From assembly GCA_963921795.1 (NCBI GenBank), contig OY997657.1, positions 24,968,157 to 25,032,156 of the forward strand: 64,000 nucleotides of DNA, given 5' to 3'. Below are positions 1-64,000 of the stretch, piece after piece; the first letter of the stretch is position 1, and the number at the start of each line of letters is the position of its first letter. Both the position numbers and the translations under genes were made by a program. Under the pieces are notes generated by a model that was not told the origin of the DNA, made no database searches, and was given only the letters and a program-made list of their open reading frames with translations. This DNA is from Nannobrachium achirus. Lineage: Eukaryota > Chordata > Actinopteri > Myctophiformes > Myctophidae.

Positions 1-99
1 ATGTTGGCTGTTTTGTTAAGTCGTAAATGTAGATCAATACAGGATGCACTTACGGTAAAGAGGAAATGGGTGTGTTTTATTTGTATTGATTATGAAGTG

Positions 100-1344
<1,245 letters not shown>

Positions 1345-1881
1345 TTATCCCATTCAGAACGGGTATCATTATTTTATGCTTTAACTATTGTAGATCTGCT
1401 ATTTTTGAAAAATCGTGAAAATTTGAATTTTGACCCGATTCTATAAGTGTCTTTTGAATCCGTCTAAGATTTTTTTGAAAAACCTATGTTTCTATGTCAG
1501 CAATCTGGCCAGCCATCGTCAAAGAAAAGGTCCTTTTCACTTAACTGGAGCTCAGTTAGTCTGTTCTTGAGAGACTACTATGTCAGTGGTTCTCAAACCT
1601 TTTCATGTGAATGACCCACAAAATGATATGTATTTGGCCACGGACCCCCATCTCAAAATATCTAGTTCCAGGGACCCACCCAGAAGCAAAATTTGAGTTA
1701 CAAACGTTCGCTTTGAAAATACATACATTCAAAGATTTGCACACAACATTTTCACGACTTTTTCAAAAATAGCAGATCTACAAGCTCGCAGCGCGGCACT
1801 CGGTGCCGCGCTGTGAGCTTGTATATCTGCTATTTTTCACTGGTTAAAGCATTCAATAATTCTAGGCCCTAAATGGGTTAT
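1345..1881. mobile_element. DH-TTAA double-hairpin element, copy 1
   Basis: Non-autonomous element bounded by TTAT on each side (1345-1348, 1878-1881). The left palindrome is collapsed to its right arm (about 1382-1410). The right palindrome is complete (about 1762-1838). Between them is a segment resembling the end of a hAT element (CAGTGGTTCTCAAACC near 1580 in slightly altered form). Shares an extra internal stretch (about 1495-1580) with the copy at 50268. Confidence 0.75.
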
Positions 1882-2841
1882 TTATTGTAACGGTCCCTAC
1901 TTCAATCAGTGGGGACTGCCGCCCCTCTCCCCCCCCCGCACCGGGTGCTGCTGTTGCCGTGCCGCTGTCGCTGTGTTCTCCCTAATTATAGAGCATGGCA
2001 ATGGGCAAGGACCCATAAAGAATATCTCTGACGCTATAATTACTTTGGCTGCTCGCAAAATGAATCAGATAGTGTCAATAGGATTAACAAATGGGGTGGG
2101 TTTTAATTCTGTCTCCACGTGTGCACCGTGAGGCTGGCGGCTTCGGGTTCTCTCTCCTTTTCATTTTTTTATTTTATTTCCCTTATCAAGTCAGAATATT
2201 TTGTGTGTGTGTTAGGGGGGTGGGGGTGGGGGGGTAGTAGAGGGAAGATAACTTACATCTATTATTATTTATCCTGGGGTTTATTGGTTCATTAGCGACA
2301 AATTCAAGTTCCAATCGAATATTTTGCCTCCTTGATGGAAATCTCGGCATTGTTGAATTTGAAAAGTCTTGACGGACGAATATTGCACACAGAACCAACA
2401 GAGCTGCTATTCTACGTTGGTTTAATTTTGTTATAATTTTATTTTATTTTAATCCTCCCGCATCTATACTCATGCAGGAACAACGTCCCCCAGCCTCTGA
2501 TGATCGCTATGAACATGTAAATAACCGCAGTGTACACAAACAAACTAACAAACTAACACGTGCGGTCTAAGCCAGTGTAAACTCCAGATGATCATATGAC
2601 TAATGCATTCTCTGTGTGTGTGTGTGCGTGTTGCTCTTCAGTATTTTTGCCAATGAATAATGCATGAGCCTCAGCCTTTGTTTATGGTGCGACGTAAGGT
2701 GCGGAGCAGAGTGTTCCGCCGCTACGCCAAGAAATCCCTCTTAATGAAACATGTAGCCAGCCGTGCCCTCCGTTTGCCCCTCCCTCCTCTCAGCATCTAC
2801 TGTATTTACAGCCTATATTCTAAATATGTTGTCTCTCCCTG

Positions 2842-2884
<43 letters not shown>

Positions 2885-2922
2885 CATCCTCTCTGTCGCT
2901 ACGCGGACAGATCTACTCCACT
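1882..2922. other. Unique spacer with (TC)n at 2844-2882
   Basis: No gene recognised. G-rich runs occur near 2210-2235, and a TC dinucleotide tract lies just before the next hAT-type insertion. Confidence 0.55.
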
Positions 2923-3393
2923 CAGGGGTGTCACCGGGTGCCGCGCTGCGAGCTTGTAGATCTGCTATTTTTGAAAAATCGTGAAAATGTCTTTGAATAT
3001 TTCAAATCCTTTCAAAACATAGTTTAAAAAAAAAAAACCTATGTTTCAATGTCAGTGGTGCTAAAACCTTTTCATGTGAAGGACCCCCAAAATTATATGT
3101 ATTTGGCCACGGACCCCCATCTCAAAATATTTAGTTCCAGGGACCCCCCGGAAGCAAAATCAAAGTTACAAATGTTTGCTTAAAAAAATACATATATTCA
3201 AAGATTTGCACACATTTTCATGACTTTTCAAAAATAGCAGATCTACAAGCTCGCAGCGCGGCACTCGGTACTGCGCTGTGAGCTTGTATATCTGCTATTT
3301 TTCAATAGCCAAAGTATATATAAAATAATTAAGGCCCCTCCACCTTGGGCCCTAGTAACTCAGTCCCACTTTCCACCCCTTGTGACGCCCCTG
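2923..3393. mobile_element. DH-hAT element, copy 1
   Basis: Ends are CAGGGGTGTCAC and GTGACGCCCCTG, flanked by a perfect 8-bp duplication ACTCCACT (2915-2922 and 3394-3401), the hAT signature. The internal cassette is the double-hairpin unit. The left palindrome has lost its outer half; the right one is complete (about 3230-3302). Confidence 0.88.
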
Positions 3394-3401
3394 ACTCCAC
3401 T

Positions 3402-3982
3402 GGCTGCTGGCTAAATAAAGCTTTGAGTTTCTGAAAAGTTGATGAATAATAACATCAGATTAATCTCCGTTGGAAAACATATTTTCGTATGGAAATCCCC
3501 GGGTTGATCTCCCAATCCACCACATTGTCAATCTGGAATATTACGGAGGCTTCCGCCAGGGGAGAGGAAAGGCTCTGTAATCTGTGCTTAATCTGCATAC
3601 TCTGCCCCTTTGCCCAGAATCCTCCACACACAGTAGCCATGGTTTAGGGCGCTCCGCTCGTTTAACTGCGCAGCGGCTGGTCTTTAAATATCACTCTAAT
3701 ATTTAAAGTGTCTCTCAATGGGAGATTGTCGAGATGTCGGGATGCCCATTTAGAGTTATTGGTGAAAGAGAGAGAGAGCGTGTGCGAGAGAGAGAGAGGA
3801 ATGTAAGCTTGGCCAGTCTGTATCTAATTTGGAAATTATAGTGATTACGAGCTAAATATAAAAACCCTGGATTTTGAGGCTGAAAGAAGCCTGCAGCGAA
3901 AGCTTATGGTATTGTTCTTTGACAGACAAACACACACTCACTCACACTCACTCACGCTCTCACGCTCACACACACACACACA

Positions 3983-4034
<52 letters not shown>

Positions 4035-4182
4035 CACGCAGATGCACACAATGAGGGAAAAAGCCTCCTGATGTGCTAAGTACTGTTGTGATCCATCAAG
4101 TGTGTGTCAGCCTCGGTACGTATCTCCTTGGCCTCTCTTCTTCCTCTTATTGTTCCTGCTCTCCCTCTGTGTATCTCTCTCT
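3402..4182. other. Unique spacer, possible conserved noncoding segment
   Basis: No repeat family recognised between 3402 and 3935. The balanced composition and AT-rich blocks (for example near 3685-3712) resemble vertebrate noncoding regulatory DNA, but conservation cannot be judged here. Confidence 0.35.
3936..4041. repeat. CA/GCAC compound microsatellite
   Basis: CA and CTCA units pass into a clean GCAC tetranucleotide array (about 3982-4033). Confidence 0.95.
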
Positions 4183-4322
<140 letters not shown>

Positions 4323-4528
4323 GCGGTGGGAGCTGAAAGCCTGAGAGCATGGGGTTGGGAGCATGCAGTTGCAGGCAGCCTCCTCAGGCTGTTGGTCCAC
4401 TCTGGGCCTGTAAATACTGGATACTTGCATGATGGCTTGCAGATGTTGGGCAGATTAGATGCGACGTGCAGGGCCCAACCTTGCCTTCAACTACAGTAGT
4501 TCGCCTGGCTCTGCTCAGATGCTATAGT

Positions 4529-4769
4529 ATATCGTCACTGTCGGGCAGAAACCTCGTATCTCCAAGTTTCAAATTTGTATTATTTTTTTTCGCCAAGTAA
4601 AGCCCTGCTTCGTCACACAAGGCCGGCGCACAAAAGTAGTGAAAACAGACGATCTACAAGCACATGCTTGTAAATCTGCTGTTTTCACTAGTTAAGTTAA
4701 TTTTTTAAATGATAAATACAAAACAAACTGTTTTGGACGTACAAAGTTTCCACCCGACAACGACGATAT
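4529..4769. mobile_element. TCGTC-family MITE, copy 1
   Basis: Ends ATATCGTC and GACGATAT form the terminal inverted repeat. Flanking TA fits a TA-duplicating (Tc1/mariner-like) element. The shared palindrome (about 4636-4691) is strongly shortened: the arms GATCTACAAGCAC and TGCTTGTAAATC almost touch. Confidence 0.85.
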
Positions 4770-4784
4770 ATTATATACAGTAGA

Positions 4785-4960
4785 GAGAGAGCGAGATAGA
4801 TGGATGGATAGATAGATCGTTATTGATCCCTGTGGGGAAATTCAGGTGTCGTAGCAGAACCGCAGTGAGCATGAAACACGCGGCAGGGTAGGAGTAGAGA
4901 GATACTGAGATAAAATGTAAGATAGAAAGTAGACTTAATGTCTGAGATATAGCCATCTGA
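4785..4960 (-). mobile_element. Retroelement 3' tail-like fragment (reverse)
   Basis: Read on the minus strand, the sequence ends in a GAATTTCCCC/GGGATCAATAA motif followed by ATCTATC-type tetranucleotides, the tail seen on many fish LINE/SINE copies. No coding part is left and the family is not identified. Confidence 0.5.
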
Positions 4961-5271
4961 ACTTAGACTGAGCATAATGCTTATGTTCAGAACAAATAAT
5001 AAATATAAGCACCCATTAATTATATAGGTACTGACTATATTGACACCGGTTATGAGGCTTATTCTATTGACATTGGAACATGTAAAGCAGTTAACCTACA
5101 GTAATGTTATGTTACTTTAATGGACATCCCAGTGGTCCGTGTTCAAAAGGGCCAGAGGAAAGCAGGAGTCGTTAATCCAAGAACCTGTAGCTTGATGGCT
5201 ACCATACCAAGTGACTCTGTCTTGTACAGTACAGGAACTGTGGCTGAAAGTGCTCCTCAACCCCTCTAGCT

Positions 5272-5621
5272 CAGTGGTTCTCAACCTTTTCAGGCTGCGA
5301 CCCCCAAAATAATAATGTTTGAACTGGGGACCCCCCCCCATCTTGACGAGCACTAAGAGTTGAGGAATTACAATTTTGTATACGGTTCTATTGTAAAAAT
5401 AGCCGATCTACATGCTCACAAAACCTCGCGTTGCGAGGCGTTGTGACGTTAAATTGTCACTTTAGAAATGTGCAGATACCCTCTATACACTTAAACCTTA
5501 TGTTGGTTTGTTTACTGTTGATTGGGAAAACAATATTGCACATCAAGTTAATCTGAGGGACCCCTCAAAATAATTTGGGGACCCCTCTGGGGGTCCCGAC
5601 CCACAGGTTTGAGAACCACTG
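5272..5621. mobile_element. hAT-type MITE with CAGTGGTTCTC ends
   Basis: Ends CAGTGGTTCTCAACC and GAGAACCACTG with a perfect 8-bp duplication CTCTAGCT (5264-5271, 5622-5629). It carries a palindromic module (about 5395-5460) whose left flank matches the flank used in the CAGTGGCGTCAG family. Confidence 0.9.
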
Positions 5622-5705
5622 CTCTAGCTCATCGTAGACGGGACGGGACGGGAGAGGATCATCAGGATGGCTGCCAGCCTCCACCTCATCCTCCTCCTCC
5701 TCCAG

Positions 5706-5850
5706 GTTTTCCTTCCTTCCTTCCTTCTTCCCTTCCTTCTTCCCTTCCTTCCTTCCTTCCTTCCTTCCTTCCTTCCTTCCTTACATCCTTCCTTCCTCCT
5801 TCCTTCCTTCCTTCCTTCCTTCCTTCCTTCCTCCCTTCCTCCCTTATTTA
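5706..5850. repeat. (TTCC)n microsatellite
   Basis: TTCC tetranucleotide array with interruptions. The Pro-Ser-Leu/Phe and Lys-Glu-Gly frames over it are artefacts. Confidence 0.95.
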
Positions 5851-5899
5851 CTTCCTTTCCTCCCACTTCCCTTTTTCCTTCCATATCTGCATCTCAGCC

Positions 5900-6697
5900 T
5901 TTTTTACTGGAACTATAGCACTGACTCTGACCTTTAAGGACCTTCCAGGGAGGGTGCTCTTGTGCGTCTTGCTGTGTCACCCTTTCTTCTTTTTTTCTTT
6001 TTCTAGTTGTTTTTATCGCACTGACCTTTGGACGCTCTGCACTATTAGGTTGTGTTAGTAGTTTTTGAGTATTTTCGCTTGTGTTTGACATGACGGTGAG
6101 ATACTTGTTGCACTAACAAGCCTTATTCACGGCCCGCCCACTCAGCAAATTTCTCAGCATCCCCTGGGTGCTGACATCAATTTAGAAGGGGAAACTATAA
6201 CAGAAATAGCTGGACTTAAAGCCAACAAATCATTATTTCGAACGGTAAAGTAAATTATAATGCTTTGTGCCTTTTACTATCTTGTGTTCTTGATCATGCT
6301 AGCCGTATTTTATACTTTACTATTCGGAAATTGCATTACATTTGCGATTTCTGTGTTAACTCTATAGGCTATAGTAGGATTTTCCCCTTCAAAATGTGAC
6401 TTCAGCACCCGGGGGATGCTGAGTGGGCGGGCCGTGAATAAGGCTAACTAGCATTGACTGTTGGTCACTTTGATTTGGGCACTATATAGATAGTTGTGCT
6501 TAAGGACACTTTATGTACTGTATATATATATTTTATTCGTTCCCTTTCTTGATGTACCTTGCTCTTTACTGTACTCTGTTCTTGTTTTTCTTTTATCTTT
6601 TTCATACTTCTCTGTAACTTTGTAAATAACCTTATACTGCTGTGCTGCCTCTGGGCAACGGATTTCCCCGCTTGGGATAATAAAGGTATCTATCTAT
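5900..6697 (+). mobile_element. LINE 3'-end-like sequence interrupted by a MITE
   Basis: A noncoding region rich in TGCACT and TTTTT motifs ends in GATTTCCCCGC, AATAAAGG and ATCTATCTATC, like the 3' end of fish LINEs. It is split by the element at 6119-6445. The family is not identified and no reverse transcriptase sequence is present. Confidence 0.45.
6119..6445. mobile_element. MITE with AGCCTTATTCACGG ends
   Basis: Terminal inverted repeats of about 29 bp (AGCCTTATTCACGGCCCGCC and its complement). Flanks CACTAACA and AACTAGCA agree at 6 of 8 positions, which suggests an old 8-bp hAT-type duplication. No palindromic module is present. Confidence 0.8.
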
Positions 6698-7038
6698 CTT
6701 CATCAGATCCTACAGTTATAGGCTATATAAGCTTATCTCCGGGTCCACCAGCACAATGGAGTGGCTGTTCTGCCGTGGTGTAACGGCCTTATGGGGCCCG
6801 AAGTCATGCGTTTCTGCATGTGGTGTGTATAGGTGCGTGTGTGTGTGTGTGTGTCTCTCTCTATGTGCATGTGTGTGCGCATGAGGGGATGTATTGTTGA
6901 GGAAAGAAGGAGCGTGACGAGTGTCTGCTGTGGATATAATTAATAGGCCACATGCGGCTGCGCCAAATGTGTCACAGTGAGGGGAAATCAATCGATGGGA
7001 GTCTGCTGGCGTAAAGGGAAAGACAGAGGGTGGGGAGG
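6698..7038. other. Spacer with short GT tract
   Basis: No gene recognised. A short (GT)n lies near 6833-6852. Confidence 0.5.
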
Positions 7039-7046
7039 GTAGGAAT

Positions 7047-7474
7047 TAGGGATGGGACGATAAGCGATATTATCATTTATCGTGATGAAAAAACACTCAC
7101 GATAATCGTATCGTGGAGATTTAATTTATCGTGATATCGTCCTCTGTCATGCACTGGGATCAATTCACCTTTTATTGGCCGAACTGCATATCCGGTACCA
7201 CTTAAACCCTCTATAATTGGTAAAAGGTACTTATAATATACGTACTTGACGTCTTTTTTTCCACTCTTTATCAAATGTCTTTGCCAAAAAATAGCCGATC
7301 TAAAAGCTCACAACGCGTCGCGCTGCGACGCGTTGTGAGCTTGTAGATCTGCTATTTTTTGGCAAATGTTCCGCCCCAGGATAATGGATTTCGATTATCG
7401 CGACAATATCGTAGATCGCGATTTCTTGTCTCGCAATAATCGTGATATGACATTTTCATATCGTCCCATCCCTA
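7047..7474. mobile_element. TAGGGATGGGACGATA hAT-type MITE, copy 1
   Basis: 428 bp with TIR TAGGGATGGGACGATA and a perfect 8-bp duplication GTAGGAAT (7039-7046, 7475-7482). A complete palindromic module lies at about 7281-7366, with outer stem TTTGCCAAAAAATAG and its complement, and apex CAACGCGTCGC / GCGACGCGTTG. Confidence 0.95.
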
Positions 7475-7707
7475 GTAGGAATGAGAGAAAGCAGGATGGT
7501 GGGGGAGATGAGGGGAGGATGGGAGAGGAGGAGGAAGAAGGGAGGACGGGGGGGGGGGACAGACTCTCCCATCGCAGCAGGACACAACTCGCACCCCTCA
7601 GCAATATCCCACAGAGAGATTTGACATGGAAATTCATGACCGTGTCAATACGTGGACATAAGGAAGATCCAAGACATACATCACATGAAACGGGGGGGCC
7701 GGCCTAC

Positions 7708-7972
7708 ATATCGTCGGTGTCGGGTGGAAACCTCGTATCTCCAAGTTTCAAATTTGTCCGTTCTTTCGCAAAGTAAAGCCCTGCTTCATCATACAAGGCC
7801 GTCGCACAAAAGTAGTGAAAACAGCAGATCTACAAGCACACAACGCCTCGTGGTGCGAGGCGTTGTTTGCTTGTAGATCGGCTGTTTTCACTAGTTTAAA
7901 TCATTTCTAAACTGATAAATGCAAAACGAACGGTTTTGGACATACAAGGTTTTCACCCGACAGTGACGATAT
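7708..7972. mobile_element. TCGTC-family MITE, copy 2
   Basis: Full-length copy (about 265 bp), in the orientation with the AAGCCCTGCTTCATC half first. Module at 7813-7893 with outer stem AGTGAAAACAG / CTGTTTTCACT. Flanked by TA on both sides. The open frames running through it are non-functional. Confidence 0.92.
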
Positions 7973-8436
7973 TTAGCCGCCCGCTTTCATCCGTGGCTGG
8001 TTCACATTACGTTGAGGTTTTTAAAGCGATTGAAGGCGCTCAAACCTTTCCGTTATTTCCCATTGGCGTCTGCAGCTTTTTTGCTGCTCCGCGGGACGGC
8101 CCCGGTCGAATTCACAGGTGGCATCGGCGACATTACTGAACTAATTGCGTGGAAATGATTGCGGCCGAACCCTGGGCAGCGGAGTCTTTGGTGTCCTGCC
8201 ACCCATGCAGCATGTAATCCTGGCCTCTCGGGAGGGGGGCTCAGGGCTCTGATGTTGGCCTGTTTTCTTATTTATTTTTTATTTTTAGGAGTGCATATCT
8301 AAGTTTGCAGTCAGGGGAGGAAACCAGTGAAGATAAGAGCTAGATATAGAGCTGTGTGTTGAGCGGGCTGGAGAGAGGCAACCTGTCACCAGCTCCACCA
8401 GTAGTTGTGTGTCTGCTTGTGTCTATTTGTGGGCGT
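7973..8436. other. Unique spacer
   Basis: No gene or repeat recognised. The composition is moderately GC-rich up to about 8240. Confidence 0.5.
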
Positions 8437-8444
8437 GTTCTGTG

Positions 8445-9195
8445 CAGTGGTGGAAGAAGTACTCAAATGTTCTACTTGAGTAAATGTATCAATACCACAC
8501 ACCCTACTGTTAGGGTGCACACACACCAAAATATGGTCGCCAGCGGATAAACTCTTTTGGTGCGCGGCTGACTAAAAACGCAGAGAGCGCTGTCCCAAAG
8601 ACAGCGAAGCGCCTGTCAGTCACTTCCAGAACGCCTTCGACTCACCCGATTGGACAGAGGGGAAAACCGGAGCTCCAGCATAAACGCAAGGTCTGTGCGG
8701 TGCGTAGATAGCCTCCACTGACATGAAAACGCCCCCTTCCTATTGAAATGCATTGGCGGAAGAAGGATTCCACTCTCATAGGTACTTTGGTGTGTGTGCA
8801 CCCTTACAATTAAAAGTGTGGCATTCAGAATTTACTTAAGTAAAAAGTACAAAAGTATTGGCATCGAGATGTACTTGAAGTACCAAAAGTAAAGTACTCA
8901 TTATTCAGAATGTCCCATTTCAAGTTTTCAAAATGTATAAAAATCTTGTGGCTGTTTTCAAATAGCCAAAACCGAAATATATGTAGAGCTTAAGTGGTTA
9001 ATGTATCTTTTGTAATGCAAATCTAAAGAAAAGTAAAATCTCCAGAAAGTAACTAAAGTTTTCATATAATCGCAGTGGAGTAAAAGTGCAATATTTACCC
9101 TCAGAGATAGTGGAGTGGATATACTAAACTAATGTAAAAAATTACCTCAAAATTGTACTTACGTAAGTACAGTACTTAGTTACTTTACACCACTG
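8445..9195. mobile_element. CAGTGGTGGAAG-family element, copy 1 (interrupted)
   Basis: Ends CAGTGGTGGAAGAAGTACTC and AGTTACTTTACACCACTG with a perfect 8-bp duplication GTTCTGTG (8437-8444, 9196-9203). It is rich in AAGTAC/GTACTT motifs and holds a nested Harbinger-like insertion. At 8950-8967 a short inverted motif (GGCTGTTTTC / AAATAGCC) resembles a module reduced to its outer stem. Confidence 0.9.
8513..8803. mobile_element. PIF/Harbinger-like MITE nested in the preceding element
   Basis: TIR GGGTGCACACACACCAAA at both ends, flanked by TTA on each side (8510-8512, 8804-8806), the three-base duplication typical of PIF/Harbinger. No transposase sequence. Confidence 0.85.
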
Positions 9196-9203
9196 GTTCT
9201 GTG

Positions 9204-10006
9204 TGCGTGCGTGGGAGTGAGAGAGGTGGGCAGTGGGACACATCCAGGCCTGTGCAGCCATTGATAGCGATGCCAGGCGCCAGCCACCCTCAGACCAGAC
9301 AGAGGGCATTATCACACACTGTGGCTGCTGGTACTAGCCATGCATGGAAAGTCACATTGGTCATCTGGGTACGCACACATACACGTACACACCGACCCGC
9401 ATAGACAGTCTTGTATTTGTGCATGTGTACACGCATGCACACATGCATGCCACGCACACACATTTATTTATTTAGGGCAAGAATTACTGTTCTGTGTAAG
9501 GGGGACCAGTTTCACAAACTTTAAAATGTAGTTGGTTAGAACATAGACATAGCTACCTTGAGAAAACTACCATTATTGAGGCTTTTTTTTTAATCATAAT
9601 TCATAACCTATTTTTTATAATAAATATCAACTCAAGTTTGTGAGGATTTTCTGTTATTGCTTTTCAGGATCATTATAGTTTGACACTGAGGGACTGCTGG
9701 ACAGTAGCCTCCAGTATTCTTTATTTCACATCAATTTCACTGCCAGATACATGCAAACTTTTTTTCTTTTTCATTGGGTTATTCGGCAGTAATACACCAT
9801 GTGGTTGTGATAATTCACTGGACATAATAGTTGTTGATTCCACTTTTTGGTCTTTCCCCTGGAGTGTTATTTTAGAGCCCTAGATAATGAATCATACTTT
9901 ATATTGTAATTCTTTAGTACCTTTGAGGAGCTTCCTACATTTTATCAAAGAAAAAGAGGTTGATATTCACATTTCTGACATATTCCACATCTGAAAATAT
10001 ATAATA
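9204..10006. other. Unique spacer, AT-rich in its second half
   Basis: CA-containing patches near 9370-9460. From 9500 the sequence is AT-rich without a recognised element or gene. Confidence 0.5.
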
Positions 10007-10407
10007 TACCAGTAAAACGCCCTAAGGGCGAGAAGCGACCTCACCCTTGTGCACATGGGTGCGTAATGGGCGCGTGCACATGGCTACTATGGCATGTATA
10101 ACCTTCTGCTGAGCTGGTCGAGTCATCACTGTGATGTCAGAACAGGTCAGCTGTATCCATATATAGAGTTTGTGAGGTCAGATGTAGAGGTATTGACCAG
10201 CTCCATATATGGAGCTGGTCAAATATTGCCAAATATCGGCTTAATATTGATGACATCAGGGATCTCCATTCTCCATATATGATTGCCAGAACAGGCTGTC
10301 TTGGTCATTGAGTCAACAATGTGATGTCACAACACCCACTGACTCACTGACGTACTATATGGACAGGATCTGCTGGGTTTCATAGTAAACTGCGACCTAC
10401 GGTCGCG
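10007..10407. repeat. ATATGGGCAT-family element, copy 1
   Basis: Begins near CCAGTAAAACGCCCT and ends at the small palindrome GCGACCTACGGTCGC. The interior repeats CTCCATATATGG-type units and GACATCA/TGATGTCA motifs. Four more copies occur at 21385, 40961, 52828 and 54030. Confidence 0.65.
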
Positions 10408-10893
10408 TCCTCATCCTATGGAGACATTATTGTTACAAAGACGAAACTGGAGACAAATAGTTGTTTCTATAAGATCAGAAATATCGTGCAGCGCAAGACC
10501 TCAAAAGCTCAATTAATACATCATCGCAGGACAGTGTCACTTAATGACAAGAACTGATCTCCAGGCTAACAACACGTTGCAGTGTAATGTGTTGTTAGCG
10601 TGTAGATCTGTTGTTTTGGCATGCAACACCACCGTGCGATGGCATAGAAATGAGGCATCCTGTAGATGGAGAGGAGGCAGGTGGCGAATCTAAAATAGGA
10701 CAAGTGTCTGTCAGACAATTCCTTGCCGCCTGCAACATCTCCGCAACATCTCCGAGGCAGAGACACCCGCTGTCACATGGGCCGATCCGTCACGTCCCTC
10801 AAGTGTCACCCAGGTTGTCCGTCTATCTATAAGGAGTTGTCCGCTGATGAGAAAAGAGCCCGGCTTGACTGCAGTGAAGTGTCAGGATGCTTG
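10408..10893. other. Spacer with a free-standing divergent palindrome (10553-10614)
   Basis: The hairpin has arms GCTAACAACACGTTGCA and TAATGTGTTGTTAGC, flanked by GATCT and TAGATCTG. It is a diverged copy of the shared module with no recognised carrier element. The rest is unique. Confidence 0.55.
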
Positions 10894-10901
10894 GGTGACA
10901 C

Positions 10902-11316
10902 CAGGGATGTGCAGAGAATGTTAGAGAGGCAGGGGCAGCAATGTCTAAAAGGGCCTTTTGGTGGAAATATTGAAAATAGCAGAGCTTGGAGGTCGACTAT
11001 TTTCGGTGCGTTATACCACACATGAACTATGCATAATCAAGTCAATACAAGAGATTTGGCGTAACGGCATGGACTTCTACACAGAAAGGGCAATTCTTTC
11101 AACATAAGATGCTGCATTCAATTTCATGAGAGTCTGGACAAGGCAGTTTTCTTGAATGCCGCCTTCAGGTAGGCATGGCATGGAAAGGGGCATTTGCATT
11201 TCTTTCACCATAGTAAAAACTGCATTCATGGTCTGGAGAGGACACTTTTTACAGACGGATAAAAGGGCAGGGGCTCAAGCCCCCTTTGATGTCTATGTGT
11301 GTGGGTTAGGGTTAGG
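10902..11316. mobile_element. CAGGNACGTGCAGAG hAT-type MITE, copy 1
   Basis: Perfect 8-bp duplication GGTGACAC (10894-10901, 11317-11324). The right end has decayed into a GGGTTAGGGTTAG string. The module (about 10967-11010) is reduced to TATTGAAAATAGCAG and CTATTTTC with little apex. Confidence 0.85.
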
Positions 11317-11992
11317 GTGACACCGATCTCGGGCCGCGCCAAGCTTCAGGCCTCACGGAGGCCTTGTGCACTAACAGAAACACAGGGCAAAGTCACAAGG
11401 AGTGGCTCTCGGTATGAATGTGCTTACACTGGCGCATAGGAGGACTCCAACGCGTCCTCGGGGCTGACTTTAATTGAAGTGCGACTCGGTGCTGCTCATC
11501 CCGCTGTGTCACCTGCAATTTTTTCGGTGCCCTGTTTGAACTCCTCAACCGCTTGACAGCCTCCCCACAGCAGACGGATGTTGCTGTGTCAGTTAGAGCA
11601 GGGGTTTTCAAAGTGGGTGACGGGGCACCCTGGGGTGCCGCGAAGGCAGTCCAGGGGTGCCACGAGATAATTTGATAATATTTGGAATTTATTTGGAGAC
11701 TCAAAAAAAAAAATACATCATCTAACATATAATTTTCCGAATGTCTGTCTGTCTGTCTGAGTGTCTGTCTGAAACCGCGTTTCTCCTCAGTGGCTGGAGC
11801 AATTGATCTGAAATCGCATCACCATCAGCATATGAACACACCTGACATAACTGTGAAGCCCGTTTGTCACTTTCACAAATCGTATGCTGTATAATTGCAT
11901 TTTTATGGTGTATCTATATCTATTTAGCCTACAGTACCTTTTGTGACCACACATGTTAAGGGAGGGGCGCTGTTGTTCAGGCCATGCACAAT

Positions 11993-12001
11993 CACACACA
12001 A

Positions 12002-12035
<34 letters not shown>

Positions 12036-12110
12036 GGGGGGGGGGGGGGGAGTGTGTGTGTGTGCAGGCGGGCAGGCGGGCGGGCGGGCGGGGGGGGGGG
12101 GGGGGGGGTG
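11993..12110. repeat. (CA)n followed by two long G-runs
   Basis: CA tract (about 12003-12033), a 16-18 base G-run, a short GT tract, GGGC units and a second G-run of about 20. The long uninterrupted G-runs are candidates for quadruplex structure. Confidence 0.9.
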
Positions 12111-12438
12111 GTTCTGGCCCTGTTACAGATGTTGTCCAAAATCATGCAGATCGGTACACAGTATCTCTGTAGCCGTTAAATGGAACGGGTATTTCTTACA
12201 TTGATGCTCCTACATATTAGCATGCAAGCACCAGTTAAAGTTACTTTCCATCCCTCATATACTGTGTGCACAGTGCACATCCCATAATCCACACACTGCA
12301 CATCATTTCGGAGCTCATATCTTTGAACGGGTAAGGGCTAGTTTAGTATAATTTTAAATTTGAAGTATAAAGTTATTTTCAGTCAGTTCTAACCAAAATG
12401 GTTATTATCTCAACGTTTTCCTCAACATAATCACTAAA

Positions 12439-12642
12439 ATATCGTCACTGTCGGGCAGAAACCTCGTATCTCCAAGTTTCAAATGTGTACGTCTTTTGCC
12501 CTGCTTCATCATACAAGACCCAAAAACACACAACACACTGCTGTTTTCACTAGTTTAGTACATTTTATAGATGATAAATACAAAACGAACGGTTTTGGAC
12601 ATACTGTAGGCCTACAAGGTTTCCACACAACAACGACGATAT
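12439..12642. mobile_element. TCGTC-family MITE, copy 3, module mostly deleted
   Basis: Both ends are present (ATATCGTC, GACGATAT). The palindrome is reduced to a right-hand ACTGCTGTTTTCACTAG remnant, and the adjacent CAAGGCCGTCG part is shortened too. Confidence 0.82.
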
Positions 12643-12756
12643 GCTATAAATATAAGGCGCTGGGAGTGAAAATTATAATGTAGGGGTGCCTCGGATTTAA
12701 AAAAATATTCATGGGGTGCCCTGAGACAAAAAAGTTTGGGACCCCCTGAGTTAGAG

Positions 12757-13325
<569 letters not shown>

Positions 13326-13333
13326 AGTGGAGA

Positions 13334-13899
13334 CAGGGGCGACACAAGGGGTAGGAAAGTGGGACTGAGTTACCAGGGCCCAAGGTGTTGGAGGGGCCTT
13401 AATTATTTTATACTTTAGCTATTGAAAAACAGCAGATATACAAGCTCACAGCGCGGCACCGAGTGCCGCGCTGCAAGCTTGTAGATCTGCTATTTTTGAA
13501 AAGTCGTGAAAATGTGTGCAAATCTTTGAATATATGCATTTTTTTAAGCGAACATTTGTAACTCAAATTTTGCTTCTGGGGGGTCCCTGGAACTAAATAT
13601 TTTGAGATGGGGGTCCGTGGCCGAATACATATCATTTTGGGGGTCCTGCACATGAAAAGGTTTGAGCTCCACTGGCATCAAAACATATTTAAAAAAAAAA
13701 CAAAAAAAAAACCTTAGAAGGATTTGAAATATTCAAAGATTGTCATGATTTTTCAAAAATAGCAGATCTACAAGCTCGCAGCGCGGCACTCGGTGCCGCG
13801 CTGTGAGCTTGTATATCTGCTATTTTTCAATAGTTAAAGCACAGGGGCCCCACAGTGAATCCTCGTACCCGGGGCCCAGAATTTGGTGCGACACCCCTG
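13334..13899. mobile_element. DH-hAT element, copy 2 (complete)
   Basis: 566 bp, perfect 8-bp duplication AGTGGAGA (13326-13333, 13900-13907). Left palindrome about 13420-13500, right palindrome about 13752-13832. The two are reverse complements of each other, including the mismatched positions, so each end of the cassette carries its own hairpin. Confidence 0.93.
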
Positions 13900-13907
13900 A
13901 GTGGAGA

Positions 13908-14515
13908 GGGGGGAGGTGAGGGGGTGGGGGGGACTGGGGGGGGAGGAATATCACAAAAGGCTCCCAGTGCGTGAAATGTCTTCCTTTTGGTGGAAATGTT
14001 CTTGTAGGGATTTTTTTTGTTATGGCTTGAAGTGCTGGAATTGTTTTCAATCAGAAAAGGCGCTTTCTCCTCTGTCATTAAGGATTGTTTGTTTCACCAA
14101 CAGGCACAACAATGTAATGCAATTTTCTCCCAACACTATCTACCACACAGCTAATCCAAAGCGACACACTTTGGTGTCTTTACAGTGTCTTTATACAGGC
14201 CTTTTTTCTCGAAGTGGAAAGCTTTTCACTCAGTTTGTTTTGAGATGAGACCGTTCCGTTGCACTGCCGGGATTATTAAAAGCATTCGTCTTATCAGTGT
14301 TTCAGAATGTGTTTGTTGACCAAGTATGTTCACATACTGTACTGACTGTGCAGTACTAGGAATGTGACTTGTGCATTGCTCTCAGACATGGAAAAAACTA
14401 TGAGATTAGAGAAAAATGTATACAAATACAAGAATAACATATCAAATGATCTATCACTTACCCTATATCTTTAATTAGACTAATATCAATATAGTTGATC
14501 CTTTTTTATTTGTTC
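13908..14515. other. Unique spacer
   Basis: G-rich start, then AT-rich unique sequence. No gene or repeat family recognised. Confidence 0.5.
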
Positions 14516-14774
14516 ATATCGTCATTGTCGGGTGAAAACCTTGTATGTCCAAAACCGTTCGTTTTGCATTTATCATTTTAAAAATGATTTAAACTAGTGA
14601 AAACAGCCGATCTACAAGCACACAACGCCTCGCAGTGGGAGGCGTTGTGTGCTCGTAGATCTGCTGTTTTCACTACTATTGTGCGATGGCCTTGTATGAT
14701 GAAGCAGGGCTTTACTTTGCGTAAGAACGTACACATTTGAAACTTGGAGATACGAGGTTTCCACCCGACGATAT
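14516..14774. mobile_element. TCGTC-family MITE, copy 4
   Basis: Near full length, with the TTTTGCATTTATC half first. Module at 14595-14675, apex CAACGCCTCGC / GGAGGCGTTG with one apex mismatch (GTGGGAGG). Confidence 0.92.
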
Positions 14775-14969
14775 ACACATTTTAGCAAAGAAAAAAGAAA
14801 AAAAGAAAAAAAGAAACGGAAAAACTAATCGATAGAATAATTTATTGCCAAGAAGATAATGGATAGTTGCAAGCAACGCTACTGTCTTGTACACTGTACT
14901 GTACTGTGAGCATGGGGACCATGTCTGCCACGTGACCTGCACTTTACAGCCACAGTAGGGCCCACTGTA

Positions 14970-15008
<39 letters not shown>

Positions 15009-15173
15009 TCTCTCTCTCTCTCCTCTTTTCCGTCTGTCCTCTCTGCCTCGGTCTCTCTTTACAATGTTCCCTGTATTCAGGTCATCTTCGGGGACTGCAT
15101 GACACCTGTGAGCGATGTGTCGCATGACGTGAGCCGCATTCAAATGACCCTGGAAGGAAAAATATTGTGCGTG
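14775..15173. other. Spacer with (TC)n at 14971-15021
   Basis: Unique apart from the TC tract. The GTACAGTACAGT-like strings near 14890 are low complexity. Confidence 0.55.
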
Positions 15174-15210
15174 CACACACACGCGCACACACACACACGC
15201 ACACACGCAC

Positions 15211-15288
<78 letters not shown>
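15174..15288. repeat. (CA)n microsatellite
   Basis: CA tract with scattered CG interruptions in the first third. Confidence 0.96.
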
Positions 15289-15295
<7 letters not shown>

Positions 15296-15443
15296 TTCAT
15301 GGAGACGCGCATGCTATATTTTCAGATGCCCATCTCCCTGTGCTATGAAAAGAGGCTGTTTTATGTAGTTGGTGACCTCAGCTCAGACTGTGGAGCAGGT
15401 GTTAGGGTCTGATAACATCACGACGGAGAGTACAGGTGTGACT

Positions 15444-15444
<1 letters not shown>

Positions 15445-15476
<32 letters not shown>

Positions 15477-15508
15477 AAGGACACACACACACACACACGC
15501 ACACACAC

Positions 15509-15572
<64 letters not shown>

Positions 15573-15579
15573 ACACACA
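15445..15579. repeat. (CA)n microsatellite, interrupted
   Basis: Two CA blocks separated by GGAAGGA. Confidence 0.96.
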
Positions 15580-15713
15580 TTCATATATTGTATGTCATAT
15601 TGGATGGCACAGCCCTTTGTTCGCTGACCGGGGGAGCCTGACGTCATACTCCAGGGCATTGCTCTGCTATTTGAATACACTGACTGTAGCATGCAGCTGC
15701 AGATGGATACCAC

Positions 15714-16439
15714 CAGCGGTGGACTGTACATTTACTAGAGTACTTTAACTTTAGAACGGGTACACATTATTGTGTATCATTATTTAATGCTTTAACTATT
15801 GAAAAATAGCAGATATACAAGCTCACACACTGCGAGATTGTAGATCTGCTATTTGAAAATCCGATTCTATAAGAGTGTCTTTTGAATCCTTCTAAGACTT
15901 TTTGAAAAACCTATGTTTCTATGTCAGCAATCTGGCTAGCCATCGTATTTGACTTGATTTGTATTTTGCGGTACTTTCACTCCACTACATTTAAAAGACA
16001 AAATGTCGTACTTTTGACTTGTTTCTGTACGTTTCTAAACCACTTCAGGCTTAGAAAACAGAAGATCTACAAGCTCACAATGTGTCACAATGTGTTGTTC
16101 TGAGCTTGTAGATCTGCTAGATTGATTATTATTATGTTTTGAAAACTCCTGGGAAATCTTACATTTTGCGGGAAAATGTCTACAGTTTCAATGTGTTGAA
16201 AATAAATGCCAATTGTAATTGTACTTATTTGGCTGCGTAATTATTCCTTTAAAAGCATGCACTTTTGAATTATTTTTAAAAGCAAACTACTCTGTACGCA
16301 GTACTTGACTCAAGTACATATTTGACAGAGCAACATTCGCTTGTGTCGAGTAATATTTGACCAGGAGTATCTACTGTATACTTCAAGACTTCTATACTTA
16401 GACTTCAAGTACTGTCTGGGGTTGTTGAGTACACCGCTG
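15714..16439. mobile_element. CAGTGGTGGAAG-family element, copy 2 (CAGCGGTGGA end)
   Basis: Ends CAGCGGTGGA and CACCGCTG. Flanks GATACCAC / AATACAAC match at 6 of 8. It is interrupted by a DH fragment and carries a palindromic module at 16054-16121 (arms GATCTACAAGCTCAC / TGAGCTTGTAGATCTGC). Confidence 0.78.
15753..15945. mobile_element. DH element fragment nested in the preceding element
   Basis: Only the left end (AACGGGTACACATTATTGTG) and a shortened left palindrome with its inner flank remain. It breaks off after the CAATCTGG/CCATCGT segment also found at 1500 and 50465. Confidence 0.7.
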
Positions 16440-17230
16440 AATACAACATACAGCTAAAAGCTGGCTCATCATACATCTCAATATAAACCCTCTATGTAAA
16501 TATACGTCTGTTCAGTGCAAGCAAAGTCATTCTAAATCAGCAGCGATTATTTAAACTTTTTATTTACCCGCTGTGAAATCCAAACTATTTACAGTACATC
16601 CTCAGCTGAGTGTACTCATTGTGTTTGTTTGTTTGTGCTTGCATGTCCTCACGCCCTGTGAAAAACAATTATAGTTGTCCTAATCAGTGGTTGGCGCCTT
16701 TGTTGACACAGTTGAAGATGACAGAGATTAGTATATTCCTCCTCCATATAGCCGTGCGGTCTTTGGGTTTGTGCGCGCCTCAGCGTGCGCGCGCGTCGGA
16801 ATGATTATGTGAGCGTGTGAATACACACCCTCTGTGAGTGTGTGTGTGTGTGTGCACGCGCAAGTGTGTGTGTGAGTGCATGAGAGCAAGCACATCCTAC
16901 TGTAGATCCTTAAGGCAAAATTGATGTCCAGAGGAGAGAACTGTCCTCTGCACCATCATGTGGAGAAAACCAGTACAGCAATGACTTCACTGCCATTCTT
17001 CTCATAAAAAGACGGCCCTGCTTAAACCCTGCCTCCTAAAACCAGTCCGTCTTTTAACTTGTGTGGGGAACAGGACTCGGCGTGAGGCGGAGAAACGAAA
17101 GGTCCCTAGGGGAATATATTCCTGTCCAATTCACATTTCTAAATCTGAAGCTATAATAGCAGGAGAATTAATCTGCTCCGCCGCCACTATCCAAAACTAT
17201 ACACACTCCCACACGCGCGCGGCTGCTTCC
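16440..17230. other. Unique spacer with short GT-rich patch
   Basis: No gene recognised. GT/CG-rich patch near 16755-16880. The 16900-17230 section is unique. Confidence 0.5.
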
Positions 17231-17776
17231 TTATAACGCTCAAATACCTGGAACGTGCGCCCGAGTCGCGTTAGATTTGAACCACTTTAACCATGATTTT
17301 ATGCTTTAGCTATTGAAAAATAGCAGATATACAAGCTTGCAGCGCGGCACTCGGTGCCGCGCTGCGAGCTTGTAGATCTGCTATTTTTGAAATTTTTTGA
17401 AAATGTGTGCCCGACTTTGACCCGACTTCTAAATCCTTCCTCTAAATCAGCGGTTCTCAAACTTTTTCACGTCAAGGAACCCCAAAATTACATTTATTTG
17501 GCCGCAGACCCCCATCTCAAAATATGTTGTTCCAGGGACCCCCCCCAGAAGCAGAGATTTGAGTTACAAAATGTTGCTTTGAAAAATATATATTGAAAAA
17601 TGTGCCCACATTTTCATAGTTTTTCAAAAATATTAGATCTATAAGCTCGCAGCGCGGCATCGGTACCGCGCTTGTACCAGGAGTATCTATACTTTGACTT
17701 CTACTATACTTTGGCTTGCATATCTGCTATTTTTCAACAGTCAAAGCATTCAATAATTCTATGCCTAAAATCTTGA
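17231..17776. mobile_element. DH-TTAA element, copy 2 (CAAATACC end type)
   Basis: Left end TTATAACGCTCAAATACC, right end near TTGA. Left palindrome complete (about 17313-17392). The right palindrome is disrupted by a duplicated ACTTTGACTTCTACTATACT segment (about 17676-17715) between apex and right arm. Confidence 0.75.
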
Positions 17777-19496
<1,720 letters not shown>

Positions 19497-19504
19497 GTGG
19501 GAAG

Positions 19505-20035
19505 CAGTGGCGTCAGTTCAGCAAAAGCTAGGGTATGGCAAAGAATAGGCATTACATTTTGGATAACACGGTTCTATTGTGAAAATGGCTGATCTACATG
19601 CTCACAAGCATATAGATCGGCTATATAAAGAAGAAAGAAGAACGACTTTTGTCAGTTTTTTACACAGTTTCTTGGGCTGGATATGGCAGCCCGGAACGGT
19701 TGTTCAAGTGCAGCTAAACTTAGCATGTTAGTAAACGTGCCACAATTAACAATAATGCATTGCACCTGTGCAGCTGACCTGCGGAACCTGGGAATATACC
19801 ATTTTGTCAAGCCGGGGAGAATACAAGTGTGGAGAATATAATTATAATACCTTGTTAAAGTGACCATTTTGTTAAATTTGCATTTGTAGTTATTTTACTG
19901 TAATTTAACAACAAGCACAGATAGACAAAGAGACATTCGTGGATTTATATTTAAAAGTAACTTTTATTCTCCCCCCTGGACCCAGGGTATGGCAGCTGCA
20001 GTGCATACCCCTGCCATACCCAATTGACGCCCCTG
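19505..20035. mobile_element. CAGTGGCGTCAG hAT-type MITE, copy 1
   Basis: 531 bp, perfect 8-bp duplication GTGGGAAG (19497-19504, 20036-20043). The module at about 19572-19626 is short (GATCTACATGCTCAC / AAGCATATAGATCGGC). The element contains GGGTATGGCA at one end and TGCCATACCC at the other. Confidence 0.93.
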
Positions 20036-20043
20036 GTGGGAAG

Positions 20044-20265
20044 GCTCGCAGATCAAGAGGCTGTGTTTGAGTATCTTATCGTGGCTGTCGCCAGCTCAAC
20101 CTGGCTCCATTGACTTTGTGTGGGGATTAGGAAGGCCCACAGTGCCGTGATTATTTGGGTGAACGAGCAGCTCCGTGTAAACAAACATTGCGGCCGCGAT
20201 CGTTCCAGTCACAACACCGCCGGCCGCCCTCCCCCTCCCCCCCACTGACTAACCTCTGCATTTAT
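20044..20265. other. Unique spacer
   Basis: No recognised feature. Confidence 0.5.
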
Positions 20266-20528
20266 ATATTGTCGTTGTCGGGTGGAAACCTCGTATCTCC
20301 ATGGCCAAGTTTCAGATTTGTACGTTCTTTCACAAAGCAAAGCCCTGCTTCATCATACAAGGCCGTCGCACAAAAGTAGTGAAAACAGCCGATCTACGCC
20401 GATCAACGCCTCGAGGCGTTGTGTGCTTGTAGATCGGCTGTTTTCACTAGTTTGAATCATTTTTAAAATGATAAATGCAAAACGAACGGTTTTGGACATA
20501 CAAGGTTTTCACCCGACAGCGACGATAT
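20266..20528. mobile_element. TCGTC-family MITE, copy 5
   Basis: Near full length. Module at 20376-20452 with a rearranged left arm (GATCTACGCCGATCAACGCC) against a normal right arm. Confidence 0.9.
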
Positions 20529-20669
20529 CATCACTGCTGGGTGGAGGAAGCCTTGTATGTCTAAAACCGTTACTTTACCTTTCAGGAAATGGAATAAATG
20601 TCATGTGTTCCATTGGATCCAATGTAGTTATTATGTTGTTGCAAGCACTTGTTAATACTTTTCATCAGT
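20529..20669. mobile_element. TCGTC-like relative (GGAAATGG variant), copy 1
   Basis: Starts with a degenerate TCGTC-type end (TCATCACTGCTGGGTGG) directly after the previous element, then has a different interior (CAGGAAATGG, CCAATGTAGTTATTA). A second copy lies at 31060. Confidence 0.5.
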
Positions 20670-20986
20670 TTAAAGTAGAAGACCACCCATTTTCGATATT
20701 GAACTGTGTCATTATTAATATACCTTAGAGGAGTTGTGTGGAAATAGAAAAAAGGTTTTCCCTCTTCTGTGTTGCCTAGAACAGGAGGATTGATTTTGGG
20801 GTTTGTATTGTAAAGTACAACTTGATGACATCATACCGTTGTACTTTACAATACAAACCCCAAAATCAATCTTCCAGTTCTAGGCAACACAGAAGGGGGG
20901 GAACCTTTTTTCTATTTCCACACAACTCCTCTAAGTTATATTAATGACATAGTTCAATATTGAAAATGGGTGGTCTTCCCCTTTAA
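20670..20986. mobile_element. Long foldback element 1
   Basis: A near-perfect inverted repeat with arms of about 140 bp (TTAAAGTAGAAGACCACCC ... GGGTGGTCTTCCCCTTTAA) around a short centre near 20820-20850. No coding capacity. Confidence 0.85.
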
Positions 20987-21075
20987 GTATTTATGAAAAA
21001 CACATGCCAGACTTGACCACTTTGACCCAGGTGTCCCTATTTTGGCCATTTAATTATTGATAAAACTTTTTCATA

Positions 21076-21268
21076 TCCACAAGTTCCCAAAGTCCCATCG
21101 TGCATTGCGTAGAAGGTGCACTGTGCGGCAGTTTCCCGCGTCGCAGCCGAGGGTGATCTACAAGCTCACAACCGTTGCATTTGTGACGCGACGTGAGCTT
21201 GTATGTCTGCTGTTCTCCGGAAGTGTCCCACAGATAATTCTACAGTAAATTATCGTGGAAACAGGTGT
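21076..21268. mobile_element. TCCACAAGTT-family MITE, copy 1
   Basis: Shares CCCATCGTGCATTGCG, CGCAGCCGAG and CCGGAAGTGT with the copy at 34685. It carries a palindromic module (about 21155-21217: GATCTACAAGCTCACAAC / GTGAGCTTGTATGTCTGC). The right end is decayed. Confidence 0.65.
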
Positions 21269-21384
21269 TTTCAAATATACCATAGTGAAAATGGCAGATC
21301 TACGTGTCACAGTGTGCTCGCCCCAACACACTCGTCTATGTGTAAACGGTTAAACCTAGCCTTATTCCTAACCTTAACCACTCT

Positions 21385-21735
21385 TAACAGAATGGGTTTG
21401 CGCTCTGGCATCACGCTCTGGCTTGATGTCCCTTTTATGCCCATATTTGGAGATCGCTGATGTCTTCACGAGTCACACTTGCAAATGAATTATGTCCTTA
21501 TCTGTTTTATGCCCATATATGGAGATTCCTGTCTCGATCATCAATATTAAGCACATATCTGGGAATGCCCATATTTGGTAATGCTCATATATGGGCATGT
21601 TCTGACATCACATTGTTGACTACAGTATCATGCCAGGGGTCTGGTGCAACTGGTCCGATATACATCACTGGCCAGATGGCCAGCCCTTTAGGGCGAGGTC
21701 GCATGTCGCCCTGAGGCGTCTTACTAGTAATGACG
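21385..21735. repeat. ATATGGGCAT-family element, copy 2 (reverse)
   Basis: Repeated TATGCCCATATATGGAG units and a terminal block GGGCGAGGTCGCATGTCGCC followed by CTTACTAGTAA, the mirror of the start of the copy at 40961. Confidence 0.65.
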
Positions 21736-22557
21736 TGTATCTAGGTAGGTATGTACTGTAAGTACACACAGCTGTGTGTCTTTAAGCCCGTAGCCCAATC
21801 AGGGACCAGCATTTCTGGCAACGTCATCATTAACACATCGGGTGCCCAGAATTATTCGACGTTTAATTTGCTGGTGCCCATGGCAACCCGCCATTTTACC
21901 TACCTTCGAAGTACTGGCGAGAAAAGTAATCCGAATAAATGTAATCCAAGTATGTCCTGTTTATTTCGCGAAAATCTTTTATTTCAGTCAGGACCGTTTT
22001 TTATCAATTCTAAGCCACAGTGTTTGTGTTACGGCCGGTAGAAGAGGCTGCCGTTTTGAGAAAAAAAAGAAAAAAGGAAGAGAATCCGGAGAAAACAGCA
22101 TTTTTGTGCAGCCGCTAAACAGGAAGTCAACGAGACAGATAGCACGTCCGGGTGACGTAATTTCGCGCTGCATGTTGGGAAATGGAGTTTGTTTCATCAC
22201 CGCGGTAGCCAAGTGCAGTAGCTACAGTACAGTATAGTTTACTGTACAACGTGTCGAACGCGTCGTGGGCACACGTAAACATCAAAGAGATTGGCGCGTG
22301 GGCACCACGTGGGCGTTTAATGTGTTAACAGCCAATGAGGGACCAGCCGATGGCAGCACCATCGGCAGTGGTGATGCCAGTGGTGACTGGTGAGCGCACC
22401 TCATGGCGAGCTCTGCTGGCGCACAAGTGGGCCATACATGCATGGCCTACTTGTGCGTGAGGCGCAAGTTGGCTCCTCGACAGAGTGCAGTTCTAGTTAT
22501 CATTCTGTCCAATGCAATCTGGGGATATTTCCACTGAACCCGATAGATCCCAGTTCC
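21736..22557. other. Unique spacer
   Basis: No gene or known repeat recognised. Open frames of about 130 codons (about 21842-22237) and 118 codons (from 22390) have no supporting motif, and the latter runs into a MITE. Confidence 0.45.
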
Positions 22558-22819
22558 ATATCGTTGTTGTCGGTGGAAACCTTGTATCTCCAAGTTTCAA
22601 ATTTCTACGTTCTTTTGCAAAGTAAAGCCCTGATTTATCATACAAGGCCGTTGCACAAAAGTAGTGAAAACAGCAGATTTACAAGCACACAACGCCTCGC
22701 CGCGAGGCGTTGTGTGCTTGTAGATCGTCTGTTTTCACTAGTTTGAATCATTTTTAAATGATAAAATGCTAAACGAACGGTTTTGGATATACAAGGTTTT
22801 CACCCGACAACGGCGATAT
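22558..22819. mobile_element. TCGTC-family MITE, copy 6
   Basis: Full length with a clean module at 22660-22740. The apex has lost a few bases symmetrically (CCTCGC / CGCGAGG). Confidence 0.92.
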
Positions 22820-22859
22820 GTGGGGGGTTTTTACTCTGAAAGATGAGGACCCCCGCCCA

Positions 22860-22915
<56 letters not shown>

Positions 22916-23396
22916 GAATGTTTTAAAATATTATAATGGGATTCTGACTCACAGTTGGTGTATTGTTTGTTTCCAAAGTGAAACACGGCGAGCCTGTCGG
23001 ACCAGATTGAAGCTACTGTATCTGAACAACCATTGGCATCTGTACACTTGTTAAAGCCAGGAAGAGTCAAGAGGAAGCATATTGGGGTGAAGGGATTTCA
23101 GCAATTAAGAGTACAGAAAAAAAACGAGAAAAGTTGCGCACATTATCTCGTCAACAACGCGGCATCGCGGCCCGGCAGATGGGATGCTGCCGAGATGGGA
23201 AGAGAAACTTTCTTTCTCTCTCTCTCTCACACAACCACCACCCCCCCTCCCCCCCCAACAACCAAAAACAGTTACATAAACACCAATCCTCAGCGCATTT
23301 TGTTTTCCCTTCCTAAACCGCAAGCCTCTCGCTGCGCAGAGAAAAACTCTCACAAAAGGTGGAGAGAGCGAGCAGCGGCTGCTCCGGAGTGGGGCT
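22820..23396. other. Spacer with (GA)n at 22863-22909
   Basis: Unique sequence after the GA tract, with a CT/C-rich patch at 23215-23262. Confidence 0.55.
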
Positions 23397-23404
23397 GAGG
23401 AGAG

Positions 23405-23994
23405 CAGGGGTGTCACAATGGGGGGGGGGGGGGGGAAAGTGGGACTGAGTTACTATAGGGCCCAAGGTGGAGGGGCCTGGAATTATTTGATACTTTAGCT
23501 ATTTTTCGTCGTGAAAACGTGTGCAAATCTTTGAATACATGTATTTTTTTAAGCGAACATTTGTGACTCAGATTTAGCTTCTGGGGGGGTCCCTGGAACT
23601 AAATATTTTGAGATGGGGGTCCGTGGCCAAATACATATAATTTTGGGGGTCCTTCACATGGAAAAGTTTGAGCACCACTGACATAGAAACATAGGGTTTT
23701 CAAAAAAAGGGGACTGCCCATAAGTCCGAAGGTTCATTAGTCCGAATTTAGTTAGGGTTACTGAGGTTAGGGTTAGGGTTAGAGTTAGGCATAGTATTTT
23801 TAAGAAATTAGGACTAATGAACCTTCGGACCAATGCCGAAGACTTGCACATTTAATGTTCACGATTTTTCAAAAATAGTAGATCTACAAGCTCGCAGCGC
23901 GGCACTCGGTGCCGCGCTGTGAGCTTGTATATCTGCTATTTTTCAACAGTTAAAGCACCCAGGCCAGGGCCCAGAGTTTGGTGGGACACCCCTG
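23405..23994. mobile_element. DH-hAT element, copy 3 (nested insertion)
   Basis: Ends CAGGGGTGTCAC / GGGACACCCCTG. Flanks GAGGAGAG / GAGAAGAG agree at 7 of 8. The left palindrome is deleted to GCTATTTTT. The right palindrome is complete (about 23870-23945). A small foldback is inserted at about 23705-23845. Confidence 0.87.
23705..23845. mobile_element. Small inverted-repeat element nested in DH-hAT copy 3
   Basis: Inverted ends GTCCGAAGGTTCATTAGTCC and GGACTAATGAACCTTCGGAC enclose a GTTAGGG-rich centre. It interrupts the DH cassette between its AAACATAGG part and the AAGACTTGCAC part. Confidence 0.7.
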
Positions 23995-24797
<803 letters not shown>

Positions 24798-24995
24798 GCG
24801 GCGGTGGCAGGAACGGCACTGGGGCAGATTTAAGCTGGGGGGGCTTTTAGTGGTGGTTGGGGGGTTAAGAGTAAGTCGCTTGACCGCCACAACTCATATA
24901 GTCGCCCTCTCGTCCCCGTCATCGGAGCCTCGATCTGCCCCCTGCAACGCCTGGTCGCTGCAAACCTGAGAGGCCTGCGTCTTTTGAAGGGCTTT

Positions 24996-25255
24996 ATATC
25001 GTCGTGGTCGGGTGAAAACCTTGCATGTCCAAGTTCGTTTTGCATGTATCGTTTAAAAATGATTCAAACTAGTGAAAACAGCCGATCTACAAGCACACAA
25101 CGCCTCGCACCGCGAGGCGTTGTGTGCTTATAGATCTGCTGTTTTCACTACTTTTGTGCGACGGCCTTGTACGATGAAGCAGGGCTTTACTTTGCGAAAG
25201 AAGGTACAAATCTGAAACTTGGAGATATGAGGTTTCCACCCGACAACAACAATAT
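24996..25255. mobile_element. TCGTC-family MITE, copy 7
   Basis: Full length. Module at 25070-25149 with apex CCTCGCACCGCGAGG and arms nearly perfect. Confidence 0.92.
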
Positions 25256-26388
25256 TATTCTTTTATTTTCATGCTTCCCCCCCTCTCTCTCTCTCCCCTT
25301 CATTCCTTGCCTCATTGACTCCTCCTGTCTTTTTTTATTATTTTTTTATTCTTTAACCCAGTTGACGTGGGGTTACGTTCACACTGCCGCTCGGCGGGTC
25401 GCGCTACGGGTCCGGGACAGGCCAGTTGTTGCTCCAGTAACCCGATCACGCTCAACTCTCGTCGTAGGACGTATTAAACCTGTCATATTTCAAGTCCGGT
25501 CAGTTTTAGGACAATGCGCCATTAGGGAGCGTTGAGGAGGTAAAAAAGAAAAGGAGAAAAAAAAAGTGGGGCGGAAAAAAGAAAACAGAAGCTCTGCTGT
25601 TTTGTGTATTTGCTCCCCAGCTGAATGTTCCGCGTCTGTTTCCATTAAAAGTGCGGCTCCACAAAAAAAAAAAAAAAGGAGAAATGAATAAAAAATACGG
25701 CCGTTATCCTCCTATAAAGTAGACTGACGAAAGGTCAGTTTTTCGCCAGTCGTATTTTACTTTATATTCACTGTGACTCCATTCTTCCATGACAAAATTA
25801 ATGCTTTCCTTGAATGTACATGAATTACGCCTTAAAAAAAGAAAGAAAAAAAAGGTTTTCCAGGACAAGAACAGTCAGATGCAGCGGAGGCAAACATTAT
25901 TAGCTAGCCCACTCAAAATATGTTGTCTCAGGCCTGGGTTTGGACGCTCTCCAAGTTTGACATAACCGAGGATAACGTATTTATGAGAACAAGAAACAAG
26001 CATCCTCATTGAAACATGAGTGCTGCGGGCCTTCATTTCTGTGACAGTAATGTTCCTCGGTTTGTTACTCGTACAAAGATAGAGGCTTGATTCATTCCGT
26101 CTTGATTTCCTTTCTACTTGAAGGTTTTAATCGTGGAAAAACTGTTTCAAGCATTTGAGATTCATTAGAAACTCATTAAGGCGCTGCGAAAATAATTAGA
26201 AGAAAGAAAATATCGAGTTTGAGTCATAACTGTTGACAGATTTAATTTATTGACTTTTGTACAGAAGCTCTGAAATCAAATTGAGTAGTTCTTTGCTCTA
26301 AATACATCACTCCGTTGACTTCCCTCCCTTGTTTTGAAATTACCATTTTAATTGAAGTCACATGGACATGGCTGTTTCGTGTGTGTGC

Positions 26389-26456
<68 letters not shown>

Positions 26457-26771
26457 GCGTGTCTCTGTGCGCGGGCGCGTGCACTCTTTTGTTGTCATAA
26501 CTTTGCTGAGATACTTTGTAACTCCCCGTGCGCCAAAGCGATGTAAATCATTTCCTGATGTTTAAACCATCATTGCTGTGATTGGACGTGAGCGATCTAG
26601 ATTTCAGCTCATGACCTGCTTGGATTGGCCCTGGTGTTCCTTCCAAAACACACAGAAGATGGCAACACTTAACTCCTCGCAGTTGTGCAACGACAGGAAC
26701 CGTGTGTGTAATGTGTTTTCATTGTTTTTTACAACATAATTACCGCAGTTTGGGTATCTTTGCCATGCTGC
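25256..26771. other. Longest unique block, with (GT)n at 26384-26452
   Basis: Mostly single-copy looking, AT-rich sequence with poly-A patches near 25660. No open frame with a recognisable domain. This kind of quiet, repeat-free DNA between MITEs is where conserved noncoding elements would be expected. Confidence 0.45.
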
Positions 26772-26990
26772 ATATCGTCGTTGTCGGGTGGAAACCTTGT
26801 ATGTCCAAAACCGTTTGTTTTTATTAAATCAAATTAACTAAACTAGTGAAAACAGCCGATCTACAAGCACACAACGCGTGCTTGCAGATCTGCTGTTTTC
26901 ACTACTTTTGTGCGACGGCCTTGTCTGATGAACGAAAGAACGTACAAATTTGAAACTTGGAGATAGGTTTCCACCCGACTACAACGATAT
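26772..26990. mobile_element. TCGTC-family MITE, copy 8 (short apex)
   Basis: Ends intact. The module (26845-26904) is reduced to GATCTACAAGCACACAACGC and GTGCTTGCAGATCTGC with no separate apex. Part of the GCAGGGCTTTACTTTG flank is also lost. Confidence 0.9.
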
Positions 26991-27626
26991 AAAGAGATGA
27001 TGGAGAGTCAACACCGCATTCAAATCCTAATTCAAAAGCCAGAAATCCATCTGTGTGTGATAAAGTCGTTGCTTAATCAATGCATTGCGAGACAACATGT
27101 GTCCATGTGTTGAAAATTGATTACCCCTGGGGGCGATAAAAAGAAAGACTGTATCAAATTAAAACATAAATTCCTGGCAACTTAGCCTCGATATAATGTG
27201 CTTAACACTTCTTAGGAAGCTGTGGTTTTGTTTGGAAGCAGCGGTTCTGCTTAAATGTCCCCGATAGCGTATTCTCTTCTAGCGATGCGCCGTAGTCCTC
27301 CTCAGCCGCAGTATACTGTGACGTCAAGCGACGCTATCGACTCTTTTCTGCTCCACGTGTTCACAATAGGATTTCTATTTTAATGAAAGCTGATTAACTG
27401 GAGCAATGGCAGAGGATAATTGCGTGTATGGAGTTCGATGGATGGAGTCTGTTTATGTAAATGTTATTGTTCTCACATATTTCAGTATCTTTTCCGCCAC
27501 GCGTCTTTCTCTGATGACTTGGCGCCGGCGCTCCACACCAGAGCGAGGCGAGGGGAGGCCCCGCCATCTCGGGATGTCGCTCATCAATTGTCGCGTCTTC
27601 TTCTCGGTTTCCATTCCAAGTGGGGC
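26991..27626. other. Unique spacer
   Basis: No gene recognised. An 88-codon frame from 27406 runs into the DH-hAT element and has no recognisable domain. Confidence 0.45.
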
Positions 27627-27637
27627 GCCGCTATGCT

Positions 27638-28104
27638 CAGGGGCGTCACAAGGGGGGGGAAAGTGGGACTGAGTTACCAGGGCCCAAGGTGGAGGGGCCT
27701 GGAATTAATAATAATAGATCTGCTTGTATATCTGCTATTTTTTAAAAGTCATGAAAATGTGTGCAGATCTTTGAATATAGTATGTATTTTTTTAAGCGAA
27801 CATTTGTAACTCAAATTTTGCTTCTGGGGGGTCCCTGGAAATAATTTTTCTGAGATGGGGGTCTGTTGTCAAATACATATCATTTTGGGGGTCCTTCACA
27901 TGAAAAGAGTTTGAGCACCACTGACATAACATAAGTTTTTCAAAAAACCTTAGAAGGATTTGAAACATTCAAAGACTTGCACAAAATTGTCACGATTTTT
28001 CAAAAATAGCAGATCTACAAGCTCGTGCCGCACTGTGAGCTTGTATATCTGCTATTTTTCAATAGTTAGTACCCAGGGCCCAGAATTTTGGTGCGACACC
28101 CCTG
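27638..28104. mobile_element. DH-hAT element, copy 4
   Basis: Ends CAGGGGCGTCAC / GCGACACCCCTG. The flanks share GCCGCTATGCT / GCCGCTACGCT (10 of 11), longer than the usual 8. The left palindrome is a remnant (GATCTGCTTGTATATCTGC) and the right has lost part of its apex. Confidence 0.85.
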
Positions 28105-28210
28105 GCCGCTACGCTACTGCAGCGGCAGGGGCGCCCGCTCGCCACCTCTGCCCCCGTGACATCATTTGCAGTCCTCCATCTCCCCCTCTCCTCCTCCTCC
28201 TCCGCTGCAG

Positions 28211-28244
28211 CTGGAGCCAGACTTCGCAGCGATGCTGGACCCTG
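28211..28244 (+). other. Weak candidate micro-exon
   Basis: A 34-base segment follows a strong pyrimidine tract ending GCTGCAG and is followed by GTAAGG, a good donor. One frame is open and reads L-E-P-D-F-A-A-M-L-D-P. I do not recognise the peptide. The length is not a multiple of three, and chance is a real alternative. Confidence 0.15.
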
Positions 28245-28358
28245 GTAAGGCCCCAGCGCTGGTATTAATTTCTTGGGCATGTTGGCATAGGTTCCCCTAG
28301 CAGCGTCACGCCAGCAGCACCCAGCCCCTCGTCCCAGCTCTGGTTCCACATCCCCATG

Positions 28359-28849
28359 TTAAGCCTCCTAGTACATGGAACGCGCCAGAGTCGCGTTAGA
28401 TTTTAACCACTTTAGCCATTATTTTGTGCTTTAACTATTGAAAAATAGCAGATATACTAGCTCACAACCTGCAAGGTTGTAGATCTGCTATTTTTGGAAA
28501 ATCGTGAGAATGTCTTTGAATATCATCTTTGACCCGACTTCTAAATCCTTCCTCTAAATCAGTGGTTCTCAAACTTTTTCAAGTCAAGGACCCCCAAAAT
28601 TACAGGTATTTGGCCGCGGACCCCCATCTCAAAATATGTTGATCCAGGGACCACCCAGAAGCAAGTATTTGAGTTACAAATGTTTGCTTTTAAATAGATT
28701 CATTCAAAGACTTGCACAAACAAATCATGATTTTTCAAAAATAGCATAACTACAAGCTCGCGGCACTTGGTGCCGCGATGTGAGCTTGTATATCTGCCAT
28801 TTTTCAATATAGTTAAAGGATTCAATAATTCTAGGCCTAAATGGATTAA
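28359..28849. mobile_element. DH-TTAA element, copy 3
   Basis: TTAA at both ends (28359-28362, 28846-28849). The left palindrome is shortened (ACTAGCTCACAACC / TGCAAGGTTGTAG). The right has a mutated outer arm (AGCATAACTACAAGC) opposite an intact one. Confidence 0.8.
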
Positions 28850-29973
28850 GAGTGTTACTGGAAAGCTGGCCAGTGGGATCTGGCTCTGATAATGGTTTCA
28901 GGCCAGACCTGCCAGCATCTGTAGTGAAGCTTACAGGGAGATTTGGGCTATTACTACTCGGGACGGACAGAGCCCAACGTCGAAAAATGAATAAAAGGGG
29001 GAAAAAAAGAGAAAGAAACCGTCTGGAATCATACATCATCTTGCGAAAACGGAGAAACAAAAACAACTGTGGTTCATTTTTCTACAATATGGCTCAATGG
29101 CCCTAATACCGATATGGCGCACACGTTTGTGGAATTTTAAGAGTGGTTTTCCAGGATTTTGAGCGATTTATATTCGCGAGGGGCCGAGGCTCCTGTTGCA
29201 AAAAAGAGGAGGAATGGCTAAATAATGAATTGGAACCTCTGAGGTTTTTTGTTTAATAGTTTCATGTTTAATGCAAATATGTTAATCCTCTTGAGCAGCG
29301 TCAACAAGCTTGTGTACAACTCGGAGAGCAATTACAGATAAATAAAAAGACATTTGATGATCAGACACATTCTGTAATGTTCCTCGTGGAATTCTCATGT
29401 TGTAATGAGGCCTATGCATAATAGTGCAGCCACTTGGAATGATGGTACAGTCCACAGTGTTTACCTAAGATAGAGTCGCCATCCTTTTTGGGTCGCTGAC
29501 CTGTTTTTATGGGTCTCGAGTAAATATCCTGTTAACCTTTGACCTAATTGACCTTGTCTACCAAAACAATTTTCCTCAAATTGTCACTTTCTTTCCCCAA
29601 TAATTTCACACTTAAAATAGTAGTCATAGTGTCATGACTCATGAGTTTGTGATCGACAATTTCTTAAATCAGTCTAATTTAATGCATTTTTTTTGTAATT
29701 TTGGGTTCTGGGAACACGGGAAGATACCTGTTTTGGGTCTCAACCCCTAGCTGCCATAAGATATGGGATTCGAGCATGGAGTTTAAGCCATTTCAAATAA
29801 GCCTGGTTAAGAAACTCAACTGTAAGGTCACCACACTTCAATTTTGTGTTTCTCCAAAGGGAATATTTGCCTGTTAGCATGTTATGTTTTGAGTCTCTGT
29901 TACTCTCTCTTCTCCTCTGGTGGAATCTCTTGTCTCTTCCTCGTTCTCATCATGGTCCAAAGCACATTAGAGT
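28850..29973. other. Unique block, AT-rich, CNE-like
   Basis: No repeat family recognised over 1.1 kb. Contains an octamer-like TAATGCAAAT near 29266. No coding frame with a recognisable domain. Confidence 0.4.
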
Positions 29974-29981
29974 ACCTCTAA

Positions 29982-30353
29982 CAGGCACGTGCAGTCGTGC
30001 ACACATAGATATCAAAGGGGGCTTGAGCCCCTGCCCTTTTATTTGTCTGTAAAAAGTCTCCAGACCATGAATGCAGTTTTCACTATGGTGAAATAAATGC
30101 AAATGCCCCCTCTTTCCATGCCATACCCGAAGGCAGCATTCAAGAGAATTGTCTTGTCCAAACTCTCCTGAACTTGAATGCAGCGTAATATATTAAAATA
30201 ATTGCCCTCTGTGTAGAAATCCATGCTCTACGCCACATCTCCAGTATTGACTTGATTATGCTTAGTTCAGTGTGGTATCAAGCACACTGTATCAAGATTT
30301 TTTTTTTTAGACATTTCAGCCCCTGCTTCTCTAACATTCGCTGCATGTCCCTG
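29982..30353. mobile_element. CAGGNACGTGCAGAG hAT-type MITE, copy 2 (reverse)
   Basis: Perfect 8-bp duplication ACCTCTAA (29974-29981, 30354-30361). Ends CAGGCACGTGCAG and CTGCATGTCCCTG. The palindromic module is absent, replaced by a short T-run. Confidence 0.9.
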
Positions 30354-30361
30354 ACCTCTAA

Positions 30362-31059
30362 AGTATATGGATCTAAAAGAACGTGCTTTCCATCGTTGCA
30401 GGTACATATTGCACCTCTCCACGCAATACCATCTCTCTCTGTGTGTGTGTGTGTGTGTGCGCGCGCGTGCGTGTGCGTGTGCGTGTGTGCGTGTGCGGTA
30501 CAGTAAGTGACGGTCAGGAATTCCTGCTGGCTTTCACTCAACATGGGAGCAGCACAGTCCCAACATTCCGGTGGCTTCTTGGGACACCACAGAGTTTCAG
30601 AGGCTATTAGCAAATGTTTAACATTGAATCAATATAGGAAAGTACTGTACCTTCCCCTCGCTTTATGAGACCAAGATGCTGAATGATTAAACCCCATCGC
30701 TGACAATCATTATAACTAGGCGTACTTGGAACGGAAAAATTGATCTTCTCAAAACGAGTGTTTCACGGTTGGCTGATTCACCGTATTTTCTCAGCTCGAC
30801 GCGTTTGGTTCCTTCCAAAACAAAGACGTCTCCCAGGGTTTCGGTCTTGAGCGGAATCGACAACCCCTGCAACCCGTACGCTGTCGTAAGTCCTTCACTT
30901 TTTGAACGGTTTTGGAGCCGAGGCCAGCAGCAGAGGAGAAGTGGAAACACGTCTTCTTATCCCAAGAACACGAGAAGCTGCACGAGAATAGCCAGAGTCG
31001 CGCCGTAAAAATCCAGGATTTAATGTTGTTAAACAGTGGCAAAAGTCATTTCGATTAGC
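30362..31059. other. Unique spacer with GT/GC tract at 30440-30495
   Basis: Apart from the alternating GT/GC patch no repeat is recognised. Frames on both strands near 30690-31040 show no recognisable domain. Confidence 0.45.
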
Positions 31060-31205
31060 GTCTTATCGTCACTGACGGGTGGAAACCTTCCGTTAAACGT
31101 GCAAAATGGTTTACTTTCCAGGAAATGGGGGGGAAAAGAACCTGTGGTCCAATTTAATCCAATGTAGTTATTATTTGGCCTCAAGCTCTTGATAATACTT
31201 TTAAA
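31060..31205. mobile_element. TCGTC-like relative (GGAAATGG variant), copy 2
   Basis: Begins TATCGTCACTGACGGGTGG and shares CAGGAAATGG, CCAATGTAGTTATTA and the TTGATAATACTTTT block with 20529-20669. The right boundary is unclear. Confidence 0.5.
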
Positions 31206-31447
31206 TATTGAATAACATTGGTTCAATATTTAAAACCCACAGACAGACATAATCACTGTCACTTTAATAGACTGAGGATGCAGGAAGAATTGTTTCATGA
31301 AAAATGGGAGAAATGGACTGAATACACGACCCGGAAGAATGACACCACGAAAGATTAAAAAGGACTCTAATATGATAATGAAAATGATGCAAATGTTGAC
31401 CCTGTGAATGTGTGCATGTGACAAAATACAAATTAAGTTAAAAAATT
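31206..31447. other. Unique spacer
   Basis: No recognised feature. Confidence 0.5.
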
Positions 31448-31654
31448 ATGTCTACTCGGGGCACCCGATAGCCTAGCGGTCTATAGGCGCAGACCATAGG
31501 CTCTGCATGTTGCCTTACAGCGTGTTGCGGGTTCGAGTCCCGTTCCTGACTACCTTTGCTGCGTGTCACCCCCCATCTCTCTCTCTCCATTTCCTGTTAG
31601 TCTTCTGTCCTATCAATAAAGGCATAAAAAACCAAAACTATTTAAAAAAAAAAA
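31448..31654 (+). mobile_element. tRNA-derived SINE
   Basis: The head shows an internal polymerase III A box (TAGCCTAGCGGT, 31469-31480) and B box (GGTTCGAGTCC, 31530-31540). The body continues into a TCTCTCTC/CCATTTCCTG region with AATAAAGG and ends in an A-rich tail (31643-31654). This layout is typical of tRNA-head SINEs in spiny-rayed fishes. It is not a tRNA gene, since no cloverleaf 3' half follows. Confidence 0.88.
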
Positions 31655-31671
31655 GGGTCTGCTCTAGCCAG

Positions 31672-31790
31672 GTCTGCTATTTTTCACTACTTTTGCAGGA
31701 CACCTGTGCAACGAAGTAGGGCATTAATTAGCAAAAGAAAACAACAAAGTTGAAACACGGAAATACAAGGTTTCTGCCCGACGACAACGT
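31672..31790. mobile_element. TCGTC-family MITE, right-end fragment
   Basis: Starts with a module right arm (GGTCTGCTATTTTTCACTAC) directly after the SINE tail and ends GCCCGACGACAACG. Confidence 0.75.
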
Positions 31791-32279
31791 TAAAACACGA
31801 CGCATCCCTTCTACTTGAATCACGTAGCGCACAAAAGCACGAGGCGTATATATTGTATTGTAGCCGGGTAACAGCGTGACTTATTGTTCTGTATAGTCTC
31901 GTATCATCATGCCAGTGAAACTCCTCGTGCACCGAGAACCCCTGAGAGAGATCTCCAACAAGCTGTTGTCCCCTCAAACGCAAGCACTGTAGAATAGCAC
32001 GGCGTGTGTTTGAACGCGTGTGTGTGTGTGTGTAAAGGGGTGTGTGTAAAGGGGGTTAGTGGAAAGCTGTTCTACTTGCCTGGCAACGCCTCATTACCCA
32101 TACTGCCTCCTTCTTTGCCCCGGAGCGGGGCGCGGCTCCCCTCGCCGGGGCTCAGACGTCAAGGTGACCTAACATGCCCCGGGACGGCGAGGCAGGCGGG
32201 CGGGCTGGGAGAGAAGGGGGCTGTTTCACTTTGTCTTTATCCCTGTGAGGCCCGCGAGGAGGCCCCCGTTTCTGTCGAA
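31791..32279. other. Unique, GC-rich spacer
   Basis: GC-rich from about 32080 to 32260 with no recognised gene. Confidence 0.45.
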
Positions 32280-32536
32280 CCGTCGGTGTTGGGGTGGAAA
32301 CCCTGTATGTCCGAAATCATTCGTTATGTATTTATCATTTAAAAAAAGATTACAAATAGTGAAAATAGCCGATCTACAAGCACACAACGCCGGTGCGAGG
32401 CGTTGTGTGCTTGTAGATCGGCTATTTTCACTAGTTTTGTGCGACAGTCTTGTATGGTGAAGCAGGGCCCTACTTTACGAAAAAAACGTACAAATTCGAA
32501 ACTTGGAGATGCGAGGTTTCTGCCCGACAGTGACGA
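32280..32536. mobile_element. TCGTC-family MITE, copy 9 (paired arm change)
   Basis: Full-length copy. Its module (32357-32433) has outer stem AGTGAAAATAGCC / GGCTATTTTCACT, whereas most family members have AAAACAG / CTGTTTT. The C-to-T change and its complement occur on both arms, so pairing is kept. Confidence 0.9.
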
Positions 32537-33260
<724 letters not shown>

Positions 33261-33268
33261 TCTTACTG

Positions 33269-33702
33269 CAGGGGTCTTCAACGTTTTCAGGTCAAGGACC
33301 CCTTAGTTGGGAGAGAGATGAAGCAGGGACCCCCACAACCTTTTCAGAGATTCTATATAGTTTCATTGCTTGACAGCACAATCATCAGTGTATTTTGGAT
33401 TCAGGTCAATTTGTGTTTTCAAATATTTAACCACTTGGGCCGTCATTACCTAATAAACTTGACCTTTCACTCTGTACTTAGTCTGCTCTTTTCCCCCTCT
33501 ACACCAAACCGAAAATAGACGATCTACATGCTCTGCGAGGCGTTGTGAGCTTGTAGATCTGTCTATTTTTGGCTACAGTTCTCAGAATATGTACACTAGG
33601 GTTCAAGTTGTTAATATAAAAAGGATTGGAATATTTGGAGGACCCCCTGTAGTAACTCTGAGGACCCCCTAGGGGTCCCAGACCCCCTGTTGAAGACCAC
33701 TG
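33269..33702. mobile_element. CAGGGGTCTTC hAT-type MITE, copy 1
   Basis: Ends CAGGGGTCTTCAACG / GTTGAAGACCACTG. Flanks TCTTACTG / ACTTACTG match at 7 of 8. The module (about 33510-33570) lacks part of its left apex, so the right arm is longer than the left. Confidence 0.9.
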
Positions 33703-33710
33703 ACTTACTG

Positions 33711-33976
33711 TATGTTGTCAGTGCTAATACGATAGCATAGCAGTGGTATAGGCTGTACACTATATCTGTATCTGTGTGCTAATCTGCTCCACAACAGCTG
33801 ACTGACAAAGTACAGTCACACCCATTTCTAATTCCTCTCTTAATGTTTCCATCTGTCACTCCAGCAAGACATTTGGTTCCAGTCATTTCAGTATACAGTA
33901 CAGTACAGTCAAAAAATCTACTTGCAGAAACTTGACATTTCCTTGAGATGGTAAATCCAATTATTATTATTATATC
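33711..33976. other. Unique spacer
   Basis: No recognised feature. Confidence 0.5.
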
Positions 33977-34174
33977 CACAACACTCTTTATCAAATGTCT
34001 TTGCCAAAAAATAGCCGATCAACAAGCTCACTTGTAGATCGTCTATTTTTTGGAAAATGTTCCGCCCAGGATGATGGATTTTGATTACTGTGATAATATC
34101 GTAAATCGCGAAAATCGAATTTCTTTGTCACAATAATCGTGATATGAAATGTTCATCATATCGTCCCATCCCTA
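33977..34174. mobile_element. TAGGGATGGGACGATA MITE, truncated copy 3
   Basis: Only the right half remains, starting near CACTCTTTATCAAATG and ending CGTCCCATCCCTA. The module is strongly shortened: GATCAACAAGCTC / ACTTGTAGATC (about 34004-34053). Confidence 0.85.
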
Positions 34175-34316
34175 TGCCCGTACCCACGAACACCCATCTC
34201 TCCGATACCCATCTCTCTTTCTCTTATCCTCTCTCTCTCTCTCTCTCTCCTGCTCCCCCCGTCCACTCCTCCTCTCCTTTCCTCTCTCCTCTTCCTCTCT
34301 TCCTCTCTTAACACAG

Positions 34317-34420
34317 GACAGATTGGGAAGCCGCGATGGCAGCAGCAGAAGTTGAGGGAGAAGCTATTTATCCCAGACGGATCAGGAGGTGTGCGACGGA
34401 GGTGTGGATGGTTGCTGCAG
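34317..34420 (+). other. Candidate coding exon
   Basis: A long pyrimidine tract and TTAACACAG precede a 104-base segment ending in CTGCAG with the donor GTCAGTG. One frame (two bases to finish the previous codon, then 34 codons) is open and reads Q-I-G-K-P-R-W-Q-Q-Q-K-L-R-E-K-L-F-I-P-D near its start. A second frame is also open. I do not recognise the protein. Splice-site quality and unique sequence make it the best exon candidate here, but it may be chance. Confidence 0.25.
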
Positions 34421-34513
34421 GTCAGTGACGTTGGCAGGCGCCAGCCAGGCCTGCCCACATGGCTCGGGGACTGTGGGACTACAGACAGATGGCACCTGGT
34501 GGGTGACAAACAA

Positions 34514-35232
34514 TTAAGCAGCTTAGACCGGGTGTACGCATTATTATTGCGTGTTGTTATTTCATGCTTTAGCTATTACAAAAATAGCAGATTTGCCGCG
34601 TGCCGCGCTGCGAGCTTGCAGATCTGCTATTTTAGAAAAAAATCGTGAACGTTTGAATTTTGACCCGATTTTGACCCGATTCTATCCACAAGTTTCCAAC
34701 ATCCCATCGTGCATTGCGCAGAAATTGTATGGAGCTTCCGGCGCCGCAGCCGAGTGTGATCTACAAGCTCACAACGGCTGCATCTGCGACGCGATGTGAG
34801 CTTGTATGTCTGCTGTTAACCGGAAGTGTGGTGCAGTGTGGTGCAAAACATTCTCCAGTAAATTCCCGCGGAAAGAGGTGGATAAGACAGTCTTCTAAAT
34901 CCTTCTAAGGTTTTTTTGAAAAACACACGTTTCTATGTCAGTGGTTCTCGAACTCTTTCATGTCAAGGACCCCTAGAATTATATGTATTTGGCTGCCGAC
35001 CCCCCCGTCTCAAAATATTTTGCATCAGGGACCCCCCCCCCCCCAGAAGCAAATATTTGAGTTACAAATGTTCACTTTAAAAATGAGATGTTCAACGATT
35101 TACACGCATTTTCACGATTTTTCAAAAATAGCAGATCTACAAGCTCGCAGCGCGGCACTCGGTGCCGTGCTGCGAGCTTGTATATCTGCTATTTTTCAAT
35201 AGTCAAAATAATTCTGGGCCTAAACGGATTAA
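34514..35232. mobile_element. DH-TTAA element, copy 4, with a nested MITE
   Basis: TTAA at both ends (34514-34517, 35229-35232). Left palindrome shortened on its left arm; right palindrome complete (about 35124-35199). A TCCACAAGTT-family MITE sits inside at 34685-34882. Confidence 0.85.
34685..34882. mobile_element. TCCACAAGTT-family MITE, copy 2 (nested)
   Basis: Ends TCCACAAGTTTCC / GGAAAGAGGTGGA flanked by TA on each side (34683-34684, 34883-34884). It carries its own palindromic module (34757-34815), so three copies of the module lie within 720 bp. Confidence 0.75.
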
Positions 35233-35609
35233 CAAACCTACAAGAATAGCAGGATCTGCAGTATACCCACAAGCGCAAGAGATAGTGTGAGAGAGAATCA
35301 GGGTGCATCTGTGCTCCGAACACACTTTCAGTCTTTACTTTCCTATATCTGTTCCCCGAGTCTCCGGTTTATAACAGTTACAATTTACCCATGTGTCTTT
35401 CTCTCTTTCTCTTTAAAAAAAAAGAAGAAGAACATTCTTGTTTTCCGTGTTGTTGCTATAGAACGGTCTAAATAAAGCGGTGCGGAACATATGTAGCCGG
35501 CATATGTTTCTGTTTATTTCAGGGGGTGAGTTCGGGAGGGAGCACTACTTCTTGGTAATTCGAATGTACAACGCAATAAAACATTGCATTTGATTTACGC
35601 TGTGATGTC
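35233..35609. other. Unique spacer
   Basis: No gene recognised. Confidence 0.45.
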
Positions 35610-36105
35610 TTATAACCCTGAAATACCGGGAACGCGCCTGAGTCGCATTAGATTTGAACCACTTATAACCATTATTTTATGCTTTAACTATTGAAAAATA
35701 GCAGATATACAAGCTCACAGTGTGGCACCGAGTGCCGCACTGCGAACTTGTAGATCTGCTATTTAAAAAAAAAAAAAATGTGTGCAAGTCTTTGAATATC
35801 TTTTAAATCCTTCCTCTGAATCAGTGGTTCTCAAACTTTTTCATGTCAAGGACCCCCAAAATTACATTTATTTGGCCGCAGACCCCCCCCCCATCTCAAA
35901 ACATGTTGTTCGAGGGACCCCGCAGAAGCAGAGATTTGAGTTACAAAGGTTTGCTTTGAAAACTATATATTGAAAAATGTGCACACATTTTCACGATTTT
36001 TCAAAACATAGCAGATCTACAAGCTCGCAGCGCAGCATGAGCTTGTATATCTGCTGTTTTTTTAGTAGTTAACGCATTCAATAATTCTAGGCCTAAACGT
36101 CTTAA
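35610..36105. mobile_element. DH-TTAA element, copy 5 (CAAATACC end type)
   Basis: Left end TTATAACCCTGAAATACCGG, right end CTAAACGTCTTAA. The left palindrome is complete, with paired T and A substitutions (CACAGTGTGGCACC / GTGCCGCACTGCG). The right is shortened (CGCAGCGCAGCATGAGC). Confidence 0.82.
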
Positions 36106-36200
36106 CGTGAGAAACAAGTAGCGATACGCTATACTAGCAGTTGTATCAAACAGCTCAAAATAAGGCACTCCGCTTGGAGAGTGAGGTGTGTGTGACTGTT

Positions 36201-36238
<38 letters not shown>

Positions 36239-36497
36239 TGAGTAAAAGTGCGCCGTAAAGTGATACGCCGTGTTTGTCCGGACCGGCAACAATGAACGCG
36301 TTAAACCAATGGCATCCCGCAACCCTAACTACAACCAAATGTCATCTCGATGGGGCCGTTTTCCTGGGCTCCACGCCCACCTACGAGATGTCCTCGGTGG
36401 GCCATAAATAAAAAGAACGCTACTCCAAAATCTCCTCCAATTTCACAAACGGTATTTTGATCGGTCTCCCCTTTCACAGAGAGAGAGAGAGAGAGAG
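36106..36497. other. Spacer with (GA)n tracts at 36211-36240 and 36477-36498
   Basis: No gene recognised. Confidence 0.5.
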
Positions 36498-36505
36498 GGA
36501 GAAAT

Positions 36506-37080
36506 CAGTGGCGTCAGTTCAGCAAAAGCTAGGGTATGGCAAAGATGAGTCCTCATGGAAAAGAGGACTCTTACATTTTGTATAACACGGTTCTATTGTG
36601 AAAATAGCAGATCTACATGCTCACAACGCCTCGCGCTGCGAGGCGTTGCGGCTATTTTCACAATATCTTAAAAAAAACGAGTTTTGTCCGTTTTTTTTAC
36701 ACAGGTTTCTACGGTTTCTAGGGCTGGATATGGCAGCCTGGAATGGTTGTTCAAGAGCAGCTAAACTTGGCATGTTAGTAAACGTGCCACAATTAACAAT
36801 AATGAATTGCACCTGTGCAGCTGACCTGCGGAACCTGGGAATATACCATTTTGTCAAGATGGGGAGAATATAATTATAATACCTTGTTAAATAAAGTGAC
36901 CATTTTGTAAAATTTAGCATTTGTAGTTATTTTACTGTAAATTCAACAACATAATAACCAGCACAGATAGACAAAGAGACATATTCATGGATTTATATTT
37001 AAAAGTAACTTTTATTTTCGCCCCCCTGGACCCAGGGTATGGCAGCTGCGTACCCCTGCCATACCCAATTGACGCCCCTG
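36506..37080. mobile_element. CAGTGGCGTCAG hAT-type MITE, copy 2
   Basis: Flanks GGAGAAAT / GGAGAAAC agree at 7 of 8. Module at 36594-36666: a complete left arm and apex, but the right arm jumps from GCGTTG straight to CGGCTATTTTCACAAT, missing TGAGCTTGTAGAT. A 91-codon frame inside is not supported as a gene: the copy at 19505 breaks it. Confidence 0.9.
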
Positions 37081-37587
37081 GGAGAAACAGAGAAATAGAG
37101 AGAGAGTGGAGGAGAGAGAATGTGTTTAAGCGAGTGGCTGTCATCTGGTAAAAATATTGCGTTGGACTGGCATTGGTCCGACTGCGGCCGTGTGTGTGTG
37201 TGCGCGCGTGTGCGTGTGTGTGCGAGCACATCTGGAGTCTAGACTCCGTGGCTCTGTGGGCAGGGTCCTATCATCCAGCAGCATCGGGGTCCGGAGACGG
37301 AGCGGTGTTGACTTAGGTGGCACGTATACATCCCAGCATCTGTTTCAACAGCCCCAGTATACTCCCACTGTACTGGTTCTGGACTGCATGGACACTCTTT
37401 AATCCTCTGCTGGGGGAATGGGACGTAGTGGGGGGGTTAGAAGGGAGGGAGAGAGGGTGGAGGGCAAAGGAGAGGAGGTGGGAGTAAACTAGGGGGTCCG
37501 ACGACTCGATCCGGCCCGTTCAACCCCGGGCGCCCTGATGAGCCCTCCCACGAGGAAGGGGGTCCCCTCCTTGTAACGCCGAAAGCA
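37081..37587. other. Spacer with GT/GC patch at 37190-37222
   Basis: G-rich in 37430-37500. No gene recognised. Confidence 0.45.
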
Positions 37588-37803
37588 AATCGTCGTTGTC
37601 GGGTGGAAACCTTGTATGTCCAAAACCGTTAGTTTCGCATTTTATCATTTTAAAAATGATTCAAACTAGTTGTGTGCTTGTAGATCTGCTGTTTTCACTG
37701 CTTTTGTGCGACGGCCTTGTATGATGAAGCAGGGCTTTACTTTGCGAAAAAACGTACAGACCTGAAACTTGGAGATACGAGGTTTCCACCCGACAACGAC
37801 GAA
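37588..37803. mobile_element. TCGTC-family MITE, copy 10 (left half of module lost)
   Basis: Flanked by AA rather than TA. The sequence passes from CAAACTAGT directly to the right arm TGTGCTTGTAGATCTGCTG (about 37667-37700). Confidence 0.88.
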
Positions 37804-38079
37804 ATGCTACTTCTCCTAAACAGGGCCGTAAATCCTCCTGTATCCTTGATTCTACTTTTTTTTTTTTCTTTTTTTTTTTTGCTGCGTCAGGATGTGAAGA
37901 CATAGTTAGGGAGGGGGAGGACAGCGTGTATGGGTTCGTGTGTGTCTTCTTTGCACGCGCGCGCGTGAGTGTTTGTGTTTAAGGGAAATCATATAATGAA
38001 TTGCCACTTGAGGAGTTATGGTTAATCATCTAAATGGCCTCTTGGTAGGCTTAGGGGGTTCTCTCAGAGAGAGAGAGAG

Positions 38080-38152
<73 letters not shown>

Positions 38153-38619
38153 GCGTGTGCGTGCGCGTGTGCGTGCGCGTGCGTGTGTGAGATTGCCGGT
38201 GTGTTGCAGTCAGTTCATGGTGTATTGTTGTATGCTGAATGAGCCCTTAGCACTTCCAGATCAGGGAGTTTTATTAGGCCGTATCAGAGCACTGCCCCTG
38301 TTGATTTACGTACATCTGCCAGACCCCAACACTAGAACATTCCAGTGTCCAGTTCTGTAGAAGGATCTGTCGCTTGCCGACTACAAGGGTGTTTTTTTAT
38401 CTTGTAGATCAGCTCTTGTCTGCAAACGACGCCGTCGTTTGATGGACAATACATGGGGCAATAATGGAATAAACACCATGATAAATCTTGGTCAGAATGA
38501 CATGCGAAGAATGCAGGAGGAATAGACTCTTCACAGTAGGAAAACAAATACTGATAAGACTGTGGGAATTATCATGAAGAGGTCTGACAGCATGCGCCCA
38601 CACGCACGCACGCACACAT

Positions 38620-38681
<62 letters not shown>

Positions 38682-38805
38682 GCGCGCACGTCACAAACGC
38701 AAACACACAAAATAAATATGGGGAGAAAAGACAACAGCGGAATCCAGCACAGTGTAGCGGTTCATATTCCATTCTATACAAACTGAATATTAGACTGTGA
38801 GAGTG
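37804..38805. other. Spacer with (GT)n and (CA)n tracts
   Basis: (GT)n with a GC-rich end at 38082-38190 and (CA)n at about 38604-38680. A lone right-arm-like CTTGTAGATCAGC occurs near 38400. No gene recognised. Confidence 0.65.
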
Positions 38806-38813
38806 GACAGAAC

Positions 38814-39203
38814 TAGGGCTGTCACAATTATTTCATAATTGTCTAATCGCGATTATTTGACATAATCGCGATTATTTGACATAATCGTCATAATCGTTTC
38901 CATGTTGAAAAATGTTAGTATATTTCTTTTGAAGTAAAAAATAGTGGAAATAGCCGACGCGTTGTGAGCTTGTAGATCGGCTATTTCCACTATCAATGTT
39001 TTTTTAAGTATAAAGTCGTCAAATATGCCTGTCTTTGTATATTTAGGTTATGAGTCATAATTACCATGTGCGACTTCAAAGCCTACAGTACAAGCCAAAC
39101 AGAAATGCAATTGTCAACGACAAAAACACAATTAAATCTTGAATCGCAATTATTTGAGCGACTATTAATCGTCATGTAAAATGTCATAATCGTGACAGCC
39201 CTA
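38814..39203. mobile_element. TAGGGCTGTCAC hAT-type MITE
   Basis: 390 bp, TIR TAGGGCTGTCACAATTAT-type with a perfect 8-bp duplication GACAGAAC (38806-38813, 39204-39211). Its module (38943-38993) has outer stem TAGTGGAAATAGCC / GGCTATTTCCACTA and lacks the left GATCTACAAGCTC part. Confidence 0.94.
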
Positions 39204-39211
39204 GACAGAAC

Positions 39212-39471
39212 AAGTTTTCGAGCATCCCTCTTTGTACACAGTGCATGTGAAACTTCTTGTTTCAAGACAGCGCCCCTCTTTCTAACTAATGTCCTCTCCG
39301 CACATTCTTTGCCCAGCCTAAGAAATGGGATTTTCTAATAGCGTATTGAGTCCGTACGAGGTGCAAGATCAATGGAAAAGAATGAGCTACCATCCAGAGA
39401 GTAAGAAAATCAATTTCCATACACACCGTCTATTGTGAGCCCAGACGGTTGGACGTCCACTGCTCCAGTGT
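39212..39471. other. Unique spacer
   Basis: No recognised feature. Confidence 0.5.
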
Positions 39472-39979
39472 TTATACCATTAAGACCGGGGTACGCATTA
39501 TTACGCAATATTTTATGCTTTAACTATTGAAAAATAGCAGATATACAAGCTCACGGCGCGGCACCAAGTGCCGCGCCGCGAGCTTGTAGATCTGCTATTT
39601 TTTGAAAAATCATGAACATTAATTTTGTGCAAGTCTTCGAATATTTTTGACCCGATTCTATAAGTGTCTTCTAAATCCATGTTTCTATGTCAGTGGTGCT
39701 CAAAATCTTTCATGTGAAGGACGCCCAAAATTACACGTATTTGGCCGTGGACCCCCATCTCGAAACGTGTTGTTCCAGGGACCCCGCAGAAGCAAATATA
39801 TGAGTTACAAATGTTCGCTTTTAGAAAGATATATTCAAAGATTTGCAAAAAAAAAAAGATTTTTCAAAAATAGCAGATCTACGAGCTCGCAGCGCGCCAC
39901 TCGGTGCTGCGCTGTGAGCTCGTATATCTGCTATTTTTCAATAGCTTGTATAAAATAATTGTAGGCCTTAAATGGTTAA
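39472..39979. mobile_element. DH-TTAA element, copy 6
   Basis: TTAT at the left and TTAA at the right. Both palindromes are nearly complete (about 39526-39604 and 39858-39945). The right arms carry paired CGAGCTC / GAGCTCG changes. Confidence 0.85.
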
Positions 39980-40384
39980 ACCTAGTCAAAATGTCAGTGG
40001 GGCGCGGGGCGGAGCGGTGGCGCTCTCTCTGCAATGCACTCAGCAAATGGGGAATCTGCTAATAGAATCTGGGATATAAATTTTCCTGTCACCTCCTCTA
40101 TCTCTGAGGAGCCATTCGGTCGATAAGAGAGAAAGATTGGGTTGAAAATTGATTTTTGCAGAATAATTGCCATTCTCTATCTGGGGAACTTGAGTGTCTC
40201 TGAGGCCTTTTTTCCTATTACAGTTGCTGACTCTCCAATTTACTTGCACCAGAGAAAATACACGAAGGAGGCGCAGCCTTTGCCCTTCTTTTGCAATGAA
40301 CAAGGCTGCAAAGACTCCTGAATGAGAATTAAGGTGAACTCGGCTGTTCTTTAGCTTGATAAGATGTGACCTTTTATCACAGAA
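39980..40384. other. Unique spacer, CNE-like
   Basis: No repeat recognised. Evenly mixed composition (40025-40380) with no coding domain. Confidence 0.4.
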
Positions 40385-40648
40385 ATATACCGTCACTGTC
40401 GGGCAGAAACCTCGTGTCTCCAAGTTTCAAATTTGTAAGTTTTTTCGCTAAGAAAAGCCCTGCTTAATCATACAAGGCCGTCGCACAAAAGTAGTGAAAA
40501 CAGCAGATCTACAAGCACACAACGCCTCGCAGCGCGAGGGTTGTGTGCTTATAGATCGGCTGTTTTCACTTGTTTAAATCATTTTTAAAATGATAAATAC
40601 AAAACAAACGGTTTTGGACATACAAGGTTTCCACCCGACAACGACAAT
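40385..40648. mobile_element. TCGTC-family MITE, copy 11
   Basis: Degenerate ends (ACCGTC / GACAAT). Module at 40493-40572, apex CCTCGCAGCGCGAGG with the right arm missing GCG. Confidence 0.88.
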
Positions 40649-40960
40649 AAAACACATTAGCATTGTAGCGTCTCACTGGGTGGCAGCCATTATCCACTGT
40701 GTTCTGCAGACACCTCTGACAGCCTTCGCTCCGCACTTTAGCCTGACTGCTATGACATGAACCAACTGCTAGTCGCTGACAGCAGCCTATCATTAAGTTG
40801 CATGTGTGTGCATCGTCACCACTCTCAACTCCTGGGCCCCTCTAATTCATTAGCAAACAGGCCTTTTTGTGCGAGAAGTGATTTGCCGACAGATCTTCTT
40901 CAAGGTGGATTAGGCCAATAATTCCCTGTAGCAAGGCTGCTACCTTGCCATGCCTTCTGG
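40649..40960. other. Unique spacer
   Basis: No gene recognised. Confidence 0.45.
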
Positions 40961-41340
40961 ATACTAGTAAGACGTAAAGGGCGAGGTTGCGCCACAGTGA
41001 TGTGGACATCAGGGATCTCCATATATGGGCATAAAAGGGATTTGTTCCCCAGGCATCACAGGGATCTCCATATCTCCATATATGGGCATGAAAGGGATTT
41101 GTTCCCCCTGGCATCACAGGGATCTCTCTAACAGGGCATCATTAATGATGACATCAGGGAACTCCATATATTTGGGCATAAAAGGGATTCCGTTAGTGTG
41201 ACATCACAGTGAAGCCAGAGCGTGATGTCAGAGCGGCAAAACCCATTCTGGTAGATTGGTTCCCCTGACATCACAGTGACATCAGAGCATGATGACATCA
41301 TGATGACACATTAAAATATGTAACTGCGACCTTTGGTCGC
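40961..41340. repeat. ATATGGGCAT-family element, copy 3 (most complete)
   Basis: Opens ATACTAGTAAGACG, GGGCGAGGTTGC, then has three imperfect CTCCATATATGGGCAT units with GACATCA spacers, and closes with the small palindrome GCGACCTTTGGTCGC. Confidence 0.7.
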
Positions 41341-41671
41341 AACAAATGTAGCCCCCCATACAGCACCTACCTAACATCAACAAGAGTCATTTAAATGACA
41401 TAACGGCCTGGCACTGGAGCCGATGATGATGCTCATAGACCGATCACGACTTTGGTGGTCACAGGAGATGTTTGGATGTGTTTCAAACCGCTCGGAAGTC
41501 CGGATGATGAAGATCACCAGACGCTTTTAACTTGCTTTGATATTAAAAACATTGCTTGTAACAACGAACGTCAAAGTCATACTAAAGGTAGAATCACTCA
41601 TGTTTCTCATTTAAACATTTAAAATGGATTTGACAAATATAGCAGTTGTACCATGGAGCTGCAGCGCAGCC
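41341..41671. other. Unique spacer
   Basis: No recognised feature. Confidence 0.45.
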
Positions 41672-41679
41672 ATTAGAGG

Positions 41680-42227
41680 CAGGGGCGTCACAAGGGGGGG
41701 GAAAGTGGGACTGAGTTACTAGGGCCCAAGGTGGAGGGGCCTGGAATTATTTTATACTTTAGCTATTGAAAAATAGCAGATCTACAAGCTCACAGCGCGG
41801 CACAAGTGCCACGCTGCGAGCTTGTAGATCTGCTATTTTTGAAAAGTCGTGAAAATGTGTGCAAATCTTTGAATATATGTATTATTTTAAGCGAACGTTT
41901 GTAACTCAAATTTTGCTTCTGGGGGGTCCCTGGAACTAAATATTTTGAGATGGGGGGGGGGGGGGGGGTCCGTGGCCAAATACATATCATTTTGGGGGTC
42001 CTTCACATGAAAAGGTTTGTGCACCACTGACATGGAAACGTAGGTTTTTCCAAAAACCTTAGAAGGATTTGAAATATTCAAAGACTTGCACAAATGTTAA
42101 AAATGTCAAAAATAGCAGATCTACAAGCTCGCAGCGCGGCACTCGGTGCCGCGCTGTGAGCTTGTATATCTGCTATTTTTCAATAGTTAAAGTACCCAGG
42201 GCCCAGGAATTTGGTGCGGCACCCCTG
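41680..42227. mobile_element. DH-hAT element, copy 5 (complete)
   Basis: 548 bp, perfect 8-bp duplication ATTAGAGG (41672-41679, 42228-42235). Left palindrome about 41766-41845, right about 42105-42185. A 20-base G-run lies at about 41952-41970. Confidence 0.94.
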
Positions 42228-42235
42228 ATTAGAGG

Positions 42236-42563
42236 TGACGTTTCATTGTAGCGTATTATTGTATGTGACAGAGCGGAGAGCGACGGACGCTCGCCCCTCT
42301 GTCCTTCCTCCATATCATACTCCACTGCCATCTGAAGCCGCCGCGCTCTGCTCCAGTGTACAAAACCCTATTGTGGTTTCCCCGAGATAAGCAAGGGGAA
42401 AGGGTGGGGTGGAGGTGGGGGACATGGAAGGGAAGGGTGGGTGGGGGAGAAAGGGCTCCTCCAAAAGGCGCCAGGCCTATCTCCTCTATCTCCTCCAGGG
42501 AACACGGCGGCATTCCCAAAGACACTGGCGCTCGGAGGCCTGCCGCCCGCCCGCCCGCGCACA
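42236..42563. other. Unique, GC-rich spacer
   Basis: A CT-rich stretch ends TCCTCCAG at 42498, and a GTACGT follows 76 bases later. That donor belongs to the next MITE, so I do not call an exon. Confidence 0.45.
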
Positions 42564-42571
42564 CGGGAGAG

Positions 42572-43010
42572 CAGGTACGTGCAGAGAGAATGTTAGAGAG
42601 GCAGGGGCTGAGATTTCCAAAAGGGCCTTTTGGTGAAAATATTGAAAATGGCAGACCTGCTAGCTCACAACGCGTCGCGCTGCGACGCGTTGTGAGCTTG
42701 GAGGTCGGCTATTTTCAGTACTTGATACCACACAAAACAGCATAAAGAATTAAGGCAATACTGGAGATGTGGCGTAACGGCACGGATATGGCAATTCTTT
42801 CAACATAAGATGATGCATTCAGGTTCAGGAGAGTTTGAACAAGGCAATTCTCTTGAATGCTGCCTTCATGTATGGCATGAAAAGAGGGCATTTGCATTTC
42901 TTTCACCATAGTAAAAACTGCATTCATGGTCTGGAGAGGGCACTTTTTACAGACGGATAAAAGGGCAGGGGCTCAAGCCCCCTTTCATGTCTTATGCGTG
43001 CACGTGCCTG
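42572..43010. mobile_element. CAGGNACGTGCAGAG hAT-type MITE, copy 3 (complete)
   Basis: 439 bp, perfect 8-bp duplication CGGGAGAG (42564-42571, 43011-43018). TIR CAGGTACGTGCA / TGCACGTGCCTG. Complete module at 42641-42722 with apex CAACGCGTCGC / GCGACGCGTTG, the same apex as in the TAGGGATGGG family, and arms GACCTGCTAGCTC / GAGCTTGGAGGTC. Confidence 0.95.
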
Positions 43011-43018
43011 CGGGAGAG

Positions 43019-43716
43019 CGAAGGAGACCTGGAGATTTATGTCATGGTAACCCAATCTCCTCCTCAGCAGAACGAACTCCCCGTCTCTCCCCTGACCGGG
43101 CTGCGAAGAGGCAGGGGAAGGTTTTAAAGGGTGAGGAGGGAGACTGCGAGAGGTCTGCTGATGTTTTCACAGAGAGCAGAGCTCTGGCATGCAGGAGACA
43201 CGGAGACAATGTTCTCCTTTTCTGTTGTTTCAATCTGATACGCGTGACCCGCCGTGACTGCTTGTGCACGCGCGTCGGTGTGTTCCTGCTTGTACAGTGC
43301 TTGTACACGTGTGTTTACTGTGAAACATGTGTTTGGCCTGCATTTGTGTATCGTTTGTGTGCGTGCGTGTGTGTGCACGCGTGTGATATAATTTATGATA
43401 AAAGTGGCTGCTTGGCTCCCACTGGTGGCTCTGATACATATTACTTACACATAGTTTAATGTCTAGGTCATGTAAACATACATAAATAAACATTATGCAA
43501 ATATGCGTACACTCTCTCTCTCTCTCTTTTAAAAGCAGGACACATTAAGTATTTTATCAGAGACAAAAAACAGATAAAGCTAATTACTTATTAGGTCTAC
43601 TTAATGTTGAGGTGAGGTGCTAGAACCTCACCTCAACATTAAATGTATTACAAAAAAAGAAACGTATCTCGAAAAGAAGCTATAAATCCACGCTTGAAAC
43701 GAGAGCCGCCGCCTCA
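43019..43716. other. Unique spacer with a perfect hairpin at 43601-43642
   Basis: The hairpin has two 18-bp perfect arms (TTAATGTTGAGGTGAGGT and its complement) around GCTAGA. It is unrelated to the shared module. A 177-codon frame from 42926 starts inside a MITE and has no recognisable domain. Confidence 0.55.
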
Positions 43717-43724
43717 AAGACGGC

Positions 43725-44133
43725 CTAGGGATGGGACGATATGAACATTTCATTATTGTGACAAAAGAAATCGCGATTTACGATATTATCACAATAATCA
43801 AAATCCATTATCCTGGGGCGGAACATTTACCAAAAAATAGCAGATCTACAATCTCACAACGCGTCACGTTGTGACGCGTTGTGAGCTTGTAGATCTGCTA
43901 TTTTTTGGCAAAGACATTTGATAGAGTGAAAAGAAGACTGTAGCGAGTAATATGTATATTATAAGTACCTTTTACCAATTATAGAGTAGTACCGGATACG
44001 CAGCTCGGCAAATAAAAGGTGAATTGATCCCAGTGGACGGAGGACGATATCACAACACATTAAATCTCCACGATACGATTATTGCGAGTGTTTTTAGCAC
44101 GATAAACGATAATATCGCGTATCGTCCCATCCC
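43725..44133. mobile_element. TAGGGATGGGACGATA hAT-type MITE, copy 4
   Basis: Perfect 8-bp duplication AAGACGGC (43717-43724, 44134-44141). Complete module at 43830-43912. The apex reads GCGTCACGTTGTGACGC where the 7047 copy has GCGTCGCGCTGCGACGC, a paired change that keeps the stem. Confidence 0.94.
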
Positions 44134-44141
44134 AAGACGGC

Positions 44142-44630
44142 GCCGCTCCTCCTCGGCGCACTCAGGTGCCGTACACCTATTAGAATTCAAAGAGTCAACA
44201 ACGTAGTGTAGGTGTGCATAATGTATGAAACACAGAACGTGACATCTCCTTAAATTCATAGGCTGAATATTTCATGGCGCGGCGGCACACCTGAGACCTG
44301 TGAGCATATGACTCAATCAAAACTTAATGTGGCCCACGTAATCTGCCGAAATGATGGAGTCAGAGAGGGAGGAGACTGGAATGATTGCATGAGGGATGAA
44401 AGAGTGGCACGGCGATCTTGCCAAATTGCGCTCGTGTTTCGTTATATCGCGCCGTTAAACGCAAACAAACAAAGTGTGAGGCAACCGTACTATACTGTAG
44501 GCTGGTTTGTGTGTCAACCGGCGTGCCCTCATTCATTTGTTCTTTACACCTGTAAACTGTGATGTGACAAATACAATTCGGATTCGGATTCACTGACAAT
44601 AGCCCCCAAAATAGCAGTATGGTGTATTGG
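44142..44630. other. Unique spacer
   Basis: No gene recognised. Confidence 0.45.
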
Positions 44631-44715
44631 CGCTGGTTCTCATTGTGGGGTCCCGGGGACCCTCATAGGTTCTTTAAATCAATAATCAATAATACAGAAT
44701 ATAAATAAAGGTGCC

Positions 44716-45026
44716 TTAAAGGAGTAGTTCACCCCCAAAATGACTTTTTCTATTGATTACTCATGCCATTGAGACTTGAGTTCAATAATATTTTTTGCTT
44801 TTTGTTGCACTCATAAGACAGTAATTTGATTACAACAAATGTACCCCCATTGATTCCTGATGGGGACCCGAATGCATTCGGGTCCCCATCTGGAATCAAT
44901 GGGGGTAAATTTACAATAATACATTTTTTGTCTTAGGAGTGCGACAAATACAAAACAATATAATTGAACTCAAGTCTCCATGGCAATGAAAAAAAGGTCA
45001 TTTGGGGGGTGAACTACTCCATTAAA
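44716..45026. mobile_element. Long foldback element 2
   Basis: Arms TTAAAGGAGTAGTTCACCCC ... GGGGTGAACTACTCCATTAA of about 150 bp. The centre reads GGGGACCCGAATGCATTCGG and continues symmetrically. Confidence 0.85.
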
Positions 45027-45118
45027 GGACAGTTCTGTGAGTGCTGGTGTTCTCTTTTAGAGATTTATTGTAAAGTTTCATGAGTCGGTTCCAAGGGGTC
45101 CCCAGTTACAGTATAATC

Positions 45119-45156
45119 GATTGAAAGTTAGGAACCAACTTTCCTAACTTTCAATC
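45119..45156. repeat. Hairpin, 16-bp arms
   Basis: GATTGAAAGTTAGGAA, a short loop, then its complement. Confidence 0.85.
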
Positions 45157-45184
45157 AAAGTTTCAGGTCTGTAACTCTTGAGAC

Positions 45185-45238
45185 TGTGCAAAGGGAACTA
45201 GACGGACCCTTATGGGTCTGTTTAGTTCCATTTGCACA
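45185..45238. repeat. Hairpin, about 24-bp imperfect arms
   Basis: TGTGCAAAGGGAACTAGACG pairs with GTTTAGTTCCATTTGCACA, with GACCC / GGGTC near the loop. Confidence 0.8.
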
Positions 45239-45513
45239 CTCTCGGAGGTAAGGATTTTGCAGTGTACGTCCAGAGATTTTAAGATTACATTTATGACATG
45301 AGGGTCCGTGGCCTAATAACATGCTGTATCAAACTGGGGATTTCTTTAAAGTTCTGAGGTTGAGAATAACTGGGGTTAAGCACCATTCCCACTGGACCCA
45401 AACTATAAACATAACGTATAACTATATCGTTCACCATTGTATATATATATTTTTTTATATACTTGTTGCGAACACTGCCATTCACTTGGCTAAGAACGAT
45501 TTTTAAAACTATA

Positions 45514-45797
45514 TCCTACTAATAAAGGAGCAAACTCACACTCTAACTCACACTCTAACTCACGCTCTAACGCTCACCCTTATCTACGTTTATCTATTCA
45601 CTCGCTTCAGCAACTGATCCCAAAGTTCACATGGTATTGTCCATTAGCATTATACCAACGGTGACGGAGCCCGAATTTCATTTCTCCCAAATTAAAGCTG
45701 TTTATTAGCGTTTTCTTAACCACTTCTGTTGAACTCTGCTGTCTGTTGCCAGGGTTACGGTCCGTTCCTCCAGGCCATGGGATCTGTAGCCCCACAC

Positions 45798-45894
<97 letters not shown>

Positions 45895-46049
45895 TTTCAC
45901 CGGGTGCGTTTGATGTGTCTCATCTTCCAACGGGTATGAAAAAACTATGTGAAGCAAGCGCATACATCGCCATACTTCTATTCACCTAAATTTGCTGTTA
46001 CACTCTGCACATATTTTGGAGCACATATCTTCGAACGGGTAAGGTCTAG
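45514..46049 (+). mobile_element. Helitron-like non-autonomous element
   Basis: Begins TCCTACTAATAAAGG after an A and ends GGGTAAGGTCTAG before a T, matching the 5'-TC / CTRR-3' ends and A-T target of Helitrons. I cannot find a convincing 3' hairpin, and no Rep/helicase is present. The same 3' end occurs at about 12340. Contains (TC)n at 45803-45884. Confidence 0.4.
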
Positions 46050-46353
46050 TTTTCTATAGTTATGGTTCTAGTGCTCAGTGTGAATGGCCCTTTAAACCCT
46101 GCCGCAGACCCACGTAAAGCTCAGTGTGTGATGTTAGCGATGTGTTAAAACCCAGCATGAGGGAGCCAGCTAAATGAGCCTCCACACATAGGATCTCACC
46201 TCTGTAGCATCTTCTGAACATGTGTGCCCCCCCCCCCCCCCCAGGAGCCAACCTTATGGAGTGTGGGTGTACTGTGTGTGTGTGTGTGTATGCGTGCGTG
46301 CATGTGTGTTTGCATCAGTGCTGTAAAGTTTACATTTTACTCAAGTACTGTAC

Positions 46354-46679
46354 TTAAAGGGCCACTTCACCTCTGAGACAACCCGATCTTATTTTATTGT
46401 TGTTTGGGACACGATCAACACAATCCTGAGTTATTTTTTATGTTCAATCAGTTTTTTTTTTAGATATTTTAGTATTTCAGCATGTACTAGTGATGCGTTT
46501 TGCATTATATGATGCAAAACGCATCACTGATGATGCAAAATGCATCACTAGTCATGCTGAAATACTAAAATATCTAAAACATAGATTGAACACAAAAAAT
46601 AACTCAGGATTGTGTTGATCGTGTCCCAAACAACAATAAAATAAGATAGGGTTGTCCCAGAGGTGAAGTGGCCCTTTAA
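46354..46679. mobile_element. Long foldback element 3 (nested)
   Basis: Arms TTAAAGGGCCACTTCACCTC ... GAGGTGAAGTGGCCCTTTAA of about 130 bp. The centre holds repeated GATGCAAAACGCATCA strings. Confidence 0.88.
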
Positions 46680-46781
46680 GTAATTATTGTTAGGTAGGCT
46701 ACATTTTACTTTTTTTCCCCTTTATGCTTCTACTCTTAGAGGCAAATATTGTACTATTTTACTCCATTACAATCTTTAGTT

Positions 46782-47026
46782 ATATCATCGTTGTCGGGTG
46801 GAAACCTTGTATGTCCGTTTGTTTTGTATTTATCATTTTTAAAATGATTTAAACTAGTGAAAACAGCCAATCTACAAGCACACAACGGCGTTGTGTGCTT
46901 GTAGATTGGCTTTTTTCACTACTTTTGTGCGACGGCCTTGTATGATGAAGCAGGGCTTTACTTTGCGAAAGAACGTACACATTTGAAACTTGGAGATACG
47001 AGGTTTCCACCCGACAACAATGATAT
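46782..47026. mobile_element. TCGTC-family MITE, copy 12 (nested)
   Basis: Ends ATATCATCG / GATATA. Module 46855-46924 with the apex reduced to CACAACGGCGTTGTG; both arms carry AATCTAC / GTAGATT, another paired change. Confidence 0.92.
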
Positions 47027-47206
47027 ATAGTTGCTTTTCAGATTTAGATAATCATTACAAAACTTACATTAATCACTTATACACTTGATCAACTTCTTAT
47101 ACAAATCTTCCAAAAAGGGTTGTACTCTTGTACAACTAAAATGTTGAATACAGGCCTTTTACTTGTAACAGGGTATTCCTATATTATATGGTATTGCTAC
47201 TTATAC

Positions 47207-47478
47207 TTAAGGGAGTAGTTCACATCTAAAATGAAGTTTTTTATATTGATTACCCATGGAGATTTGAGTTCAATGATATATTAATTTTTTTGTCGCATTC
47301 CTAAGACAAAAATGTGATTACAATGAATGTACCCCCATTGATTCCAGATGGAATGCGGAATCAATGGGGGTAAAAATGGCTATAATCAAATTTTTGTCTT
47401 AAGAATGTGAAAAATAAAAAAAAATATTATTGAACTCAAGTCTCTATGGCGTGAGTAATCAATAGAACTTCTCCTAAA
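47207..47478. mobile_element. Long foldback element 4 (nested)
   Basis: Related to foldback 2 (TTAAGGGAGTAGTTCAC ... CTTCTCCTAAAG, GTACCCCCATTGATTCC centre region) with shorter, more diverged arms. Confidence 0.8.
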
Positions 47479-47520
47479 GTAATAAAATCAGAGTACTACT
47501 TCTTCCATCATTGGTGTTTT

Positions 47521-47907
47521 GCATGCATGTGCGCTGCAGCCCTGTGTCCGTGTCTGTGTTTGTGTGTGTGAGTACGTGTGTGTTTGCGTCCGTGTGTGTG
47601 TGTGTGTTCAGCGTGACGTGGCAGCCCCCTGCCCTGATCAAACACGGCATTGGCTGTGCAGGCAGCCACCTCGTCAGGCTCTGCTTGCCAGGGGGAACCC
47701 GCTGTGCCCAGCGCCCCGCTGGGGCCGGGGGGGGGGGGGGGGGGGAGGAAGGAGCGCAGCGGGCCCGGGCCGTCTCCGACACCTCTCCCACCGTGCCGAA
47801 AGGCCCCTCCGCTGGGGCGCGGAACACACCAGAACACAAGGCCCAGGGAGGACGCCGTAATGAGCTCCGAGGCTGTCGCTGCACAGGAAAAACTTGGGTC
47901 TCGCGCT
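47521..47907. other. GC-rich spacer with G-run at 47728-47746
   Basis: GT-rich at 47540-47608, then GC-rich sequence with open frames on both strands (to about 47980). No recognisable domain. The openness is what high GC alone would give. Confidence 0.4.
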
Positions 47908-47915
47908 GTTATAGA

Positions 47916-48854
47916 CAGTTGTGGAAGAAGATCATTTACTCAAGTACGGATGTCCTTACAGTATGTTACATTTTGAGGTACTGTTATTTTATTTTTTGAT
48001 ACTTTAATCAAATTCGAATCCACTACATCTGGGGTCTTCAATGTTTTCAGGCCAAGGACCACTTAGTTGAGAGAGAGATGAAGCAGGGACCCCCTCTACC
48101 TCTTCATAGATTCCATATAGTTTCATTATTTGACAGCACAATCATCAGTGTATTTTGGATTCATGTCCATGATGTATTTTTCAGATATTTAACTATGAAC
48201 CATCCATACTTGATAAACTTGACCTTTCACTCAGCACTCTTTTTCCCCTCTACACCAAACCTCTTTGCCGAAAATAGACGATCTTTGTGAGCTTGTGATC
48301 TGCTATTTTTGGCTAAAGTTTATGGACGCTAGGGTTCTAGTGGTTAATATAACAAAGGAGAAAAAGGTTTCTATCACTCAAAGATTTGGAGGACCCCCTG
48401 TAGTAACTCTGAGGACCCCCGATGGGGTCCCGGACCCCCTTGCCTTACAGTATGTTACATTTTGAGGTACTTTTGAGGTATTTTACTTTAGTTTTTTTTT
48501 TAATATATTTTAATAAAATTTGAATCCACTACATTACATTAATTGAAAGCTTTAGTCACTATAGTTAATTTTCTGATTTAGGTTATTAATAAAGATATCA
48601 GAAATGTTCTAAATCTTTTGAAAATAGCAAATCTACATGCATTATAGGGTCCCCATCCGGAAGGTCAAAGGGGGTACATTTATTGCAATCATTTTTTGTC
48701 TTAGGAAGTTAGGAATGCAACAAAAAACTAAAAATTATTATTGAACTCAAGTCTCCATGGCGTGAGTAATAAATAGAAAAAAGGCATTTTGGGATATAAG
48801 TAAGATTTTGAATACAGTCCAAAGTAAATAATCAGAGTACTTCTTCCACCGCTG
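47916..48854. mobile_element. CAGTGGTGGAAG-family element, copy 4, with nested insertions
   Basis: Ends CAGTTGTGGAAGAAG / CTTCTTCCACCGCTG. Flanks GTTATAGA / GTTATAAA match at 7 of 8. It holds a CAGGGGTCTTC MITE between two partial copies of the same body segment, and a half foldback (about 48640-48800). Confidence 0.82.
48029..48440. mobile_element. CAGGGGTCTTC hAT-type MITE, copy 2 (right end lost)
   Basis: Starts CTGGGGTCTTCAATG and stops at GGACCCCC without the GTTGAAGACCCCTG end. Module strongly shortened (48273-48311: GATCTTTGTGAGCTTGTGATC). Confidence 0.8.
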
Positions 48855-48862
48855 GTTATAAA

Positions 48863-49287
48863 AGACATGCACACGCTGAAGATATAAACAAACACGCAAT
48901 AAAGGGAGATGTGCGCGTTCACAGCCATGCTGGCGTGGGAGAGTATAAATACATGGTATGCACGCACCCGCAAAAATGCACACTGACGCGCTTCTTTTGC
49001 ACTCTCGAGAAGGGTTGAATTCCAAACATATCAGTGTCTAGTCTGAAATGAGATGCATTTTTCTTATTGCTCAAAAGAATATAATGACAATCATGTTTTG
49101 CATCTACTGTACAGTATGTGTCATTATTGACATTCTGTTGTTTTGCAAATAACAAATGTGTCATACAGTACATACCACACAATTGTGTTGACAAGAGTCA
49201 TCTGTTAGCTCTTAAAAAGTCAGCACACAACAACAAAAAAATAATAAAACCCTGATTAGGATGTGTTATGGCTTCCTAGCTGTAGAT
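48863..49287. other. Unique spacer
   Basis: No gene recognised. Confidence 0.45.
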
Positions 49288-50009
49288 CAGTGGTTTTCAA
49301 ATATTTTCATGTCAAGGACCCCCAAATGTATTTGGCCCCGGACCCCCTATCTGAAAAAAAAAAACTGTTTCAGGACATTAGGGAACATTTCTCAAGATTT
49401 TTCTAAAATAGCTGGTCCACAAAGAGTAGCCAAAGAGTGAATCAGGCTTAAATGTTTAAAACAGGGATCTTCAATGTTTTCAGGCCAAGGACCCCTTAGT
49501 TGAGAGAGAGATGAAGCAGGGACCCCTTAGTTGAGAGAGAGATGAAGCAGGGACTCCCACAACCTTTTCATATATTCCATATAGTTTCATTGTTTGACAG
49601 CACAATCGTCAGTGTATTTTGGATTCACGTCAGTGTGTGTTTTCAGATATTTAACCACTCGAGCCTCATTAAGAAACTTGACCTTTCACTATGTACTTAG
49701 TCTGCTCTTTTCCCCCTCTACACCAAACCTCTTTGCCAAAAATAGCCGATCTACAAGCTCACAACGCCTCGCAGTGCGAGGCGTTGTGAGCTTGTAGATC
49801 TGCTATTTTTGGCTACAGTTCTCAGAATATTGACACTAATGTTCAAGTTGTTAATATAAAAAGGATAGGAAGAATTGGAGGACCCCCTGTAGTAACTCTG
49901 AGGACCCCCTAGGGATCCCGGACCCCCTGTTGAAGACCCTTGGTTTAAAACGTTCCTAATTTTAGCTGGGGACCCCCTGGAACCACCCCAAGGACACCTC
50001 AAACCACAG
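49288..50009. mobile_element. hAT-type element (CAGTGGTTTTCAAA) split by another MITE
   Basis: Left end CAGTGGTTTTCAAATATTTTC, right end CTCAAACCACAG. The interior resembles the centre of DH cassettes (GTCAAGGACCCCCAAATG). No clear duplication. Interrupted at 49462-49942. Confidence 0.6.
49462..49942. mobile_element. CAGGGGTCTTC hAT-type MITE, copy 3 (complete, nested)
   Basis: Perfect 8-bp duplication GTTTAAAA (49454-49461, 49943-49950). Complete module at 49735-49813 with outer stem TTGCCAAAAATAGCC / CTGCTATTTTTGGC. A tandem duplication of the TTAGTTGAGAGAGAGATGAA block lies near 49496-49555. Confidence 0.95.
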
Positions 50010-50267
50010 TAAATATCAAACCCAACAGGAGACCAGCTGAGACGGACCAACATGTGACGCTGCATGCAGCGGAGACAACACTACTGTACACTACAGTATA
50101 TGGAATGCCAGTCAAACTGCGGCGGTGCGCGTGCACGGCCGCTTCACGAGATGTTAAAAAGATGAGAGGGGACGAAAATTGGATTAAATTGTGTGTGGCG
50201 GCTCACTGTAGGGAGGTAATTAGGGACAAACACTGAGGCGGCGGAGTCTGATCTCTCCTGCTGGAGG

Positions 50268-50817
50268 TTAAGCTATTCAGAACGGGTACACATTATTGTG
50301 TATCATTATGCTTTAACCGTTGAAAAATAGCAGATATACAAGATATACAAGCTTGTAGATCTGGTATTTTTTTTAATCGTGAAAATTAGAATTTTGACCC
50401 GATTCTATAAGTGTCTTTTGAATCCTTCTAAGGTTTTTTGAAAAACCTATGTTTTTATGTCAGCAATCTGGCCAGCCATCGTCAAAGAAAATGTCCTTTT
50501 CACTTAACTGGAGCTCATTTAGTCTGTTCTTGAGAGACTACTATGTCAGTGGTTCTCAAACCTTTTCATGTGAAGGACCCCCCAAATGATATGTATTTGG
50601 CCACGGGCCCCCATCTCAAAATATTTTATATATATATTACAAACCTTCGCTTTGAAAATACATATTATTCAAAGATTTGCACACATTTTCACGACTTTTT
50701 CAAAAATAGCAGATCTACAAGCTCGCAGCGCGGCACTCAGTGTGAGCTGTGAGCTTGTATATCTGCTATTTTTCACTGGTTAAAGCATTCACTAATTCTA
50801 CGCCCTAAATGGATTAA
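50268..50817. mobile_element. DH-TTAA element, copy 7
   Basis: Perfect TTAA at both ends (50268-50271, 50814-50817). The left palindrome collapsed to GATATACAAGATATACAAGC then TTGTAGATC. Right palindrome (about 50702-50774) partly shortened. Same subfamily as the element at 1345. Confidence 0.88.
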
Positions 50818-51157
50818 GTGAAATAGGAGCCGTGAGTCCCCGCGTCCTGGTGGCACGGCGATTAGGACTTCCTAATGTGGGGGTAATGGGATGTCAGCCG
50901 TGAGGCGGTGGCCCGCGCTGAAGAGCTCATAACAACAAGTGGTCAAAGATCGAGTCTGATTAAAGAGGTGCGAGGAGAAGGAACCGTGAACCCATAGATG
51001 ATGAGCACGCTGGCAGTTATCAAACGCTCGTGGTGTCACCTTCATTATCTTCCCCCGCGCATAATGGCAGACGGATGAGGGACGGCCATTGTTTTTTGTT
51101 TAGATGAAACACCTAACGTATTCTGTATGTACAATTAGCCACGCACTTAAACCGTCT
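50818..51157. other. Unique spacer
   Basis: No recognised feature. Its last part (51127-51157) is duplicated at 51600-51635. Confidence 0.5.
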
Positions 51158-51592
51158 ATGGGGTCTTCAACGTTTTCAGGCCAAGGACCCCTTATAGTTG
51201 AGAGAGAGATGAAGCAGGGACCCCCACAACCTTTTCATAGATTCCCATAGGCCTATAGTTTCATTGTTTGACAGCACAATCATCAATGTATTTTGGATTG
51301 GTTCAATTTGGGTTTTCAGATATTTTACCATTTGAGTCGTCATTACCTAATAAACTTGGCCTTTCTGTAGTCTGTACATAGTCTGCTCTTTTTCCCCTCT
51401 ACACCAAACCTTTTTGCCGGAAATAGCCGATCTACAAGCTCACAACACCTTTGGCTACAGTCCTCAGAATATGGACACTAGTCACACTAGGGTTCAAGTT
51501 GTTCATAAAAAAAGGATTGGAAGATTTGGAGGACCCCCTGTAGTAACTCTGAGGACCCCCAGGGGTCGGGGACCCCCTGTTGAAGACCCCTG
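51158..51592. mobile_element. CAGGGGTCTTC hAT-type MITE, copy 4
   Basis: Left end decayed (TATGGGGTCTTC), right end GTTGAAGACCCCTG. The module lost its apex and right arm (51420-51455). Flanked by about 36-bp direct repeats rather than an 8-bp duplication. Confidence 0.82.
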
Positions 51593-51639
51593 GCATACTG
51601 TATGTACAATTAGCCACGCAATTAAACCGTCTATACTTA

Positions 51640-51769
51640 GTAAAATGGACCTGAGTTACTTACTGTATACTTGGACAGCTTTTTTCGTCTCTACAACAAA
51701 TTTCTGAAATTAGCCGATCTACAAGCTTTGAGGTTGTCTACTATTTTTGGCTAAACGTTTCCCCCAGAG
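51640..51769. mobile_element. CAGGGGTCTTC MITE fragment
   Basis: Internal piece (TCTACAACAAATTTCTG, GAAATTAGCCGATCTACAAG, CTATTTTTGGCTAAACG) between two longer copies. Confidence 0.6.
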
Positions 51770-52214
51770 CAGGGGTCTTCAACGTTTTCAGGACCCCTTA
51801 GTTGAGAAAGAGATGAAGCAGCCCTTTCACAACCCTTTCATTGATTCCATGTACTGTACTGTAGTTTGACATCGTTTGACAGCACAATCATCTAAGTATT
51901 TTGAATTCCTGTCAATTTGTGTTTTCAGATATTTAACCACTTGAACCGTCAATATTAATAAACTTGACCTTTCACTCTGTACATACCGGTAGTCTACTCT
52001 TTTCCCCCTCTACACCAAACCCCTTTGCCTAAAATAGACGATCTAAAAGCTCACAACGCCTCGCAGCGCGAGGCGTTGTGAGCTTGTAGATCTGCTATTT
52101 TTGGCACGTGGTTAATATGAAGGAGAAGTTTCTATCACACAAAGATTCGGAGGACCCCCTGTAGTAATTCTGAGGACCCCCAAGGGGTCCCGGACCCCCT
52201 GTTGAAGACCCTTG
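51770..52214. mobile_element. CAGGGGTCTTC hAT-type MITE, copy 5
   Basis: Ends CAGGGGTCTTCAACG / GTTGAAGACCCTTG. Complete module at 52027-52106 with apex CCTCGCAGCGCGAGG. Confidence 0.9.
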
Positions 52215-52682
52215 CCCTAGTATGGATGCTGGGGATAAAGTGATTAAAAACAGAGCACATGACGGTAAATGTAAATGCTCCGTTATGCGTCCGCAAAAAT
52301 GTTCACTTTCTTTCAGCCCTTCCTGTTTATCGCCCCAAACCTCAACGAGTTGTTGTGAACCAAGCAGCGAGGCAGCTGATATTTTATTGAGAGGAACCAT
52401 TTGATTAAAAAAAGTGATTATGGACAGATGTTTCACATCATCCTTTTTATGTCCCCTGATTTGGATCTTCAGCTCATTTGAATGGCCTATCGCCAGCTCT
52501 CTCGTTAGAATTTGCATTCCGACAAGCCTTGCGTTACTTTTAAAAGTGGCCATCCATAACTTTGTTTAGTGAATAAAATGATATTTGGACCAATCTGTAT
52601 GTTAGAATATGTTAGGTCGCAGTTTAGTATGTGAAACGGCACATCATGTCCCTGTCCGCCACATTGTGTGATCATCATCACC
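52215..52682. other. Unique spacer
   Basis: No gene recognised. Conservation unknown. Confidence 0.45.
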
Positions 52683-52819
52683 TCTGCTCTACCGCTGCGG
52701 TAGAGCAGTTAAACTTAAATAAAAAGTATCGAAAATGGTATCGAAAAGGGTATCGTATCAATTCCCAGGTATCGAAAATGGTATTGTATCGATTCAAAGG
52801 TGAACGATACCCATCCCTA
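52683..52819. mobile_element. Right part of a TAGGGATGGGTATCG-type element
   Basis: Ends GAACGATACCCATCCCTA and has GGTATCG repeats, like a widespread hAT-type MITE. Starts with a perfect palindrome CTGCTCTACCGC / GCGGTAGAGCAG (52684-52708), unrelated in sequence to the shared module but in a comparable internal position. Confidence 0.6.
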
Positions 52820-52827
52820 ACTAACAG

Positions 52828-53060
52828 GGTCCCTTTTATGCCCATATATGGAGTTCCCTGATGTCATCATTAAGTCCATATCTAACAGGACTTCATATGG
52901 GAATGCCCATGGAGGCCACATCGACATACCACACTAACGGAATCCATATATGGCCAAGACAGCCCATATCTGTGTGGCTGATTCTACAGACAGGGATCTC
53001 CATGTATGGGCATACAAGGGATTGTATGTATGATGTCAGATGTCATAGACATCATAGGAC
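52828..53060. repeat. ATATGGGCAT-family element, copy 4 (interrupted)
   Basis: TATGCCCATATATGGAG units and GATGTCAT motifs. It continues after the inserted block as the copy at 54030. Confidence 0.6.
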
Positions 53061-53097
53061 TTTCACATAACAAACTAGAAGCAGTGCTCTTCCGAGC

Positions 53098-54013
53098 ACA
53101 GGTCTCCACCAGGCCGTGCGTCCTGGTGGTGCAATCCTGCAAACTTTGGAAGCTAATATTAGCCAATCAGGATGGCATATGAAATATCAGACGGATCGGA
53201 CTTGATCACATGACTATAGAGATACTGTGTACCGATTTGCGTGATTTTTGGATAAAATCTCAAGGAGTAATATCCAAAAATGTGTTTTACATAAGTCGGC
53301 CCAAAGGTGGTGCTATAAAAGGCTTATGTGAAAAATGCAGGGCAAAGGTTTATCCTTAGCTTCTAGGGAGTGCGCTTGCAAAGTTTGAAACTGATCGGTG
53401 GAGTTATAGGTAAAACCACAAATCGGCCTGTTATAGCGCCACCATGAGGCTGATTTAAAAAGAATTAAGTGGAATTTCTTCCTCGGCCTAGTGGGAACGT
53501 GTGTGCACGATTTCATGATAATCGCACTTTGCGTTTGTGATTTGAGCCATTTTGTTCAAAACGGCTTGATCCTACAAACTTTGGAAGCCAATCTTAGCCA
53601 ATCAGGATGGAATATGCAAAATCGGACAGATCCGTGTCGATCGCATGACTGTCGAGATACTGCCTACCGATTTGTATGATTTTTGGACAAAATCTGTAAG
53701 AGTAGTGCACAGAAATGTGTTTTGCGAACATCGGCCACTAGGTGGCGCTAGAAAAGGCCCATTTGAAAAATTTAGGGCAGAGGTTCTAGATTGGCATCCA
53801 GGGAATGTGTGTGCTCACTTTGGCAGCGATCGGGCCAACGGCGACTGAGATTAGGTGCTCACAAACTGCGAGGACGCACGGACGGACAGACGGACGGACG
53901 GACGGACGGACGGACGGACGGACGGACGGACGGACGCACGGACGGACGGACACACGGACGGACGGAGGGGAAAACATACTCTCCCCCATGCCTTCGGCTG
54001 GTGGAGACAATAA
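53098..54013. mobile_element. (GGAC)n-bearing repeat with two 430-bp units
   Basis: Two diverged direct repeats (from about 53131 and 53564) share ATCCTRCAAACTTTGGAAGC, TAGCCAATCAGGATGG and GATTTTTGGA. They are followed by a GGAC array. GTCTCCACCAG at the left end and CTGGTGGAGAC at the right look like short inverted ends. Class unknown. Confidence 0.6.
53872..53968. repeat. (GGAC)n microsatellite
   Basis: About 22 GGAC units with a few CGCA/ACAC interruptions. The Arg-Thr-Asp-Gly and Val-Arg-Pro-Ser frames are artefacts. Confidence 0.95.
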
Positions 54014-54029
54014 CTGAGTAAGCATGTTT

Positions 54030-54196
54030 GGCCTCTCACAGCATACCTCCATACACAGTACATGGATCTCTATATATGGGTACCAGGGGTCTCCATATAT
54101 GGGTAACTGGTCTGATATACATCACGGCAGATGGCCAAGACATGGCATGACCTCGCCCTTTAGGGTGAGGTCGCTTGTCGTTCGTCGCTCGTCTTA
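54030..54196. repeat. ATATGGGCAT-family element, copy 5
   Basis: CTCCATATATGGGTAACTGG, then CTCGCCCTTTAGGGTGAGG and CGTCTTACTA at its right end. Confidence 0.65.
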
Positions 54197-54964
54197 CTAC
54201 AGTAGTACAATATAACACAACTGCAGAGGTTGAAGTTAGTCTACCTGCTATTCTATTGAGAGATGTACTGTATGTCTTGTGGTCAGGTGGGTAACTTGAT
54301 GAAGCCCCGCATGGGCAAAACGTTGTTGTTTGGTCAAAATAATGAAAAAAGAATAAAGGGTTTGTGCAGCGGGGGCTGGGTTCCAATTCCAATCCAAGAC
54401 TTAAAGGTTAAGGATTGCAGTGTTTATTTATACTCCATCGTACAATAATCGCAATACGTAGTAAGCTTGTACATCTGCTATTGTCGGCGTGCTACACCGT
54501 CATACGACTAATTATAAATCAGGCTTTCCTCTTCACAACTCCTCAGTCCTCAGCTCTACCTGGCCTTGTTTGCTTTGTGCACTCATCCTCCCCACACCCA
54601 GCTTGCGCTTGCATATTTGATCAAACTCCGGCGAGGGTTTCTGATAGCATCACTGGGTTGCCAGTTGCAGTGGGGCCTGTGGTAGAAAGCGATAATAATA
54701 GCAACCGCGACTCAACGCTGCCTGTCAGCCTACGCTGATGAAACGACGGGGGAAAAACGAAAGCTGCCCCCAGAGCTGCAGATGTTAGCGCTGGAAGCCG
54801 CCTTGTTGTACGAGAGAGAGGTGGAGGTGGCGTGCCTGCCTTCATGTGTTTGGGGGTGTGCGCGCGTCTGCATCTGTGTGATGTATAATTGTCCATTTGT
54901 CTGTGCGCGCGCGTGTGTATGTGTGTGTCTTGTTCACATGCATGTTTTTCTATTTATGTCATTA
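54197..54964. other. Unique spacer
   Basis: Lone module-arm remnant AAGCTTGTACATCTGCTATT near 54463. GT/GC patch 54865-54925. No gene recognised. Confidence 0.45.
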
Positions 54965-55363
54965 AGACCAGAAAAATGCCTAAACATGTCTTCTAAATCC
55001 TAATGGTTTTCTGAAAGACTTATGTTTCTTTATTTGTGGTTCTCAAAGTTTTTAACGTCAAGGACCCCTAGAATTATATGTATTAGACCACGGACCCCCA
55101 TCTCAAAATATTTTGTTCCAGGGATCCCCCAGAAGCAACGATTTGAGTTACAAATGTTCGCTATACATTCAAAGATTTGCACACAAAAAAAAACATAAAT
55201 AGCACGCGCTGCAAGCTTGTTTAATAATGTTTTTATTAGAGTCAATAACAAGTTAATAAGTATCTTATTAAAAGTTAATAAGTCTTTATTAAGGGCACCT
55301 TATTGTAAAGTGCTACCGTATTTTTTAATAGTTAAAGCATAAAATAAAGGTTAAAGTGGTAAA
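54965..55363. mobile_element. DH element remnant with nested insertion
   Basis: Central part (GTGGTTCTCAAAG, GACCACGGACCCCCATC) and a right end AGTTAAAGCATAAAATAAAGG. The right palindrome is replaced by a segment (about 55215-55316) ending CCTTATTGTAAAGTGCTACC, a common fish repeat end. Confidence 0.65.
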
Positions 55364-55424
55364 CAGATGGGTTCGCGGTCTGGATGGGTTATGGGTGAAT
55401 GTGTATGTACAGGCGTGCGCGCGC

Positions 55425-55466
<42 letters not shown>

Positions 55467-55754
55467 CAGTGCTCGGGCCCTCTGGCTATGTAGGAACCCA
55501 GCTGGGAGGAAGAGTGAATGCATTCATCCTGGGCTCTCTGGGGCCCCGGGGCCACACAGGTACCCAGCGCAGGGTGGATGAAAGGATGCTCTGCAGATGT
55601 CACCCGCTGGGGTTCAGCGGCCAAGCCAGCAAATGTCATGTTTGGCAGCTGGCACGCTGCTGCTCGCCCACCAGTTGTTGGCAGAGGCGGCGCTCCAAAG
55701 GATGCGAGCGGAGAGTGGGATGCGAGCACCGGGAGCGCCCTAATGGGAGCAACA
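55364..55754. other. Spacer with (GT)n at 55425-55464
   Basis: GC-rich section 55470-55740 is open in several frames but without a recognisable domain. Confidence 0.45.
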
Positions 55755-56279
55755 TTAAGCAATATAGACCGGGTAACGCATTATTTGCGTATTTTTATTT
55801 TATGCTTTAACTATTGAAAAATAGCAGATATACAAGCTCACAGCGTGGCACCGAGTGCCGCGCTGCGAGCTTGTAGATCTGCTATTTTTTTTAATCGTGA
55901 ACATTTGTAATTTGACCCGATTTTGACCCCATTCTATAAGTGTCTTTTGAATCCTTCTAAGGTTTTTGGAAAAAAAACTGTTTCTATGTCAGCGGTTCTC
56001 AAACATTTTCATGTGAAGGACCTACAAAATGATATTTATTTGGCCACCGACCCCCATCTCAAGATATTTAGTTCCAGGAACCCACCCAGAAGCAAAATTT
56101 GAGTTACAAACGTAAGCTTCAAAAATACATATATTCAAAGACTTGCACACATTTTCACGACTTTTTCAAAAATAGCAGATCTACAAGCTTGCAGCGCGGC
56201 ACTCGGTGCCGCGCTGTGAGCTTGTATATCTGCTATTTTTCAATAGTTCATTCAATAATTCTAGGTCTACATGGATTAA
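55755..56279. mobile_element. DH-TTAA element, copy 8 (complete)
   Basis: TTAA at both ends (55755-55758, 56276-56279). Left palindrome about 55811-55890, right about 56166-56245. Left end carries the small stem ACGCATTATTTGCGT. Confidence 0.9.
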
Positions 56280-56689
<410 letters not shown>

Positions 56690-56949
56690 GGTCGTTGTCG
56701 GGTGGAAACCTTGTATGTCCAAAACCGTTTGTTTTGTATTTATCATTTTTAAAATGATTTAAACTAGTGAAAACTGCCGATCTACAAGCACACAACGCCT
56801 CGCACCACAAGGCGTTGTGTGCTTGTAGATCGGCTGTATTCACTACTTTTGTGCAACGGCCTTGTATGATGAAGCAGGGCTTCATCATACAAAGAACGTA
56901 CATATTTGAAACTTGGAGATACAAGGTTTCCACTCGACAACGACGATAT
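56690..56949. mobile_element. TCGTC-family MITE, copy 13
   Basis: Left TIR slightly truncated, right end intact. Module 56765-56845. Both apex strands vary (CCTCGCACCACAAGG). Confidence 0.9.
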
Positions 56950-57109
56950 TCTCTGTTCAGCTGGTATGTCCGTCGTCCTACTGTCTTTTGTTTTAGAGGG
57001 GAGCATATGGAGATTGTAAGGGGTCAAAGGTGAGATCTGGCACCGGTGGTAAATGGACCGCCCCGCCCCCGTTGCTTTGAGGTCACACAGCTGAGCTCCC
57101 TGCGGCCCA

Positions 57110-57164
<55 letters not shown>

Positions 57165-57598
57165 GCGTGGCTTCTCTCTCTATCACAAGTTTACACATCT
57201 CAGATGTTGTTTTTTCCAACAGCTAGCAATAATAATTGTTCGTAGAATAACAAACATCTGAGGGATGGAAAAGTGATCTCGGAACAGAAGTCAAAGCCAA
57301 AAGAATCGGACCGGCCGTATCGACATCTAAAAAACGGCCCGCGTTCTTCATCGACACGTTTTCTTTTAATATGTCAGGCCCTGCGCGGAATACAATGGAG
57401 TTGTGTGTATTTCTCCCAGTAAAGCAATAATTCCACTGGCGTTGGCCGCGCTTGTTCCAGGGCTTGGCCTTTGTTTTAATGCTTACCAGGACATGTACGT
57501 GAAAATCCCAGTTTGTGAAAACTGCTAAAGGAAAGCATTAGCGAAAGGTCAGTTTCTCACTGTGGGATCGCAATGTTTAATGGCACATCAATTCCCCT
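56950..57598. other. Spacer with (CA)n at 57111-57162
   Basis: The 57260-57598 part is repeat-free and evenly composed, possibly noncoding conserved DNA. No gene recognised. Confidence 0.45.
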
Positions 57599-58037
57599 TT
57601 AACACATTTAGGCCTAGAATTATTGACTGCTTTAACCATTGAAAAATAGCAGATATACAAGCTCACAGCGCGGCACTCTTTGCAAGTCTTTGAATATATC
57701 TACTTAAAAGCGAACATTTGTAACTCAAATATTTGCTTCTGGGGGGGTCCCTGGAACAACATATTTTGAGATGGGGGTCCGTGGCTAAATACCTGTAATT
57801 TTGAGGGTCCTTGACATGAAAAAGTTTGAGAACCACTGATTTAGAGCAAGGATTTAGAAGTCGGGTCAAAGATATTTAAAGACTTACACACTTTTTCACG
57901 ATTCTTCAAAAATAGCCGATCTACAAGCTCTGTGAGCTTGTAGATCGGCTATTTTTCTAAAGTTAAAGCATACAATAATGGTTAAAGTGGTTACAATCTA
58001 ACGCGACTCGGGCACGTTCCCGGTATTTGAGAGTTAA
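57599..58037. mobile_element. DH-TTAA element, copy 9 (reverse)
   Basis: TTAA at both ends (57599-57602, 58034-58037), the right end being CGGTATTTGAGAGTTAA. The left palindrome has lost its right half. The right has the apex trimmed to AAGCTCTGTGAGCTT with perfect arms (57905-57955). Confidence 0.88.
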
Positions 58038-58052
58038 TACAAGAAATCACAT

Positions 58053-58546
<494 letters not shown>

Positions 58547-58591
<45 letters not shown>

Positions 58592-58634
58592 GCTCACTCT
58601 CTCACACACGCACGCACGCACGCACGCACGCACG
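58547..58634. repeat. CA/GCAC compound microsatellite
   Basis: CA units, CTCA units, then GCAC units adjoining the next element. Confidence 0.95.
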
Positions 58635-58963
58635 TTTGTATTACTATAATTGTGAGGACATCACCATTCTAGGATTACGACTTTATTGAATGCCTATTTT
58701 GGTTGTGAGGCACCGGCATGCAACTAAGTATGAATTGGCCCTATCCGATTTATACCCCTATCCCTAAACCTAATCTCCAAATGCCTTTAATCTTAATCCT
58801 AACCTATGACTTTTCTGAATTATAATCCTCACTCCCCAAATCTTTTAACCATATAAAAATGTCCATTTTCTCCTGTGAGATTAAGGAACATTTTCCTCAT
58901 AATGTTGATTCTACAATACTTGTGGGGACATTTGTCCCTCACAAGTATAGCAAAACAAGTAGC
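58635..58963. mobile_element. GTGGGGACAT-family element, copy 2
   Basis: Starts GTTTGTATTACTATAATTGT, ends ACTTGTGGGGACATTTGTCC / CTCACAAGTATAG, with an AACCTAATC-rich interior. CA/GCAC tracts lie on both sides, as at 18517. Confidence 0.65.
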
Positions 58964-59310
58964 CTACACACTCACGCACAGACACACACACACGCACGCA
59001 CGCGCGTACACACGCACAAACAAACCCAAGTGGACAAATCACACCCAGGGGATTTGGGTGCATGCAATTAAGATTATGATCAATGACAAGTCAATCATGC
59101 GGGCCTGTTCTCCTTTCCCCTCCCCAGCACAGCAATTATTCTCCAGCTGGTGGGGTCTGCCCTCAACCACTGGAGGAGACATTATGCTCCTCCTCGTTCC
59201 CCTCGTCTCCTCTTCCAAAAAACCCAGCCCTCCTCTTCTTCTCTCTCCTCCTCCCTCTCTTCTTCCTCCTCATCCTCCTTTCCCTGTCCTGCGTCCCCCT
59301 TCTCTCCCTT

Positions 59311-59355
<45 letters not shown>

Positions 59356-60010
59356 TTCTCTTTCTCTCGTCCATGGAACAGTTAGGGCTGTCACTCAGCG
59401 TCTGACAGTTGGGGGGCTCTTCACCATTACCCCCTGGCCTGGCTGCCTTCAGACTCCATGTTAGGTCATATAGCCCCCGACAAAACAGACAGATGAGGGA
59501 CGGGTTTAATGTCCCCCTCCCCTGGAATGGAATGCCGGGCCACTCCAACGTGGTAGCTAAGAATGGATAATATACGGTTAATTACCACGGACGGCACTGG
59601 ACAGCTGCCAAACACAAAGTTGTATGTGGAGAATTTATGCTCATGGTCGAAGCACATGAAGATAAAGTACTGCTTCGTTTTCAAGCTGCAACTCATTTTA
59701 CTGAATAAACCTGTATTGTGTAGCATGTTAACCGTATGAATGAACTATTCTGGACAAGACAAAGACGAAAATTCACAACAAATAGCACATCTACAAGCTT
59801 GTGATCCATTGTGAGCTTGTAGATTGTCTATTTCTTGTAGACAGAAAAAATAGGAGGTGACCAAGTACAGACTACTGCTGGGGGGCAGGCAGCGTACGAA
59901 GTACATACTTACTCACTTAATCCTCTTCGTTCCATAAGTGGGACATGAGGCCTTGACGATCTGCCTCCATTGGGACCGGTCTTGTGCTGCATGTTGTGCC
60001 TCACCCCATG
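58964..60010. other. Spacer with (TC)n and a free-standing module
   Basis: CT-rich 59190-59370 with (TC)n at 59311-59352. A short module at 59780-59838 (CAAATAGCACATCTACAAGC / GAGCTTGTAGATTGTC, then TATTTCTTG) has no recognised carrier. No gene. Confidence 0.6.
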
Positions 60011-60434
60011 CAGGGGTCTTCAGGCCAAGGACCCCTTAACTGAGAGGGAGATAAAGCAGGGACCCCAGTACATACTGTATACAATTGTGTTGCAGATTTT
60101 CATCGATTTCATGAAAGTCATCAGTCTATGTTGGATTTTTGTTAATGTGTTTTTTTTCAGACATTTAACCAAATCGCCGATACTCAGTAAATTTGACCTT
60201 TTCACACTCTACACCAAACCTATTTGCCAAAAATAGGCGATCTACAAGCTCTCAACGCCTCACACTGCTAGCCGTTGAGAGCTTGTCGATCTGCAATTTT
60301 TGGCTAAAGTTCTCCTCAGAATAGGGGTGCGACTAGGGGAAAATAATGATCCTATCACACAAAGATTTGGTGGCCCCCCTGTAGTAACTCTGAGGACCCC
60401 CCAGGGGTCCCGGAACCCCTGTTGAAGACCCCTG
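60011..60434. mobile_element. CAGGGGTCTTC hAT-type MITE, copy 6
   Basis: Ends CAGGGGTCTTC / GTTGAAGACCCCTG. Module 60228-60306 with arms GATCTACAAGCTCTCAACGC and GAGAGCTTGTCGATCTGC; the CTCTC / GAGAG change is paired. No clear 8-bp duplication. Confidence 0.88.
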
Positions 60435-61864
60435 ATGTACTGTATGAGGTTCATCTCCTTTAGCTCTGCTATCACAGTTCGTCACCAGGTTGTTTGGGGC
60501 CAACCTGTCCATCCTAAAGCGACCTTTGCGAAGTTAACGAAGTATGGACTAAGTATATTGGCTTGTAGTGGTTAATACAATATTACCGGTACATCTGCAG
60601 TGGTTGCATGTGGTCTGAACTCTGAATCCACTCTTCCATTGAGAAATGTAGACCCTGGTGTCAGGTAGGACACCTACAGTACTGGTTGATGGGTAGCACT
60701 GCCTGAAGTTCATTACAACAATATCTCCCCTGACAAAGCGACATGTGGAGCTATATTTTCGTCTATGCCTCACCCCTTATTAAAACAGGTAAAGAGGTTT
60801 AGGAATAAGGGGTAAGGCATGGACGAAACTAGGGCCCGTGGTCTCATATGGGAGATGCGAGTAGGACAGCTTTAATTCTAAGAGTCTCCAAAATTGAATA
60901 TAAACAATTGGACCCATAAGTGGGTGCATTTTGGCTACATTTAAGCACACACTCTGAGATACAAATTAACACTGATGCTTTTACAGTGGGCCCCTCAGTG
61001 ATGTGTGAGAGATGCACCTGTTTGATTCCCCCCCCCCCCCCCCCCCCATCCCCGCCTTCTTTTTTTAAGGGAAACCCAAAGACACCGGGTTCTGTCCTTA
61101 TAGTGTCTCAGTGTTGCATTTTGACAGCAAATTTTGATTTCGTTTTAGTCATAGTCTTTTGAATAAAACGTTGTTTAGTTTTAGTCAGATTTGAGTCGTC
61201 CGAAATGTTGTACTTTTAATCTAGTTTACAAGCTGTTTCTGACACCCAAGCGCAACCAAACATAAAATGACTTGTCTTTTGCCTTTTAGTTCTGTTGGAT
61301 GTCTTCTCCACTATAGTCCACCCCTAACATCTAGTTTTTTATTTGTTGACCAAATTGTCACTGTATTTACTCTTAGTTTCAGACTTTCAGCCATCATACC
61401 TCAGTTTCTATTTCATTTTTATCAGTGAACATTTCCCGCCATAGTTTTAGTCGACAGAATGAACAGGGCCAGGTCTTCTGTGTGGTTGTCTTCTACAGTG
61501 CTGGGAGCAGCCCATTAGTCATAATAGAGAGACTAGGCAGCAGGCTCATCTCTCCTGTGCTATCTATCTGTGAGCAGATAAAAGAGGCAGGTGTGAGGCG
61601 GAAATTAATGTAAATCCATCAGCCTTCAATTAGAAACCCAACTCACACCCCAAAATAAAGACTCTGCCGCAAAACCAATAGGAATCCAGCTTTATTCACA
61701 TCCAACCCCCCTCATACCCCACCACCACCCACCCCAAGCTCTTCACTCCCAGTACAACAGAAGACCTAACAGTATAGTGTCTGAGCACTCTTTGCGCATG
61801 CAGGAGCTGTGGTATAATGTGAAGTTTAATGACGGGAGAGCGCGGGCCGCGCGTGTGCGTTATG
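60435..61864. other. Unique block with C-run at 61028-61047
   Basis: The largest repeat-poor stretch in the right part. No coding domain recognised. Confidence 0.45.
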
Positions 61865-62516
61865 CAGGGGCGTCACAAGGGGGGGGAAAGGGGGACTGAG
61901 TTACTAGGGCCCAAGGTGGAGGGACTTCAATTATTTTATACTTTAGCTATTGAGAAATAGCAGATATACAAGCTCACTGTGTGGCACCGAGTGCCGGGCT
62001 GCGAGCTTGTAGATTTGTAGAAGTCGTGAAAATATGTGTAAATCTTTGAATATATGTATTTTTTTAGCAAACATTTGTGACTCAAATTCTGCTTCTGGGA
62101 GGTCCCTGGAACTAAATATTTTGAGATCGGGGTCCGTTGCCAAATACATATCATTTTGGGTGTCCTTCACATGAAAAGGTTTGAGCACTATAGGTTTTTC
62201 AAAAAAACCTTAGAAGGTATTTGAAATATTCAAAGACTTGCACAGATTTTCACGTTTTTTCAAAAATAGCAGATCTACAAGCTCGGATATACAATCTTAG
62301 ATATACAAGCGTGGCACTCGGTGCCGCACTGTGAGCTTGTATATCTGCTATTTTTCAATAGTTGAAGCACAACATAATGCGTTCCTAGTATAAATGAGTT
62401 AAACCCCCTCCCCCTATGAAGATGAAGAATATTCAGTCTTCACCAAGTGAAGAACAATCAGCCTTCACCAAGTGAATCCTTGTACCCAGGACCCGGAATT
62501 TGGTGCGACACCCCTG
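61865..62516. mobile_element. DH-hAT element, copy 6
   Basis: Ends CAGGGGCGTCAC / GCGACACCCCTG, flanked by CGTGTGCGTTATG / CGTGTGCGTTACTG, a 13-base near repeat rather than 8. The right palindrome contains an extra ATATACAATCTTAGATATAC piece. The tail holds a duplicated TTCACCAAGTGAA block. Confidence 0.88.
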
Positions 62517-62762
62517 CGTGTGCGTTACTGTATGTGCAGGTGCAGGGTGTTAGCTCGCCCGCGAGCAGCCAGCCACCGCGGCGTACTGTACTGTATATGC
62601 GCGGTCGTCCATTAGGCTCCCAGTGTGTGGCCAGGCTAATTCTGTGTGCCTGGGGGTGCAGGGAGCAGCGTCTCTCTGCGGACCGTGGGCTGGGGGAGAA
62701 AGAACGGCGCTTTAACCTAATTTGGTTCTAATTACAAAGACAGGAAGTCCACCTGCCACACA
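62517..62762. other. Unique spacer
   Basis: No recognised feature. Possibly noncoding conserved DNA at 62600-62755. Confidence 0.4.
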
Positions 62763-62770
62763 TACGGCTG

Positions 62771-62972
62771 CAGGGACGTGCAGAGAATGTTAGAGAGACA
62801 GGGGCTGACATTTCAAAAAGGGCCTTTTGGTGCTTGAACACTGAACTAGGCATAATCAATTTCTTTCACCATTGTAAAAACTGCATTCATGGTCTGGAGA
62901 AGGCACTTTTTACATACGGATAAAAGGGCAGGGGCTCAAGCCCCCTTTGATGTCTATGTGTGCACGTGTCTG
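62771..62972. mobile_element. CAGGNACGTGCAGAG hAT-type MITE, copy 4 (internally deleted)
   Basis: 202 bp, perfect 8-bp duplication TACGGCTG (62763-62770, 62973-62980). The central part including the module is deleted. Confidence 0.93.
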
Positions 62973-62980
62973 TACGGCTG

Positions 62981-63123
62981 TGCTGCTTCTCCCTCTGAAG
63001 GCTTGGAGAGAGAGGGTCTGGAGGAAGGGATGGAGAGAGAGAGAGGGTGAAGGACAGAGAGAGAGAAGGAACAAGAGGGAGAGAGAGAGAGAGGCAGACA
63101 GACAGACATATACTGTTGTAGAG
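62981..63123. repeat. GA-rich low-complexity stretch
   Basis: Interrupted GA units and a CAGA patch. Confidence 0.8.
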
Positions 63124-63383
63124 CACTGTTTCCCAAACAGTGGATCAGGAGGACCCATTTGTTGGTCAGGGACCCATTCTTATGGGAGTCGGGTAAAAAT
63201 ACCATTTTCTTTTCCTACATTTAAAAATATACAGACAAAATGTAAGAAATTCCATAAATAAAAAATACAACAATTAAGAAGTTAGCAGATCTACAAGCTC
63301 ACAGCTTGTAGATCTGCTATTTTCCCTAATTTGAAACGTCTAATTTCTCTTGGGTCTTGAGCTAAAAGGTGTGGGAACCACTG
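63124..63383. mobile_element. hAT-like MITE (CACTGTTTCCCA / GTGGGAACCACTG)
   Basis: Flanks TTGTAGAG / CTGCAGAG agree at 6 of 8. It carries a minimal module (63281-63333), AGCAGATCTACAAGCTC directly joined to ACAGCTTGTAGATCTGC, the shortest clean form in the window. Confidence 0.75.
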
Positions 63384-63940
63384 CTGCAGAGAAAGAGAGA
63401 AGCTTTGGCATTGCTCGAATTGCTTACATTTTTTGCAGCCAGCTCTGTGACTATCACCACAGTGGATTGTAATTTGTTCCACGAACATTTCAGTTTGCTG
63501 TTATGAAACAAAAACTACCCTTCCCATGTGGTAAAGAAGTCTATTTTATCGCACAGCAGGTTGTGTACCTTCACAGCTGTGACAGCTGATATAAAACTGA
63601 ATGTTTTGAATATTTTCCCCATCGTTAAATATTTGAAAAGCAAATAGCCCATTAGATAAGAATTTCTCAAGGAGCCCTGGGACGCTTGCGAATGTCAAAA
63701 TGAATGTTATCTGACGAGAACAAAGCGGCACTGTGTCGACGTGCCTAAAATCCCATGGCTAGAAACGTGCACCATTACAGCTATGCCAAATATTAAATCA
63801 GCCTCGATATGCATCTCTTCATCGGCAACTTAGATTTACATCCCAGTGTTATTACTTTGTGGAGTTTGGATTATTCTGAGTTTGCCAGTGCTGGCATTAG
63901 CATTAGATAGACTGTCACAGAGTATCTGTGTTGTTTGAAC
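63384..63940. other. Unique spacer
   Basis: No gene recognised. Evenly composed, possibly noncoding conserved DNA near 63740-63890. Confidence 0.45.
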
Positions 63941-64000
63941 TAGGGATGTGACGATACGCGATATCGTTTATCGTGATAAAAAAAACACTCACGATAATCG
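63941..64000. mobile_element. TAGGGATGGGACGATA MITE, cut by the window end
   Basis: TAGGGATGTGACGATACGCG followed by the family's CACTCACGATAATCG block. Confidence 0.85.

Follow-up and report, generated by a model that had tools for sequence, protein, structure and literature searches.

The stretch of 64,000 nucleotides analysed here, called the window below, is rich in a hairpin module of about 80 bases that is internal to many otherwise different small transposon families. At no more than one mismatch and on both strands, the arm sequence GATCTACAAGC gives 106 matches in the window against 1.1 expected (100 dinucleotide shuffles: mean 1.08, maximum 5). The matches group into 64 clusters, 41 with at least two arms and 23 with a single arm, or about one cluster per kb, in good agreement with the initial annotation, which had counted about 60 whole or partial copies in unlike elements. 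The range that it gave, 4636-63333, takes in most of the clusters but leaves out those at 1775, 2952 and 3240. Intact copies have a stem of 34-39 bp and a loop of 3 nt (five folded). The carriers vary in their ends and in their target site duplications (TSDs), which are 2 bp (mostly TA), 8 bp or, by eye, TTAA. The elements on which the analysis draws are as follows.

2923-3393, minus strand: double hairpin (DH) element, CAGGGG hAT-type ends, exact 8-bp TSD ACTCCACT
5272-5621, plus strand: F9 MITE (CAGTGGTTCTC), exact 8-bp TSD CTCTAGCT, module from 5405
7047-7474, plus strand: F4 MITE (TAGGGATGGG / TAGGGATGGGACGA), exact TSD GTAGGAAT, module core 7297-7349
7711-7969, plus strand: F1 MITE (TCGTC...GACGA ends), recognised by ends and 2-bp TSD (TA), module core 7827-7879
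12442-12636, plus strand: F1 MITE without recognisable module arms
13334-13899, plus strand: DH element, CAGGGG hAT-type ends, exact 8-bp TSD AGTGGAGA, cores 13435-13487 and 13765-13817
14516-14769, minus strand: F1 MITE, module core 14609-14661
16048-16130, plus strand: module within CAGTGGTGG-like sequence, family assigned by eye
19505-20035, plus strand: F5 MITE (CAGTGGCGTCAG), exact TSD GTGGGAAG, module core 19591-19618 with its centre deleted
20269-20525, plus strand: F1 MITE, left module arm damaged
22561-22816, plus strand: F1 MITE, module core 22676-22726
24373-24709, plus strand: F4 MITE, exact TSD CACACACA, which adjoins a CA repeat; part of the module deleted, arm 24595-24605
24999-25252, minus strand: F1 MITE, module core 25084-25136
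33269-33702, plus strand: F3 MITE (CAGGGGTCTTC), TSD 7/8, module core 33521-33559
34742-34826, plus strand, and 21139-21223: module copies of F8 (TCCACAAGTT)
36506-37080, plus strand: F5 MITE, TSD 7/8, module from 36610
37590-37802, minus strand: F1 MITE, one module arm gone
38814-39203, plus strand: F6 MITE (TAGGGCTGTCAC), exact TSD GACAGAAC, partial module 38940-38994
39500-39990 (approximate), plus strand: DH element, TTAA-type ends by eye, cores 39540-39592 and 39876-39928
41680-42227, plus strand: DH element, CAGGGG hAT-type ends, exact 8-bp TSD ATTAGAGG, cores 41779-41830 and 42118-42170
42572-43010, plus strand: F10 MITE (CAGGTACGTGCAG), exact TSD CGGGAGAG, module 42638-42722
49470-49942, plus strand: F3 MITE, intact module 49748-49800
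56689-56946, minus strand: F1 MITE, module core 56779-56831, flanks differ (TC and TA)
62771-62972, plus strand: F10 relative without module, TSD TACGGCTG
63272-63330, plus strand: F12 (CAGTGGTTCCC-like), shortened module, ends by eye

The TSD search in the window gave 21 rows, of which five were dropped as hairpin arms pairing mutually, and the same search with shifted TSDs gave three chance matches. The 16 TSD-bounded elements that remain, together with equal 2-bp flanks at 16 of 20 F1 loci (what is left of 31 after L146 and L184-L194, 11 loci, were dropped), have the properties of MITEs, with coding potential judged from a glance at the ORF list. Among the F1 rows of the window, 10 of 12 are flanked left and right by an identical 2 bp, TA in 8 and AA in 2. 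Exact 8-bp TSDs with TAG/CAG...CTG-type ends are as found in hAT-type MITEs, the putative superfamily of the 8-bp carriers. Three carriers have TSDs of 7/8 bp, those at 33269-33702, 36506-37080 and 23405-23994, and no TSD was found for the F3 copy at 49470-49942, the module of which forms a 37-bp stem with a 3-nt loop (-69 kcal/mol folded as RNA). The CAGTGGTGG family comprises a module-less copy with an exact TSD (8445-9195), a copy with half a module and a TSD of 7/8 (47916-48854) and, by eye, one full module at 16064; F8 rests on two copies with one flank in common. A TTAA duplication at both ends would mark DH as a piggyBac-type MITE; by eye, some DH ends have TTAA and others do not, and the automatic search gave no TTAA pairs. 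The same DH core occurs with 8-bp TSD ends and, by eye, with TTAA-type ends.

Where at least ten unrelated carrier families had been proposed, the window holds eight that are firm (F3 included on 7/8 bp) and three that are weaker; a 250-kb sample from outside the window contributes five more, so that TSD-tested carrier families total 13. The module is indeed common to families of different TSD classes, as the initial annotation had it, with 2 bp and 8 bp tested and TTAA seen by eye. Descent of all carriers from one ancestral element with one transposase does not agree with these different classes.

The covariance-model search that the initial annotation had proposed was run on the window and on the 250-kb sample with a model built on an 85-nt hairpin. 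It recovers copies with more mismatches, including the F10 module at 42638-42722, which was recovered in this way only, and it finds 51 module places in the sample, about 0.2 per kb. The module is present genome-wide, with 54,361 exact 20-mers in 1.66 Gb, and extrapolation gives about 3x10^5 places. The exact 20-mer has no match in viral_contigs. A gapped module pattern matches 79 viral and 51 prokaryote stretches (132 matches in all), four of the matches having AATAGC-GATCTACAAGC-like arms at no more than 2 mismatches; none was module-like among 22 (the 18 with best inner pairing and these four), and the matches were taken as chance. Rfam families were likewise rejected, all 14 matches at E <=0.1 being below the gathering score; several of these sub-threshold matches fall on hairpins of the MITEs described here. 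The letters GATCTACAAGC led to no work on repeats in the literature, judging from titles and abstract openings.

The module is homologous between families, since many copies of several families are mismatched at the same place in the stem. There, T in one arm faces G in the other in 16 of 23 F1 modules and in 15 of 38 others (counted after removal of one duplicate row), and the mismatch is found in 0 of 25 DH modules, which have T and T. Furthermore, the two arms change in a coordinated way. Both sides are altered at 16 of 34 stem pairs (58 cells, where slid controls give 6 to 16), and family-specific extensions of the stem match at 4.88 of 8 positions within families and 2.48 between them (16 representatives), a contrast reached by none of 20000 permutations even though a one-base offset of the F5 right arm depresses the within-family value. 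DH has three private mirrored changes where 0.43 are expected (3 or more in 9 of 2000 permutations), and F1 has no significant excess (1 against 0.34 expected). From these mirrored changes, it is most likely that a hairpin or cruciform allows one arm to be copied onto the other, so that the arms would change together.

In two families, F19 and F20, the module demonstrably arrived when a complete MITE with the hairpin inserted into them, and the resulting composites were spread by the outer ends. Comparison of carrier copies with and without the module, as had been suggested, yielded 37 module-less F1 junctions, 15 of them of one form. Twenty of these loci were fetched, and nine have an identical outer flank, which is that of F19. 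With longer flanks, seven of the nine have perfect 8-bp TSDs, one has 7/8 and one is without the left end. The seven perfect TSDs all differ (one, AGAGAGAG, lies within a GA repeat), and therefore the F19 composite moved as a unit. These seven loci were chosen for absence of the hairpin and have all lost the module; the only module-bearing F19 copy seen, L146:3746-4315, has ends CAGGGACGTGCTGG, its own perfect TSD GCTGGGAG (8/8) and a whole F1 inside with the module intact.

The inner F1 of F19 is flanked by a 2-bp duplication, AA. An empty site with a single TA was rejected, with 0 genome matches, and the sequence that AA as the duplication predicts for the site before insertion has one, L195, an F1-less element that aligns with both F19 flanks at 86-89%. 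The random sample includes a second F1-less element of this type (L143, from 9597), in which CCAGAAAGTAAATACAACTC occupies the corresponding position and which is 90-91% alike; no TSD was found in either element. Because the whole inner element and its 2-bp duplication are kept and F1-less counterparts exist, the entry of F1 into F19 was a plain insertion. F20, with ends CAGGGTTCCCC and a nested F1, has different perfect TSDs at both of the two loci seen with longer flanks. One F20 copy (L150:2729-3090) retains one module arm and a TSD of 7/8, and another (about L163:3690-4190) has both ends, F1 with TA on either side and an intact module, but a search for its TSD found none (5/8 by eye).

Partial remains of one element within another were detected elsewhere. 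F16 (TAGGGCATTCAC), with TSDs GTGCATGG and CTATAGAG, includes the right half of F9 through its last base, at 94% and 88%, and within the centre of DH lies a sequence that resembles an end of F9 as far as its first base (76%, E 2e-5). F5 and F9 have 36 nt adjoining the module in common despite different ends (z 8.6), and the likeness of the F3 and F4 flanks is weak (z 5.9 against 5.0 to 5.6 in unrelated pairs, 378 comparisons; E 0.035). In the alignments that gave the F16 percentages and the E values, the module was incompletely masked in several elements, and matches near F5 116-143, F10 94-124, F13 249-270 and F17 199-234 were discarded because they are the module itself. No inner-element ends were found in F1 itself, F3, F4, F6, F8, F10, F12, F13 or F17.

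The favoured reading is that the module is probably the inner part of an old lineage of hairpin-bearing MITEs and has passed between transposon families by engulfment. A hairpin-bearing MITE would insert into some other nonautonomous element; the outer ends would then mobilise the composite, founding a family whose TSD type is that of the outer element; and the inner ends and flanks would decay or be deleted, leaving nothing recognisable but the hairpin with a varying amount of flank. The first two steps are seen in two composites only, with F1 the inner element in both. The third is seen half done in F16 and the DH core, and we infer both this step in most other carriers and engulfment as the route for most carriers beyond F19 and F20. 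The possibility that the module occurs in other families merely as nested insertions, raised by the initial annotation against itself, is only half true, because the route exists but the composites spread as families in their own right.

The initial annotation had proposed a palindrome that is a mobile or converting unit of its own, or a shared functional signal. In one rival reading, the hairpin would be a tiny mobile element of about 80 bp with a TA target that entered the MITE families one by one. Human MADE1, a palindromic MITE of mariner type, provides a model for a hairpin that inserts at TA. Conservation along 231 arms (including two arms of the duplicate row L136, equal to L135) drops abruptly, from 0.86 to <=0.5, at a single position that lies 9 nt beyond the GATC arm, and such an edge fits a discrete unit better than mixed random breakpoints. 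By eye, TA lies directly outside both arms in F1, F5, F6 and F10, and the commonest module-less F1 junction is identical to the empty site that insertion at TA would predict, though this form is equally expected from deletion between TAGT repeats, and the other 22 of the 37 junctions are varied, like deletions. Moreover, 64 of 68 window modules in a hand table lie within recognised carriers, two of the remaining four being one-mismatch single arms, and two carriers received the module inside a larger MITE. Independent mobility so far seems improbable, slightly more so than the other readings considered here.

A putative selected signal (a cruciform, a replication or chromatin signal, or a small-RNA hairpin) that aids amplification under any transposase would account for the 13 carrier families and for the coordinated arm changes. 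Part of the stem is missing in 33 of 86 two-armed modules (87 less the duplicate L136, with L132 and L138 omitted as copies of L131 and L137; 31 of 81 in the window and 250-kb sample alone), and all 33 deletions are distinct; since none is common to two copies, the sources of the module appear intact. These deletions are only suggestive of function, however, because star-like bursts from a few source copies predict the same. By eye, there is no excess of changes on one side that preserve G-U pairing, and module-less F19 copies spread too, L187 and L189 having several marks in common and different perfect TSDs. A selected signal is thus unlikely, and it is unnecessary for explaining the spread of the module. 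Somewhat more doubtful still is that the hairpin promotes amplification independently of the transposase and has served, as a module, for the core of successive families, outliving each transposase system; on that reading, the gain in copy number would extend to nonautonomous elements of at least two, probably three, TSD classes.

New ends might instead have reached the core through template switching while a gap was repaired, or through macrotransposition of two nearby elements, both of which have been proposed for P-MITEs (PMC1562414). The one-sided sharing of flank by F5 and F9 fits replacement of one end, but in F19 the inner element is complete, its 2-bp duplication included, and there are counterparts without F1, and these routes seem about as unlikely as a selected signal. 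Engulfment also has a neutral form, which overlaps with it: hairpin-bearing MITEs are so numerous that the hairpin may merely be carried, any new composite being likely to include one, with the hairpin itself adding nothing. The density of places in the sample and of clusters in the window is consistent with this, but 12 of the 16 TSD-bounded window elements have the module, more than density alone would give, although copies of one family are not independent. We regard such hitchhiking as a real possibility, at slightly under even chances.

Shared internal sequence in different MITE families, which the initial annotation called unexpected, has a printed exception in the CMITEs of Acropora corals, families with different TIRs and a common conserved internal region of 75 bases (PMC2872659). 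A new coral element arose by CMITE insertion, and the authors suggest that the internal region may aid transposition (PMC2872659). The carriers described here are CMITE-like in having an internal region common to families with different TIRs, and in the engulfment of a MITE. CMITEs have TTAA duplications and piggyBac-type ends, with about 1600 copies estimated in A. millepora (PMC2872659), and are thus a close precedent but within one transposase class. The present carriers do not belong with them, because their TSDs are of 8 bp and 2 bp (TTAA by eye) rather than TTAA with the piggyBac terminal motif in all families; the common part is here a near-perfect hairpin at about 3x10^5 extrapolated places, and a text search of the CMITE paper returned no mention of hairpin, palindrom- or secondary structure. 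The highly conserved V domain of SINEs is found inside MER6, a MITE (PMC6887750), and so also passed into another kind of element, but it is a retrotransposon domain with other amplification machinery. In Anopheles, the composite P-MITE AgaP2-P12 has parts from two subfamilies, and the discussion of it takes in ectopic repair, macrotransposition and the benefit that a stable structure might confer (PMC1562414); unlike the composites here, both of its parts derive from P elements.

Within composites, an internal sequence can survive a change of mobilising machinery, here in passing from a family with 2-bp TSDs to others with 8-bp TSDs (by eye, the module is in TTAA-type elements as well). One sequence may apparently outlive its machinery because its carriers insert into other elements and are thereafter copied with them. 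The origin of unexplained internal sequences of MITEs, and the effect of internal structure on amplification, become testable in this way, and repeat libraries built on internal similarity risk lumping such families together wrongly. Among bacteria, REP elements, which are typified by a cognate RAYT transposase and free-standing copies, and related palindromic elements are also short palindromes in high copy number, but nearly all copies in the window ride in TIR elements.

The arm GATCTACAAGC has 106 matches in the window at no more than one mismatch, against 1.08 expected, and these form 64 clusters, 41 of them with at least two arms, which bears out the initial annotation's claim that copies of the hairpin are abundant here. 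Extended both inward and outward, the module forms a hairpin some 80 nt long; five copies were folded, and their stems measure 34 to 39 bp around a 3-nt loop, with RNA folding energies between -59 and -69 kcal/mol and z from -12 to -17. A covariance model trained on 24 copies from the window gave 119 strand matches in the window (E up to 1), including module copies missed by the arm search. The module extends across the genome: the 20-mer GATCTACAAGCTCACAACGC occurs 54,361 times in 1,658,514,493 bases and its reversed control 0 times. A 250-kb sample was drawn as 25 stretches (10 kb each, from 15 contigs, at 5 or 20 Mb). In it the covariance model gave 99 strand matches (E up to 0.01), by our own count 51 places or about 0.2 per kb, and within its first 200 kb the simple arm search detected 63 clusters. 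Extrapolation from these 25 stretches would put the genome total near 3x10^5 places.

The carriers were delimited in the window as TIRs with an 8-bp duplication. This search returned 21 rows, against 3 in a shifted control, and 16 were left after five were dropped in which module arms had paired with each other. Arms from the simple search lie inside 11 of these 16 elements, and the covariance model detects a module in a twelfth (42572-43010); the element at 47916-48854, with half a module and a nested member of family F3, would raise the count to 13. Flank clustering sets the carrier families apart. Family F1, with TCGTC ends, was aligned from 12 copies and has equal 2-bp flanks in 10 of 12 window rows, and the double-hairpin (DH) elements hold two hairpins set in long inverted repeats. 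The same DH core is bounded in some copies by CAGGGG ends with exact 8-bp duplications and in others by ends of TTAA type, the latter read by eye. That one module runs through families differing in ends and in target-site duplication (TSD), as had been proposed from the sequence, therefore holds for 2-bp and exact 8-bp duplications alike. The genome sample and eight 3-kb loci added the following carriers, as well as two composites, F19 and F20; about 11 further TSD-bounded elements in the sample, from a list read by eye, lack the module.

Carriers added outside the window (positions within each fetched stretch)
L134:1276-1703, carrier CAGGGGTTTTCAAA, exact 8-bp duplication
L150:9093-9576 and L158:5082-5289, carrier TAGGGCATTCAC, exact 8-bp duplications
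L156:4030-4514, carrier CAGTGTTGATTTTG, exact 8-bp duplication

Two other features of the window's elements can be recorded here. The CAGTGGTGG element at 8445-9195 has an exact TSD, GTTCTGTG, and no module, and its inner palindrome GGCTGTTTTCAAATAGCC resembles the module's outer arm sequences in reversed order. Near the left terminus of one F3 element, at 49489-49554, a 31-bp unit is repeated in tandem (2.1 copies, 100% matches).

Comparison of the arms shows the module to be homologous between families. One fixed stem position, the first outward letter, is mismatched (T in one arm, G in the other) in the representatives of F1, F3, F9, F10, F13, F15, F16 and F17; in F4 the representative has T in both arms, but in the copy at 7297 the letters are G and T. 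Counted by copy, the mismatch is present in 16 of 23 F1 modules, 15 of 38 others (after removal of one duplicate) and 0 of 25 DH modules. Independent palindromes would hardly be expected to share such a mismatch. The shared part has a sharp outer limit: across 231 arms, outward letters 2 to 9 are conserved at 72 to 90%, and position 10 falls to 49%.

The two arms have also changed in step. Both sides are altered in 16 of 34 stem pairs (58 cells, against 6 to 16 in slid controls), and the stem extensions beyond the shared part are family-specific, yet their two arms match (0 of 20000 permutations). Changes private to one copy and mirrored in its two arms number 3 in DH, against 0.43 expected (9 of 2000), and 1 in F1, against 0.34, which is not an excess. 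Such mirroring within individual copies, which are presumably unselected, gives a modest indication of arm-to-arm copying at the DNA level. The stem is fragile: 33 of 86 two-armed modules have lost some of the centre, with every deletion different.

The route between families is clearest in the composites, in which a whole F1 MITE is nested inside an 8-bp-TSD element. The initial annotation had suggested looking for carrier copies with and without the module, and a search for two F1 flanks at most 12 nt apart found module-less F1 copies at 37 places in the genome, with varied junctions, 15 of the 37 being identical. Twenty of these places were fetched, and nine have a common outer flank, that of L146:3746-4315, a CAGGGACGTGCTGG element that is bounded by a perfect 8-bp duplication and encloses a complete F1, its module intact. 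In longer stretches of the nine loci the outer element has seven different perfect 8-bp duplications at seven loci (one within a GA repeat), a 7/8 duplication at another and no left end at the last. These seven distinct duplications show that the F19 composite was mobilised as a whole through its outer ends; the nine loci lack the hairpin because they were selected for its absence, and L146 has it. The pre-insertion sequence predicted with a TA duplication was found at 0 places in the genome. Predicted from AA as the 2-bp duplication at the F1 insertion, it was found at one, which aligns to the composite on both sides. Another element lacking F1 at this site, in L143 (from 9597) of the random sample, aligns at 90-91% to each side of the composite. 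The F19-like composite at L188 lacks the left hAT end and has another hairpin arm in its left flank. Two nearly identical module-less F1 loci with the same flanks, G000:C2:38239280-38239580 (L165) and G000:C2:38634880-38635180 (L166), lie about 396 kb apart and look like a segmental duplication.

The second composite, F20, has CAGGGTTCCCC ends with F1 inside. Its copy at L163 has both ends and an intact module but no clear duplication, that at L150 has one module arm and a 7/8 duplication, and two further loci have different perfect duplications and no module. A module-bearing element of a 2-bp TSD family has therefore entered two 8-bp TSD families, and it did so by ordinary nested insertion followed by joint spread. 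Older cases have left partial traces: F16 contains the right half of F9 up to its terminal base (94% and 88%), with the F9 left end absent; an F9-like terminus lies in the middle of the DH core (76%, E 2e-5); and F5 and F9 have in common the sequence adjoining the module and not their ends (z 8.6). The corresponding resemblance of F3 and F4 has a score not clearly over the background of 378 comparisons. The remaining carrier families are inferred to have arisen by the same engulfment, the traces since having been lost.

The copies gave no proof of a function for the hairpin. A requirement for an intact hairpin in source copies would fit the finding that modules have no deletions in common, but bursts from few sources predict this likewise. 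Two module-less composite copies at different sites (L187 and L189) have several marks in common, so elements without the module are able to spread. Neutral carriage, in which dense hairpin-bearing MITEs are often engulfed, suffices.

Partial parallels have been described. The Acropora coral CMITEs are presented as having an internal region common to families with different TIRs, one new element having been made by insertion; unlike the 2-bp and 8-bp TSD carriers of the module, those described there are TTAA elements (PMC2872659). Ectopic repair, macrotransposition and structural advantage were among the explanations considered in work on P-MITEs (PMC1562414), and the V domain in MER6 is a parallel from SINEs (PMC6887750). 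A search of open-licence PMC literature by title and abstract start found no report of a hairpin common to MITE families of different superfamilies, though one may exist elsewhere.

The window also holds simple repeats. Long, almost pure GA, CA, CT or TG dinucleotide arrays lie at 104-278, 13135-13310, 15174-15288, 15445-15579, 45800-45884 and 58056-58217, and a short repeat of TAACCC type, resembling the telomere unit, at 18588-18630. At 41015-41126 a 57-bp unit that includes CCATATATGGG is repeated 1.9 times; two other tandem repeats, at 21554-21599 and 54058-54113, contain similar words.
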